Of a stretch of DNA of 47,839 nucleotides, positions 1-47,839 are shown piece by piece; the stretch's first letter is position 1; each line of letters begins with the position of its first letter. Location: positions 1 through 47,839 of the forward strand of contig CAMDGQ010000030.1 in assembly GCA_945897955.1 (NCBI GenBank). The letters are read 5' to 3'. A model generated the notes under the pieces. The model did no database searches. It saw only the letters and a list, made by a program, of their open reading frames with translations, and had not been told where the DNA came from. The position numbers and the translations under genes were made by a program. This DNA comes from Tepidiphilus sp. J10 (lineage in GTDB: Bacteria > Pseudomonadota > Gammaproteobacteria > Burkholderiales > Thiobacillaceae).

Positions 1-161
1 AAGTACACCGGCAAACCCGATAACTGTGCATAGGCCATGGCCTTGGGAACCAGCACCAGCGCGCCGGTAATGCCGGCGATCAGGTCGCCGCGCAACAGCA
101 GCGAGTTGACCGGAAACCAGGCCAGAAAGGGAAAGATGCGAAGGAGCAGCGGGTTGGTCAT
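1..161 (-). CDS. SulP family anion permease, N-terminal fragment (cut by window edge)
   Basis: Reading the minus strand from the ATG at 159-161 gives 53 codons that run off the left edge. The peptide opens MTNPLLLRIFPFLAWFPV and continues with GDLIAGITGALVLVPKAMAY and AQLSGLPVY. This is the cytoplasmic lead and first membrane segment of SulP/SLC26 permeases, and it is colinear with the starts of the two complete SulP proteins at 5129 and 36986. Family members carry sulfate, bicarbonate or other anions as sodium or proton symporters. The gene diverges from a gamma-carbonic anhydrase 160 bp away, which favours a bicarbonate role, but substrate is inferred from context only. Most of the protein, including any STAS domain, lies outside the window. 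Confidence 0.85.
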   Translation of the reverse strand, partial: MTNPLLLRIFPFLAWFPVNSLLLRGDLIAGITGALVLVPKAMAYAQLSGLPVY

Positions 162-257
162 AATTCGGACGCCTATCTAAAGTGTTGCGATTTGTAATGC
201 ACATACACCAAAGTGCAGCAGTTTAGCAAACACTGATAAACCCGCCTAACCCGTTTA

Positions 258-287
258 CCGTCATTCCCGCGCAGGCGGGAATGACGG
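258..287. repeat. REP-like palindrome in the divergent SulP / carbonic anhydrase intergenic region
   Basis: A perfect 13-bp inverted repeat: arms 258-270 (CCGTCATTCCCGC) and 275-287, with a four-base loop GCAG. Palindromes with the core GTCATTCCCGC are scattered through many proteobacterial genomes as intergenic repeats. It has no T-tract on either side. It sits between two divergent genes, so it is unlikely to terminate either; it may be a repeat insertion affecting the upstream region of the carbonic anhydrase gene. Confidence 0.75.
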
Positions 288-323
288 GAGTTAGCCCGAA
301 CTCCACCAAACCAGGAGCATTTC

Positions 324-884
324 ATGATCCGCCGCAACCCGAATGGCGATGTGCCCGTCGTCCACGAATCCGCTTTCGTCGATCCCACCGCCATTCTTTG
401 CGGCAAGGTGATCGTTGAAGAAAACGTCTTCATCGGCCCCTATGCCGTAATCCGTGCCGATGAAGTGGATGAAAACGGCGATATGGAACCCATCGTCATC
501 GGCGCCGGCTCGAACATCCAGGATGGCGTCGTCATTCACTGCAAAGCCGGCGGCGGCGTGGTGATCGGCAGTGAAAGCTCCATCGCGCACCGTTCCATCG
601 TGCACGGCCCGTGCCGCGTCGGCGACAACGTGTTCATCGGCTTCAACTCGGTGCTTTACAACTGCACCGTCGGCAACGGTTCCGTCGTGCGCCATAACGC
701 CGTGGTGGAAGGCTGCAACGTACCGGCGCGGTTCTACATTCCGTCCACCACCAACATCCATTCCGATGCGGAACTGGCGACGATTCAACCGGTTACGCTG
801 GATCAGGCCGGGTTCTCGGAAAGCGTCGCGCAGGCCAATCACGAGCTGGTGAGGGGCTATAAGCGGATACGAAACGAGTTCTGA
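324..884 (+). CDS. Gamma-class carbonic anhydrase family protein (hexapeptide repeat)
   Basis: A 186-residue left-handed beta-helix protein. Repeated hexapeptide-type strands (VIVEEN VFIGPY, VVIGSE, VGDNVFIG, VGNGSVV) run from about residue 20 to 130, followed by a C-terminal helix. Three histidines fit the metal site of gamma-carbonic anhydrases: H72 in VVIHCKAG, and H89 and H94 in AHRSIVHGP, the last two five residues apart as in Cam. The family interconverts CO2 and bicarbonate in the cytoplasm, though many homologues are inactive as isolated. The ATG has AGGAG eight bases upstream. It diverges from a SulP gene, so a job in carbon uptake is plausible. Activity is not provable from sequence; other gamma-CA-fold proteins bind metal without known catalysis. 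Confidence 0.85.
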   Translation: MIRRNPNGDVPVVHESAFVDPTAILCGKVIVEENVFIGPYAVIRADEVDENGDMEPIVIGAGSNIQDGVVIHCKAGGGVVIGSESSIAHRSIVHGPCRVGDNVFIGFNSVLYNCTVGNGSVVRHNAVVEGCNVPARFYIPSTTNIHSDAELATIQPVTLDQAGFSESVAQANHELVRGYKRIRNEF

Positions 885-966
885 ACCGATGATCTGAATT
901 GCATAAAAATTACTCTGGACTTCAGCGGTCTTAGCCCCGGTCTTAGCTCGTATCGCCTTTCTGTAA

Positions 967-989
967 CCATGTCGACATAATCGACATGG
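967..989. promoter_or_regulatory. Palindrome upstream of the cytochrome gene, possible operator
   Basis: A 9-bp perfect inverted repeat, CCATGTCGA and TCGACATGG, separated by CATAA. It ends 39 bases before the cytochrome start codon. The position fits an operator or a 5' leader hairpin. No regulator can be assigned. The lack of a T-run argues against a terminator for the carbonic anhydrase gene upstream. Confidence 0.5.
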
Positions 990-1028
990 CGCGCTTTCGC
1001 TACGCTCTATTTAACCGAGGAGAAAACA

Positions 1029-1496
1029 ATGACTGCGATGAAAACCCTGGCCGTCATCGGTCTGACCACGCTGGTTTCAGCGTGCACCCACACCCCCGCT
1101 GTGACATCCAAGATCACCTACGACAATACGATCCGACAACTGGTGGATAAGCGTTGCTCGGAATGTCATGGCAACGATGCTCCGAGCATGGAAGCGTTCA
1201 AGCAAGACCAGGAAGGGTACAAGACGAAGAAACTCGGCCCGCGCATGGATACTTACGAAAATCTGATGGTCATGGTCAGCGGCAGCGACACCGGCGCGAT
1301 CATGCGTCGCTTGGATGACGGCGCCAATTCCAAGGACAACAAACCCGGCAATATGTACAAATACCTGGGCAGTGACGACGCACAGCGCGCGGCCAACCTG
1401 GCGCTGTTCAAAAGCTGGGTCGGCAGCTGGAACCTGAAAAAGGCCAAGGACATCACCGAGGAAGAACGGAAAGGCGTTCTCGCATTGCGGAATTGA
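1029..1496 (+). CDS. Monoheme c-type cytochrome lipoprotein
   Basis: A 155-residue exported protein. A lipoprotein signal (hydrophobic stretch, lipobox LVSAC with Cys19) is followed by a single heme-binding motif CSECH at residues 43-47. Candidates for the distal heme ligand are the methionines in the MYKYLG and PGNMY region near residue 110. The lipobox predicts anchoring of the mature protein to a membrane facing the periplasm. The start is the ATG preceded by GAGGAG seven bases upstream; a second in-frame ATG three codons later would also retain the signal. It stands alone, convergent with the sigma-54 regulator gene. It likely shuttles electrons in respiration or sulfur oxidation, but no specific partner is indicated. 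Confidence 0.8.
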   Translation: MTAMKTLAVIGLTTLVSACTHTPAVTSKITYDNTIRQLVDKRCSECHGNDAPSMEAFKQDQEGYKTKKLGPRMDTYENLMVMVSGSDTGAIMRRLDDGANSKDNKPGNMYKYLGSDDAQRAANLALFKSWVGSWNLKKAKDITEEERKGVLALRN

Positions 1497-1576
1497 ACCG
1501 AGCCCCGCTGTCTGACGCTCTCACACAACAAACCGGAGGCAGGACCGAAAGACGGCGTCAACCTTCGATCCGCACG

Positions 1577-2932
1577 TCAGGCGGTTTCCTTGATCTCATA
1601 CCGCTTCAACTTCCGCCACAACGAAACCCGGTCGATGCCCAACATCGACGCGGCCAGGGTCTGGTTACCGTGGGCTTCTTCCAGCACCCAGAGGATGTAG
1701 TCGCGTTCCTGTTCTTCCAGCGGGATGACGCGGCCGTCGCGGCGGCGGAAGGCGCGGATGCTGAGGTCGCGCAGGTCGTCGGGCAGGTGGGCGGCTTCGA
1801 GGGTGTCACCCTGGCAGATGGCGACGCCGCGTTCGACGATGTTTTCAAGTTCGCGCACGTTGCCGGGGAAGTCGTAGGCCTTGAGCAGGCCGAGGGCTTC
1901 TTCCGAGATCCTGCGTACCGGCTTGCCCATCACCGGCGCGGCGCGGTCGAGGAAATGTTGCGCCAGCAGCGGGATGTCTTCGCGCCGTTGCGACAACGGC
2001 GGGATGTGCAGGTTGACGACGTTGAGGCGGAAGTAGAGATCCTGCCGGAAGCGGCCTTCCGCGACCCAGTCCTTCATGTTGCGGTTGCTGGCGGCGATGA
2101 AGCGCACGTCCACTTTCAGCGGGCGGGTGCCGCCCACCGGCAGCACTTCCTTTTCCTGGATCACGCGCAGCAGTTTGACCTGCATGGCAAGCGACATTTC
2201 GGTGACTTCGTCGAGGAACAACGTGCCGCCATGCGCCGCGACGAGCAGGCCGGTCTTGCCGATCGCGCCGGTGAAGGCGCCTTTTTCGTGGCCGAACAGT
2301 TCGTTGGCGAGCAGTTCCTCGTTGAACGCGCCGCAGTTGACGGCGAGAAACGGTCCATCGGCACGGCCGCCGTTGTCGTGCAGACAACGCGCGAACAATT
2401 CCTTGCCGGTACCCGATTCGCCGGTGATCAGCACGTTGCAGCCGGTGGGCGCGACCTGGCGCGCCATGTCGAGCAGCTTCTGCATGCCGCCGTCGCGGGT
2501 GATGACGCGAGTGCGGCCCTCGAAGGCGTCGAGCTGGGCGCGCAGGGCGCGGTTTTCCCGCTTAAGACGGACTTTTTCCAGCGCTTCGGCCACTGTCTGG
2601 CGTACTTCATCGAGACGAAACGGTTTGGCGATGTAATGGAAGGCGCCCTCCTTCATCGCCGCGACGGCCGATTCCAGCGTGGCAAAGCCGGTAATCATGA
2701 TGACCTCGGTATCTGGATGTTGCGATTTGCAGCGACGCAGCAAATGCATGCCATCGACCTTGTCCATTTTCATGTCGGTCAGCACCAGATCGAACGGCTG
2801 CGCGTCGAGCAGTTCCAGCGCATGGCTGCCGCTTTGCGTCGGGGTGATGGCATAGCCCTCCCTGGCGAGGACATGTTCCAGGTTGCGCAGGGCGATGCGC
2901 TCGTCATCGACGAGGAGAAGGCGGGCGGTCAT
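1577..2932 (-). CDS. Sigma-54-dependent response regulator (NtrC family), module A
   Basis: A 451-residue regulator with three parts. The receiver domain (about 1-120) has phospho-acceptor Asp53 in LVLTDMKM. The AAA+ domain (about 140-370) has Walker A GESGTGKE and the sigma-54 contact loop GAFTGA. The C-terminal Fis-type helix-turn-helix ends in GIDRVSLWRKLKRYE. The start at 2932 is chosen because MTARLLLVDDE is the receiver's natural beginning; the reading frame is open further upstream but the extension is low-complexity. It lies 28 bp downstream of its partner kinase gene. It is clearly paralogous to the regulator at 21205-22584. A sigma-54-type promoter at 4514-4530 drives the divergent SulP/DAB operon and is the obvious target, although this is inference. 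Confidence 0.93.
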   Translation of the reverse strand: MTARLLLVDDERIALRNLEHVLAREGYAITPTQSGSHALELLDAQPFDLVLTDMKMDKVDGMHLLRRCKSQHPDTEVIMITGFATLESAVAAMKEGAFHYIAKPFRLDEVRQTVAEALEKVRLKRENRALRAQLDAFEGRTRVITRDGGMQKLLDMARQVAPTGCNVLITGESGTGKELFARCLHDNGGRADGPFLAVNCGAFNEELLANELFGHEKGAFTGAIGKTGLLVAAHGGTLFLDEVTEMSLAMQVKLLRVIQEKEVLPVGGTRPLKVDVRFIAASNRNMKDWVAEGRFRQDLYFRLNVVNLHIPPLSQRREDIPLLAQHFLDRAAPVMGKPVRRISEEALGLLKAYDFPGNVRELENIVERGVAICQGDTLEAAHLPDDLRDLSIRAFRRRDGRVIPLEEQERDYILWVLEEAHGNQTLAASMLGIDRVSLWRKLKRYEIKETA

Positions 2933-2960
2933 GGGGAACTCAACATTCAAAATTGTTAAT

Positions 2961-4415
2961 TCAACATTCCGTCGGTCCCGCCGGCAGCCGGACACGGAAT
3001 TCCGCACCGCCTTCCGGACGGTTGGCAACGCTGATGCAACCGCCATGTTCTTCGATGATTTCGAAGGCGATGAACAGGCCGAGGCCGCTGCCGTGGCCGA
3101 TGGCCTTGGTGGTGAAGAAGGGGTCGAACACGCGCGGCAGCAACTCGGGCGGGATGCCGGGGCCGCTGTCGGCGATGGCAAGCTCGATTGCCGCCATGCC
3201 GGGGCGGCATTGGCCGGCTTGAACGACGTGGCCTTCGCTGGTTCCAGCCACGCCGGCGCGGGCGGAGATGGCCAGTTCGCCGCCTATGTCGCCCTGCTCG
3301 GCCATGGCATCCCAGGCGTTGACGACGAGATTGAGCAGGACTTGTTGCAGACGCGGACGGTCGCCCAGCACCGTCAGTTCGGGCGCGATGTCGAGGCGGA
3401 TTTCGACGCCGGGCGGACGTTTCGATTTGAGGAAGCGCAGGGTTTCCTCCACCAGTTCGGCCAGAGCGATCGGCGCCGGCTTGAATTCGCGGTCGCCTGC
3501 GTAATCCAGCAGAGCGCGCACGATGCGGCGCGCGCGCAGGGTTTCGGCGTCGATGTCTTCGATCAGTTGGCGGTGAAATGCCGGCTCGATGTCGGGGTCT
3601 TCGCGCAGGATCTGCGCCGACGAGGAAATATTGGATAGCGGGTTGTTCAATTCATGCGCCACGCCGGAAAGCAGGGTGCCGAGCGAGGCCAGTTTTTCCG
3701 CGCGGACAAGAGTGTGCTGGCGGCGTTCCAGTTCATCCAGGACGTGATTGAACGCGGCGGCGAGCGAGATGAACTCACGCTCGCGGCTGTCCAGCGCCAG
3801 GCGCGCGAGATGGCCGCTGGCCACCGCCTGCATGCGCGTTTCCATGTCCCGCAACGGGCGCGTGACCTGGCGGGCAAGCAGCACGCCGGTCAGCACCAGC
3901 AGGCTCGCCACCAGCGCCAGCCAGAACAGCAGGTTGCGTTGATGCGCGGCAAGGGCGCTGTTGAGCGACTGGCGTTCCAGCGCCGCGAGGCGTTCGCCCA
4001 TGGTGACCACGCGATTGCCGAGCGCACGCGCGGCATCGGCAACGCCTTCATCCTCGGGGGATTGCGCATGCGCGGCCATCGCCACGGTATAGCGCACCAG
4101 ATCGTTCTCCAGCCCGGCAGCCGAACCGGCTCCGGCGAGGCTGTCGATGTCGGCGGCATCGCGGCGCAACAGCTCGCGCGTGCGCGCAGCGAAGCGGGCG
4201 TGATCGACCAGATCGCCTGCCTGACCATAGAGGAAATGGTTCTTCTCGAAGCGGCGCATCTCCAGCGTGGCATCGGCCAGTTCGGACACTTTGCTGCCTT
4301 CGCGCGCCTTGTCAGAGATGCGATCGAGTTCGATCAATGCCACCGCCGACAGGCCGACGATCAGCGCGGCGAGCGCGAGATAGACGAAAACAATTTTGGC
4401 TTGCAGCGATCGCAT
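2961..4415 (-). CDS. Membrane sensor histidine kinase, module A
   Basis: A 484-residue kinase. TM1 is at about 6-30. A periplasmic helical region follows with the signature EMRRFEKNHFLY at about 52-63, resembling helical-bundle (HBM/4HB-like) sensor domains. TM2 is at about 162-181 and a HAMP linker at 182-235. The HisKA domain has phospho-acceptor His254 in GVAHELNNPLSN. The C-terminal ATPase has the N box LNLVVNAWDA and G boxes ADSGPGIPPEL and GHGSGLGLF. The start is ATG 4415 (MRSLQAKIVF); an upstream in-frame start at 4457 would add 14 unlikely residues. It pairs with the sigma-54 regulator immediately downstream and is paralogous to the kinase at 19727. The ligand is unknown. Confidence 0.92.
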   Translation of the reverse strand: MRSLQAKIVFVYLALAALIVGLSAVALIELDRISDKAREGSKVSELADATLEMRRFEKNHFLYGQAGDLVDHARFAARTRELLRRDAADIDSLAGAGSAAGLENDLVRYTVAMAAHAQSPEDEGVADAARALGNRVVTMGERLAALERQSLNSALAAHQRNLLFWLALVASLLVLTGVLLARQVTRPLRDMETRMQAVASGHLARLALDSREREFISLAAAFNHVLDELERRQHTLVRAEKLASLGTLLSGVAHELNNPLSNISSSAQILREDPDIEPAFHRQLIEDIDAETLRARRIVRALLDYAGDREFKPAPIALAELVEETLRFLKSKRPPGVEIRLDIAPELTVLGDRPRLQQVLLNLVVNAWDAMAEQGDIGGELAISARAGVAGTSEGHVVQAGQCRPGMAAIELAIADSGPGIPPELLPRVFDPFFTTKAIGHGSGLGLFIAFEIIEEHGGCISVANRPEGGAEFRVRLPAGPTEC

Positions 4416-4424
4416 GGCGCGAAG

Positions 4425-4445
4425 TGTAACAACGATGTTGCAACA
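4425..4445. promoter_or_regulatory. Candidate enhancer site for the module A regulator
   Basis: The stretch contains a perfect 10-bp palindrome TGTTGCAACA (4436-4445) next to a GTAACAAC half-like element, just upstream of the kinase start. Related GTTGTAA and TGTTAC sequences recur at about 4468-4500. It lies roughly 95-115 bp upstream of the start predicted from the sigma-54 promoter at 4514-4530, the usual distance for an enhancer-binding protein. Assignment to the adjacent regulator is inference. Confidence 0.4.
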
Positions 4446-4513
4446 TGCAACTATCAAAATTTCATGCTGTTGTAATGGTCCTTTAATTTCAATGTGTTAC
4501 CAGAACAAGTGGA

Positions 4514-4530
4514 CTGGCACGCTTGATGCT
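4514..4530 (+). promoter_or_regulatory. Sigma-54 (-24/-12) promoter for the SulP/DAB operon
   Basis: CTGGCACGCTTGATGCT matches the consensus YTGGCACG-N4-TTGCW, with GG and GC exactly 12 bases apart; the -12 box is ATGCT rather than TTGCT. Transcription would start near 4540, about 24 bases before the first small gene. The gene for a sigma-54-dependent regulator lies divergently beside it. Confidence 0.7.
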
Positions 4531-4563
4531 TTAAGCAACACGACCTCATCACCCGCCATCGCC

Positions 4564-4740
4564 ATGTACCGCACACCGCAGCAGACCTATCTCGCCGAAC
4601 GCATGAACTCCGCCGCCGGGCTCGGCTGGCAGATGGACCAGACCGAATCGACCTGGTTCGGCCTGTTCCGCTTCCTGTTCGTTGGCTGGTCGCGCATTGC
4701 CGGTCTGTTCCTGCCGCGTCGTCTGCACGCTACCCGCTGA
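4564..4740 (+). CDS. Small 58-residue protein heading the SulP/DAB operon
   Basis: I do not recognise this protein. The peptide starts MYRTPQQTYLAERMNSAAGL and has a hydrophobic, aromatic-rich C-terminal half (TWFGLFRFLFVGWSRIAGLF) ending in basic residues. That composition suggests a membrane-associated amphipathic or single-helix peptide. It is the first reading frame after the sigma-54 promoter and ends 7 bp before the next gene. There is no good ribosome-binding site before the ATG, and the predicted leader is only about 24 bases. A possible role as a small accessory subunit of the transporter is speculative. Confidence 0.45.
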   Translation: MYRTPQQTYLAERMNSAAGLGWQMDQTESTWFGLFRFLFVGWSRIAGLFLPRRLHATR

Positions 4741-4747
4741 TCTCGCC

Positions 4748-5122
4748 GTGAAACGTCGCGTCGTCGTTGCCTTGCGCCCGGTTTCGCCGGTAGCGCGCCT
4801 GTTGCAGGTGGGCGCCGGGCTGAGTCGCCGGATGGAGGCTGAACTTGAAGTTCTGGCCGATCCGACGCGGCCGGACTGGGCCGACATCGAGGCACGACTG
4901 GCCGGGCTGGAAGGCGAAGGCGTGTCCTGCCGTCTGACGCCGGCGCCCGGACTCGATGCGCGCCAGGTTGTCGAACATGCCAGACGGCACGAATGCGTCG
5001 CCTCCGTAGTGGTCGGCCGTCCCGCCGCCTGGGCCGGTGAAGGCCATGTCGACCCCTGGAGCAAGCTGGAATGTCCGCTCGTCGCGGCCTCCGATCACCC
5101 CGATTTACCTGAAGAAAAGTAG
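4748..5122 (+). CDS. Degenerate universal-stress-like protein
   Basis: A 124-residue alpha/beta protein beginning at GTG 4748. It opens KRRVVVALRPVSPVARLL, then GLSRRMEAELEVL, and later ASVVVGRPAAW and CPLVAAS, the strand-helix order of a USP (adenine nucleotide alpha-hydrolase-like) fold. The ATP-binding signature G-x2-G-x9-G-S/T is not present, so nucleotide binding is doubtful. It sits between the 58-residue gene and SulP (6 bp before the SulP start). A second degenerate USP-like gene heads the sigma-54 operon of module B, so such proteins appear to travel with these transporters, perhaps as regulatory partners. Family assignment is moderate. Confidence 0.65.
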   Translation: MKRRVVVALRPVSPVARLLQVGAGLSRRMEAELEVLADPTRPDWADIEARLAGLEGEGVSCRLTPAPGLDARQVVEHARRHECVASVVVGRPAAWAGEGHVDPWSKLECPLVAASDHPDLPEEK

Positions 5123-5128
5123 TCAGCC

Positions 5129-7252
5129 ATGCAAAAAATCGCTCGTTTCCTCCCCTTCCTGCGCTGGTTCCCGATGCAGGGGGACGCCATCCGCACCGAC
5201 TTCATGGCCGGCCTCACCGTCGCGCTGGTGTTGATTCCGCAGTCGATGGCGTATGCGCAACTTGCCGGTCTGCCGGCCTACTACGGTTTGTACGCGGCAT
5301 TTCTGCCGGTGGCGGTGGCAGCGCTGTGGGGTTCATCCAATCAGTTGGGTACCGGCCCGGTGGCAGTGGTTTCCCTGCTGACCGCCTCCAGCCTGGCGAC
5401 GCTGGCCGCGCCCGGTTCCGAGGCATTCGTCGCGCTGGCGATCATGCTGTCGCTGCTGGTCGGCATCATTCAGTTGACGCTTGGCGTGTTCAAGCTGGGC
5501 GTCATCGTCAATTTCCTGTCGCATCCGGTCATCGTCGGCTTCACCAACGCGGCGGCGATCATCATCGCGCTGTCGCAGGTATCCAAGCTGTTCGGCGTGC
5601 CGATGGGACGCAGCGAACATTTCATGCATGACATCGTCGGCGTGTTCAAGCAGATCGGCGATACGCATCTGCCAACGCTGGCGATGGGCGTAACGGCCAT
5701 CGCGATCATGTGGGGCATCAAGAAATACAAACCGAAACTGCCCGGCGTGCTGATTGCGGTAGCGCTGACCACTGTGGTGTCCTATGGCATCGGCTTCGAG
5801 AAGAAGGCGACTCTGCCGATCGACGAAGTGTCCGATCCGCAGATCGTTTCGATGCTGATCGAGTACGAGGCCGCCGAGAAGGAACTCGTCTCGGTCAAGG
5901 AAAATGCGCTCGCCAATGAATCCGAAGCGAAGAAGCTGGAACAGCAGAGCCCGCGCAACGAACAATTCATCCTGGCCCTGCGCTACCAGTCCGATCTGTT
6001 GAACGCGCAATCCCGCGTGCTCGAAGCCAGCAATGGCAAGCGCCTGAAGGAACTGCGCAAATTCCGCTTCCAGCGTGAAGTTCTGGCGGACGGCAAAGCC
6101 GGCGGCCTGCACCGCGAGGGCGCCATTCCGGCCAGCCTGAAAACCGACGGCGAGGCCTGGCAGATCACCAAGGTCGCCAAGGGCGAAATCAGGCTGGCCG
6201 GCGGCGGCGAAGTCGTCGGCAGCATCCCGGAAGGCCTGCCCAGCATCGCCATGCCGACGCTGGACATGAGCAACCTGGCCACGCTGTTGTCCGCCGCACT
6301 GGTGATTTCCCTGGTCGGCTTCATGGAAGCCATCTCCATCGCCAAGGCCATCGCCGCCAAAACCAAGCAGCGTCTGGACCCGAATCAGGAATTGATCGGC
6401 CAGGGCCTGTCCAACATCGTCGGCTCGATGACGCAGGCGTTCCCGGTTTCCGGCTCGTTCTCGCGCTCGGCGGTTAACATGAACTCGGGCGCCAAGACCG
6501 GCATGAGCTCGGTCTACACCGCCATCCTGGTGCTGATCACGCTGCTGTTCCTGACGCCGCTGCTGTACCACCTGCCGCAGGCCGTGCTGGCCGCAATCAT
6601 CATCATGGCGGTCATCGGGCTGGTCAACGTCGAGGCAGTGAAGCACGCCTGGCACGCCAACAAGCATGACGGCGCGGCTTCCATCGTCACATTCTTCGCC
6701 ACCATGGCCTTCGCGCCGCATCTGGACAATGGCATCATCGTCGGCGCCGGCCTGGCGCTGATCCTGTTCCTGATGCGCACGATGAAACCGCGCGTGGCGC
6801 AACTCGGCCGCTTCACCGACGGCACCCTGCGCGACATCAAGGTCAACCCCGGCATTCCGACCAGCGAACATGTGGTGGCCATGCGGTTCGACGGGCAACT
6901 CTATTTCGCCAACGTGTCCTACTTCGAGGACACCATCCTGTCGGTGCTGTCCGATCATCCCAAGGCCAAATTCTTTCTGGTGGTCGGCGACGGCATCAAC
7001 CAGCTCGACGCCTCCGGCGAGGAAGTCATTCACCACCTGGTCACCCGACTTAAGGACGCCGGCGTCACGCTGGTCTTCTCCGGCCTGAAGAAGCAGGTGC
7101 TCGACGTGATGCGCGCCACCGGCCTGTTCGACCTGATCACCCAGGCCAACATCTTCGCGACCGAAGATCGGGCCATCGCCGCAATCTATGAACGTCTCGG
7201 CGATGACGCGAAAGACGATCTGTTCTGTGCGGTGAAACCGGCCGCAGCCTGA
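5129..7252 (+). CDS. SulP family permease with STAS domain and coiled-coil insertion
   Basis: A 707-residue inner-membrane anion transporter. The SulP core starts with GLTVALVLIPQSMAYAQLAG (residues 28-47) and includes GFTNAAAIIIALSQ and, late in the core, GSFSRSAVNMNSGAKTG. A C-terminal STAS domain occupies about 570-700. An insertion at about residues 225-360 is unusual: a charged, probably coiled-coil segment rich in Glu, Lys, Leu and Ala, ending in GGGEVVGSIPEGLPS where the conserved core resumes. The SulP at 36986 has the same insertion. Placement ahead of a DAB cluster points to bicarbonate; sulfate cannot be excluded. It is co-directional with the USP-like gene 6 bp upstream. Confidence 0.93.
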   Translation: MQKIARFLPFLRWFPMQGDAIRTDFMAGLTVALVLIPQSMAYAQLAGLPAYYGLYAAFLPVAVAALWGSSNQLGTGPVAVVSLLTASSLATLAAPGSEAFVALAIMLSLLVGIIQLTLGVFKLGVIVNFLSHPVIVGFTNAAAIIIALSQVSKLFGVPMGRSEHFMHDIVGVFKQIGDTHLPTLAMGVTAIAIMWGIKKYKPKLPGVLIAVALTTVVSYGIGFEKKATLPIDEVSDPQIVSMLIEYEAAEKELVSVKENALANESEAKKLEQQSPRNEQFILALRYQSDLLNAQSRVLEASNGKRLKELRKFRFQREVLADGKAGGLHREGAIPASLKTDGEAWQITKVAKGEIRLAGGGEVVGSIPEGLPSIAMPTLDMSNLATLLSAALVISLVGFMEAISIAKAIAAKTKQRLDPNQELIGQGLSNIVGSMTQAFPVSGSFSRSAVNMNSGAKTGMSSVYTAILVLITLLFLTPLLYHLPQAVLAAIIIMAVIGLVNVEAVKHAWHANKHDGAASIVTFFATMAFAPHLDNGIIVGAGLALILFLMRTMKPRVAQLGRFTDGTLRDIKVNPGIPTSEHVVAMRFDGQLYFANVSYFEDTILSVLSDHPKAKFFLVVGDGINQLDASGEEVIHHLVTRLKDAGVTLVFSGLKKQVLDVMRATGLFDLITQANIFATEDRAIAAIYERLGDDAKDDLFCAVKPAAA

Positions 7253-7260
7253 ACAATGCA

Positions 7261-7284
7261 GCCCTTTCCGTGCGCGGAAAGGGC
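7261..7284 (+). terminator. Strong hairpin between SulP and the DAB cluster
   Basis: A perfect 10-bp stem (GCCCTTTCCG at 7261-7270, CGGAAAGGGC at 7275-7284) with loop TGCG, nine bases after the SulP stop. The downstream sequence GAAAATTTCG is only weakly T-rich, so termination would be partial. Since no obvious new promoter follows before 7319, it may tune expression of the DAB genes or protect the SulP message. Confidence 0.55.
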
Positions 7285-7318
7285 GAAAATTTCGATGTTC
7301 AACCCTTAAAATCCCCTC

Positions 7319-8785
7319 GTGCTGCGCCTTCTCCTCCTCCTTCCCCTGTTCGGCGCCCTGCTGATCGCGCTGCTGCCCGGCCGCAACGGTGTCCTGATTC
7401 GTCGCGCCGCTCTCGCGATCACCGCCATCACGCTGGGCTGGGCGCTTTGGCTGGCATCGGCGTTCGACCCCTCGGTCGCGAGCGTGCAACTGGTCGAAAG
7501 CCATGTCTGGAACCCGCGCATGGGCAGCGCATTCACGCTCGGCGTCGATGGCATCTCGCTGCCCCTGGTCTGGCTGGCGACCCTGCTGGCGTTCATCGCC
7601 GCGCTTGCATCCGGCGGCATCAAGGACAAGCCGAAGGGCTACTACATGCTGTTGCTGCTGCTGGAAGCGGCCATGCTCGGCGTGTTCATGGCGCGCGACT
7701 GGTCGCTGTTCTATGTGTTCTGGGAACTCACGCTGCTGCCGCTGTTCTTCCTGATCGACCGCTACGGCGGCAAGAACCGCAGCCGCGCCGCGCTCAATTT
7801 CGTGCTCTACACCATGGGCGGCTCGGTATTCATGCTGATCGCGCTGCTCATGCTGTATGACGCCGCGCCCGGACATTCCTTCGACATGGCCCAGATCCGC
7901 GCGGGCGCCCACCAGTTGCCGGAAGCCACGCAAATCGGCCTGTTTCTCGGTCTGCTGATCGGCTTCGGCGTCAAGATGCCGATCTTCCCGATGCATGGCT
8001 GGCTGCCGCTGGCGCACGTCGAAGCGCCCAGTCCGGTATCCATTCTGCTGTCCGGCATCCTGCTCAAAATGGGCTCCTATGGCCTGATCCGCGCAATCGA
8101 CACCCTGCCGGCGGCGGCGGTCGCGTTGCAGGGCCTGTTGCTGGCGCTGGCCCTGATCAGCCTGGTCTATGGCGGCATCCTGGCCTGGAAGCAAAGCGAC
8201 CTGAAAGCGATGGTGGCGTATTCCTCGGTTTCCCACATGGGCATCGTGCTGCTCGGACTCGCCGCACTGAACAACGCCGGCTTCACCGGCGCGGTCATGC
8301 AGATGGTGGCGCACGGTCTCGTCGCGGGCGCCCTGTTCCTGCTCATCGGCCTGCTCTACGAACGCACCCATACCCGCGAACTGGCCGACTACGCCTCGCT
8401 GGTCAAGGTCATGCCGCGCTTCGCCTTCTTCACCATCCTGGCCTTCATTGCCGCCGTGGGCATGCCGGGCACGGCCGGCTTCGTCGCCGAACTGCATGCG
8501 CTGATCGGCGGTTTCGCGCGTTGGGGAGCGTGGGTCGTGCCGGTCTCGCTCACCGTGATCATCAGCGCCGCCTATTCCGTGCGCGTCATCGGCCGCCTGT
8601 TTACCGGCCCCATCGCATCCCCGCAATCGGATCGCATGCGGCATCTGCCCGACCTCACCCGGGGCGAATTCACCGCCGCCGCCGTGTTGACCGCCGGCAC
8701 CCTGATCATCGGCTTCTACCCCGCGCCCATGCTTGACCTGATCGCCGCCACCGTCGGCCTGTATGCGGAGGTGTTCGCATCATGA
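7319..8785 (+). CDS. NuoM/MrpD-like proton-conducting membrane subunit, first of the DAB cluster
   Basis: A 488-residue polytopic protein of the complex I antiporter-like family. The residues of the proton path are intact: Glu136 in VFWELTLLP, Lys219 in GVKMPIFPMHGWLP, Lys250 in GILLKMGSYGLIR, His332 in VAHGLVAGALF, and Glu391 in GTAGFVAEL. It would conduct protons (or sodium) across the inner membrane. The start is GTG 7319 with no strong ribosome-binding site. The stop overlaps the dabA start by 4 bp (ATGA), so it is translationally coupled to DabA. It probably energises DabA together with the three similar subunits downstream. It is not part of a respiratory complex I operon: no other Nuo genes are nearby. 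Confidence 0.88.
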   Translation: MLRLLLLLPLFGALLIALLPGRNGVLIRRAALAITAITLGWALWLASAFDPSVASVQLVESHVWNPRMGSAFTLGVDGISLPLVWLATLLAFIAALASGGIKDKPKGYYMLLLLLEAAMLGVFMARDWSLFYVFWELTLLPLFFLIDRYGGKNRSRAALNFVLYTMGGSVFMLIALLMLYDAAPGHSFDMAQIRAGAHQLPEATQIGLFLGLLIGFGVKMPIFPMHGWLPLAHVEAPSPVSILLSGILLKMGSYGLIRAIDTLPAAAVALQGLLLALALISLVYGGILAWKQSDLKAMVAYSSVSHMGIVLLGLAALNNAGFTGAVMQMVAHGLVAGALFLLIGLLYERTHTRELADYASLVKVMPRFAFFTILAFIAAVGMPGTAGFVAELHALIGGFARWGAWVVPVSLTVIISAAYSVRVIGRLFTGPIASPQSDRMRHLPDLTRGEFTAAAVLTAGTLIIGFYPAPMLDLIAATVGLYAEVFAS

Positions 8786-11700
8786 ATATAGCTTCCCCGC
8801 ACGACTGGCTGCATGAACTGATTCATCACCTTGAGCACGTCCTGCCGGCGCAGGCGCCAATCAAGGATTTCGTGCATCACAACACCCTGCACGGCTTCCA
8901 GCATCTGCATTTCCGGGAAGCCCTGGCAGCGGCGGAGTCGGCCACCGGCAATCACGGTTACCAGTCGCCGGAAGCCTTCCGCGCCTACTTCCAGCAAGGC
9001 CGCATCGACCTTTCCGACCTCAACGGCGCAATCGACGAGACGCCGGAACTGCGCGCCGATGAATTTGCCGCCGAGGGCATTCTGCGCCGCGACATCCTGC
9101 TGGCGGGCTTGCTGTTCGACCTGAATCCGCCGGCGCCGGCCAGCCTGAACTGGCGAATCGAGGAAATGGGCGGGCTGACCCGCTGCCATGAAGGTGTAAC
9201 GGCGGCAGCGAAGTCCCGACTGCTGGCCGGTTCGAGCGACGAAGCGGCAGCGCTGGCGGCGCTCTGGCAGGTCTGCGGCGAGTTGCTCGATGCGGGCCGA
9301 CCGACGCACGCGTTATTGAACGAAGCACTGCCGAACGAAGTACCCGACGAAGCGCGGCAGATCAAGCTCGACGGCGAGCGACTGCTGACCGACCTGTTCG
9401 ATCAATTCGGCCACGGCCTGGGCTTGCGCGGCCTGCTGCTGCGCCTGACCGGTCAGGATCTGATGGACGGGCTGCGTCCCTACCTGATCCGCCATCTGGC
9501 GGCACATCTCGATCAGGGCATGGCGGCCTGGCACAACCCCGTGCGCCCGCGTGGCTTCTACGCCGCCTGGCTGGACAGCGCCCGGCGCGATCCGCATTTC
9601 GAGTTCAGCGAACTGCCGGGCTGGGACCAGGTGCTCGAACGCCTGCCCGACGACGCGACCGACTGCATCGCGCAGGAACTGCATCTGCTCGGCCTGCCGG
9701 ATGAGCGGCGCGGCGACTATCTGGAAGCACTGGCCAAGGAATTGCCGGGCTGGTCCGGCATGTTCCTCTGGCGGCATGAACATCCCGATTACGAAGGCGA
9801 GACAACGCCGGTGGGCATGGCCGACTATCTCGCGGTGCGTCTGGTCCTGGAACGCATCTACGCGCAGCGCATCGCCAGCGAACATTTCAAGAGCGAAGCC
9901 AGCCTGCATGGCCTGCGCGGCTATTTCCGCCGCCATCCCGCCGAACTGTGCATCCGCCTCGGTCTTTTCGCCCGGGACAGCCTGCCCGAGTGGTTGCAGG
10001 AACTTGGCCACCGCCTGGTGCGCGAAGCGGCCAACCATGGCGTCGAGGAAGATGACGCCGACTGGCTGCCGACGGCCCGACTGATGCTCGCATTGCCGCC
10101 ACGGCAGCAAGCTGCGGATGCCTGGCCGCTCTACCTGCTTTGCCAGCATCTGGGCTGCAATGGCGCTGCGTTGGCGCAGCTTGGTTCGGACGCCGCCCGG
10201 GCGCTGCCGGCCTGTCTCGCCGAACTGACCCCGCAGATGGCCGGCTGGCTCTGGCTGCAAGCCTACGAGCGCCACTATCGCCAGCAGATTCTTGCCGCGT
10301 TGGCGGCCAACAGCGGGCGCGGTCCATGGAAGCGGCGCGACGCCCGTCCCACCGCCCAACTGGTGTTCTGTATGGACGATCGCGAGGAGGGCTTGCGCCG
10401 GCATCTGGAAGAAATCTCGCCCGGCGTGGAAACGCTGGGCGCGGCCGCGCACTTCAACGTGCCGCACGCCTGGCGCGGGCTCGACGACGATCATGCGGTA
10501 GCGCTCTGCCCGGTCGTGCCGACCGTGGTGGTGCCGGCGCATGAAGTGCATGAAACAGCGCGCCCCGGAGCCGATGGCGAAGCGGTATATGCCGACCATG
10601 TGCGCCGACGCGGCCTGCGCCTGGGCTGGAAGGCGCGCCTGAATCAGGGCACCCGGACCGGCCTGCTGTCGCCCGCGCTGATCAGTCTCGCCGCCGCGCC
10701 GGCGGCCCTGGGCGTGCTGGCCGGCAAGGCGTTCGCGCCGGCCGCGCTGGGTCGTTTCATACAGCGCCTGCGCGCCGGATTCGATCTCCCGGTCGTCACC
10801 CGGATCGAAATCAGCGCCCCCAACGACAGTCCCGCCGCCGACCCGAAAGCGCGCCGCCTCGGCTTCACCGACCTGGAACAGGCCGACCGCGTGCAAACGC
10901 TGTTGCGCAATACCGGCCTGACCTACGGTTTCTCGCGGCTGGTGGTGATCATGGGCCACTCCTCGCACAGCCAGAACAACCCGCATGCTTCGGCCTACAT
11001 GTGCGGCGCCTGCGCCGGCCGCTATTCCGGCCCCAACGCGCGCCTGGTCGCGGCCATGGCCAATCGCCCGGAAGTGCGCGCCATCCTGCGCGAGCGCAGC
11101 ATCGACATCCCCGCCGACGCGTGGTTCATCGGCTCTGAGCATGACACCTGCGACGATATCGTCACCTGGTTCGACGAAGTGCTGGTGCCGGATGCATTGC
11201 GCGGCGCGCTGGCGCAATTGCAGCAGGATGTCGAAGCCGCCTGCCGCCTGCATGCGCGCGAACGCTGCCGCCGCTTCATGTCGGCGCCGCTGTCGCTGAC
11301 GCCGGATGCCGCCTGGAACCACGTCACCGGCCGCGCCAACGACTGGTCGCAAGCACGGCCGGAACTCGGCCATGCCACCAACGCCTGCGCCTTCTTCGGC
11401 CGCCGCGCGCTGAGTCGCGGCGCTTTCTTCGACCGACGCTCGTTCCTGATTTCCTACGATCCCAGCCAGGACCCGGACGGCGAGGTGCTGGAGCGGCATC
11501 TGGTGATCAACGGCGCGGTCGGCGCCGGCATCAGCCTGGAGTATTACTTCTCCAGCGCCAACAACGAACGCTACGGTTGCAGCACCAAGGTCATGCACAA
11601 CGTAGCCGGTTTGCTCGGCGTCATGGAGGGCGCCGCCTCCGACCTGCGCACCGGCCTGCCCCGACAAATGATCGAGGTGCATGAAGCCATGCGTCTGCTG

Positions 11701-11970
11701 GTCGTCGTCGAGCACAAGCTGGACGTTCTCACGGCGATTTATCAACGCCAGCCGGCGGTCAGCGAACTGGTCGGCAACGCCTGGGTGCAACTGGTCGCGA
11801 TCGATCCGGATACGGCCGAACTGCACCGTTTCGTGGTGGGCGTCGGCTGGGTGAAATGGCACGCGGAAGGCCCGGCCCTGCCCAGCGTGCCGCGATCGAC
11901 GGACTGGTTTCAGAACCAGCGCGAGCCTTTGTCGCCTGCGCTGATCGAGCGCGCGGTGGAGACGGCATGA
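8782..11970 (+). CDS. dabA: DabA, inorganic carbon accumulation subunit (DUF2309/UPF0753)
   Basis: A 1062-residue cytoplasmic, membrane-associated protein. DabA proteins are beta-carbonic-anhydrase-like zinc enzymes that, with a membrane partner, hydrate CO2 vectorially and accumulate bicarbonate. The zinc and catalytic residues can be placed: Cys530 and Asp532 in VFCMDDREE, His726 in IMGHSSHSQNNP, and Cys741 in MCGACAG. The 15-residue spacing of His726 to Cys741 equals that of H524/C539 reported for Halothiobacillus DabA2. This is a long-form DabA; some family members are nearer 800-850 residues. The start at 8782 overlaps the upstream gene and the stop overlaps the downstream gene, both by ATGA. 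It is the core of the cluster. Confidence 0.95.
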   Translation: MNIASPHDWLHELIHHLEHVLPAQAPIKDFVHHNTLHGFQHLHFREALAAAESATGNHGYQSPEAFRAYFQQGRIDLSDLNGAIDETPELRADEFAAEGILRRDILLAGLLFDLNPPAPASLNWRIEEMGGLTRCHEGVTAAAKSRLLAGSSDEAAALAALWQVCGELLDAGRPTHALLNEALPNEVPDEARQIKLDGERLLTDLFDQFGHGLGLRGLLLRLTGQDLMDGLRPYLIRHLAAHLDQGMAAWHNPVRPRGFYAAWLDSARRDPHFEFSELPGWDQVLERLPDDATDCIAQELHLLGLPDERRGDYLEALAKELPGWSGMFLWRHEHPDYEGETTPVGMADYLAVRLVLERIYAQRIASEHFKSEASLHGLRGYFRRHPAELCIRLGLFARDSLPEWLQELGHRLVREAANHGVEEDDADWLPTARLMLALPPRQQAADAWPLYLLCQHLGCNGAALAQLGSDAARALPACLAELTPQMAGWLWLQAYERHYRQQILAALAANSGRGPWKRRDARPTAQLVFCMDDREEGLRRHLEEISPGVETLGAAAHFNVPHAWRGLDDDHAVALCPVVPTVVVPAHEVHETARPGADGEAVYADHVRRRGLRLGWKARLNQGTRTGLLSPALISLAAAPAALGVLAGKAFAPAALGRFIQRLRAGFDLPVVTRIEISAPNDSPAADPKARRLGFTDLEQADRVQTLLRNTGLTYGFSRLVVIMGHSSHSQNNPHASAYMCGACAGRYSGPNARLVAAMANRPEVRAILRERSIDIPADAWFIGSEHDTCDDIVTWFDEVLVPDALRGALAQLQQDVEAACRLHARERCRRFMSAPLSLTPDAAWNHVTGRANDWSQARPELGHATNACAFFGRRALSRGAFFDRRSFLISYDPSQDPDGEVLERHLVINGAVGAGISLEYYFSSANNERYGCSTKVMHNVAGLLGVMEGAASDLRTGLPRQMIEVHEAMRLLVVVEHKLDVLTAIYQRQPAVSELVGNAWVQLVAIDPDTAELHRFVVGVGWVKWHAEGPALPSVPRSTDWFQNQREPLSPALIERAVETA

Positions 11971-13502
11971 TGAATTTCGCCTGGATAGCCCTGGTTCCCG
12001 CACTGCCGCTGCTGGCGGCGCTGCTGATCGCCGGCCTGCATCTGGCCGGCCCGGCGCGCGGCGAACGTGGCGAAGCGCTGACCGCGCGCGTCACCCTCGC
12101 CGCAGCCGGCGCCGCCTTCCTGCTCCTGCTCGGCCTCGATGTTTCGGCGCTCGTCGCCGGTGCGCCGGGGCAGGTCGATGTTGCCGACTGGTTCGCCAGC
12201 GGCGACTTCCGGCTGCCGCTGTCCTTCACGCTGGACAATCTGTCGCTCGGGTTCGGCACGCTGGTCGGTTTCATCGCGCTGGTAACCCTGAAGTTCTCGG
12301 TCAGTTACATGCACCGCGAGGCCGGTTTTCACCGCTTCTTCATCGGCATGAACCTGTTCGTCGCCGGCATGCTGCTGATCGTGCTGGCCGGCAACGCCGG
12401 GCTGGCGTTCGTCGGCTGGGAACTGGCCGGGGTGAGTTCCTGGATGCTGATTGGTTACGCCTTCGAGCGCGACACCGCCACCCTCAATGCTCAGCGCGCC
12501 TTCCTGACCAATCGCATTGGCGATGCCGGATTCCTGCTCGCCATCGCGCTGGCCTTTCTCTGGATGGGCGGGCTCGACTGGAACACGATGAGCCATGCCG
12601 CCGCGCGGCTGCCGACGTTGTATGTCGGCCTGATCGGTTTCGGCTTCGTCACCGCCGCGCTGGCGAAATCCGCACAGGTGCCGTTCTCGCCCTGGATCGC
12701 ACGCGCGCTGGAAGGCCCGACGCCCTCATCGGCCATTTTCTACGGCGCGGTGATGGTGCATGCCGGCGTCTATCTGGTCATTCGTCTTGAAACCGTTCTG
12801 ATCCACACGCCCGGCGTCATGGCGTTGATCGCCGCGCTCGGCCTGATCACCGCGCTGTATGGCTGGCTGGTCGGCATGGTCCAGACCGATGTGAAATCGG
12901 GCCTGCTGTTCGCCACGCTGACCCAGGTCGGCCTGATGTTTCTGGCCTGCGGTCTCGGCCTGTTCCAGCTCGCCGCCTGGCACATGGCGCTGCATGCCAC
13001 CTGGCGCGCCTGGCAGTTCCTGGCGGCGCCGTCCTACATGCATTTGTTGAATGCGACGACAACGCCGCCGGCCCCGGCCTGGATGCGCAATTGCCCGCGC
13101 CTGTACACCGCCGCGCTGCAACGCTTCTGGCTGGAACCGCTGGCCGATCGCCTGCTGACGCGGCCGACCCAGGGACTGGCGCACGACATGCGGGCGGTGG
13201 ATGACAACGTGATCAGCCGTCTGGTCGGCATGCCCGCAGCCCAGTCGGCCGCCGCCCTGCTCGACGCGCGCGACAACAGCGCGACGGTGGTGCGCGGGCG
13301 CGGTCTGGCCGGCGGCCTGCTGGTCTGGCTGGCCGGGCGCCTGGGCGATTTCGAACAGCGTCTCGTGCTGCAAGGCGGTGGCGGCAAGCTGGCCGAGGGA
13401 ATGCGCCGCCTGGGCGACTGGCTGAAGTGGGTGGAAGGCCTGCTCGAACAGCCGCGCTACCTACTGCTGATGATGATGGCGACGCTGGTGGTGATTCTGT
13501 GA
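11967..13502 (+). CDS. NuoL/DabB-like membrane subunit with altered C-terminus
   Basis: A 511-residue protein related to NuoL and the DabB subunit. Glu152 in GWELAGVSSW and Lys234 in ALAKSAQVPFSPW are intact, followed by AVMVHAGVYL as in NuoL. At the usual HAFFKALLFL position it reads HATWRAWQFL, with Arg347 for the conserved Lys. After about residue 360 the remaining NuoL helices, including the GFFSKD-type motif, are missing. In their place are about 150 residues of largely soluble or amphipathic sequence (LLTRPTQGLAHDM, ARLGDFEQRLV, LGDWLKWVEGLL) and one final hydrophobic helix. ATG 11967 overlaps the dabA stop by 4 bp. It is the best candidate for the direct DabA partner. Confidence 0.85.
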   Translation: MMNFAWIALVPALPLLAALLIAGLHLAGPARGERGEALTARVTLAAAGAAFLLLLGLDVSALVAGAPGQVDVADWFASGDFRLPLSFTLDNLSLGFGTLVGFIALVTLKFSVSYMHREAGFHRFFIGMNLFVAGMLLIVLAGNAGLAFVGWELAGVSSWMLIGYAFERDTATLNAQRAFLTNRIGDAGFLLAIALAFLWMGGLDWNTMSHAAARLPTLYVGLIGFGFVTAALAKSAQVPFSPWIARALEGPTPSSAIFYGAVMVHAGVYLVIRLETVLIHTPGVMALIAALGLITALYGWLVGMVQTDVKSGLLFATLTQVGLMFLACGLGLFQLAAWHMALHATWRAWQFLAAPSYMHLLNATTTPPAPAWMRNCPRLYTAALQRFWLEPLADRLLTRPTQGLAHDMRAVDDNVISRLVGMPAAQSAAALLDARDNSATVVRGRGLAGGLLVWLAGRLGDFEQRLVLQGGGGKLAEGMRRLGDWLKWVEGLLEQPRYLLLMMMATLVVIL

Positions 13503-13527
13503 AAGTACCTGCCAACACAGCCAATGC

Positions 13528-13579
13528 AGGGTGCGCCGTGCGCACCTTCCAGCGGCAAACGGTGCGCACGGCGCACCCT
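13528..13579. repeat. Inverted repeat inserted inside the DAB operon
   Basis: 19-bp perfect arms at 13528-13546 (AGGGTGCGCCGTGCGCACC) and 13561-13579, with a 14-base loop. It fills most of the 96-bp gap between two subunit genes, the only large gap in the cluster. Related GGGTGCGCCGTGCGCACC repeats are common as intergenic elements in proteobacteria. In the RNA it would form a very stable hairpin that could lower expression of the last two subunits. No T-run follows. Confidence 0.75.
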
Positions 13580-13598
13580 ACACCTGCAAACTTTTACT

Positions 13599-15104
13599 AT
13601 GACTGAACTTTATTGGAACCAGCACGCAGGCTGGCCGCTGCTCGCGACGCTGCAACTGCTGCCGCTGCTCGCCGCCGGGCTGCTCGTGCGTCTGGGTGAT
13701 AACGCTGTGGCGGCCTGGCTGGGCCGCGCTGTCGCAGGTCTCGAACTGATCCTGGCGATTCTGCTGTATCACCAGTTCGATGTGCATTCGAGCGCCTATC
13801 AGTTCGCCGAACGTCTCGACCTTCTCGGACCGTTTGGCTATCACGCCGGTGCCGACGGCATCACGGTCCTGTTCGTGCTGCTGGGCGCGCTCATCGTCTT
13901 TCTGGTGACGCTGTACAGCATGGTGCGCGCACTGCCCGAAGCGACGCGCCTGATCGCCATTCTGCTGGCGGTGGAAGGCCTGATGATGTCCCTGCTCTGC
14001 ACCTTCAACCTGCTCTGGTTCGTGCTCGCCTCCGGCCTTGAACTCGCGCTGGTCGGTTATCTGGTCGGGCACTGGTCGAGCGCGCCGCGCAAGGAACTGG
14101 CCATGGCGCGCTTCTACCAGTTCCAGGCTATCGGCCTGTTCATGCTGCTGGCCGGGGTGCTGATTCTGGGCTGGACGCACCATGACGTTTCCGGCGGCGC
14201 CTGGAGCTTCGATCTGCTCGATCTGGCCGGCCAGCCGGTGCCGCTGGAACTGGGCGCGGTGATTTTCTTCCTGCTGTTCTACGGCCTTGGTGTGCGCACC
14301 CCGATCTTCCCGCTGCATGGCTGGCTGCCCACCGTCGCCCAGCACGGCAATGTGGCCATCGCACCGGCGCTGCTGCTGGGCGTGAAAGTCGGCATCTACG
14401 GTCTGGTGCGTTTCGTCTTTCCGCTGGTGCCGGCGGCGGTGGAAGCGTGGGCGCCGTATGTCGTCGGCTTCGCCGCAGCCGGCGTGTTCTACGCCGCCCT
14501 GCTCGCCTTCCAGCAGGACAATCTGCGCCGCCTGATGGCCTTCGCCGTGGTCAGCCATACCTCGCTGGTCATCGTCGGTCTGTTCGCCCTCGACCATGTC
14601 GCATTGCAGGGCGCGCTGCTGTTGTCGGCCAACTTCGGCCTGGCCGCCACCGCGATGATGCTGATGACCGGCTTCGTCTTTCGCCGCACCCGCACCACCC
14701 GCATGGAAAAACTCGGCGGCCTGTTCGATCGCATACCGATGATCGGACTGACCTATTTCGTCGCCGGCCTGGCCATTGTCGGCATGCCCGGCACGCCCGG
14801 ATTCGACGCCGCGCATCTGGTGCTGGAAGCGGCGATTCATCGTTTCGGCGCGTTGCCGACCATAGGCGCGGCGCTGGGCAACGTGGCTGCCGCCGGCTTC
14901 CTGCTCTGGGCATTTCAGCGCGCCTTCCTGGCGCCGCCGCCGGCCGGCCGAGGGGGTGCGGTTGAACGCGCCACCAGCATGGAGTGGTTCATCGCCGGCG
15001 TCCTGGTCCTGGTGATGCTGACCGCAGGCTTCCAGATGGCGCCCTGGTTCGATCTGGTGCAGGTGCCATCCCAAGCCTTGGCAGGGAGGTTCGGACATGA
15101 CTGA
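13599..15104 (+). CDS. NuoM/NuoN-like membrane subunit with degenerate proton-path residues
   Basis: A 501-residue polytopic protein of the antiporter-like family. ATG 13599 (MTELYWNQ) is chosen because an in-frame extension upstream would translate the inverted repeat. Glu148 in LASGLELALVGY and Lys263 in LLGVKVGIYGLV are kept. The TM7 lysine is Arg233 (GVRTPIFPLHGWLP), the mid-membrane His is Asn345 (SANFGLAATA), and the TM12 Glu position is Ala405 (GTPGFDAAHLV). The subunit may therefore be structural or conduct ions differently. The next gene overlaps its end by 8 bp. It is one of four such subunits around dabA. Confidence 0.85.
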   Translation: MTELYWNQHAGWPLLATLQLLPLLAAGLLVRLGDNAVAAWLGRAVAGLELILAILLYHQFDVHSSAYQFAERLDLLGPFGYHAGADGITVLFVLLGALIVFLVTLYSMVRALPEATRLIAILLAVEGLMMSLLCTFNLLWFVLASGLELALVGYLVGHWSSAPRKELAMARFYQFQAIGLFMLLAGVLILGWTHHDVSGGAWSFDLLDLAGQPVPLELGAVIFFLLFYGLGVRTPIFPLHGWLPTVAQHGNVAIAPALLLGVKVGIYGLVRFVFPLVPAAVEAWAPYVVGFAAAGVFYAALLAFQQDNLRRLMAFAVVSHTSLVIVGLFALDHVALQGALLLSANFGLAATAMMLMTGFVFRRTRTTRMEKLGGLFDRIPMIGLTYFVAGLAIVGMPGTPGFDAAHLVLEAAIHRFGALPTIGAALGNVAAAGFLLWAFQRAFLAPPPAGRGGAVERATSMEWFIAGVLVLVMLTAGFQMAPWFDLVQVPSQALAGRFGHD

Positions 15105-16566
15105 TTTCCTCACCCCGCTGCTGCTGATCTACCCGATAGGCGCCTTGCTGATCTGGCTGACGCCGCGCCCCGAGTCGGCGCGCATGGTCGCGCTGGCCGT
15201 CAACGGCATCGGCCTGACCCTGGCCGCGCTGGTTCTGGCCGGCTTCGATCCGAGCCAGTCCGGTTTCCAGATGGTGGCGCGCACGCCCTGGATACCCAGC
15301 CTGCACATCGACTATGCGGTCGGCGTGGACGGCATCTCCGTGCTGTTCCTGCCCGCTACCGCGCTGCTGTTTCTGGGCGTCAATCTGGCTTCCTGGAACA
15401 ACGTCCGCGAATTGCCGCGCCTTTATCACAGCCTGCTGCTGTTGCAGGCGGGCGCGACGCTGGGCGTGTTCTGCGCGGTGGACACCCTGCTGTTCTTCCT
15501 GTTCTGGGAACTGTCCCTGGTGCCGTTCTACTTCCTGGTCGGGCTGTGGGGCGTCGGGCCGCATCGCGGCTACGCAGCGACCAAGTACACACTGATCATG
15601 CTGGGCGGCGGCGTGCCGTTGCTGTTCGGCTTCATCGTGCTGGCATTCAATCATGCCGCCTATAGCGGCGCCGGCCTGTCATTCGATCTGGCGACCCTGC
15701 TCGGCACGCCGCTGCCGGATCATCTGGAGTGGCTCGTCTTCCTGCTGCTGTTCCTCGGTTTCGCGGTAAAGACGCCGGTGTTTCCGCTGCATACCTGGCT
15801 GCCGCTGCTGTCGATGGAAGGACCGGTGGCGGTGGTGACCCTGCTGACCAGCCTGAAGCTGGGTGCCTACGGCCTGATCCGCTTTGCCGTGCCGCTGGCG
15901 CCGGATGCCGCGCAGGAACTGCACTGGTTGCTCGCCGGCCTGGGCGCCTTCGGTCTGCTCTACGGCGCCGTCGTGGCCATGGCGCAAACCAATCTGCGCG
16001 CCATGCTGGCCTATTCCAGCCTGTCGCACGTCGGCCTGGTCCTGCTCGGCATCGCCTCGCTCAACCTGCAAGGCGTGCAGGGCGCGGTGCTGCAACTGCT
16101 CAACTTCACCCTGATTTCCGGCGGCCTGTTCCTGATCACCGCGTTCATGCAACAGCGCCTTGGTTCCACCGATGTGCTCTCGCTCGGCGGCGCGGCGCGT
16201 TCGATGCCGCTGCTGGCCAGTTTCTTCCTGTTCTTCGGTCTGGCCAGCCTGGGCATACCCGGCACCAGCGGTTTCCCGGCGGAACTGCTGATCCTGATTT
16301 CCGCCATCCAGACGCATACCGGCGCCGGCCTCGCCGCGCTGTTCGGCATGGTGGTCGGCGCCGGCTACTTCCTGAACCTCTATCGCCGCGCCTTCCTGGG
16401 TCCACTGACCAATCCGGTCGTGGCGGCGGCCAGCGACCTGCGTCCGCGAGAACTCGCCCTGCTGATCGTCTTCGCCGCGATGATCCTGATGTTCGGCCTG
16501 CACCCGACGCCGTTGCTGGATATCATCCGCCCGGCGGCGGAAGCCTGGGTGGGCCGGCTGCACTGA
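15097..16566 (+). CDS. NuoM-like proton-conducting membrane subunit, last of the DAB cluster
   Basis: A 489-residue polytopic protein. Glu138 in FLFWELSLVPFYF, Lys225 in GFAVKTPVFPLHTWLP, Lys254 in TSLKLGAYGLIR and the TM12 Glu in GTSGFPAELLIL are present, so a proton channel appears intact. The mid-membrane His motif HGL is NFT here. Compared with the first subunit (7319) it shares layout and length, suggesting duplication within the cluster. Its start overlaps the upstream gene by 8 bp, giving coupling. Its end faces the convergent USP gene 24 bp away. Confidence 0.88.
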   Translation: MTDFLTPLLLIYPIGALLIWLTPRPESARMVALAVNGIGLTLAALVLAGFDPSQSGFQMVARTPWIPSLHIDYAVGVDGISVLFLPATALLFLGVNLASWNNVRELPRLYHSLLLLQAGATLGVFCAVDTLLFFLFWELSLVPFYFLVGLWGVGPHRGYAATKYTLIMLGGGVPLLFGFIVLAFNHAAYSGAGLSFDLATLLGTPLPDHLEWLVFLLLFLGFAVKTPVFPLHTWLPLLSMEGPVAVVTLLTSLKLGAYGLIRFAVPLAPDAAQELHWLLAGLGAFGLLYGAVVAMAQTNLRAMLAYSSLSHVGLVLLGIASLNLQGVQGAVLQLLNFTLISGGLFLITAFMQQRLGSTDVLSLGGAARSMPLLASFFLFFGLASLGIPGTSGFPAELLILISAIQTHTGAGLAALFGMVVGAGYFLNLYRRAFLGPLTNPVVAAASDLRPRELALLIVFAAMILMFGLHPTPLLDIIRPAAEAWVGRLH

Positions 16567-16590
16567 TAGCTGCCGGCCTCCCGAGCAGCC

Positions 16591-17427
16591 TCAGCCGACT
16601 GCCCGCGCCACCAGCACCGGGCATTGCGCCTGCCCCATGATGCGTTCTGAAATGCTGCCGAGGAACAGGCGGGAAAGACCGGTGCGGCCGTGGCTGCCGA
16701 CCACGATCAGGTCGGCCTTTTGGCTGGCGGCGGTTTCGATCACGACTTCGTCCGGGCGGCCTTCGGCCACCAGGCCGTCACAGACCACGCCGGTGGCAAT
16801 GAGAGAGGCAACGACGTTGTCCACCGCGATCCGGGCCTCGGCCTTGCGCTCCGCGCTGTGGCTTTTGGTGGTGGCGGAAACCACGGTTACCGGCATCAGG
16901 CACTGCCTAGCCACATCGCGTGCTGCCTCGGCGGCGGCGGCGCTGTGGTTGGAGCCGTCCGTGGCCAGCACGATGCGCTGACTCCAGACCTGCCCGACGC
17001 GCGGCACCATCAATACGTTGCAGGGTGCGTGGCCGGCGACATGGGCGGTGGCGTGGCCGACCATGAATCGGGCCAGACCGCGCTTGCCACGCCGGCCGAG
17101 AACCACCAGATCGGGTTGCAGTTCCTCTGCCGTACGGACGATTTCCTGGTGCGGCTCCTCGCCATAGACCAGTTGTGTGTCGCAGGCGACCCCCGCCGCA
17201 TCAGCCGCGGTGGTAACTGCGTCGAGACGTGACTGCGCCTCGCGTTCCAACTGGGCGCGCAGTCCGTGGGTGCCGACGCCTTCCAGATCCTGGGTGGACA
17301 GGACGATGGTCATCACGGTCAGCCTGGCGCCGCAGCGTTTGGCCAGATCGATCGCCACACGCTGGGCGCCGCTGGAAAAATCCGAGCCGTCGGTCGGGAA
17401 CAGGATGTGCTTGATTGCTTTGCTCAT
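16591..17427 (-). CDS. Tandem universal stress protein (two USP domains)
   Basis: A 278-residue cytoplasmic protein made of two USP domains. Domain 1 (about 5-142) starts KHILFPTDGSDFSSGAQ. Domain 2 (about 150-276) starts RIVLATDGSNHSAAAAE. The second domain has the nucleotide-binding signature GSHGRTGLSRLFLGSIS; the first has GRRGKRGLARFMVGHAT, with the final Ser replaced by His, so ATP binding is expected mainly in domain 2. It is the last gene of the minus-strand operon headed by the sigma-54 promoter at 19541-19556, 10 bp after the TauE/SafE gene. Probable role: stress or energy-state signalling, perhaps acting on the transporter. The product of the shared operon is not known. Confidence 0.9.
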   Translation of the reverse strand: MSKAIKHILFPTDGSDFSSGAQRVAIDLAKRCGARLTVMTIVLSTQDLEGVGTHGLRAQLEREAQSRLDAVTTAADAAGVACDTQLVYGEEPHQEIVRTAEELQPDLVVLGRRGKRGLARFMVGHATAHVAGHAPCNVLMVPRVGQVWSQRIVLATDGSNHSAAAAEAARDVARQCLMPVTVVSATTKSHSAERKAEARIAVDNVVASLIATGVVCDGLVAEGRPDEVVIETAASQKADLIVVGSHGRTGLSRLFLGSISERIMGQAQCPVLVARAVG

Positions 17428-17437
17428 AGGGTTCTCC

Positions 17438-18538
17438 TTATGCCTTCCGGGCGAGCGGATTGATTGCCGGATCGGCTACCCGATTGGCCAGCTTGTGCGC
17501 GGCCATGCCCTTGATCAGCGCGACGACGATGGTGATGCCGCCCACCGCCAGGGCCAGCACCAGGGTGGCGTCGCCGAGCATCTTCAGGGTGTTGATGGTG
17601 GATTCCTGCATGGTGGCGATCAGGCCCAGCTTGGACAGATAGCCCGGCACATAGAAGAAGCGCGAGAACAGCACGATGACCATGATGATGCCCATGACGA
17701 ACTTGACGATGGAGTCCTTTACATAGGTGGTGCCGATGGCGCCGATCTGGATGCCGAACAGCGAGCCGGCCAGGATGATCATGGCCAGGCGGATATCGAC
17801 CACGCCGTCGAGCGCGTAAAGCATGGTGCCGCCGGCGCCCATGACGAAAGCGATCACCAGTTCGGTGGCAGTGGCCATCAGCGCGGGGGCGCCCAGCACA
17901 TAGATCATCGCCGGCACACCGATGAAGCCGCCCACCGCGATGGTGGCGGCCAGCATGCCGGTGGCGAATCCCAGCGGCACGATGAACAGCACGGAGACAC
18001 GCGCCTTCAAACTGGTGAAGTACATCATGGTGCCGGGGATATTGACCGACTGGACCCACAGCGCCAGTTTCGGGGCCACATGCGGTGCTTCCTCGCCGTC
18101 GCCGTCCTTTTCCGCCTTCAACATCTTCAGCGCGTCGCGCAGCACGAAACTGCCGACGATGGCGAGCACGATGACGAACACCACCGAGACGTACAGACTG
18201 GTGCCGACGTCGCCGTAGATGTGTTTGACCTCGGTCATCGCGTGCTTGCCGACCAGCACGCCGGCCTCGGCGAAGATACCCATGATGATGCCCAGCTTGA
18301 CGTCCACCTGGCCGTACTTGTGACGCTTCATGGCACCGACCAGGGATTTGGGAAACTTGTGGCAGATATTGGAGGCCACCGCGACGATGCCGGGCACCCC
18401 CAGGGTCATCATCGCCGGAGTCAGCACGAAGGCGCCGCCGGAGCCGATGAAGCCGGAGACCATGCCGCCGATGAAGCCGACCACGAACAGGGCGATGGCG
18501 TTGTAGAGATTGATGTCGATGAACAGGCTGCTTTCCAC
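17438..18538 (-). CDS. TauE/SafE (sulfite exporter) family permease
   Basis: A 366-residue membrane protein with about eight hydrophobic helices in two halves. The first half carries GFIGGMVSGFIGSGGAFVLTP (typical TauE opening) and the second ATGMLAATIAVGGFIGVPA. A charged cytoplasmic loop at about 160-185 separates the halves. Family members export sulfite, sulfoacetate or other small anions. The protein is longer than simple TauE proteins of about 250 residues. The start is GTG 18538, with GGAG about ten bases upstream. It lies between a two-helix protein gene and a tandem USP gene in a sigma-54-type operon. In a sulfur oxidiser sulfite export is reasonable; a carbon-related anion cannot be excluded. 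Confidence 0.87.
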   Translation of the reverse strand: MESSLFIDINLYNAIALFVVGFIGGMVSGFIGSGGAFVLTPAMMTLGVPGIVAVASNICHKFPKSLVGAMKRHKYGQVDVKLGIIMGIFAEAGVLVGKHAMTEVKHIYGDVGTSLYVSVVFVIVLAIVGSFVLRDALKMLKAEKDGDGEEAPHVAPKLALWVQSVNIPGTMMYFTSLKARVSVLFIVPLGFATGMLAATIAVGGFIGVPAMIYVLGAPALMATATELVIAFVMGAGGTMLYALDGVVDIRLAMIILAGSLFGIQIGAIGTTYVKDSIVKFVMGIIMVIVLFSRFFYVPGYLSKLGLIATMQESTINTLKMLGDATLVLALAVGGITIVVALIKGMAAHKLANRVADPAINPLARKA

Positions 18539-18556
18539 TTTTCGATGCTCCGTAAC

Positions 18557-18808
18557 TTACTTTTTGCTGGTTGATGTTTTTGCGGCGCGCAGGCCGAGGG
18601 TTTCCCAGAAGTAGCCGGTAAAGGCGCCATGGAAATACGAGAACACGAAGGCGACGACGATCGGGATCAGGAACAGGCTCTTTTCACCTTTGATGGTGCG
18701 TTCCGCCCAGTCGACGAACAGGTCGGAATTCATCAACAGCAAGGTGTACAGCACGAGGCTGGCAATACCGAACAGCAGGGTGGCCGCGATGGGCTTTTTA
18801 GGGGACAT
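18557..18808 (-). CDS. Small two-helix membrane protein in the TauE operon
   Basis: An 83-residue protein with two predicted transmembrane helices (ATLLFGIASLVLYTLLLMN and FLIPIVVAFVFSYFHGAFTGY) and a lysine-rich C-terminal tail. GAGGA lies six bases before the ATG. It is 18 bp upstream of the TauE/SafE gene in the same direction, which suggests a small partner subunit. I cannot name the family. A different two-helix gene also precedes the SulP at 36986. Confidence 0.75.
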   Translation of the reverse strand: MSPKKPIAATLLFGIASLVLYTLLLMNSDLFVDWAERTIKGEKSLFLIPIVVAFVFSYFHGAFTGYFWETLGLRAAKTSTSKK

Positions 18809-18867
18809 GGTGAATCCTCAGGGTTGCGTGACAGGGAATCGAGAAAAGGGGACTTGCGAAACAGGGT

Positions 18868-19458
18868 TCAGGTCAGGGAAAGGGGGGCAGCCGCCTTGCG
18901 GGCGGATTCGCGCATCGACGATTTCGCGCCCTGCGGTCGTTTCTGTGATGGTTCGCCAACCACCACGACCGGGACCGGCGTGGCGCTGTCGAACAATCCT
19001 CGCCGGCCGCGCATCAGCGCGCGCACCGGGTCGTCCGCCGTGCCTGAAACCGCGAACAGCACGCTGGAACGGTTCTGCAGCACGCGCAATACCGCGCGCC
19101 GGCTGGCTGCGCCCAATGCTTCGGTCTCGCAGGCAATGCCTTCGAGCGCGGGCAGGTATTCGACCAGCAAAGCGCGCAACCCCATTGGATCGTGGGTGAG
19201 CAGCAAGAGATCGGCCTGCATGCGACGGCACACGCCGATGACGTAATCCATGACGGGCGCCGGCAAGGTTGCACCGACCCCCAGTGCAATCAATTTGCGC
19301 GGGCTGTTTGTCAATGGCGCTGCGGCGGCGGGAGCGGGAGATGACAAAGGTGAGGGGTTCAACGCTGCCTCCATGCGGTAACGGCCGCTGACCTCGCCGG
19401 CATCGGCCTGAGCCAGCGCGCTCAAGGCCTGTTTGATCTGATCGGCAAGTCGTTTCAT
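18868..19458 (-). CDS. USP-like protein heading the module B operon
   Basis: A 196-residue protein. After a helical, Ala/Pro-rich lead (1-60) comes an alpha/beta domain: KLIALGVGATLPAPVMDYV, ADLLLLTHDP, SVLFAVSGTADDP and VPVVVVGEP, the strand order of a USP-like fold. No clear ATP signature is seen. The start at 19458 (MKRLADQ) has GGAGTTCCCT directly upstream; the frame stays open further but without such support. It is the first gene after the sigma-54 promoter at 19541-19556. Like the gene at 4748 it is a degenerate USP relative linked to a transporter. Confidence 0.65.
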   Translation of the reverse strand: MKRLADQIKQALSALAQADAGEVSGRYRMEAALNPSPLSSPAPAAAAPLTNSPRKLIALGVGATLPAPVMDYVIGVCRRMQADLLLLTHDPMGLRALLVEYLPALEGIACETEALGAASRRAVLRVLQNRSSVLFAVSGTADDPVRALMRGRRGLFDSATPVPVVVVGEPSQKRPQGAKSSMRESARKAAAPLSLT

Positions 19459-19540
19459 AGGGAACTCCGGTTTGGATGGATGCCCCATGCGTTGCGCTGA
19501 ACTGAAGCGCTCGTTCGCGTGTCGGGGCTGGCTTGCTATC

Positions 19541-19556
19541 GCAAGCACTGTGCCAA
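19541..19556 (-). promoter_or_regulatory. Sigma-54 (-24/-12) promoter for the TauE/USP operon
   Basis: Read on the minus strand the site is TTGGCACAGTGCTTGC, an exact match to TTGGCAC-N5-TTGC with the correct 12-base GG-GC spacing. Transcription would begin near 19529, about 70 bases before the start codon at 19458. The divergent gene pair encodes a sensor kinase and a sigma-54-dependent regulator. Confidence 0.8.
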
Positions 19557-19619
19557 ACCCCGAAATCCGCTAACCCATTGATTTTATTGGGCGACGACAT
19601 GTGAACCACAACGTCAGCC

Positions 19620-19722
19620 GTTTCAATAACGAAACACCCTAACCACTAATCAACCTAATGCCTTGATTGGCAAGGACTTGCCGAAGACGTTTAGAATCTG
19701 AAACGTGTTTCACTATTGAAAT
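19620..19722. promoter_or_regulatory. Palindromic candidate enhancer sites for module B
   Basis: GTTTCAATAACGAAAC at 19620-19635 is a palindrome with arms GTTTC/GAAAC. GTTTCACTATTGAAAT at 19707-19722 reads on the other strand as TTTCAATAGTGAAA, sharing TTTCAATA..GAAA with the first. GAAACGTGTTTC at 19700-19711 overlaps it. The first lies about 90-105 bp upstream of the predicted sigma-54 start, the usual enhancer distance. The second touches the kinase start codon, which suggests autoregulation. Confidence 0.5.
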
Positions 19723-19726
19723 AGAG

Positions 19727-21208
19727 ATGTCCAGCATTCGCGGCAAGATCACTTTGGGTTATCTGGCACTCGCGCTTGGCGTCGGCGGCTTTGTGCTGTT
19801 TGCATCCGCCGATCTGCGATTTCTGGAAACCCGCGTGCGCGAAGGCGTGGCGATATCGGCGTTCCAGGAAACCGTGCAGGAAATGCGCCGCCACGAGAAA
19901 AATTACTTCCTTTATCGCGGCGCCGATGAACTGGACGAGGCGCGTGTGCAAGCCGGACGGCTGGCGCAACAGCTCGATGCGGAGGCCCAGGCGCTGGCCA
20001 GCATCGCGCGCAATGATGAAATTCCCGCTCTGGGCCGGGCGATCGAGCGCTACCGGAAGTTGATCGAGCAACCCATCGAGTTCGTCGCCGGCAATGCCGA
20101 GGCCAATCATGTTGAGGCCGACATACGCGCGGCGGGACATGCCATTTCCGAGTTCAGCGAGCATCTGGCGCTGCGCGAGCGCACCGCGCTGGTGGCCACC
20201 CTGCGTCAGTCGCGCCATGCCTTGTTCTGGTCGGTCGGCCTGGTGGCGCTGCTGGCGCTGGCCGGCGGGCAACTGCTCTATCGCGCGGTGGGCAGGCCCC
20301 TGCGCCGCCTCGAAGAACAGCTTGAACCGCTGGCGGAAGGCCGCTTCCAGACCTTCTCGATGGTGTCAGAGGATCGTGAAATCGTTTCTTTTACGGCGGC
20401 GCTGAATCGCATGCTGAAAGAACTTGAACTTGGCCGTCGCCAGGTTCTTCAATCCGACAAGCTCGCCGCGCTGGGCACTCTGGCTTCCGGCGTCGCCCAC
20501 GAGTTGAACAATCCGTTGGGCAACATTTCCGGCGCCTGCCAGATCCTGCTGGAAGAACTCGACGGCCTTGACACCTTGCCCGCCGACGCACGCGCGGCCC
20601 TGCGCGACTGGCTGACCCAGATCGACGACGAAACCGAGCGGGCGCGGCGCATCGTGCGCACGCTGCTCGACTACAGCCGCAAACCGGTACGTGCAGGGGC
20701 GGCCTGTCTGCTTGGCGAAGCCCTGGAAAAATCCTTGCTGCTGCTGCGCCAGCGTCTGCCAAACGAGAACAGCGTCAGTTTCGAACTGCCTGCCGACTTG
20801 CTCGTCTGCGCCGATCCGCAGCGTTTGCAACAGGTCTTCATCAACCTGATCCAGAACGCGCTTGATGCCGGGGGCGACTCGGTGCAGGTGAACATCCATG
20901 CCCGCCAGGCCGAAGCGGCGAGCTGGCCGCCTGCCGGCGCCGGTTTGGTCGTGGGCGCACGGGCGGAACGCGAAGCGGTGCTGGTCACGGTCGCCGACGA
21001 TGGTCCCGGCATTCCCGGCGAGCGCCTGGGCCACATCTTCGACCCCTTCTTCACCACGCGCGAACCCGGCGAAGGCACCGGCCTGGGCCTCTATATCGTC
21101 GGTGAAATCGTCCAGGAACTGGGCGGCGCCATTGCAGTTTCCAGTCCCGGCCCCTCCGGCCGGGGCGTGTGCTTCAGTCTGTGGCTGCCGTGCGGAGCCG
21201 CAGCATGA
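19727..21208 (+). CDS. Membrane sensor histidine kinase, module B
   Basis: A 493-residue kinase paralogous to the one at 2961. TM1 is at about 8-27. A periplasmic helical domain has EMRRHEKNYFLYRGADEL at about 52-69, the same signature as in module A. TM2 is at about 166-185 and a HAMP-like linker to about 235. HisKA has phospho-acceptor His258 in GVAHELNNPLGN. The ATPase has the N box LIQNALDAGGD and G boxes ADDGPGIPGER and GEGTGLGLY. The start is ATG 19727 (MSSIRGKITL). The stop overlaps the regulator start by ATGA, so the two are translationally coupled. The shared sensor signature suggests that both modules detect related signals. Confidence 0.92.
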   Translation: MSSIRGKITLGYLALALGVGGFVLFASADLRFLETRVREGVAISAFQETVQEMRRHEKNYFLYRGADELDEARVQAGRLAQQLDAEAQALASIARNDEIPALGRAIERYRKLIEQPIEFVAGNAEANHVEADIRAAGHAISEFSEHLALRERTALVATLRQSRHALFWSVGLVALLALAGGQLLYRAVGRPLRRLEEQLEPLAEGRFQTFSMVSEDREIVSFTAALNRMLKELELGRRQVLQSDKLAALGTLASGVAHELNNPLGNISGACQILLEELDGLDTLPADARAALRDWLTQIDDETERARRIVRTLLDYSRKPVRAGAACLLGEALEKSLLLLRQRLPNENSVSFELPADLLVCADPQRLQQVFINLIQNALDAGGDSVQVNIHARQAEAASWPPAGAGLVVGARAEREAVLVTVADDGPGIPGERLGHIFDPFFTTREPGEGTGLGLYIVGEIVQELGGAIAVSSPGPSGRGVCFSLWLPCGAAA

Positions 21209-22584
21209 ATACCGCCCCCGCCCGGATTCTTGTGGTCGATGACGAGGCCGCCGCGCTGAAGAACCTCACGCATCTGCTGCGCAAGGAGCATTACGAAGTG
21301 ACGGCCTGCCAGAGCGGATCTGCCGGCCTGGCGGCGCTGCAACAGCAGGAATTCGCGCTGCTGCTGACCGATCTGCGCATGAAGGGCATTGATGGCATGG
21401 CGTTGCTGCGCAGGACAAAAGTCCTGCAACCGGACTGCGAGGTGATCGTCATTACCGGCCACGCCACGCTCGATTCCGCTGTTGAAGCAATGAAGGAAGG
21501 CGCGTTTCACTATATTGCCAAGCCCTATCGGCTTGATGAAGTACGTCAGGTGGTCAAAAGCGCACTCGATGTTGTGCTGTTGAAACGGGAAAACCGAGTC
21601 CTCAAGCAACGCATCGAAGAGTACGAGAGCGGCCCGAATATCGTCACCCAGGATGCCGCAATGCTGTTGTTGCTGGACACGGCGCGGCAGATCGGGCCGA
21701 CCGACTGCAACGTATTGGTGACCGGCGAATCGGGAACCGGCAAGGAACTGCTGGCGCGCTATGTTCACACCCATAGCGGGCGTTCAAAAGGCCGGTTTGT
21801 CGCAGTGAACTGCGGCGCGCTGCAGGAGGAACTGCTCGCCAACGAGTTGTTCGGCCACGAAAAGGGCGCGTTCACCGGCGCCGACCGACAAAAGCGCGGC
21901 CTGATCGAAATCGCCGAGGGCGGCACGCTGTTCCTCGACGAAATCACCGAAATGTCCCCTGCCATGCAGGTCAAGCTGTTGCGGGTACTGCAGGAACGTG
22001 AATTGCTGCGTGTCGGCGGTACCGAACCGGTTGCGATCGATGTGCGCTTCATCGCGGCAACCAACCGCGACCTGCAGGAGAGCGTCCGCAACGGCCAATT
22101 CCGCGCCGACCTTTTTTTCCGGCTCAACGTCGTCAACCTCGCCCTGCCGGCACTGCGCGAGCGGCGCGATGACGTGCCCCTGCTGGCGTTCTACTTTCTG
22201 AAGAAATTCGCCCTGGCGATGGGCAAACCGGTTGCCGATATCGAGCCGGACGCGCTGCGCTTGCTGGGTCGATACGACTATCCCGGCAACGTGCGCGAAC
22301 TCGCCAACCTGATCGAGCGTGGCGTCGCCCTGGCGCGCGGAGTGCTGCTGGATCTCTCGCATCTGCCGGAGAGCCTGCGCAGCCTCAAGGTGCGCGTGGC
22401 ATCGGCGGCTGGCAATGAGCTGCAAAGCCTGGAAAAGAACGAGGCGACGTACATTGCCCAGGTGCTTGCCTTTACCGGCGGCAACCGCAACCAGGCCGCA
22501 GATATCCTCGGTATCGACCGGGTTTCGTTGTGGCGAAGGATCAAGCGCTATGGACTTGATGTTGATGATAATGCCCGGCATTGA
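21205..22584 (+). CDS. Sigma-54-dependent response regulator (NtrC family), module B
   Basis: A 459-residue regulator: receiver with Asp56 in LLLTDLRMKG, AAA+ domain with Walker A GESGTGKE and the GAFTGA loop, and a Fis-type helix-turn-helix ending GIDRVSLWRRIKRYG. The module A regulator ends in the closely similar GIDRVSLWRKLKRYE, so their recognition helices are nearly the same even though the candidate upstream sites differ. The start is ATG 21205, overlapping the kinase stop. The likely target is the divergent operon with the TTGGCAC-N5-TTGC promoter at 19541-19556. Confidence 0.93.
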   Translation: MNTAPARILVVDDEAAALKNLTHLLRKEHYEVTACQSGSAGLAALQQQEFALLLTDLRMKGIDGMALLRRTKVLQPDCEVIVITGHATLDSAVEAMKEGAFHYIAKPYRLDEVRQVVKSALDVVLLKRENRVLKQRIEEYESGPNIVTQDAAMLLLLDTARQIGPTDCNVLVTGESGTGKELLARYVHTHSGRSKGRFVAVNCGALQEELLANELFGHEKGAFTGADRQKRGLIEIAEGGTLFLDEITEMSPAMQVKLLRVLQERELLRVGGTEPVAIDVRFIAATNRDLQESVRNGQFRADLFFRLNVVNLALPALRERRDDVPLLAFYFLKKFALAMGKPVADIEPDALRLLGRYDYPGNVRELANLIERGVALARGVLLDLSHLPESLRSLKVRVASAAGNELQSLEKNEATYIAQVLAFTGGNRNQAADILGIDRVSLWRRIKRYGLDVDDNARH

Positions 22585-22605
22585 TTCAGCCAGGACTCGC
22601 TAAAC

Positions 22606-24837
22606 ATGCGTGCCGACAATCAGGATACGCCGCCCGCTAAGCCGCCTTCACGCGACGGCATCAACCCGCCCGGCGCGCTGCCGCGCGTGGTCCGCGTCAA
22701 CCGGCACTGGGTAGTCAGGTCCACGCTGCTGTACGGCCTGTCCATCTCGCTGCTGCTGGTATTGCTCGGCAGCCTGTATTTCCGCATCGAGTCGAACAAC
22801 AATCTGAATCTGAAACTGGCCGGCAAGGAGCGGGCGCTGAGTCTGGCCGCGCTGAGTCTGACCGAATCCATGACCGGCGTGCTGTCGGATCTGCGCTACC
22901 TGTCGCGCCACAATGAGCTGGATGATTATCTACGCTCGGCTACGCCATCCACGGCACGCCGGCTGGAACTGGAATACGCCGCTTTTCTCCGGCAGAAGCG
23001 GGATTACGACCAGATTCGCTTGATCGACCTTGATGGCCGCGAGCGCGTCCGCGTCGATCATGCCCACGACGGCGTCTTTGTCACGCCTGCATCGCGGCTT
23101 CAGGACAAGGCTTCACGCTACTATTTCAAGGACATGTCGAAACTGCGGCCGAACGAAATCTATGTCTCGCCGATGGACTTGAATATCGAACGGGGTCGGA
23201 TAGAAATGCCGCTGAAGCCGGTGATTCGCGTGGCCATGGCGGTCTCCGACCAGAACGGACAACGCAAGGGCTATGTGGTCATCAATATTCTGGTGAAACC
23301 GCTGCTGAAGCGGCTGCGCAGTTTCACCGGGGCGAAAACCGCCTTGTGGATGCTGGACACCGAAGGACACTGGCTGATGGGTCCGAGCCCGAACGATGAC
23401 TGGTCGCGGCAATTGCCCGAACGGCAGGCAAACACGCTGCCCAGGCGCTACCCGGCGGCCTGGGCGGAAATCGGCAAAAACGCCGCCGGCATGCTGACGA
23501 CGGACAAACAGCATTTGCAGTATGCCCGCCTCTTTCCATTGCGCGCGTCTGCCGTGACTGTGGATGGCGTCCATCTTGCCCAGGCTGCCGCCGCTGACCG
23601 ATACGCATGGATTCTGGTTGCCGCAACCCCGTTCGCTGAAGTTGAGGCGGCCAATGCCCGCCTGCTGCGCAACCTGCTGGCGGGTGGCAGCCTGCTGGCG
23701 CTGCTGTTCTTCGGCCTGTCGGCGGCGCTTGCGTATGTCGCGGCACGCGGCCGCGCCCTCTCCGAGGCGCTGGAAAAAGCCGTCGACAGCGTGCCCATGC
23801 TGGTCAGCTATGTGGACACGGAGGAACGCTACCGCTTCAACAATCTGGCTTATCTGCGCACGCTGGGCCAGTCCCCGCGCGATCTGTACGGAAAACATGT
23901 GCGGGAAGCGCTGGGCGACCTTGCATACCGAAAAATCCTGCCCTATCTGGAGCAGGCACTGGCCGGTAAACGGGTGGAATTCGAACAGCGCCTGGACTAC
24001 CCGGGCATCGGTCGCCGCGATGTCGCGGTCACCTATCTGCCCGACATGGATGCCAACGGCCAGGTCCGCGGTTTCTACGCGGTGGTCAACGACGTGACCC
24101 TGCTCAAGGACACGCAACGACGCGAGAGCCAACATATGCTCGAACTGGCGCACGTTTCCCGCCTGGCCAGCATGGGGGAGATGGCGGCGGAAATTGCACA
24201 TCAGATCAATCAACCCCTGTCGGCCATCGGCATGTTCAATGGCGCCGCGCTGCGCAATCTGGAAAACGGCGGCGACCAGGCGCAAGTCAGGGAATGGCTC
24301 GGCATGATTGGCGCACAGGTGAAACGCGCCGGCGAGGTCATCGGGCACATGCGCCGATTCGTGCGCAAGGAAGGAAACCAGTATTGCGAGCTCGATGTGA
24401 ATCAGCCGGCCACGGCGGTGGTCAGCCTGCTGGAGTACGAAGCCAAGGCCAGGCAGGTCGCCTTGAACCTCGATCTGTGCGAACCGCTGCCTCCGGTCTG
24501 GGCGGACCGCATTCTGATCGAGCAGGTCATCTACAACCTGGTACGCAATGCCATCGAGACGCTGGCGGCGCGAGAGCAGGACCGGCGCGTGACCATACGC
24601 ACGCATGCGGATACCGAATACGTCTGGCTGGAGGTAACGGACAATGGTCCCGGAATAGATCAGGAAATTGGAGAACACATCTTTGAAGCATTCAGCACCC
24701 AGAAACAGGACGGACTCGGCATGGGATTGGCCATCAGCCGCTCGATCATCGGCTCCCTGGGCGGCAACCTGGGCTACAACAACCTGCAGGAAGGCGGCGT
24801 GATGTTCTACTTCAATTTACCCCTGGAGAATCCATGA
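22606..24837 (+). CDS. Cache-PAS sensor histidine kinase
   Basis: A 743-residue kinase. TM1 is at about 40-62. A large periplasmic region (about 65-345) resembles a double Cache sensor (YFKDMSKLRPNEIYVSPMDL). TM2 is at about 352-375 and a PAS domain at about 385-505 (DSVPMLVSYVDTEERYRFNN). HisKA has phospho-acceptor His532 in AEIAHQINQPLSAIG. The ATPase has NLVRNAIETL, DNGPGIDQEI and GLGMGLAISRSII. The HQINQPL motif places it in the FixL/TtrS/DctB-type kinase group. It is coupled by a 4-bp overlap to a FixJ-like regulator. It begins 21 bp after the module B regulator, so the five genes may be co-transcribed. The ligand is unknown; Cache domains bind small organic molecules. Confidence 0.9.
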   Translation: MRADNQDTPPAKPPSRDGINPPGALPRVVRVNRHWVVRSTLLYGLSISLLLVLLGSLYFRIESNNNLNLKLAGKERALSLAALSLTESMTGVLSDLRYLSRHNELDDYLRSATPSTARRLELEYAAFLRQKRDYDQIRLIDLDGRERVRVDHAHDGVFVTPASRLQDKASRYYFKDMSKLRPNEIYVSPMDLNIERGRIEMPLKPVIRVAMAVSDQNGQRKGYVVINILVKPLLKRLRSFTGAKTALWMLDTEGHWLMGPSPNDDWSRQLPERQANTLPRRYPAAWAEIGKNAAGMLTTDKQHLQYARLFPLRASAVTVDGVHLAQAAAADRYAWILVAATPFAEVEAANARLLRNLLAGGSLLALLFFGLSAALAYVAARGRALSEALEKAVDSVPMLVSYVDTEERYRFNNLAYLRTLGQSPRDLYGKHVREALGDLAYRKILPYLEQALAGKRVEFEQRLDYPGIGRRDVAVTYLPDMDANGQVRGFYAVVNDVTLLKDTQRRESQHMLELAHVSRLASMGEMAAEIAHQINQPLSAIGMFNGAALRNLENGGDQAQVREWLGMIGAQVKRAGEVIGHMRRFVRKEGNQYCELDVNQPATAVVSLLEYEAKARQVALNLDLCEPLPPVWADRILIEQVIYNLVRNAIETLAAREQDRRVTIRTHADTEYVWLEVTDNGPGIDQEIGEHIFEAFSTQKQDGLGMGLAISRSIIGSLGGNLGYNNLQEGGVMFYFNLPLENP

Positions 24838-25454
24838 ACCCTGACCACATCGTTCATGTGGTGGACGACGACGACGCGGTTCGCCAGGCGCTGTGCGCCC
24901 TGCTCGCTTCGGTCGGCATCAACGCCCGCGCCTACGCCTCCGCCACTCAATTTCTGGAAGCCGCCAGCCCGGACATGGCCGGTTGCATCGTGCTCGACAT
25001 TCGCATGCCGGGAATGAGCGGCCTGGAACTCCAGCAGGTGTTGAACAGCCGCAGCATTCTGCTGCCGGTCATCATCGTCACCGGGCATGGCGATGTCTCC
25101 ATGGCCGTGCGCGCGATGAAGGCGGGCGCCGCCGATTTTCTGCTCAAGCCGTTCAACGAGCAGGAATTGCTCGACCGGATTCAGAAAAGCCTGGAGACCT
25201 TCGCAGCGACACAACTCGAAAATCGAGCCCGGCAGGAAGCGGCTCAACGCTTCGTCGGACTGACCACGCGCGAACGCGAGGTTCTGGCGCGCGTGATGGC
25301 CGGCCAGCACAACAAGGCCATCGCTTTCGACCTGGGCATCAGCGAGAAAACCGTGGACGTGCATCGTTTCAACATCATGCGCAAGACCGGCTCCCGCACC
25401 TTGCCGGAACTCATCCAGTTGCGCCTGCTGGCGGATCAGACGACGGAGTCATGA
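24834..25454 (+). CDS. FixJ/NarL-type response regulator
   Basis: A 206-residue regulator. The receiver domain (about 5-120) has phospho-acceptor Asp55 in CIVLDIRMPGMSG and the conserved Lys in FLLKPFNEQ. A LuxR-type helix-turn-helix (about 140-200) has LTTREREVLARVMAG and GISEKTVDVHRFNIMRK. It is the partner of the Cache-PAS kinase just upstream, whose stop it overlaps. Unlike the other two regulators here it acts with sigma-70-type polymerase. Target genes are not evident; the small genes downstream are one possibility. Confidence 0.92.
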   Translation: MNPDHIVHVVDDDDAVRQALCALLASVGINARAYASATQFLEAASPDMAGCIVLDIRMPGMSGLELQQVLNSRSILLPVIIVTGHGDVSMAVRAMKAGAADFLLKPFNEQELLDRIQKSLETFAATQLENRARQEAAQRFVGLTTREREVLARVMAGQHNKAIAFDLGISEKTVDVHRFNIMRKTGSRTLPELIQLRLLADQTTES

Positions 25455-25462
25455 ACCCTGGA

Positions 25463-25479
25463 CCGAGCGTCCCGCTCGG
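25463..25479 (+). terminator. Hairpin after the FixJ-like regulator gene
   Basis: Arms CCGAGCG (25463-25469) and CGCTCGG (25473-25479) around TCC, eight bases after the stop codon. It is followed by a second small palindrome AAAGGTTCCTTT and a repeat of CGAGTAAA, not by a clear T-run. It may be a weak terminator or an operator in front of the next small gene. Confidence 0.4.
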
Positions 25480-25633
25480 CCGAGTAAAGGTTCCTTTATC
25501 CCGAGTAAACAAATCAACAATATTTTCCGTGGTCCGATCGGACTATCTTTGCGTCCAACGCTTGTGCGGAAGACAAGTCGCCGCAGGTTTGCGGTGAACA
25601 CAGGTTCAGACCATGAACTGCGAGGAGGCAAGG

Positions 25634-25915
25634 ATGGAAAACAGTGCGTCATTTATCGTCGATTGGCCGGTTGCCGGCGAAGTCAGCCGCATCACCCCCT
25701 ATGTAAATCTGCGCGCCCAGGGCCGCAGCGTCGGGCTCTATCAGGTCAAGCAATGCGCGACACACCGCATGGTCGTGGTGCAGAGCAAGCCGCCTTTGCC
25801 GGTTGGCGCCCAGTTTGAAGTCCGGGATGTGCAGGGTTTGCTCCCCAACCTGCCCACCCTGTTGCTTGCCAGGGTAGTGGCCAGCGACCCGATGAATGTC
25901 AGTCTGGCGTGGTGA
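25634..25915 (+). CDS. Small hypothetical protein, 93 residues
   Basis: Start at ATG 25634 because AGGAGG lies five bases upstream; an earlier in-frame ATG at 25613 lacks such a site. The protein begins MENSASFIVDWPVAGEV and contains TPYVNLRAQGRSVGLYQVKQ and a C-terminal LLARVVASDPMNVSLAW. It is a compact beta-rich sequence without signal peptide or membrane segment. I do not recognise it. It follows the FixJ-like regulator by about 180 bp of possible promoter sequence. Confidence 0.55.
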   Translation: MENSASFIVDWPVAGEVSRITPYVNLRAQGRSVGLYQVKQCATHRMVVVQSKPPLPVGAQFEVRDVQGLLPNLPTLLLARVVASDPMNVSLAW

Positions 25916-25977
25916 TGCTCGCGTCCAGGCGCGGGCAAGCACGTTGGGATCAACTTCAGTGGTTGGGGAGGTGCTGA

Positions 25978-26307
25978 ATGCTGGATCGGAACATGATGTC
26001 GGAGGCGGATTGGCATTCACCAGTGGCGGGGACATATCGATCAGGCCAGGGCGGAATTGCGCAGGTATTGCGGGAAGCCGCCGGGTTGGTCAGTGTGCTT
26101 TGGCGTCAACGGCGCGAGGAGACTGCATGCATGGCGACAGGTTGTGGAAAACGCCTGCCCGCGATGGGAGTCACGCTCCCCAACGCATCGTCACTCACAT
26201 CATGGCGGTGTTCCGGCGTGGCATGCCAGACCGCTGAAAGCGTGCTTTGTCCCGTCGCCAGGACATCTTCATCGCCCGCAGCAGCGATTGGGGAGGCGTA
26301 TGACTAA
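25978..26307 (+). CDS. Doubtful small hypothetical protein, 109 residues
   Basis: The ATG at 25978 has a very good ribosome-binding site (GGAGG six bases upstream), and the frame stays open to 26307, overlapping the next gene's start by 8 bp. The sequence (MLDRNMMSEADWHSPVAGTY...) has several cysteines and a Ser/Ala-rich end, with no recognisable domain. The region between 25916 and 26299 otherwise holds nothing I can identify. It could be a decaying gene. Confidence 0.35.
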   Translation: MLDRNMMSEADWHSPVAGTYRSGQGGIAQVLREAAGLVSVLWRQRREETACMATGCGKRLPAMGVTLPNASSLTSWRCSGVACQTAESVLCPVARTSSSPAAAIGEAYD

Positions 26308-26605
26308 GCGGTCCATACCTTGTATCGCCTTCGGGTTGGCCTGCCTGATGGTCATGCCCATGGCAAACGGACAGGAAAGTCGATCGCCCGACTGCCACCC
26401 GTTGCTAATGTCTGCCGAGTGCGACCGGTTTCACGAGCGCATGGCGAAAGCGGCAGATGACTCGGCCAGGGTTGTGTTCAAGACCGAACTTCAGCGCCTG
26501 ATCGCCGAACGGGAGCGGTTGTGTCCCTGCCATGACGAACAGCGTGGCTGCTGGCGGGGCGGCGCGACGGCCGCCCGCAATTCCAGCCACGCAAGATTGT
26601 TCTGA
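26300..26605 (+). CDS. Small exported cysteine-containing protein
   Basis: A 101-residue protein with a clear signal peptide: MTKRSIPCIAFGLACLMVMP followed by MANGQES, with probable cleavage after ANG. The mature part has paired cysteines (DCHPLLMSAECDRFHERM and RERLCPCHDEQRGC) around an amphipathic helix, which suggests disulfides or metal binding in the periplasm. GGAGG precedes the ATG by three bases. I cannot name it. It ends 22 bp before a MITE-like repeat, and its last 25 residues (Gly/Ala/Arg-rich) may be a run-on. Confidence 0.6.
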   Translation: MTKRSIPCIAFGLACLMVMPMANGQESRSPDCHPLLMSAECDRFHERMAKAADDSARVVFKTELQRLIAERERLCPCHDEQRGCWRGGATAARNSSHARLF

Positions 26606-26627
26606 ACGCCCCGTTTCCGACCGGTTC

Positions 26628-26866
26628 AACCTTGAAACAGCAGTTGAACCCGTCCGAGGGCGGGGTGGAGAAGCCGGCTGGCAAGGCGCGACAACGAGTC
26701 ATGCCGAGGCATGGCGAGGCGGAGCAACGCCGCCAGATGGTTTCTCCACCCAGACAGCGGGCGGGTAGCGGGCTCACCCAAATGGTGAGCGTCATCGAAG
26801 TGAAAGACTTCAGTCGGCATGAGGCCTCACGAGGGATAAGGAGCGGTCAACTGCTGTTTCAAGGTT
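26628..26866. mobile_element. MITE-like element with 20-bp terminal inverted repeats
   Basis: AACCTTGAAACAGCAGTTGA at 26628-26647 is repeated in perfect inversion at 26847-26866; similarity extends a few bases outward (GGTTC... and ...GGTTCAAT). The 199 bp between hold no convincing gene. The size and termini fit a non-autonomous miniature transposable element. No transposase is in the window. The right end reaches the stop codon of the yjjJ gene, whose TGA lies at 26866-26868. Confidence 0.65.
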
Positions 26867-28185
26867 CAATCAAGCCTTCCAATCTTCTGACGGGCATCTT
26901 CGACATGCCGCCCCAATGCGGCTTCGCATGGCCCCCAGCCCTCTGTGAACCGGCCCTCCACACGCATCCTGACCAGAAAAGCTTCGGCCAATGCCAAGGC
27001 TTGCCGCCATGTGGACGGGGTGATGCCGGGAAGCAGGTTGGCCGAGTTCATGCTGTCGGGCAGATTGCCACCCATTCCAGGCCTGAAGGCCATCGGCAGC
27101 ATGTCGTAGGCCGGGGCGTTCTCGAACGGTCTGCCCTGCTCCGAGACGAATGACAGATTGCCGTTGTGCATATCGGTATTCCCGATCAGGGCGCCAAAGG
27201 CATAAAGAATCGTCGCAACCTCGGCGGCCTCGGAGGTGATTACACCGGCAGTCGCCAGACGGGCCGCCAGCACCGGCCAGGGCGAAACGGCATCCCCGAC
27301 AAACTCGGAATCGAGCGAGGTCAGCGAATGGACGGCACGACGGCCCAGCGGCCCCACCCGGTCGAATCGTTCGACTTCAAGGAAGCGTCGGGGGCCGATG
27401 TCCACAATCCGGCTCTCGACCGCTGGCAGACCGGCATCGGTCAGCACTCGGCCGGCAAGATATTCGGCCAGCAGCAGATCGCGCCAGCGTCCAGTCACCG
27501 CGTTGTCACTCCGGGCGGTGAACTTCACCAGGATGTGTCTGCCGTTGTAGGCCACGAATTTCGGTTGTTCGCCGCCGGCCGATGAACCTGCTACCTCGCC
27601 GCGTTCGACGGCATCGGCCATGGCCGGATAGTCCGTCTCCGCAACGGGGACAGGGGGAGTCGCCTGGATGAAGTGTGCGCGGGCAATATCACCCAGCAGC
27701 AGATTGCCGACCAGATCGTCTCCGTGATGGATCAACGCCCGCAGGGCATGGGCATCATTCCACTCGTTGATGTCGGCTGGAAGACCGAGTTCGGCGGCGA
27801 AACTGATGGCAAAGGCGCGGCCGATGAATCCGGCCGGGCGCATGTCCTGAACCCACCATGGCAGGCCGTCGTAATGAAGCGACGTACCATCATCCTGAAG
27901 CAGGACAAAGCCATCCGGGCGCACAGGAAGCAACATGCCAAGCCGACGAATCTGTCCCTCGGCTGAAATACGGTAGACCGGCACCTCTGCAAAGCCACGG
28001 GTGGTATCGCGTAGTGCGTACTGAATGGATCTGGCAGCCCCGATTCTGACGATCTCGGTCCCCATGCCAGCGATGGCCCTGGAAAGCGTTGGCTGGCTGA
28101 TGTCAATAAAATCAATTAGATGACGAGACGTTGCCGGGCCTTGAGCCAACAGGGAGCGGATGCGGTCAGCTTGCACTGCGGTCAT
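26866..28185 (-). CDS. yjjJ: YjjJ-type HipA family serine/threonine kinase toxin
   Basis: A 439-residue protein, close to the length of E. coli YjjJ. It has an N-terminal winged helix (residues 1-75: RIRSLLAQGPATSRHL, ISQPTLSRAIAGMG) and a HipA kinase fold. SSAGGEQPKFVAY resembles the HipA glycine-rich segment, and GNTDMHNGNLSF is the catalytic loop with Asp and Asn. HipA kinases phosphorylate translation-related proteins. This type carries its own DNA-binding domain and needs no separate HipB. The start is ATG 28185 (MTAVQADRIRSLL); 21 upstream in-frame residues are AT-rich operator sequence. The stop codon coincides with the edge of the MITE-like repeat. There is no obvious link to carbon metabolism; it looks like an inserted cassette. 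Confidence 0.88.
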   Translation of the reverse strand: MTAVQADRIRSLLAQGPATSRHLIDFIDISQPTLSRAIAGMGTEIVRIGAARSIQYALRDTTRGFAEVPVYRISAEGQIRRLGMLLPVRPDGFVLLQDDGTSLHYDGLPWWVQDMRPAGFIGRAFAISFAAELGLPADINEWNDAHALRALIHHGDDLVGNLLLGDIARAHFIQATPPVPVAETDYPAMADAVERGEVAGSSAGGEQPKFVAYNGRHILVKFTARSDNAVTGRWRDLLLAEYLAGRVLTDAGLPAVESRIVDIGPRRFLEVERFDRVGPLGRRAVHSLTSLDSEFVGDAVSPWPVLAARLATAGVITSEAAEVATILYAFGALIGNTDMHNGNLSFVSEQGRPFENAPAYDMLPMAFRPGMGGNLPDSMNSANLLPGITPSTWRQALALAEAFLVRMRVEGRFTEGWGPCEAALGRHVEDARQKIGRLD

Positions 28186-28194
28186 TGTGAATGG

Positions 28195-28217
28195 ATATAT
28201 GAATATATATATGAATA
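28195..28217. promoter_or_regulatory. Tandem AT-rich repeats upstream of yjjJ, possible autoregulatory operator
   Basis: ATATATGAATA occurs at 28195-28205 and again at 28207-28217, a 12-base period, starting ten bases upstream of the yjjJ start codon. This is one of the most AT-rich spots in a GC-rich window. Binding by the YjjJ winged helix would explain it; this is inference. Confidence 0.4.
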
Positions 28218-28468
28218 CATTATGGGTCAGCCCTGCGAAGCATGGCAATCCCCTTTCAGGTGACGGCAGGGAGGGCTGTGGCCGAGTCCGATCCGATTTC
28301 CGCGTTTCAAGCAGCCGACGTTCGCACGATCAAACAGCGCTACTTCGGCCGTCTCTTGAGGCCGAGAAGTTTGTGTAGGAGCAACACCAGATTCCGGATG
28401 CGCCAGGAAGGGGGAGAACCCCTCTCGACCAACTCCACCCTTTGCACTTCAGCGCGACCCGAGCCGCT

Positions 28469-29416
28469 TCAACGGCCGGGATTCCTGTCCACGCCATGGG
28501 TCGGCGCCGCTTCCCAGATGCGTGCGCCGTCACGCAGCAGAAAGTCGAGAAAGCGGCGTGTCGTGTTCGACAGTTTCTTGCCCTTCAGATGCACCGCGTA
28601 CCACTGGCGCACGAGGGGGAAGTGTTCCACGTCCAGGATCGCCAGCAGCCCGGAGTCCAGTTCCAGGCGCAGGTTGTGGTGGGAAAGGACCGAGATGCCC
28701 AGGCCGGCCATCACCGCCTGCTTGATGGCCTCGCTGCTGCCCAGTTCCATGTAGGTGCTGGCGGTCAGACCGTGCTGGGCGAACAGTCGGGTGCGGGCCT
28801 GGCGTGTGCCGGAGCCGGGCTCGCGCGAAAGAAAACGCTCCTCTGCGATTCGCGCCAGGGGAATGCGCGGTTGCCCGACCAGCGGATGGTCTGGCGGCGC
28901 CACCACCACCAGCGGGTTGTCGAGGAAGAACTCGGCTTCCACGTCCATGTTCTCGGGGATGGTGCCCATGATCACCAGGTCGTCCAGGTTGCCTTCCAGA
29001 CGTTCGACTACGCGCGACTGGTTGGTTATGGTCAGACGTGGCGCCACTTCCGGGTAGTCGCGCAGGAAGACTCCGAGCAGATGGGGCATGAAGTACTTGG
29101 CGGTGGTGATGGCGGCCAGGTTGAGCGGGCCGCGCACCCCTTCCTCCAGCCCGATCATGTCCTCCCCCAGCACCCGCATGCGCTCCAGTACGTCCCGACT
29201 GGCTTCGAAAAGCTCCTTGCCGGCATCGGTGAGGAACAGGCGCTTGCCCATGTGCTCCACCAGCGGCAACCCCACGCTCTCCTCCAGGCGCTTGATCTGG
29301 ATGGAGACGGCGGGCTGGGTCAGATGCAGTTCCTCCGCCACCCGGGTGAAGGATCGGTGCGTGCCAAGGCTGTGAAACAGGCGCAGTTGATGCAGGGTGA
29401 CATTGCGCAGACGCAT
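28469..29416 (-). CDS. cbbR: LysR-family regulator CbbR
   Basis: A 315-residue LysR-type activator. The N-terminal winged helix (MRLRNVTLHQLRLFHSLGTH, EELHLTQPAVSIQIKRLEE) is typical of CbbR. The effector domain (about 95-300) includes ITTAKYFMPHLLGVF and RQWYAVHLKGKKLS. The start is ATG 29416 with GGAG six bases upstream. It diverges from csoS2 with a 144-bp spacer that contains an inverted repeat. CbbR proteins sense Calvin-cycle metabolites or reductant and activate cbb and carboxysome genes. Here the direct neighbour is csoS2 rather than cbbL, so CbbR appears wired to the shell operon. Confidence 0.9.
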   Translation of the reverse strand: MRLRNVTLHQLRLFHSLGTHRSFTRVAEELHLTQPAVSIQIKRLEESVGLPLVEHMGKRLFLTDAGKELFEASRDVLERMRVLGEDMIGLEEGVRGPLNLAAITTAKYFMPHLLGVFLRDYPEVAPRLTITNQSRVVERLEGNLDDLVIMGTIPENMDVEAEFFLDNPLVVVAPPDHPLVGQPRIPLARIAEERFLSREPGSGTRQARTRLFAQHGLTASTYMELGSSEAIKQAVMAGLGISVLSHHNLRLELDSGLLAILDVEHFPLVRQWYAVHLKGKKLSNTTRRFLDFLLRDGARIWEAAPTHGVDRNPGR

Positions 29417-29425
29417 GGATGCTCC

Positions 29426-29449
29426 TTCATATAAACAAATGTATATGAA
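29426..29449. promoter_or_regulatory. Probable CbbR operator in the cbbR/csoS2 spacer
   Basis: Inverted repeat TTCATATA (29426-29433) and TATATGAA (29442-29449), eight bases apart, ten bases upstream of the cbbR start codon. LysR proteins bind T-N11-A type palindromes in such divergent spacers. The surrounding region (to about 29480) is AT-rich and would hold both promoters. Confidence 0.6.
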
Positions 29450-29560
29450 CAAGATAATAACAATTAACTTTTGTTCATTCACCCTGTTGGCTACATTGCA
29501 AACCGTCAAGCGCTTCCGGGGTGGAAGCGCGGCGCAACGAACTCCAGCAAGAGGAACGAC

Positions 29561-31849
29561 ATGTCTGAATCGACCGCCCAAGCAGATTCCCTGGCAGGAC
29601 TGACTGGCAGAGAGTACGCCCTCGCACGCCGGGCGATGCTTTCCAAAGCCGGCAAGAAAGGTGCGGCCATGCTGACGCCGCAAAGCGTGGCCGCCAGCCG
29701 CCGTACTGCCCCCGCCGCGACCCGCGCGGCCGAGGCAATGCCAACCCCCGCCGCCACAGAAGCCACGACAACAACCGAAGCGCCAATCCAGGATGCCGCC
29801 GAAACCGCCATCGACATGGCCTGCGCGCTGGTGGAAGGCGCTCCCGCCGTGGCCGAGGCGCTGGCCGAAGTCGCCGGCGATAACGTGCGTGACTATTGCC
29901 GCGAGCGGCGTCGGGCTTTGTCTCTCTTCGGCAAGACCGCTCTGCCGGCAAAACCCGGCAGCATGGCGGGCGGGGCGGGGGGGCAGTCGGCCGCGCGTCA
30001 GCGCCGCCTGGAGAAAAGCCTGAAGGGGCGCGGCGATGCGCCCGCCAGTCGCCCCAGCGGCCGGGTGCGGCCTGCGGCCGAAGCCCCCGCCAAGGTGGAA
30101 ACCGGCACCACCCTGTCCGGCCAGACGGTCACCGGCGCCCAGGTGGAGCGCACGATCAAGGTTACCGGCAACGAGCCGGGTTCCTGCCGGGCCATCACCG
30201 GCACCGAGTACATCGGCGTCGAGCAGTTCGATTCCTTCTGCCCCAGCCGTCCGGCCCCCGCGCCGGCCAAGGTGGGCGCCAGCGCCACCAGTCGGGGTCT
30301 CACCGTGAGCGGCCCGGAAGTGGGGCGTTCCGCCAAGGTGACCGGCGGCGAGTCAGGCACTTGCAAGCCCGTCACCGGCACCGAATATCTGGGCAGCGAA
30401 AACTTCGACGAGTTCTGCGCCGGCAAAGGGCGGACCTCCCGTCCCGAGAAGGTGGTGATGGGTGCAACCGCAAGAAAGGGTCTGGCCGTATCCGGCAGCG
30501 ACGAGGCGCGCCCGGCCGCCGTGACGGGCGGCGAGGCCGGGGCGAAGCGCGGCATTACCGGCTCCCAGTACAACGATGCCGGGATATCGCGTCTGACCAT
30601 CAATGGTCCGGCCAAGGTGGCCCTCACGCATACCATCGCCGGGCGGCCGGTTTCCGGCGTCGAGATCGGCCGTTCGGTGAAGGTTTCGGGCGATGAAGCG
30701 GGTTCCTGCCGCGCCATCTCCGGCACGGAATACCTGTCCAACGAACAATTCCAGAGCATCTGCAATACCCGCCCGGAAGCGGGGCCGGAGAAAGTGGGCG
30801 AGGCGGCCAGCGACGGCGGCCAGCGCATTACCGGTAATCTGGTGGAGCGTACCGGCAGAATCACCGGCAACGAGCCCCGCGCCGAGGGCCGGGTGACCGG
30901 CTCCCAGTACGAGCAGGGCTCGACCCGGGAATCCAGCGCCCGCGCAGAACGCCGGCCCGCCAGCGTGATGAGCGCAGCCGGTTCCCCAAAATCGAGCGGT
31001 GACGAGCCAGGCCGGCGCGGGCGCGTCACCGGAGCCGATTACGCCGGTGCGGCCCTGTCCGCCGCCGGTCGGGGCGCCCCGGAGTCGATGATCAATGTTG
31101 CCAAGGTGGATGTCAGCCACACCTTGCGCGGGCAGCCGGTTTCCGGCTCGCCCCTGGGCCGCTCCAACCGGGTGACCGGCGACGAGCCGGGCAGCCATTT
31201 ATCCATCAGCGGCACGCCCTATGCCGCCAGCGAACAGATTGCCGGCGCCTGTGATTGCCAGCATGCCGAGGCCAGCGAGCCGGCCGCCCTGCCGCAGGCC
31301 CATCCCCGCTTTCAGCCCGCAGGCCGGCCGCGCGCCATGGCCATGAGCATGGTTCCGGCGGAACCTCGCCCGGAATCCTTCAGCGTCAGCGCACCGGCGG
31401 TGGAGGCGCGCGGTCGCATCACCGGCACCGGCTACGGCGGTACCGGCCGCATCACCGGCCCGGTCAACATGGCTTCGGGCCTGGTGTCCGGCACGCCGGA
31501 GTTTCGTTACCGCGACGAGGGCATTCAATTCGGCGGCCTGCGTTCGGCCATGCCTGAATCCGCCGCCCCGATCGTCCAGGTGGAGCGCATTACCGGCGAG
31601 GGCCGCGAGGCCGGTCGCCGCATCACCGGCAACGACTGGGGCCGCAGCGACCGAGTGACCGGCACCGAGGGTCGCTGGGCACAGGGCCGCAACCCGACCC
31701 AGCGCGGCGCGGGCCGTGGCATGGACGTCGGCGCCCGGGCCAACAAGGGCATGGAGCGTCCTGAAGCGCCCCTGGCCAAAGTCACCGGCAGCAGCGGCAA
31801 CGCCGGCAAGGGCGCGCTGATCACCGTTTCCGGCGGCGCACGCGGCTGA
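29561..31849 (+). CDS. csoS2: CsoS2, alpha-carboxysome scaffold protein
   Basis: A 762-residue disordered scaffold. The N-terminal part has RuBisCO-binding type repeats: GREYALARRAMLSKAGK (17-32) and VRDYCRERRRALSLFGK (109-125), plus a weak third near 146-157. Halothiobacillus CsoS2 has four. The middle region, from about 178, has six or seven repeats of the form KV..T..G..V(T/S)G..V.R..KVTG.E.G.C..(I/V)TGTEY, several ending in a Cys. The C-terminal part has GRITGTGYGGTGRITGP and ends with a shell-anchoring type segment. CsoS2 links RuBisCO to shell hexamers. The start is ATG 29561 with GAGGAA upstream. A programmed frameshift, known in some species, could not be judged here. Confidence 0.95.
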   Translation: MSESTAQADSLAGLTGREYALARRAMLSKAGKKGAAMLTPQSVAASRRTAPAATRAAEAMPTPAATEATTTTEAPIQDAAETAIDMACALVEGAPAVAEALAEVAGDNVRDYCRERRRALSLFGKTALPAKPGSMAGGAGGQSAARQRRLEKSLKGRGDAPASRPSGRVRPAAEAPAKVETGTTLSGQTVTGAQVERTIKVTGNEPGSCRAITGTEYIGVEQFDSFCPSRPAPAPAKVGASATSRGLTVSGPEVGRSAKVTGGESGTCKPVTGTEYLGSENFDEFCAGKGRTSRPEKVVMGATARKGLAVSGSDEARPAAVTGGEAGAKRGITGSQYNDAGISRLTINGPAKVALTHTIAGRPVSGVEIGRSVKVSGDEAGSCRAISGTEYLSNEQFQSICNTRPEAGPEKVGEAASDGGQRITGNLVERTGRITGNEPRAEGRVTGSQYEQGSTRESSARAERRPASVMSAAGSPKSSGDEPGRRGRVTGADYAGAALSAAGRGAPESMINVAKVDVSHTLRGQPVSGSPLGRSNRVTGDEPGSHLSISGTPYAASEQIAGACDCQHAEASEPAALPQAHPRFQPAGRPRAMAMSMVPAEPRPESFSVSAPAVEARGRITGTGYGGTGRITGPVNMASGLVSGTPEFRYRDEGIQFGGLRSAMPESAAPIVQVERITGEGREAGRRITGNDWGRSDRVTGTEGRWAQGRNPTQRGAGRGMDVGARANKGMERPEAPLAKVTGSSGNAGKGALITVSGGARG

Positions 31850-31865
31850 GGCGGAGAGCACACTC

Positions 31866-33401
31866 ATGGACACGCGCAACGCTTACTCACTCCGCATCAA
31901 GTCCCAGCAGGGACGGCGTCCGGGTCATGCTCCCTACGGTCTGGGCACGGCCGCATCCAGCCTGCCGGCCCGCACCGAGTTGCGCATCGCCCCGGCAGCC
32001 GAAGCGCCGCCTGCGCACCACCTGGCGGACCGGCGCATGAATGCCCGCCTGGCCCACTGCGAGGATTCGGTGAAAGGCCGCTTCGACGCCATCGCCCCCG
32101 CTCTCAAGTCTTTGTCTGCGCTTCAGCATCTGGAGGACTTCCCTGTTCAGGCGCAGCGCCTGGCGCGTGAACGCCTGGGCCATGAATTGCCCCAGGACAT
32201 TCTGAACGACGCCTGGGTGAGCGGCCTCGACCTCAAGGCCCTTTACGCCCACTGCGTTTTTGCCGCGCTCAAGGCCGCCACCGCCCAGTTCGCCGAGGAC
32301 ATCCGCAATCAACTGGAAAAGGTGCAGGACACGCGCAATTTCTTCCTGGACTGCGGCTATCACGCGGTGGACATCAGCCCCTGCGCCGATGGCCGCCTGA
32401 AGGGTCTGTCGCGCTACATCCTGCGTCTGCCGCTGACCTCGCTGACCCGGCGCAAGGCCTATGCCGGGGCGCTGTTCGACGTGGAGACGGACGTGCGCCA
32501 CTGGGTGAGCACGGAACTGCGCCGTTTCCGCGAGGGCGTGCCCACCACCGCCGACGCCGGCACCCGCTATCTGAAGATCGCGGTCTATCACACCAGTTCC
32601 TCCAGTCCCTCCTGCGAGGGCTGCGCCGCCCACGGCAGCAACGAGACCCGCGCCATCGAAGCGGCCCTGGAACGGCTGAACCAGTTCCGCCAGGCCATCG
32701 AGAACAGCTTCTGTTGCGGCGCCGGCACCGACCTCCTGCTGATCGGCGTGGACACCGATACCGACGCCATCAAGGTACACATTCCGGACAGCAAGGGCGA
32801 TCTCTCCGCCTACCGCTTTGTGGACAACGCCGTGTTGTTCTCCGAGACCGCCGGGTTGTCGGCCGATGCCGCCCGCGCCGTGGTGTACGAGTCGATCCGC
32901 ACCGCCAGCCGCAAGGACGGCTGGGGCGCCGGCCAGGGCGAGCCGCACGACGGCATGCGCCGACTGATCGCCAACCTGCTGGTGAACAACTTTTCCCAGA
33001 TCGAGTATGTGAACGACCTCTACGACGGCCGTTACCCGGACATCGGCCATGCCGAGCGCTACATCAGCGTGGGCGACGGCTTCGAGGAAGTGCAGATGCG
33101 GAACGTGGCCTATTACGCCCACCTGCACACCCTGGAAGAGGGCGTGGCGGACATGGACGTGGGCATCAAGATCTTCAAGGGCCTCAACGTCCGGCACGGT
33201 CTGCCCATCCCGATCGCCATCCACTACCGCTACGACGCCCGGGTGCCGGGCGCCCGCGACCGGGTGGCGGAAAAGGCCCGTCGCGTGGGCGCCGCCATTC
33301 GCGCCCGCTATCCCGATCTTGCCGAGCAGCGCCTGCTGGCCTGCTGGCTCTCGGTGCAGGACCTGCCCACCGGCAGCCCCATCGAAAGTCTGGAGGGCTG
33401 A
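31866..33401 (+). CDS. csoSCA: CsoSCA, carboxysomal carbonic anhydrase
   Basis: A 511-residue beta-type (epsilon subclass) carbonic anhydrase that dehydrates bicarbonate to CO2 inside the carboxysome. Zinc ligands fall at Cys173 (ISPCADGRLKG), His242 (AVYHTSSS) and Cys253 (SCEGCAAHG), with the catalytic dyad Asp175 and Arg177. The numbering is the same as in the characterised Halothiobacillus enzyme. An N-terminal low-complexity stretch (1-50) could bind CsoS2 or RuBisCO. It begins 16 bp after csoS2 and precedes csoS4A, the standard order. Confidence 0.96.
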   Translation: MDTRNAYSLRIKSQQGRRPGHAPYGLGTAASSLPARTELRIAPAAEAPPAHHLADRRMNARLAHCEDSVKGRFDAIAPALKSLSALQHLEDFPVQAQRLARERLGHELPQDILNDAWVSGLDLKALYAHCVFAALKAATAQFAEDIRNQLEKVQDTRNFFLDCGYHAVDISPCADGRLKGLSRYILRLPLTSLTRRKAYAGALFDVETDVRHWVSTELRRFREGVPTTADAGTRYLKIAVYHTSSSSPSCEGCAAHGSNETRAIEAALERLNQFRQAIENSFCCGAGTDLLLIGVDTDTDAIKVHIPDSKGDLSAYRFVDNAVLFSETAGLSADAARAVVYESIRTASRKDGWGAGQGEPHDGMRRLIANLLVNNFSQIEYVNDLYDGRYPDIGHAERYISVGDGFEEVQMRNVAYYAHLHTLEEGVADMDVGIKIFKGLNVRHGLPIPIAIHYRYDARVPGARDRVAEKARRVGAAIRARYPDLAEQRLLACWLSVQDLPTGSPIESLEG

Positions 33402-33404
33402 GCC

Positions 33405-33680
33405 ATGAAGATCATGCAGGTGGAAAAAACCCTGGTGTCATCCAACCGCATCGCCGACCTGGGCCATCGCCCCTTGCTGGTGGTGCAGGAAAAGGCGGGC
33501 GGGGCGCGCCAGGTGGCGGTGGACGCCATCGGCTGCCTGCCCGGCGACTGGGTGATCTGCGTGGGTTCCTCCGCCGCCCGCGAAGCCGCCGGCAGCAAGG
33601 AATTTCCTTCGGATCTGACCATTGTCGGAATCATCGACCACTGGCCGCCCGATGCGTCCGGAACCGAGGGGAAAGCCTGA
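33405..33680 (+). CDS. csoS4A: CsoS4A, carboxysome vertex pentamer
   Basis: A 91-residue BMV (CsoS4/CcmL) protein that forms pentamers closing the icosahedral shell. It has the family features MKIMQVEKTLVSSNRI at the start, VDAIGCLPGDWVICVGSSAAR in the middle and DLTIVGIIDHW near the end. It starts 3 bp after csoSCA, and its stop overlaps the csoS4B start (TGATG arrangement), so the two vertex proteins are translationally coupled. Low-copy vertex proteins need little expression, in keeping with the attenuator-like sequence after csoS4B. Confidence 0.95.
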   Translation: MKIMQVEKTLVSSNRIADLGHRPLLVVQEKAGGARQVAVDAIGCLPGDWVICVGSSAAREAAGSKEFPSDLTIVGIIDHWPPDASGTEGKA

Positions 33681-33928
33681 TGGAAATCATGCGGGTGCGT
33701 TCCGAGCTGGTGGCCAGCCGGCGTACGCCGGGGCTGAAGAACCAGTCCTTGCGCGTGCTGGAAGACGCCAAAGGCGGGCTCGCCGTGGCCTGCGATCCGG
33801 TAGGAACGCCACCGGGGAAATACGTGTTCACCGTGAGCGGTTCCGCCGCCCGCCTGGCAACAGGCGATGCCAGGGTTCTCACCGACCTGACCATCGCCGG
33901 AATCATCGACAACTGGAACCCGGAATAA
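33680..33928 (+). CDS. csoS4B: CsoS4B, carboxysome vertex pentamer
   Basis: An 82-residue second BMV protein: MEIMRVRSELVASRRTPGLK, then CDPVGTPPGKYVFTVSGSAAR and DLTIAGIIDNWNPE. The ATG shares its A with the csoS4A stop. Paralogue of CsoS4A; both caps are needed for a closed shell. It is followed by a hairpin and a T-tract and then by the csoS1 genes. Confidence 0.95.
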   Translation: MEIMRVRSELVASRRTPGLKNQSLRVLEDAKGGLAVACDPVGTPPGKYVFTVSGSAARLATGDARVLTDLTIAGIIDNWNPE

Positions 33929-33972
33929 ACACTCCGGGATTGATCAACTCACCGTTTTTTTGATGTTTTTTT
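33919..33972 (+). promoter_or_regulatory. Hairpin and double T-tract between csoS4B and csoS1
   Basis: A 6-bp stem (CCCGGA 33919-33924, TCCGGG 33933-33938) overlaps the csoS4B stop codon. Sixteen bases later come two runs of seven T (33955-33961 and 33966-33972). The spacing is too long for a textbook intrinsic terminator, but it could attenuate or process the transcript so that vertex and hexamer genes are expressed at different levels. Confidence 0.4.
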
Positions 33973-33991
33973 AACCTGAAGGAGAACTGAA

Positions 33992-34282
33992 ATGGCTTCT
34001 GTGTCCGGTATTGCTCTTGGAATGATTGAAACCCGTGGTCTGGTGCCCGCGATTGAAGCGGCCGACGCCATGACCAAGGCCGCCGAAGTGCGCCTTGTGG
34101 GCCGCGAATTCGTCGGCGGCGGCTACGTCACCGTCATGGTGCGCGGCGAGACCGGCGCGGTGAACGCGGCGGTGCGCGCCGGCGCCGACGCCTGCGAGCG
34201 GGTCGGCGACGGCCTGGTGGCTGCCCACATCATCGCTCGCGTCCATTCCGAAGTGGAAGGCGTGCTGCCCCAGGCCGCCTGA
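33992..34282 (+). CDS. csoS1: CsoS1 major shell hexamer, copy 1
   Basis: A 96-residue single-domain BMC shell protein. It contains [20 protein letters not shown], then [20 protein letters not shown] and [18 protein letters not shown]. Hexamers tile the shell facets, and the central pore region passes bicarbonate and metabolites. The leader GAAGGAGAACTGAA before the ATG recurs almost unchanged before the other two copies, which indicates duplication including the ribosome-binding site and strong translation. It is the first of three tandem copies. Confidence 0.96.
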   Translation: MASVSGIALGMIETRGLVPAIEAADAMTKAAEVRLVGREFVGGGYVTVMVRGETGAVNAAVRAGADACERVGDGLVAAHIIARVHSEVEGVLPQAA

Positions 34283-34300
34283 GTTGAGTCCGAAGAACCG

Positions 34301-34371
34301 TAGGGTGGATAAGCAAAGCGCATCCACCTTGGTCGGCAGGATCGATGGATGCGCTGCGCTTATCCACCCTA
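34301..34371. repeat. Inverted repeat element between csoS1 copies 1 and 2
   Basis: TAGGGTGGATAAGC at 34301-34314 and its complement GCTTATCCACCCTA at 34358-34371 bound a 71-bp element. The arms extend imperfectly to about 28 bases each (GCGCATCCACC and GATGGATGCGC). Sequences of the type TAGGGTGGATAAGCGCAGCG are frequent intergenic repeats in proteobacteria. Its presence inside a tandem shell-gene array suggests a repeat insertion after gene duplication and gives the mRNA a strong hairpin. Confidence 0.75.
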
Positions 34372-34403
34372 CTGCCAAACGTTGATATTGAAGGAGAAAT
34401 GAA

Positions 34404-34700
34404 ATGGCTGAAGTGACTGGTATTGCTCTTGGAATGATCGAAACCCGCGGCCTGGTGCCCGCCATTGAAGCGGCGGACGCCATGACCAAGGCCGCCGAAG
34501 TGCGTCTGATCGGTCGCCAGTTTGTCGGCGGCGGCTACGTCACCGTGCTGGTGCGCGGCGAGACGGGGGCGGTGAACGCGGCGGTCCGTGCCGGCGCGGA
34601 CGCCTGCGAGCGGGTCGGTGACGGACTGGTGGCCGCCCACATCATCGCCCGGGTGCATTCCGAGGTGGAAGGCATCCTGCCTAGGACGCCGAGCGCGTGA
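34404..34700 (+). CDS. csoS1: CsoS1 major shell hexamer, copy 2
   Basis: A 98-residue BMC protein nearly identical to copy 1. Differences are limited to the first residues (MAEVTG), Ile and Gln in RLIGRQFVGGGY, Leu for Met in TVLVRGE, and the tail EGILPRTPSA. It carries the same type of leader, GAAGGAGAAATGAA. It forms facet hexamers, possibly mixed with the other copies. Confidence 0.96.
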   Translation: MAEVTGIALGMIETRGLVPAIEAADAMTKAAEVRLIGRQFVGGGYVTVLVRGETGAVNAAVRAGADACERVGDGLVAAHIIARVHSEVEGILPRTPSA

Positions 34701-34714
34701 AGCATCCAGCGTGA

Positions 34715-34731
34715 GGCGGGCCGGCCCCGCC
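34715..34731 (+). other. GC-rich hairpin between csoS1 copies 2 and 3
   Basis: Stem GGCGGG (34715-34720) and CCCGCC (34726-34731) with loop CCGGC, 15 bases after the copy 2 stop. No T-run follows. It probably acts on mRNA stability, as do the other structured gaps in this array. Confidence 0.4.
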
Positions 34732-34762
34732 CGCGCGAAACCTGAATCGAAGGAGAACTGAA

Positions 34763-35101
34763 ATGGCTGCTGTAACTGGAGTTGCATTGGGAATGATCGA
34801 AACCCGCGGCCTGGTGCCCGCGATTGAAGCGGCGGACGCCATGACCAAGGCTGCGGAAGTGCGCCTGGTCGGGCGTGAATTCGTCGGTGGTGGCTATGTC
34901 ACCGTGCTGGTACGCGGCGAGACGGGGGCGGTGAACGCGGCGGTCCGTGCCGGCGCGGATGCCTGCGAGCGGGTCGGCGACGGCCTGGTGGCCGCCCACA
35001 TCATCGCCCGCGTCCATTCCGAGGTCGAAGGCGTGCTGCCCGGCTCGCCCAGTGCCGGCGGCGGCGGCCGCGACGGCGAGGTCTCGGCCCGACTGAGCTG
35101 A
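34763..35101 (+). CDS. csoS1B: CsoS1B-type shell hexamer with C-terminal extension, copy 3
   Basis: A 112-residue BMC protein. The first 95 residues match copies 1 and 2. A tail ([20 protein letters not shown]) of about 15 residues is added, as in CsoS1B of other alpha-carboxysomes. The leader is again GAAGGAGAACTGAA. No CsoS1D (tandem-domain pore protein) gene follows, unlike in many cso operons. Confidence 0.94.
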
Positions 35102-35112
35102 AGGTGAATGTC

Positions 35113-35589
35113 ATGGTGGCGAATCCCCGACTGGCCGGTTACCTCACCCAGGCCCTGGACCACGAGCTTTCCGTGGTGCAGCAGTACCTCACCCAGTCCT
35201 GCCTTTGCCGGCTGTGGCGGGAGGATGGCCTGGCGGATTACTTCCGCCGCGAGGCCGACGAGGAACAGGGCCATGCCGCCAGGCTGATCTGCCACCTGCT
35301 CGGCCTCGGCCTGGCCCCCAACGGCACCCGGCTGAAGCCGGTACGGCCGGGTCGGAATCTGGAAGAGATGCTGAGACTGGACTGGCAGTTCGAACTGGAC
35401 GCAGTGCGGCTCTATCAGGATGCACTGCAATACGCGGAACGCTGCCGCGACAGTGCGGCGGCAGCCCTGTTCGCCGAATTGCTGGCGGACGAGGAAGGCC
35501 ACCTGGCGGAGTTGGAGCGCATGTTGCGCGATTTGGCGGAGAAGGGTTGCGACCCTGAACGCTTCGTAAAGGAGGTCTGTCATGTCTGA
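35113..35589 (+). CDS. Carboxysome-linked ferritin-like (bacterioferritin-type) protein
   Basis: A 158-residue four-helix protein. Likely diiron ligands are in HELSVVQQY, EADEEQGHAARL, FELDAVRLY and LADEEGHLAEL (paired ExxH motifs). Genes of this type are regular members of cso operons, but their role is unsettled; iron or redox protection has been proposed. ATG 35113 is preferred because AAGGTG lies six bases upstream; a GTG at 35104 in the same frame is possible. The end overlaps the acRAF start by 8 bp. Confidence 0.88.
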   Translation: MVANPRLAGYLTQALDHELSVVQQYLTQSCLCRLWREDGLADYFRREADEEQGHAARLICHLLGLGLAPNGTRLKPVRPGRNLEEMLRLDWQFELDAVRLYQDALQYAERCRDSAAAALFAELLADEEGHLAELERMLRDLAEKGCDPERFVKEVCHV

Positions 35590-35842
35590 ACATCCCCCCG
35601 CCGGCTGGCAGGTACAAGCCAGGCCCCCGGTAATGACCCGGCGCTTCGAGTTTCCCGACTACGCCGCCACCCGTGCTTTCCTCGACGGACTGGCCAGGCT
35701 CTCGGAAACGACCGGCCACTACCCGGATCTGAATTTCGCCAAGACCCATGTCAGCGTGACCCTGGCGGCACGCGACACGGCCCTGGGCGCCGACGAATAC
35801 GCCTTCGCGGACCAGGTCGATGCCCTGGCCGGCAAGGGCTGA
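35582..35842 (+). CDS. acRAF, pterin-dehydratase-like RuBisCO assembly factor
   Basis: An 86-residue protein of the pterin-4a-carbinolamine dehydratase fold. It contains RRFEFPDYAATRAFLDGLA and SETTGHYPDLNFAKTHVSVT. The active-site HHP motif of true dehydratases is replaced by GHYP, as expected for the carboxysome-linked form that assists form IA RuBisCO assembly. Its presence is notable because no RuBisCO gene is in this operon. It is coupled to the ferritin-like gene by overlap and lies 9 bp ahead of mcdA. Confidence 0.88.
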   Translation: MSEHPPAGWQVQARPPVMTRRFEFPDYAATRAFLDGLARLSETTGHYPDLNFAKTHVSVTLAARDTALGADEYAFADQVDALAGKG

Positions 35843-35851
35843 GGAACCGAC

Positions 35852-36508
35852 ATGGCTGGCCATGTCCTCGCCGTGGCCAGCCTAAAAGGTGGTTGCGGCA
35901 AGTCCACCCTGGCCTGGAATCTGGCCGCCGGCCTGGCCCGGCGCGAGGGACCGGAGCGGGTGGGCCTGCTCGACGCCGACCCGCAGGGCGCGCTGACCCA
36001 CTGGGCGGCCTGGGGCGCTGCAGGGGCGGAGAGACAAGGCGGAATGGTGCCGGTGCATGCCGCCGGGGCCGACCCGGACGCCGCACTGGTCCGGGCGATG
36101 CGCCGCCACGCCCGGGTGGTGGTGGATTGTCCGCCCTCCCTGGACATGGCCGTGACGCAGCGGCTGCTGGCGCGGGCGCACATGGTGCTGATTCCGGTGC
36201 TGCCCTCGCCCCTGGACCTCTGGGCCAGTGCCAGGACCGCCCGGACGGTTGTGGAAATGCGGCGCGACAACCCCGGTCTCCAGGCCTGGCTGCTGATCAA
36301 CCAGGTGGAGCCGGGCAGCGCTCTGTCGCGGGCCATGAGCCGCGCCCTGGCGGAACTGGAAGTGCCGGCCCTGGCCAGCATGGTGCGCCGCCGCGCGGCA
36401 TTTCGCAGCGCCATCCTGGAAGGGGTGAGCGTGTATCAGTTGGGTGCCCGCGGCCGCGAGGCGGCGCGGGAGATCGATCAAGTCCTTCAAGAGGTGACGG
36501 GAACATGA
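35852..36508 (+). CDS. mcdA: McdA, ParA-type carboxysome positioning ATPase
   Basis: A 218-residue ParA/MinD-type ATPase. A deviant Walker A SLKGGCGKST at residues 10-19 includes the signature Lys12; Walker A' is GLLDADPQG and Walker B VVVDCPPS. In alpha-carboxysome operons this protein spaces carboxysomes over the nucleoid together with McdB. The next gene, encoding a short disordered protein, overlaps its stop by 4 bp and is the expected partner. A plasmid partition role is unlikely given the operon. Confidence 0.9.
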   Translation: MAGHVLAVASLKGGCGKSTLAWNLAAGLARREGPERVGLLDADPQGALTHWAAWGAAGAERQGGMVPVHAAGADPDAALVRAMRRHARVVVDCPPSLDMAVTQRLLARAHMVLIPVLPSPLDLWASARTARTVVEMRRDNPGLQAWLLINQVEPGSALSRAMSRALAELEVPALASMVRRRAAFRSAILEGVSVYQLGARGREAAREIDQVLQEVTGT

Positions 36509-36708
36509 GCAAACTGGAAGACAAGCTGACCGCCAGCATCAAACCGGGCAAGACTGCGCCCGCAACCGACCGGCGTCCCCGGCCCGCCACGCGCAAGCCG
36601 GCAAGGGTTCCGGCCGAAGCCGTGCCGGAAGCCAGCCCCGCCGCCGCCCAGCCTGCGCCGAGCGATTCGGCGCGCCAGCCGCACCCCAGGCGCGTCTGGC
36701 CTGACTGA
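36505..36708 (+). CDS. mcdB: McdB-like small disordered carboxysome adaptor
   Basis: A 67-residue low-complexity protein (MSKLEDKLTASIKPGKTAPA, then Pro/Ala-rich) ending in HPRRVWPD. Alpha-McdB proteins are short and disordered, with a conserved Trp near the C-terminus that contacts the carboxysome, which fits. The start is ATG 36505, overlapping the mcdA stop. It is identified mainly from position, composition and the terminal Trp motif. Confidence 0.8.
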   Translation: MSKLEDKLTASIKPGKTAPATDRRPRPATRKPARVPAEAVPEASPAAAQPAPSDSARQPHPRRVWPD

Positions 36709-36728
36709 AACATGAGCGAGGCCGAGAC

Positions 36729-36989
36729 ATGAAAGCCAATTCCCTGCGGGACTGCCTGTCCCGCCTGCGCAAGGCCTCCTGGAGCGAGATACTGTTCGGC
36801 GATGATCCCTGGGCCATACTGCTTTTGCTGACGGCCTGCGGACTCGGCTTCCTCGTTCTGGCCCGGGATGCCCTGCCTGCCATCGTGGGCGTGGTGCTGG
36901 CGGGGGTGCTGGCCCATGCCTGGCTGTGGTGCCGCGCCGAAGCCAAAGAGGCTGCGGAATCCGAAGACGCCGACAGAAAGCAGCCATGA
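36729..36989 (+). CDS. Small two-helix membrane protein before SulP
   Basis: An 86-residue protein. A basic amphipathic N-terminus (SLRDCLSRLRKASWSEIL) is followed by two membrane helices (WAILLLLTACGLGFLVLA and AIVGVVLAGVLAHAWLWC) and a charged tail. Its stop overlaps the SulP start (ATGA), so translation is coupled and a physical partnership with SulP is likely. I do not recognise the family. Confidence 0.72.
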   Translation: MKANSLRDCLSRLRKASWSEILFGDDPWAILLLLTACGLGFLVLARDALPAIVGVVLAGVLAHAWLWCRAEAKEAAESEDADRKQP

Positions 36990-39067
36990 ACAAACCGATC
37001 CGAGCCTGGCTTCCCTTTCTGGACTGGTTTCCCGTGACCTCGGTCCAGGTACGTGCCGACCTCCTGGCCGGCATCACCGTGGCGCTGGTGCTGATTCCGC
37101 AGTCCATGGCCTATGCCCAGCTCGCCGGCATGCCGTCCTACTACGGTCTCTACGCGGCCTTCCTGCCGGTGATGGCGGGCGCCCTGTGGGGGTCGTCGCG
37201 CCAGCTTTCCACCGGACCGGTGGCCATCGTCGCTCTGCTCACCGCCTCGGCCCTGGCGCCTCTGGCGACGGCGGGCTCGGGCCAGTACATCGCGCTGGCC
37301 ATCCTGCTGGCCTTGATGGTCGGCGTCATCCAGCTTGCCCTCGGGCTGTTCCGCATGGGCGCCATCGTCAACCTGTTGTCCCACCCGGTGATCATCGGCT
37401 TCACCAACGCGGCGGCCATCATCATCGCCCTGTCCCAGTTCAACAAATTGCTGGGCGTGCCCATGAGCCGCAGCGACAACTTTCTCAGCGACATCTACGG
37501 CGTACTGCTGCATGCGGGCGAGACTCACTGGCCCACTCTGGCCATGGGCGCGGGAGCCCTGGCGCTGATGCTGCTCATGAAACGCTATCTGCCGCGCTGG
37601 CCCAACGTGCTGGTTGCGGTGGCGCTGGCCACCCTGTTGAGCTGGCAGATCGGCTTCGAGCGGCAGATGACGGTGGCGCCGGATGCATTGGGGGAGGCGG
37701 CCCCGCAAACCCTGGTGACCGGCTATCGGATCGGCCAGCAACACATCGCCGGCCTCGAGGCCGAACTGGCCGAGGCTCGCACCGCCCTGGGCCGGGCGGA
37801 AGCCGGCGGGGCCGCCAACCTGGCCGACAAGGCACGCCAGGCGGAACTGGAGTACCGCCTGGAACTGACCCAGGTACATCTGGACGATGCCGTCCGGGAA
37901 AACCAGGCTCGCCTGAAATCCCTGGCCCAGATTCGCTTCGTCGCCGTGGCGGATGGCCAGGGCGGGATGCGCCTCTACAGCGAGGCGGGGGCGCCCGCCG
38001 GCGCCGACCGGGATACCGTCTGGCGCCTGAAGAAGCTGGACGACAAGGGTCTGCGCCTTTCCGGCGGCGGCGAGGTGGTGGGCGCCATTCCGCCCGGCCT
38101 GCCCAGCCTGTCCATGCCCGATGTAGGCTGGTCCGACTTCACCGCGCTGTTGTCCGCTGCTCTGGTCATCTCTCTGGTCGCGTTCATGGAAGCCATTTCC
38201 ATCGCCAAGGCGATGGCCGCCAAGACCCGCGCGCGCATCGACCCCAACCAGGAACTGATCGGCCAGGGCCTGGCCAATATGGTCGGCGCGGCCTCCCAGT
38301 CATTCCCGGTGAGCGGTTCGTTTTCGCGCTCCGCCGTGAACCTGAATGCCGGCGCGGTCACCGGCCTGTCCTCGGTGTTTGCCGGCCTGCTGGTGCTGAT
38401 CACCCTGCTGTTTCTCACCAGTCTGCTCTATCACCTGCCCCAGGCGGTGCTGGCGGCGGTAATCATGCTGGCGGTGCTGGGCCTGATCAATCCGGGCGCC
38501 ATGCGCCACGCCTGGCACACCCACCGCCACGACGGCCTCGCCGCGACGGTGACCTTCATCGCCACCCTGGCCTTCGCCCCCCACCTGGACATGGGCATCC
38601 TGTTCGGCGCCGTGATCGCCATCGCCCTGTTCCTGCACCGGCGCATGCGGCCCCGGGGCGAGATTCTGGGCCAGCACCCTGACGGTGTGCTGGGCGGTCT
38701 GGATACCCACGATCTGCAACCCATCAGCCGCAACGTCGTGCCGGTGCGCTTCGATGGCGAACTCACCTTCGTCAACGTGTCCTACTTCGAGGACATGATG
38801 CTGGAAGCGGTGCGCCGATTCCCGGAGGCCAGGGCCATCCTGCTGATCGGCAGCAGCATCAACGAGATCGACGTCTCGGGCGAGGAAAAGCTCAGCGATC
38901 TTGCCCGGCGCCTGGAGCAGGGCGGCGTGAAGCTGTATCTGAGCGGCCTGAAGAAGCAGGTGCTGGAAGTTCTGGAGCGGGCCGAGATTTACAAGACCCT
39001 GCCCCCGGAGCGCATCTTCCGCTCCAAGGAGCAGGCCCTGAAGACCCTGCTGGAACGCTACGGATAA
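36986..39067 (+). CDS. SulP family permease with STAS domain and coiled-coil insertion, carboxysome operon
   Basis: A 693-residue paralogue of the SulP at 5129. It has a SulP core (GITVALVLIPQSMAYAQLAG, GFTNAAAIIIALSQF, GSFSRSAVNLNAGAVTG) and a C-terminal STAS domain (FDGELTFVNVSYFEDM, LYLSGLKKQVLEVLERAEI). It carries the same Glu/Ala/Leu-rich insertion before GGGEVVGAIPPGLPS, at roughly residues 228-360. The position between mcdB and sbtA makes bicarbonate the likely substrate. The start overlaps the two-helix gene upstream, and sbtA begins 4 bp downstream. Confidence 0.93.
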   Translation: MNKPIRAWLPFLDWFPVTSVQVRADLLAGITVALVLIPQSMAYAQLAGMPSYYGLYAAFLPVMAGALWGSSRQLSTGPVAIVALLTASALAPLATAGSGQYIALAILLALMVGVIQLALGLFRMGAIVNLLSHPVIIGFTNAAAIIIALSQFNKLLGVPMSRSDNFLSDIYGVLLHAGETHWPTLAMGAGALALMLLMKRYLPRWPNVLVAVALATLLSWQIGFERQMTVAPDALGEAAPQTLVTGYRIGQQHIAGLEAELAEARTALGRAEAGGAANLADKARQAELEYRLELTQVHLDDAVRENQARLKSLAQIRFVAVADGQGGMRLYSEAGAPAGADRDTVWRLKKLDDKGLRLSGGGEVVGAIPPGLPSLSMPDVGWSDFTALLSAALVISLVAFMEAISIAKAMAAKTRARIDPNQELIGQGLANMVGAASQSFPVSGSFSRSAVNLNAGAVTGLSSVFAGLLVLITLLFLTSLLYHLPQAVLAAVIMLAVLGLINPGAMRHAWHTHRHDGLAATVTFIATLAFAPHLDMGILFGAVIAIALFLHRRMRPRGEILGQHPDGVLGGLDTHDLQPISRNVVPVRFDGELTFVNVSYFEDMMLEAVRRFPEARAILLIGSSINEIDVSGEEKLSDLARRLEQGGVKLYLSGLKKQVLEVLERAEIYKTLPPERIFRSKEQALKTLLERYG

Positions 39068-39071
39068 AGCC

Positions 39072-40016
39072 ATGAGCTTCGAACCGGTCGTCCTGTTCTT
39101 CCTGCTGGGCGTGGCCGCCGGCCTGGCCCGCTCGGACCTGAAGATTCCGTCCAGCATCTACGACGCCCTGTCCATCTTCCTGCTCCTGGCCATCGGCCTG
39201 AAGGGCGGAGTGATGCTGGCGGAACACGCCGAGCCGGGCATGCTGCTGGACGGCGCCGTCATCGTTCTGGCCGGCGCGCTGATCCCCTTCATCGCCTTCC
39301 CGCTGTTGCGCTGGGTGGGGCGCATGAACCGCGCCGACTCTGCCTCCATCGCCGCCCATTACGGCTCGGTCAGCGTGGTTACCTTCTCCGTCGGCGTCAC
39401 CTTCCTGGCCCAGGAAGGTCAGGCCTACGAGGGCTACATGATCGCTTTCCTGGTGCTGCTGGAAATGCCCGCCCTGGTCATCGGCGTGCTGCTGGCCCGG
39501 CATGGTCAGGGCTCGGTTAAATGGGGCAAGCTGCTGCACGAGGTGTTCTTCGGCAAGAGCATCTTCCTGCTGGCAGGCGGCCTGCTGATCGGCTATCTGG
39601 CCGGCGCCGAAGGCATCAAGCCCCTGGACAAGCTGTTCTTCGACTTGTTCAAGGGCGTGCTGGCCCTGTTCCTGCTGGAAATGGGTCTGGTGGCCGCCGG
39701 TCGGGTGGCGGATCTGCGCGCCCACGGGCCCTTCCTGATCAGCTTCGCCATGGTCATGCCCCTGATCGCCGGTCTGCTCGGGGTGGTGGTGGCCTGGTCG
39801 GTGGGCCTGACCCTGGGCGGCGCGCTGCTGCTGGCCACCCTCTACGCCAGCGCTTCCTACATCGCCGCCCCCGCCGCCATGCGCATCGCCGTTCCCGAGG
39901 CCAACCCCGGCCTGTCGATCGGCGCCGCCCTGGGCGTGACCTTCCCGTTCAACCTGTTCGTGGGTATTCCGGTGTATTACTGGATGGCGCAAACCCTGTA
40001 TCGCTTCGGAGGCTGA
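39072..40016 (+). CDS. sbtA: SbtA, sodium-dependent bicarbonate transporter
   Basis: A 314-residue membrane protein with about ten helices in two inverted halves. The first half contains KIPSSIYDALSIFLLLAIGL and AAHYGSVSVVTFSVG; the second GALLLATLYASASYIAAPAA and LGVTFPFNLFVGIPVYY. These are SbtA signatures. SbtA imports bicarbonate with sodium. It is followed directly by an SbtB-like regulator gene, the normal pairing. Placement in a carboxysome operon ties uptake to shell synthesis. Confidence 0.94.
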   Translation: MSFEPVVLFFLLGVAAGLARSDLKIPSSIYDALSIFLLLAIGLKGGVMLAEHAEPGMLLDGAVIVLAGALIPFIAFPLLRWVGRMNRADSASIAAHYGSVSVVTFSVGVTFLAQEGQAYEGYMIAFLVLLEMPALVIGVLLARHGQGSVKWGKLLHEVFFGKSIFLLAGGLLIGYLAGAEGIKPLDKLFFDLFKGVLALFLLEMGLVAAGRVADLRAHGPFLISFAMVMPLIAGLLGVVVAWSVGLTLGGALLLATLYASASYIAAPAAMRIAVPEANPGLSIGAALGVTFPFNLFVGIPVYYWMAQTLYRFGG

Positions 40017-40018
40017 TC

Positions 40019-40312
40019 TTGAACACCTCAAACCGTCTGATGCTCACCGTCGTCTGTGAAGCCGTGCTGGAACCCCTGCTGGAAGAGGAACTGCCTCCCC
40101 TCGGTGTAACCGGCTACACCATCACCGATGCACGCGGCCTGGGCAGCCACGGCCGGCGCAGCGGCGCCTGGCGCAAGGAAGGCAACATCCGGGTGGATAT
40201 TCTGTGCGACCCGGCCCTGGCCGAACGGGTGGCCGAGCATCTGCGCCGGGAGTACGAGGCCAACTACGGTCTGCTGATCTTTTCCGCCCCGGTGCAGGTG
40301 CACAGCGCCTGA
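40019..40312 (+). CDS. sbtB: SbtB-like PII protein
   Basis: A 97-residue PII-fold protein from TTG 40019, chosen because GGAGG lies seven bases upstream; ATG 40040 would remove the first beta-strand lead. Sequence features are MLTVVCEAVLEPLLEEEL, the T-loop YTITDARGLGSHGRRSGAW and DILCDPALAERVAEHL. The T-loop RG.GSHG.RSG pattern is that of SbtB, which binds adenyl nucleotides and inhibits SbtA. The C-terminal cysteine-pair extension found in some cyanobacterial SbtB is absent. Last gene of the carboxysome operon. Confidence 0.88.
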   Translation: MNTSNRLMLTVVCEAVLEPLLEEELPPLGVTGYTITDARGLGSHGRRSGAWRKEGNIRVDILCDPALAERVAEHLRREYEANYGLLIFSAPVQVHSA

Positions 40313-40338
40313 ACCGACTTCAAAATCCGGGGGGCATG

Positions 40339-40355
40339 CTCTCCGGCGTGGAGAG
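40339..40355. terminator. Hairpin between convergent sbtB and HDOD genes
   Basis: CTCTCC (40339-40344) and GGAGAG (40350-40355) around GGCGT, in the 50-bp convergent gap. It could terminate from either side, although T-runs are short. Confidence 0.35.
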
Positions 40356-40362
40356 TTGAACG

Positions 40363-41202
40363 CTAGAACTTCAGTGCAGCGGTCAACGACGCAACTTCAT
40401 CCGCCGATTCTTCCAGGATGCTGGACAGGATGTCCTGGCCGATGGTGATGTCCATCCGCGCGGTCATGCCTTCGCCGGCTTCCACGCCGCCCATTCTGTG
40501 TAGCGGCGAGGCAATCGGGGCAAGTTCTTCGGCCAGCAGGAGCGTATCTCCAAGCGTGACCGGCGGGATGGCCAGATAGCCCGCCCAGTAAACTTCGACA
40601 GCTTCAACCACCAGTTCGGGCACCGCCAATACCCGCAGGATGGCGCGTCCGACCTCGGCTTCGCCGGCTTCGATCCATTCGCTGAAATCGCCTTCGAGCA
40701 AACCGGGAAATTCGTCGGCGCGCGACAACATGTAGAAACCGCCCACCTCGTGGACGATGCCGGCGAACAGTGCAGTTTCCGCATCGACATGGGTAAAGCG
40801 CCGAGAAATGACATGCGCGAGCGAGGTGACATGCGCGGTGTGTTCCCACAACCGCGCCGCCAGGCCCTGATCCGCCTGGCTGGTCTGCTTGCCGGCCATC
40901 TGCCGTGTCACCAATGCCATGGCTAGCGACCGCACCGCGCGAAAGCCCAGCCGCATGACCGATGTCCGCACGTCGGTGATCGGGCGTCCGGAACGATTGA
41001 AGGCCGCCGAGTTGGCCATCGCCACAACGCGAGCCGCGAGCAGCGGTTCCGCCTGCACCAGCTTTGCCGCCGCTTCGATATGACAGTCAGGATCGTCAAG
41101 CGCCTGCAGCACCTTCATTGCAACTCGGGCGCTGGTCGGAAACGCCAATTCGCCTTTTGCGGCGTCGGCGGCTATGGATCTGAAGGCCTGGTTTTTGTCC
41201 AT
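40363..41202 (-). CDS. HDOD domain protein
   Basis: A 279-residue cytoplasmic protein with one HDOD domain over most of its length. It contains FPTSARVAMKVLQALDDPDC, AARVVAMANSAAFNRSG and ITDVRTSVMRLGFRAVRSLA, later FAGIVHEVGGFYML. HDOD proteins are HD-like signalling scaffolds lacking full catalytic metal sites. ATG 41202 (MDKNQAFRSIAA) is chosen at the domain's natural start. It diverges from cheD by about 40-90 bp. A role in motility or surface signalling is suggested by that neighbour but not shown. Confidence 0.88.
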   Translation of the reverse strand: MDKNQAFRSIAADAAKGELAFPTSARVAMKVLQALDDPDCHIEAAAKLVQAEPLLAARVVAMANSAAFNRSGRPITDVRTSVMRLGFRAVRSLAMALVTRQMAGKQTSQADQGLAARLWEHTAHVTSLAHVISRRFTHVDAETALFAGIVHEVGGFYMLSRADEFPGLLEGDFSEWIEAGEAEVGRAILRVLAVPELVVEAVEVYWAGYLAIPPVTLGDTLLLAEELAPIASPLHRMGGVEAGEGMTARMDITIGQDILSSILEESADEVASLTAALKF

Positions 41203-41243
41203 GGGGTGATGATACCCGCGGTTAATTCGCGCGGCGGTAGAAT

Positions 41244-41885
41244 GTGAGCCCAAGCCCGTATGCATCGGGCGTTTGCCCAAAGCCATCCTCTACCTTGATT
41301 GATCCCACCTTACTTAGCGGCAAGGATCTCGAACGCATTGCCCTCAACCTGAATCCGGGGGGATGGGCGATCGAATCCGACAGACCGCTGGCGACACTGC
41401 TCGGCTCCTGCGTTTCGGTTTGCCTGTTCGATCAGAAGCTGAAGATCGGCGGCATGAACCACTTTCTGCTGCCGCGCGGCAGCAATGCCGGCAACGCCGA
41501 TCAGGACGTCATCCTGAACGGCGATTATTCGATGGAAGTTCTGGTCAATGGATTGCTCAACAAGGGCGCCCACAAGAATCGTCTGGTCGCCAAGGCTTTC
41601 GGGGGAGGCACCATCGTCAGTTCGATCCGCATGGCGATCGGCGAACGCAACGCCGAATTCGCGCAGGATTGGCTTCAGCGCGAGGGTATTCCCCTGGTCG
41701 CTTCCGATTTCAGCGGGCCGTGGTCGCGCAAGATCATTTTCCTGCCCCGCACCGGCGATGCCTTCTGCCGGCGCATTCCGACAACGCAGCCCGATGCCGC
41801 CCAGGTCGCCAAGGCGGAACAGGATTACGAGAATTCGCTCGGCTTGCCGAAGAAGCCTGCCGAGAAAAGGATCGAGCTGTTCTGA
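41244..41885 (+). CDS. cheD: CheD, chemoreceptor glutamine deamidase
   Basis: A 213-residue protein with the CheD core: TLLGSCVSVCLFD with the nucleophile Cys, GGMNHFLLPRG with the catalytic His, and AKAFGGGTIV. CheD deamidates glutamines of chemoreceptors and works with CheC or CheY. The start is uncertain: GTG 41244 or TTG 41295 (LIDPTLLSGKDLERI) both fit, neither with a strong ribosome-binding site. It is an orphan here; no other che genes are nearby. The C-terminus is charged and longer than the minimum CheD. Confidence 0.9.
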   Translation: MSPSPYASGVCPKPSSTLIDPTLLSGKDLERIALNLNPGGWAIESDRPLATLLGSCVSVCLFDQKLKIGGMNHFLLPRGSNAGNADQDVILNGDYSMEVLVNGLLNKGAHKNRLVAKAFGGGTIVSSIRMAIGERNAEFAQDWLQREGIPLVASDFSGPWSRKIIFLPRTGDAFCRRIPTTQPDAAQVAKAEQDYENSLGLPKKPAEKRIELF

Positions 41886-42283
41886 ACTGGCTGCGGATGC
41901 CTGCGGGCGAGGTGACTTGTATCGGTTTTATCGAAATGACCATCGCTTTAATTCGAATTTTTCTTATCCATTGCCGGCCGTAGGATGAATCCGTGTTCAA
42001 CCTTGCGGAAAAGGCAGCGGCCATGAGTCCATCTGCGCATTACCGACGGTCATCACGGCGTGAAATCGGGTGCGATGCAGGTTTGCGTTCGCGACGTCAC
42101 GCCGCGCTTCCCGGTGCCCGCATCGTTGTAACGAAAATGCTGCCTGTGCCTTGCTACCATGTGCCGGTCGCCGCATTGTTCAGCATCGTCGCCGTGCCGA
42201 TCCTCGGCAGCAACTTCGGCAGTCGGGTCGCGACGCGCGACACCGCACGAATATCCCGGCAGCCATCCTGAATCGAGCCCGCC
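41886..42283. other. Intergenic stretch without a recognised gene
   Basis: About 400 bp between cheD and the PerM-like gene. The first 110 bases include an AT-rich part (TTTTATCGAAATGACC to TTCTTATCC). I see no RNA gene, repeat or convincing coding sequence; short open frames with GTG starts have arginine-rich translations typical of noncoding GC-rich DNA. Confidence 0.5.
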
Positions 42284-43360
42284 ATGCAAGCCAGCCCACC
42301 TGCTTCGCCCATCAGCCGCCGCCTGGCCACCTGGCTGGCGCTCGTCGGTCTGGCGATCCTCTCGTTTCTGGTGATGAATCCGTTTTTCGTGCCGCTGGCC
42401 TGGGCCGGCGTCATCGGTTACGCCTCGTGGCCGGTCGCGGAGTGGATGCGACGCCGATGCGGCGGCCGCGATACCCTGGCCGCCAGCCTCACCACGCTGC
42501 TTGCCGCCCTGATCCTGATCGCGCCGCTGATCTGGCTGGGCTGGCTGGCTCGGCAGGAAGTCGGTCAGCTTTACCCGGCGTTGCTGGCTTTTGTCGCTGC
42601 ACCACCGCCGGCGCCCGACTGGCTGCTTGAAGTGCCCTGGCTGGGGGACTGGGTCACGCGGCAAAGAGACTTGTTGCTGTCCGATCCGCAGGGAGTCAAC
42701 GCGGCAATCAGGGCCTGGCTGGCGGCGCATGCCGGCCAGATGGCGACGCTGGCAGAGGGCGCCGGGCGAAACCTCGCCAAACTGGTGCTGGCGCTGGTGA
42801 TTCTGTTTTTCTTCTACCGCGACGGCGCCCGCATCGTGCATGAACTGCGTCATGTCATGGCACGCTTCATCGGCCACCGCACCCATGCCTATCTGGCTTC
42901 TGTGGGCGCAACCACGCGCGCCGTTGTGTACGGCATTTTGCTGACCGCGCTGGCCCAGGGGAGTCTGGCCGGCGTAGGTTATTGGGTAGCGGGCCTGGCT
43001 TCGCCGGTGACGCTGGGCGTGTTCACCGCGCTGTGCGCGCTGATTCCGTTCGGCACACCCCTGGCCTGGGGCGGCGCCGGGCTCTGGCTGCTGTTGCAGG
43101 GCGAGACTGCTGGCGCCATCGGCGTCTGGATCTGGGGCGCTGCCGTGGTGAGTCAGATCGACAATGTGCTGCGGCCGCTGTTCATCAGCAGCGTTGGTGC
43201 CATTCCGTTTCTGCTGGTGCTGTTCGGCGTTCTCGGCGGCCTGCTGGCATTCGGTCTGGTCGGCCTTTTTGTCGGCCCCATCGTGCTGGCCGTGGCCTGG
43301 GCGGTATGGCGCGAGTGGGCGGCGCATCTGGATGACACAGCGCCACAGGAGGGCGTGTGA
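42284..43360 (+). CDS. AI-2E/PerM family membrane protein
   Basis: A 358-residue protein with paired N-terminal helices (LATWLALVGLAILSFLVMNP, PLAWAGVIGYASWPVAEW), a central soluble-helical segment, and a C-terminal helix block: QIDNVLRPLFISSVGAIPFL, then GLLAFGLVGLFVGPIVLAVA. These last motifs are diagnostic of the family. Members export small molecules such as AI-2 or act as Na/H antiporters; the substrate cannot be inferred here. It overlaps the PAP2 gene by 4 bp. Confidence 0.9.
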   Translation: MQASPPASPISRRLATWLALVGLAILSFLVMNPFFVPLAWAGVIGYASWPVAEWMRRRCGGRDTLAASLTTLLAALILIAPLIWLGWLARQEVGQLYPALLAFVAAPPPAPDWLLEVPWLGDWVTRQRDLLLSDPQGVNAAIRAWLAAHAGQMATLAEGAGRNLAKLVLALVILFFFYRDGARIVHELRHVMARFIGHRTHAYLASVGATTRAVVYGILLTALAQGSLAGVGYWVAGLASPVTLGVFTALCALIPFGTPLAWGGAGLWLLLQGETAGAIGVWIWGAAVVSQIDNVLRPLFISSVGAIPFLLVLFGVLGGLLAFGLVGLFVGPIVLAVAWAVWREWAAHLDDTAPQEGV

Positions 43361-44013
43361 CTCGTCCTGCCATCCTGTATTGGATGCTGGGTGCGGCCAT
43401 CCTGGCGGCAGGGGCATGGCTGGTCTGTCCGGCGGCGCAATGCTCTGTGCCCGGGTTTGATCGAGCGGGTCTCGGCCTCGCATACCAACTGCGCAATGAA
43501 ATGCTGAATGGCTTGATGTCGGTCGTCACACGGCTCGGTTCGATCTGGTTCCTGCTGCCTTTGGCGTGCGTCGGCGCAGCCTGGCTATTGCTCCGCAGGC
43601 GGAGCAGGGAAAGCGGATTCGTGCTGCTGGCCCTGCTTGGCGCAACCGCCCTGGCGCAACTGGTCAAGCTCTGGGTTGCGCGGCCCCGGCCGGATGTCCA
43701 TGCGATCTGGCTGCCGATGCCTGGCGACTGGTCCTTTCCCAGCGCACACAGCATGCAGGCGGCAGCGCTGGCCACGGCGCTGTTTCTTGTCCTGACCCGT
43801 CAGCGGACTGAATGGCGCCTGTCGTTGGCGATGCTGTTGGCCGTACTGGTGGTGTTGGTCGGCCTGTCGCGCATCTACCTGCAAGTGCATTTCCCCAGCG
43901 ATGTTCTCGCCGGACTCTTGGCGGGTGCGTTATGGGTGTTCGGTCTGCATGCCTTGATGTTTCCCCGGCCGGATGGATTTGGGCAGGACAAGGCGACAGG
44001 AGACACGGTATGA
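43357..44013 (+). CDS. PAP2-family membrane phosphatase
   Basis: A 218-residue membrane protein with the three PAP2 motifs: KLWVARPRP (KxxxxxxRP), SFPSAHS (PSGH-like, with Ala for Gly) and SRIYLQVHFPSDV (SRxxxxxHxxxD). It dephosphorylates phosphatidic acid or undecaprenyl pyrophosphate on the periplasmic side. It overlaps the dgkA start by 4 bp; PAP2 plus diacylglycerol kinase would cycle phosphatidate and diacylglycerol. Confidence 0.92.
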   Translation: MTRPAILYWMLGAAILAAGAWLVCPAAQCSVPGFDRAGLGLAYQLRNEMLNGLMSVVTRLGSIWFLLPLACVGAAWLLLRRRSRESGFVLLALLGATALAQLVKLWVARPRPDVHAIWLPMPGDWSFPSAHSMQAAALATALFLVLTRQRTEWRLSLAMLLAVLVVLVGLSRIYLQVHFPSDVLAGLLAGALWVFGLHALMFPRPDGFGQDKATGDTV

Positions 44014-44396
44014 GAAACAAGTTCCTGGGTACCGGCGAGCCCGGTTATCACCCGCTCAAAAAGCTGCGCACCATCTACTCGGGCCTTCGCTATGCAGTGA
44101 TCTACGACTTCAGCGTCGCCTGGAAACTGGTCTTTTCATTGCTGGTTCTGGCCGCCGCAGTGGTTGCGCGTGACTGGATAGACCTGGTGTTGATCATCGT
44201 CGTTACCGCGCTGGTGCTGTTTGCGGAAATCATGAACAGCGCCATCGAGGCCTTGTGCGATTTCGTCGAGACCCGACATAACGAAAAAATCGGCGTCATC
44301 AAGGACATCGCGGCAGCCGGTGTGGGTATTGCGATGTTCGCCTGGCTGCTGGTGCTGGGCTTCGAAGTGGAAGAAATGCTGCGCGCCCTTTTTTAA
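44010..44396 (+). CDS. dgkA: Diacylglycerol kinase DgkA
   Basis: A 128-residue integral membrane kinase with three helices. The signature FAEIMNSAIEALCDFVE holds the conserved Glu, Asn and Glu of the active site. An amphipathic N-terminus (PLKKLRTIYSGLRYAV) precedes the first helix. It phosphorylates diacylglycerol released by membrane-derived oligosaccharide or lipopolysaccharide modification. The start is ATG 44010, coupled to the PAP2 gene. Confidence 0.93.
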   Translation: MRNKFLGTGEPGYHPLKKLRTIYSGLRYAVIYDFSVAWKLVFSLLVLAAAVVARDWIDLVLIIVVTALVLFAEIMNSAIEALCDFVETRHNEKIGVIKDIAAAGVGIAMFAWLLVLGFEVEEMLRALF

Positions 44397-44408
44397 AGGA
44401 GAGGATCC

Positions 44409-45491
44409 ATGCTTTGGTTTGTTTTGGGGCTGATCGCCCTGGTTGTCGGCGCGGAACTGCTGGTACGGGGTGCCTCGAAGCTGGCGATTTCCTTCGGCAT
44501 CTCGCCGCTGGTGGTCGGCCTTACCGTGGTGGCCTTCGGCACCAGCGCGCCGGAACTGGCGGTGTCGGTGCAATCGGCCTGGTCCGGCCAGGTCGATATC
44601 GCACTCGGAAATGTGGTCGGCAGCAACCTGTTCAACGTGCTGTTCATCCTCGGTTTGTCCGCGCTGATCGTTCCCCTGGTGGTGCATCAGCAGATCATTC
44701 GACAGGAAGTGCCGGTCATGATCGGCGCGTCGCTGCTGCTCTGGGCGATGGCTGCCGATGGCGGCATCAGTCGCTGGGAGGGCATGCTGCTGGCGAGCCT
44801 GATCGTCGCTTATACCTTCGTCATCATTCGCCAGAGCCGGCGCGAGACGGCCGCCATCAGGGCCGAGTACGACGAGGCGTTCGATGGCGGGACGAAAGGC
44901 TGGGATGCGCACTGGGGCGTTCAGGTTCTGATGCTGCTGGCCGGTCTTGGTCTGCTCGTGCTGGGCGCGAACTGGCTGGTGGAAGCAGCCGTGGCCTTTG
45001 CCAAGTATCTCGGCGTCAGCGAGTTGATCATCGGCCTGACCATCGTCGCGGTCGGAACTTCGCTGCCGGAAGTGGCTACTTCGATCATGGCCGCGCTGCG
45101 CGGTGAGCGAGACATCGCCGTCGGCAACGTGGTCGGCAGCAACATCTTCAACATCCTGTCGGTACTGGGCATCTCGGCCAGCGTTGCACCCGGCGATCTG
45201 AGCGTGGCGCCGGCCATGCTGGCGTTCGATCTGCCGATCATGGTGGCGGTGGCGGTGGTTTGCCTGCCGGTGTTCTTCAACGGATCGTGCATCCGCCGTT
45301 GGGAAGGCATCCTGTTCCTGGCGCTTTATGTCGCTTACACCCTATACCTGATCCTGCACGCCACCGGCCACGATGCCCTGCAGGGCTATAGCGCGGTGAT
45401 GGGCGCTTTCGTGCTGCCGCTGCTGGCGGTCACTCTGGTCGTGCTGGCAGTGCGGCATTGGCGTCTTGCCCGCCCCGGCAAAAGCATCTGA
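44409..45491 (+). CDS. Calcium/sodium antiporter (CaCA, YrbG-like)
   Basis: A 360-residue protein with two homologous halves of five helices each. Each has the alpha-repeat: VVAFGTSAPELAVSV with GNVVGSNLFNVL in the first, and VAVGTSLPEVATSI with GNVVGSNIFNIL in the second. These form the ion site of K-dependent or K-independent Na/Ca exchangers. A cytoplasmic charged loop at about 140-165 divides the halves. AAAGGAGAGG precedes the ATG. It probably helps cation homeostasis; it is 12 bp after dgkA. Confidence 0.93.
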   Translation: MLWFVLGLIALVVGAELLVRGASKLAISFGISPLVVGLTVVAFGTSAPELAVSVQSAWSGQVDIALGNVVGSNLFNVLFILGLSALIVPLVVHQQIIRQEVPVMIGASLLLWAMAADGGISRWEGMLLASLIVAYTFVIIRQSRRETAAIRAEYDEAFDGGTKGWDAHWGVQVLMLLAGLGLLVLGANWLVEAAVAFAKYLGVSELIIGLTIVAVGTSLPEVATSIMAALRGERDIAVGNVVGSNIFNILSVLGISASVAPGDLSVAPAMLAFDLPIMVAVAVVCLPVFFNGSCIRRWEGILFLALYVAYTLYLILHATGHDALQGYSAVMGAFVLPLLAVTLVVLAVRHWRLARPGKSI

Positions 45492-45570
45492 GCAGATCGC
45501 AACTCGCGCAGGCAGAACACTTGAAACCAGGGAAATAACCATGTCCGTGTTTTTCAACCGAGGTTAGTTT

Positions 45571-46002
45571 GTGATTCAACACCTGAAGCAATTCGAGCAC
45601 TTTATCGTCGCCGCCCTCATCCTCATGCTGGCCGTGGTCATCCTCTTGTCCGTCGGCGAACTGGCCTGGATCCTGGTTCAGGACGTGCTGTCGCCGCCGG
45701 TGCTGATCCTGGATATCGACGAACTGCTGGAACTGTTCGGTTTATTCCTGCTGGTGCTGATCGGCATTGAACTGCTGGAGACCATCAAGCATTACTACAC
45801 CGAGGGCAAGATCGAGCTGACCGTGATCTTCACCGTGGCCCTCATCGCCCTGGCCCGCAAGATCATCACCCTGGAGCCGGACAAGTACGATCCTCTGACC
45901 CTGGTGGGCCTGGGCATCATCATCCTGGCCCTGGTGTGCGGTTACTGGGTCACGGTTACCCTGCGGCGGGCCGAGAAGGCATCGCTTGCTGAGCGGCCAT
46001 GA
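45571..46002 (+). CDS. PsiE-like membrane protein
   Basis: A 143-residue protein with four helices. It contains FIVAALILMLAVVILLSVGE, LLELFGLFLLVLIGIELLET, KIELTVIFTVALIALARKII and a final helix, matching the phosphate-starvation-inducible PsiE family. Function in the family is unknown. The start is GTG 45571 with only weak AGG-type sequence upstream. An 8-codon frame (ATG 45541 to TAG 45567) with AGGGAAATA in front ends three bases earlier and might couple translation. Confidence 0.82.
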   Translation: MIQHLKQFEHFIVAALILMLAVVILLSVGELAWILVQDVLSPPVLILDIDELLELFGLFLLVLIGIELLETIKHYYTEGKIELTVIFTVALIALARKIITLEPDKYDPLTLVGLGIIILALVCGYWVTVTLRRAEKASLAERP

Positions 46003-46064
46003 GCGTCGATCCGCGCCCTTCGGTCGCCCAGGCAGCGATAACAACTCCCGGATAAGGAGCCAGC

Positions 46065-46705
46065 ATGTTTTCCGTCTACGGTGTCACCGGACAATCCTTT
46101 CGCGGCTCGCTGGAAAAACTGATCGCCGTTCCCGGTTTGAGCGCGGCGCGCCGATCACGCGGCATCGACCAGGAAGGGGAAGAGCTGGGGCCGGAAATGC
46201 GCGTGTTCCGACGCGAGAATCAGGAGGAGGGGCAATATCACCAGGCGGCTCAGGCCTATCGCGAGATGCTGCGCGTTTCGACCGAGCGCGCGCCCATCCT
46301 GCACGCCTTCCAGTTGATGAGCCGCGATGTCCTGACCTTGCGGCCCGATGCCACGGTTGAAGAAGCCTGGCGCCAACTCGCCGCGCGCGGCATCGGGCAG
46401 GCGCCGGTGCTCGACAAAACGCTGCGGCTGGTCGGCCTGGTCTCGGTTCAGGATCTGCTCACGGTCATCAATGTGGAAGACGGCAAGGTGCGCGATATCC
46501 TGTCGCACAGCGTGGCCGATGTGATGACCTCGCCGGTGGTCAGCGCCGATCCAATCACCGATATCCGGCGCGTGGCGCGGGTGTTGCTCGACTATCAACT
46601 GTCCGGGCTGCCGGTGGTCAATGAACGCGAAGAACTGGTCGGCATTCTCAGCCGCAGCGACATCCTGCGCGCCCTGGTCAACGACCCTCCCTTGAGTCTG
46701 TGGGC

Positions 46706-46709
<4 letters not shown>
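46065..46709 (+). CDS. CBS-domain pair protein
   Basis: A 214-residue cytoplasmic protein. The N-terminal 85 residues are charged and helical; two CBS motifs follow (LMSRDVLTLRPDATVEEAW and VADVMTSPVVSADPITDIRR). CBS pairs bind adenine nucleotides and sense energy status. AAGGAG precedes the ATG. The stop overlaps the start of the MrpA-type gene (ATGA), which suggests that it regulates or senses for that antiporter. Confidence 0.88.

Positions 46710-47839
<1,130 letters not shown>

Follow-up and report, generated by a model that had tools for sequence, protein, structure and literature searches.

Paired sensor kinase/NtrC-type regulator modules diverging from SulP-DAB and TauE operons: candidate sigma-54 switches for inorganic-carbon supply

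The window, by which we mean the whole 47,839-nucleotide stretch of Tepidiphilus sp. J10 DNA that was analyzed, carries two sensor kinase/NtrC-type regulator pairs, both of them at the positions given by the first-pass annotation. Each pair diverges from a transporter operon, and the SulP-DAB and TauE-USP operons converge at about 16.58 kb, also as annotated. The features are as follows.

1577..2932, minus strand: RR-A, NtrC-type response regulator (GAFTGA, HTH_8, recognition helix RVSLWRK)
2961..4415, minus strand: HK-A, sensor kinase (periplasmic helical domain, HAMP, HisKA, HATPase_c)
4436..4452, plus strand: putative operator A, TGTTGCA-ACA-TGCAACt
4515..4530, plus strand: sigma-54-type -24/-12 promoter of the SulP-DAB operon, TGGCACGCTTGATGCT, one mismatch
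4564..4740, plus strand: 58-aa ORF without a Pfam match, probably operon A gene 1
4748..5122, plus strand: orfA, conserved leader protein, a weak relative of uspB (hhalign probability 91.8)
5129..7252, plus strand: SulP-family anion transporter with STAS domain (E400 in a segment aligned to plant sulfate transporter 4.1)
7319..8785, plus strand: antiporter-like (NuoM-type) subunit, candidate DabB partner
8782..11970, plus strand: DabA, with putative Zn-ligand motifs FCMDD (529) and GHSSHSQNNPHASAYMCGAC (725)
11967..16566, plus strand: three more antiporter-like subunits (ends at 13502, 15104 and 16566; first start approximate)
16591..17427, minus strand: tandem universal stress protein (USP2)
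17438..18538, minus strand: TauE/SafE (TSUP) transporter, PF01925
18557..18808, minus strand: small ORF adjoining TauE, kept in four relatives (66-70% identity)
18868..19458, minus strand: uspB, conserved operon B gene 1, without a Pfam match
19540..19555, minus strand: sigma-54-type -24/-12 promoter of the TauE operon, TGGCACAGTGCTTGCG, one mismatch
19620..19635, minus strand: putative operator B2, GTTTC-N6-GAAAC
19707..19722, minus strand: putative operator B1, aTTTC-N6-GAAAC
19727..21208, plus strand: HK-B, sensor kinase
21205..22584, plus strand: RR-B, NtrC-type response regulator (RVSLWRR)

Pfam finds receiver, Sigma54_activat, and HTH_8 domains in both RR-A and RR-B, which thus have the composition of NtrC-type regulators: a receiver, a sigma-54 AAA+ domain with GAFTGA, and a Fis-type HTH. 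HK-A and HK-B each contain HAMP, HisKA, and HATPase_c domains, the HAMP domain of HK-B scoring under its cut-off. Both kinases contain the motif E-M-R-R-x-E-K-N-x-F-L-Y, and the two regulators share GIDRVSLWR without any difference, as had been claimed; RVSLWR occurs in 0 of the 11 other NtrC-type regulator loci examined in the same genome. RR-A and RR-B share 60% identity, compared with 43% for the next-best regulator of that genome, and the 33 module regulators are monophyletic in a tree with the 11 own-genome NtrC regulators (support, 100/99), so that the proposed sister-paralogue status of the two pairs holds. A kinase tree built without an outgroup gives the same three groups. On the regulator tree, the A/B split predates the genus. 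A recent tandem duplication was rejected because the A and B groups each include other genera and because the orientation of the pairs differs in L032, L040, L044, and L036/L037. In these, the four relatives in which both pairs were seen close together, the regulator ends face each other; the mirror-image layout described earlier is therefore real in the window, where the pairs point outward, but is particular to it. Neither regulator belongs to the GlrR/QseF, AtoC, or ZraR equivalogs, since both fall far below the NCBIfam cut-offs (for RR-A, AtoC 427 of 714 and GlrR 377 of 763).

Pfam matches show that the annotated SulP, DabA, TauE, and tandem USP are all genuine. The SulP protein at 5129..7252 has Sulfate_transp and STAS domains and scores 137 bits against the BicA NCBIfam equivalog, which has a cut-off of 880; it is not a BicA member, and this score bears on membership rather than on bicarbonate carriage. 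Among solved structures it is closest to a plant sulfate transporter (685-residue chain, 329 bits), and it scores 93 bits against 6ki1, which we take to be BicA, although ranking the two by score is unfair because the 6ki1 chain has just 392 residues. At the site aligned with E400, which presumably has a role in H+ coupling, Glu is found in 55 of the 56 rows having a letter (3 rows have gaps). Megablast of the window SulP against plasmids gave no match. DabA matches PF10070 at 758 bits and adjoins an antiporter-like subunit, as expected for a DAB/DAC complex; FCMDD and GHSSHSQNNPHASAYMCGAC, which we assume to be its Zn ligands, are both present by inspection. TauE matches PF01925 at 122.6 bits (cut-off, 32.6) and has no credible solved relative by sequence. 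Operon B had been described as carrying several USPs; USP2 does match the USP family, but no other gene of the operon does. The ORFs at 4748-5122 and 18868-19458 have no Pfam match at E values up to 0.1.

Each operon is preceded by a -24/-12-type site with one mismatch, as the annotation had it, and these sites are conserved in relatives. Within the window as a whole, full-consensus sigma-54 sites are not enriched (28 found versus 30.2 expected when as many as 2 mismatches are allowed), and core sites number 7 versus 4.0 expected, a count reached in 10 of 100 shuffles. Since there is no whole-window excess, the two promoters are convincing only through their position and their conservation. 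For the latter we used 125 divergent regions (132 minus near-copies), omitting kinases that score under 120 bits, have less than 250 bp upstream, or have an incomplete start. Divergent -24/-12 sites are found in 93 of these regions, compared with 8.6 in shuffles, and reverse-reading sites in 8 of 125 (up to 2 mismatches in each case). The family operator is TGTTGCA-N3-TGCAACA. Of the 125 regions, 92 have both a sigma-54 site within 2 mismatches and a length of 60 bp or more; 41 of these 92 contain an exact TTGC-N5-GCAA, compared with 0.2 expected. The window palindromes lie about 60 to 170 bp upstream of the -24 element. Based on the conserved promoters, the operators, and the presence of rpoN in the genome, each pair very probably activates its divergent operon through sigma-54, as had been suggested.

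The expectation that nearly identical recognition helices would bind a common site fails within the genus. All 15 genus A regions have TTGC-N5-GCAA with at most 1 mismatch (6 of them exact) and none has TTTC-N6-GAAA, while the 10 regions of the second copy (B) show the converse, each having GTTTC-N6-GAAAC and lacking TTGC-N5-GCAA. A common operator was thus rejected for the genus, and because their operators differ, the A and B switches look insulated from each other. A Lys-to-Arg change beside the recognition helix is found in 9 of 9 genus B regulators read, compared with 1 of 111 others. Cross-binding between the two systems may still occur, as a one-mismatch A-type match is present in 4 of 9 genus B regions when a looser stretch of 310 bp is considered.

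The neighborhood search across genomes that the annotation had proposed yielded 129 nonredundant loci from 136 kinases; the loci were collected by similarity, and hence the counts are not independent. SulP or TauE is directly divergent at 90 of the 129 (59 SulP and 31 TauE), 7 are at a contig edge, and 32 have neither. As a control, SulP or TauE diverges from 0 of the 11 other NtrC regulators of the window genome, the stretches being short for two of these (L298 and L306). In a quick regulator tree of 87 of the 90 partnered loci, the SulP/TauE partner was swapped at least 11 times. The few of the 32 partnerless loci that were scanned include one with a DASS/CitMHS-type transporter, one with a chromate-type transporter, and one with a DUF599/ABC pair. 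The switch lies beside transporters of the sulfate/bicarbonate type in many bacteria that cycle sulfur or are autotrophic. Within 8 kb of the 129 loci, DabA occurs at 15 and a hexapeptide protein labeled gamma-CA-like at 13, and USP2-type genes are near 34. In L152 and L201, a CupA-like identity was rejected for the genes between NuoL- and NuoM-like genes, which are NuoH-like and HyfE-like, the HyfE-like match falling under its cut-off.

In the sensor domain, R54 and E57 are found in 135 of 135 and N59 in 133 of 135 kinases of the 136-kinase alignment, and Y109, G137, and R134 in 135, 136, and 130 of 136, respectively. This near-invariant Arg/Arg/Asn/Tyr/Arg set suggests that the domain has a ligand. 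It is not an HBM domain (PF16591) by score, the match of HK-B being partial at 21.2 bits versus a gathering score of 29.8 and HK-A being unlisted. The domain may share the fold of NarQ/QseE-type helical sensors, but similar scores are reached by many unrelated bundles.

The window also contains the carboxysome genes CsoS2 and CsoSCA, a second SulP, and SbtA, and a LysR-like gene (by inspection) precedes csoS2 at 28469-29683. The range considered in the first-pass annotation ends before the carboxysome genes. These genes favor inorganic carbon as the substrate of the system, and the carbon uptake proposed for the SulP-DAB arm fits such surroundings. Anion export and induction by CO2/bicarbonate, which the annotation also proposed, are hypothetical. 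CsoS2 and CsoSCA are also found in L164/L267, apparently a single contig, for 3 of 131 family loci in all; besides that of the window, just one species was seen to have carboxysome genes within about 10 kb. RuBisCO is found in 4 family loci of about two species (L164/L267 and L150/L260). By our reading, at least 7 of 35 RuBisCO-bearing carriers have a RuBisCO gene no more than 35 kb away from the module, giving a binomial p of about 2e-4 at an assumed chance per genome of 0.035.

We favor, with moderate confidence, the reading in which each pair is a dedicated sigma-54 switch of its divergent anion-transport operon and serves inorganic-carbon supply. The periplasmic helical sensor would read what is probably a small anion and control the kinase; the phosphorylated regulator would bind one or two palindromes and, with sigma-54, drive the -24/-12 promoter. 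We infer this phosphorylation and activation for both pairs. The targets would be interchangeable anion-transport operons, either SulP with or without a DAB CO2-hydration complex or TauE with USP. In the window, two ancient copies with separate operators would serve a CO2-concentrating island adjoining the carboxysome genes, their physiological job being the inorganic-carbon supply of a sulfur-oxidizing autotroph.

A serious though less likely alternative is that the family instead responds to a sulfur oxyanion, such as sulfate or sulfite, and governs the transport of sulfur anions, with DAB merely accompanying some operons because the sulfur oxidizers concerned are autotrophs too. Every partner transporter family identified has sulfate-type members, namely SulP, TauE/TSUP, DASS/CitMHS, and the chromate-type family, which is linked to sulfate. 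In the part of PMC5840216 available to us, SulP, DASS, and TSUP/CysZ are treated as sulfate transporters. The plant sulfate transporter as best solved relative of SulP, the conserved aligned Glu, and the sulfate-reducer-type Deltaproteobacteria among the named relatives are consistent with this. Among 300 genomes of the order, the family is confined to those with SoxB (21/140, versus 0/160 others). All 21 carriers also have a RuBisCO or RuBisCO-like match, and carbon and sulfur are not separated here because all 21 are SoxB positive: the family is in 21/93 genomes with both genes and 0/44 with RuBisCO only. However, it is also in 0/47 with SoxB only, which argues against a purely sulfur-related role, as does the finding that, of the 30 carriers outside the class, 29 have no SoxB match over the cut-off; that 29 of these 30 lack RuBisCO speaks, in turn, against the carbon reading. 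SulP-DAB operons adjoin the same switch in the window organism's family and in f255 genomes, and this, together with the gamma-CA-like genes and the proximity of carboxysome genes, SbtA, and RuBisCO, again points to carbon.

Sensing of envelope or ionic/pH stress, with transport as a homeostatic response, is very unlikely. QseE sensor domains are among the best fold matches and USP2-type genes recur at the family loci, but the fold scores are close to those of unrelated helical bundles, the near-invariant residues suggest a ligand, and most partners are anion transporters. That the neighborhood arose by chance and the pairs control something else is extremely unlikely: 32 of 129 loci do lack a directly divergent SulP or TauE although the contig continues, but partners swap while position, promoters, and operators stay, and the control regulators show no such divergence. 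A broader version of the carbon-supply reading is speculative and, in our judgment, rather unlikely. Here, a phyla-spanning sensor family would link sulfur oxidation to carbon supply, a periplasmic oxyanion being read and exchangeable SulP or TauE transporters importing bicarbonate, possibly in exchange for sulfate, to feed DAB and carboxysomes. If so, the TauE/SafE proteins of the module would represent a new inorganic-carbon transporter class, and a relation to carbon would also hold for the Hyf-like complexes adjoining the same switch in relatives.

Little seems settled about the way in which chemolithoautotrophs sense their supply of inorganic carbon. The cluster offers a sensor together with its regulator, operator, and promoter, all defined and in two natural copies, and so a handle on inorganic-carbon or sulfate sensing by sulfur-cycling and autotrophic bacteria; TauE/TSUP proteins become testable as carbon or sulfate transporters, and the operators, which changed while the recognition helix stayed nearly the same, provide a clean example of insulation between paralogues. 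We found the kinase/regulator family undescribed in the literature located. Among the matches listed from open-licence PMC papers, there was no equal two-component/sigma-54 regulator of inorganic-carbon or sulfate-type transport, and nothing equal on TauE as a carbon transporter, on Hyf/Ehr-like complexes, or on such sensors; two-component system terms had no match in the available portions of the carbon-transport papers searched. The nearest papers among the matches listed are PMC5744179 and PMC4641369, each available in part. The claim that two-component control of DAB operons is undescribed stands in that nothing equal was found, but needs qualifying, as the seen part of PMC5744179 describes a sigma-54 regulator of Thioalkalivibrio thiocyanoxidans, G372_RS0112645, that precedes the RuBisCO/carboxysome operon by six genes and is upregulated on thiocyanate along with RuBisCO and csoS2.

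By description rather than by sequence, the layout around G372_RS0112645 resembles that of L164 (PMC5744179, in part). Likewise by description, Desulfovibrio vulgaris DVU0110 and DVUA0057 are two-component EBPs with a TSUP target, placing a TauE/TSUP-type permease under two-component control through sigma-54, but their other targets are exopolysaccharide and biofilm (PMC4641369, in part). DAB/DAC CO2-hydration complexes consist of DabA and an antiporter-like partner (PMC13144422, in part), as in the window, where, in contrast, SulP and four antiporter-like subunits are encoded in one operon with DabA.

Bacterial CO2-concentrating genes are controlled by the LysR-type regulators CbbR and CcmR. 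The window pairs would likewise govern carbon uptake or fixation, and a LysR-like gene stands before csoS2 here too, but the protein class and mechanism are different, with periplasmic sensing through a kinase rather than a cytosolic effector. The NtrC-family systems AtoSC, GlrKR/QseEF, and ZraSR have the same receiver, GAFTGA-containing AAA+, and Fis-type HTH domains, a cognate HisKA kinase, and a -24/-12 promoter with upstream palindromes. Compared with AtoSC, GlrKR, and ZraSR, the window regulators form a clade of their own, with their own operator and a predicted target in anion/inorganic-carbon transport.

Both kinase/regulator pairs lie where the first-pass annotation had placed them, and each has its own putative operator:

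1577-2932, minus strand: NtrC-type regulator RR-A
2961-4415, minus strand: kinase HK-A, divergent from the SulP-DAB operon
4436-4452: palindrome TGTTGCA-N3-TGCAACA (putative operator A)
Within 19620-19635 and 19707-19722: TTTC-N6-GAAA boxes (putative operator B)
19727-21208, plus strand: kinase HK-B, divergent from the TauE-USP operon
21205-22584, plus strand: NtrC-type regulator RR-B

RR-A and RR-B are 60% identical, and the next-closest regulator of the same genome is 43% identical to RR-B. With 11 NtrC regulators of this genome as the outgroup, 33 regulators of such modules form one clade (100/99), which divides into A (14 rows), B (14 rows), and a third group (5 rows); a quick kinase tree without an outgroup recovers the same three groups. 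Because clades A and B each hold other genera of the same family, and clade A also holds one genome from another family, the A/B duplication predates the genus. By reading, 8 of 61 genomes carry both pairs (G000, G001, G006, G010, G011, G013, G015, and G019).

A profile of the sensor region separates the family cleanly in a sample of 300 genomes from the order, in which 21 genomes score at least 217 bits and the next score down is 47 bits. The class sample (369 genomes) adds 14 carriers, and the phylum sample (398 genomes) holds 30 outside the class, some of them weak, together with two more, the window's own genome and G024. Record titles of relatives above 120 bits include Betaproteobacteria, Nitrospirae, Thiomargarita, Parabeggiatoa, Thiodictyon, Magnetococcales, Rhodocyclus tenuis, Desulfobacterales, and Desulfocapsa. 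The 136 family kinases above 120 bits represent 129 loci once near-copies are removed. The sensor is confidently predicted to be a helical bundle (AlphaFold2, mean pLDDT 92.9); QseE and NarQ, a nitrate sensor, are among its fold matches, but unrelated bundles reach similar scores. Near-invariant in the 136-kinase alignment are R54 (135/135), R55 (133/135), E57 (135/135), N59 (133/135), Y109 (135/136), R134 (130/136), and G137 (136/136). Judged from helix order rather than coordinates, these residues should lie at one height in the bundle, at an anion-friendly site.

The regulator adjoins the kinase at 121 of the 129 loci. The divergent transporter is SulP at 59 and TauE at 31; 7 loci end at a contig edge, and 32 have neither directly divergent. 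Among the few of these last that were scanned are DASS/CitMHS-type genes (L262), a chromate-type transporter (L200), and a DUF599/ABC pair (L211). Beside the 11 control NtrC regulators of the same genome, SulP, TauE, DabA, or antiporter-like genes were found in no case (0/11, two of the fetched stretches being short). Traced over 87 regulators in a quick tree, the partner label switches between SulP and TauE 14 times, and starred branches account for at least 11 of these switches. TauE precedes a gamma-carbonic-anhydrase-like gene and an antiporter-like pair at L201 and L035, while at L196 and L203 it is SulP, not TauE, that precedes such a pair. The best operon-facing -24/-12 site has at most one mismatch in 63 and at most two in 93 of 125 non-redundant divergent regions (0.9 and 8.6 in shuffles); sites of the opposite direction with at most two mismatches occur in 8/125.

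DabA in the window (7319-16566) has four antiporter-like subunits rather than one, a gene order seen again in L041. The antiporter-like pair of L201 is part of a Hyf-like set, and at L152 (414-8966; L201 in part) a Hyf/complex-I-like operon adjoins the same switch. The 49-kDa-like subunit of L152 has no DPCxxC motif, so the complex may be hydrogenase-related without a nickel site; it might have a part in the uptake of carbon or anions. The first conserved genes of the TauE and SulP-DAB operons, uspB (18868-19458) and orfA (4748-5122), have no Pfam match. Since the two show a weak relationship to each other (hhalign 91.8%, E 7e-7) and L164 has a start that resembles uspB, they may encode a conserved transporter-linked regulator.

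Upstream of the -24/-12 sites, TTGC-N5-GCAA occurs in 41 and GTTG-N7-CAAC in 36 of 92 regions (0.2 expected for each), an excess that yields the operator A palindrome. The nearly identical recognition helix noted in the first-pass annotation hints at a shared site for both regulators; instead, the boxes divide by copy. The A box is present in 15/15 A regions at no more than one mismatch (6 exact) and the B box in 0/15, while TTTC-N6-GAAA occurs twice in 10/10 B copies of the genus, whose regions have no A box upstream of the promoter (0/10) even at one mismatch. Shuffling the same regions gives 0.6/15 (A) and 0.05/10 (B). When the stretch is loosened to 310 bp, a one-mismatch A-type match appears in 4/9 genus-B regions. 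SLWRR marks 9/9 genus-B regulators and 1/111 others. Because both boxes and regulators differ in this way, the twins are probably insulated from each other.

The surroundings of the modules include carboxysome and transporter genes:

324-884: hexapeptide protein, which we take to be gamma-carbonic-anhydrase-like
28469-29683: LysR-like gene (by inspection), divergent, ahead of csoS2
29471-33401: CsoS2 and CsoSCA genes
36926-39067: second SulP
39072-40016: SbtA-type bicarbonate transporter, after the second SulP

RR-B is followed directly, on the same strand, by a third two-component system, of a different type (22606-25454; PF21623 sensor and PAS kinase, with a regulator FixJ-like by inspection), and the interval from the module to the carboxysome genes holds a HipA-C-like gene (26866-28248). 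No cbbLS precedes csoS2 in the window. The genome's sole RuBisCO match is on a different contig (C20, 404 bits), a score resembling the group that we take for form II. This split layout agrees with that of Thiobacillaceae, to which the genome probably belongs, in the available part of PMC9164163, where csoS genes are separate from cbbLS and a possible family trait is suggested.

In the order sample, carriers are 21/93 RuBisCO+ SoxB+ genomes, 0/44 RuBisCO+ SoxB- genomes, and 0/47 RuBisCO- SoxB+ genomes, where RuBisCO+ takes in weaker RuBisCO-like matches (carrier G323 has only such); these carriers are not independent, because they belong to 7 families. Class-sample carriers have RuBisCO in 14/14 and SoxB over the cut-off in 13/14, and phylum carriers outside the class have each in 1/30. 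Many of the latter belong to one family (f255), which we take for Magnetococcales; Magnetococcales are known as reverse-TCA autotrophs. A RuBisCO match lies within 35 kb of the module in at least 7 of 35 RuBisCO-bearing carriers (G024, G050, G187, G370, G372, G452, and G510), and within 8 kb of the 129 loci DabA occurs at 15 and a gamma-carbonic-anhydrase-like gene at 13.

Against carbon, the window SulP scores far below the BicA model, its best solved relative is a plant sulfate transporter, and Glu occupies the aligned membrane position in 55/56 readable SulP rows. Chromate-type transporters, too, have sulfate among their known substrates. As far as the accessible part of PMC5840216 goes, sulfate is a known substrate common to the transporter partner families, which also speaks against carbon. 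Overall, we consider a carbon role the likelier of the two, with sulfur a substantial second.

We found no account of this kinase/regulator family in the open-licence papers searched. In the part of PMC5744179 available, a sigma-54 activator of Thioalkalivibrio thiocyanoxidans lies six genes upstream of the RuBisCO/carboxysome genes and is up on thiocyanate with RuBisCO and csoS2, and the authors suggest that sigma-54 might be a common actor; PMC4641369, likewise in part, describes two-component regulators of D. vulgaris that work with sigma-54 and target a TSUP protein. Both may be relatives of the family. We regard the family as new: the kind of regulator is known, and the type of target set is new.
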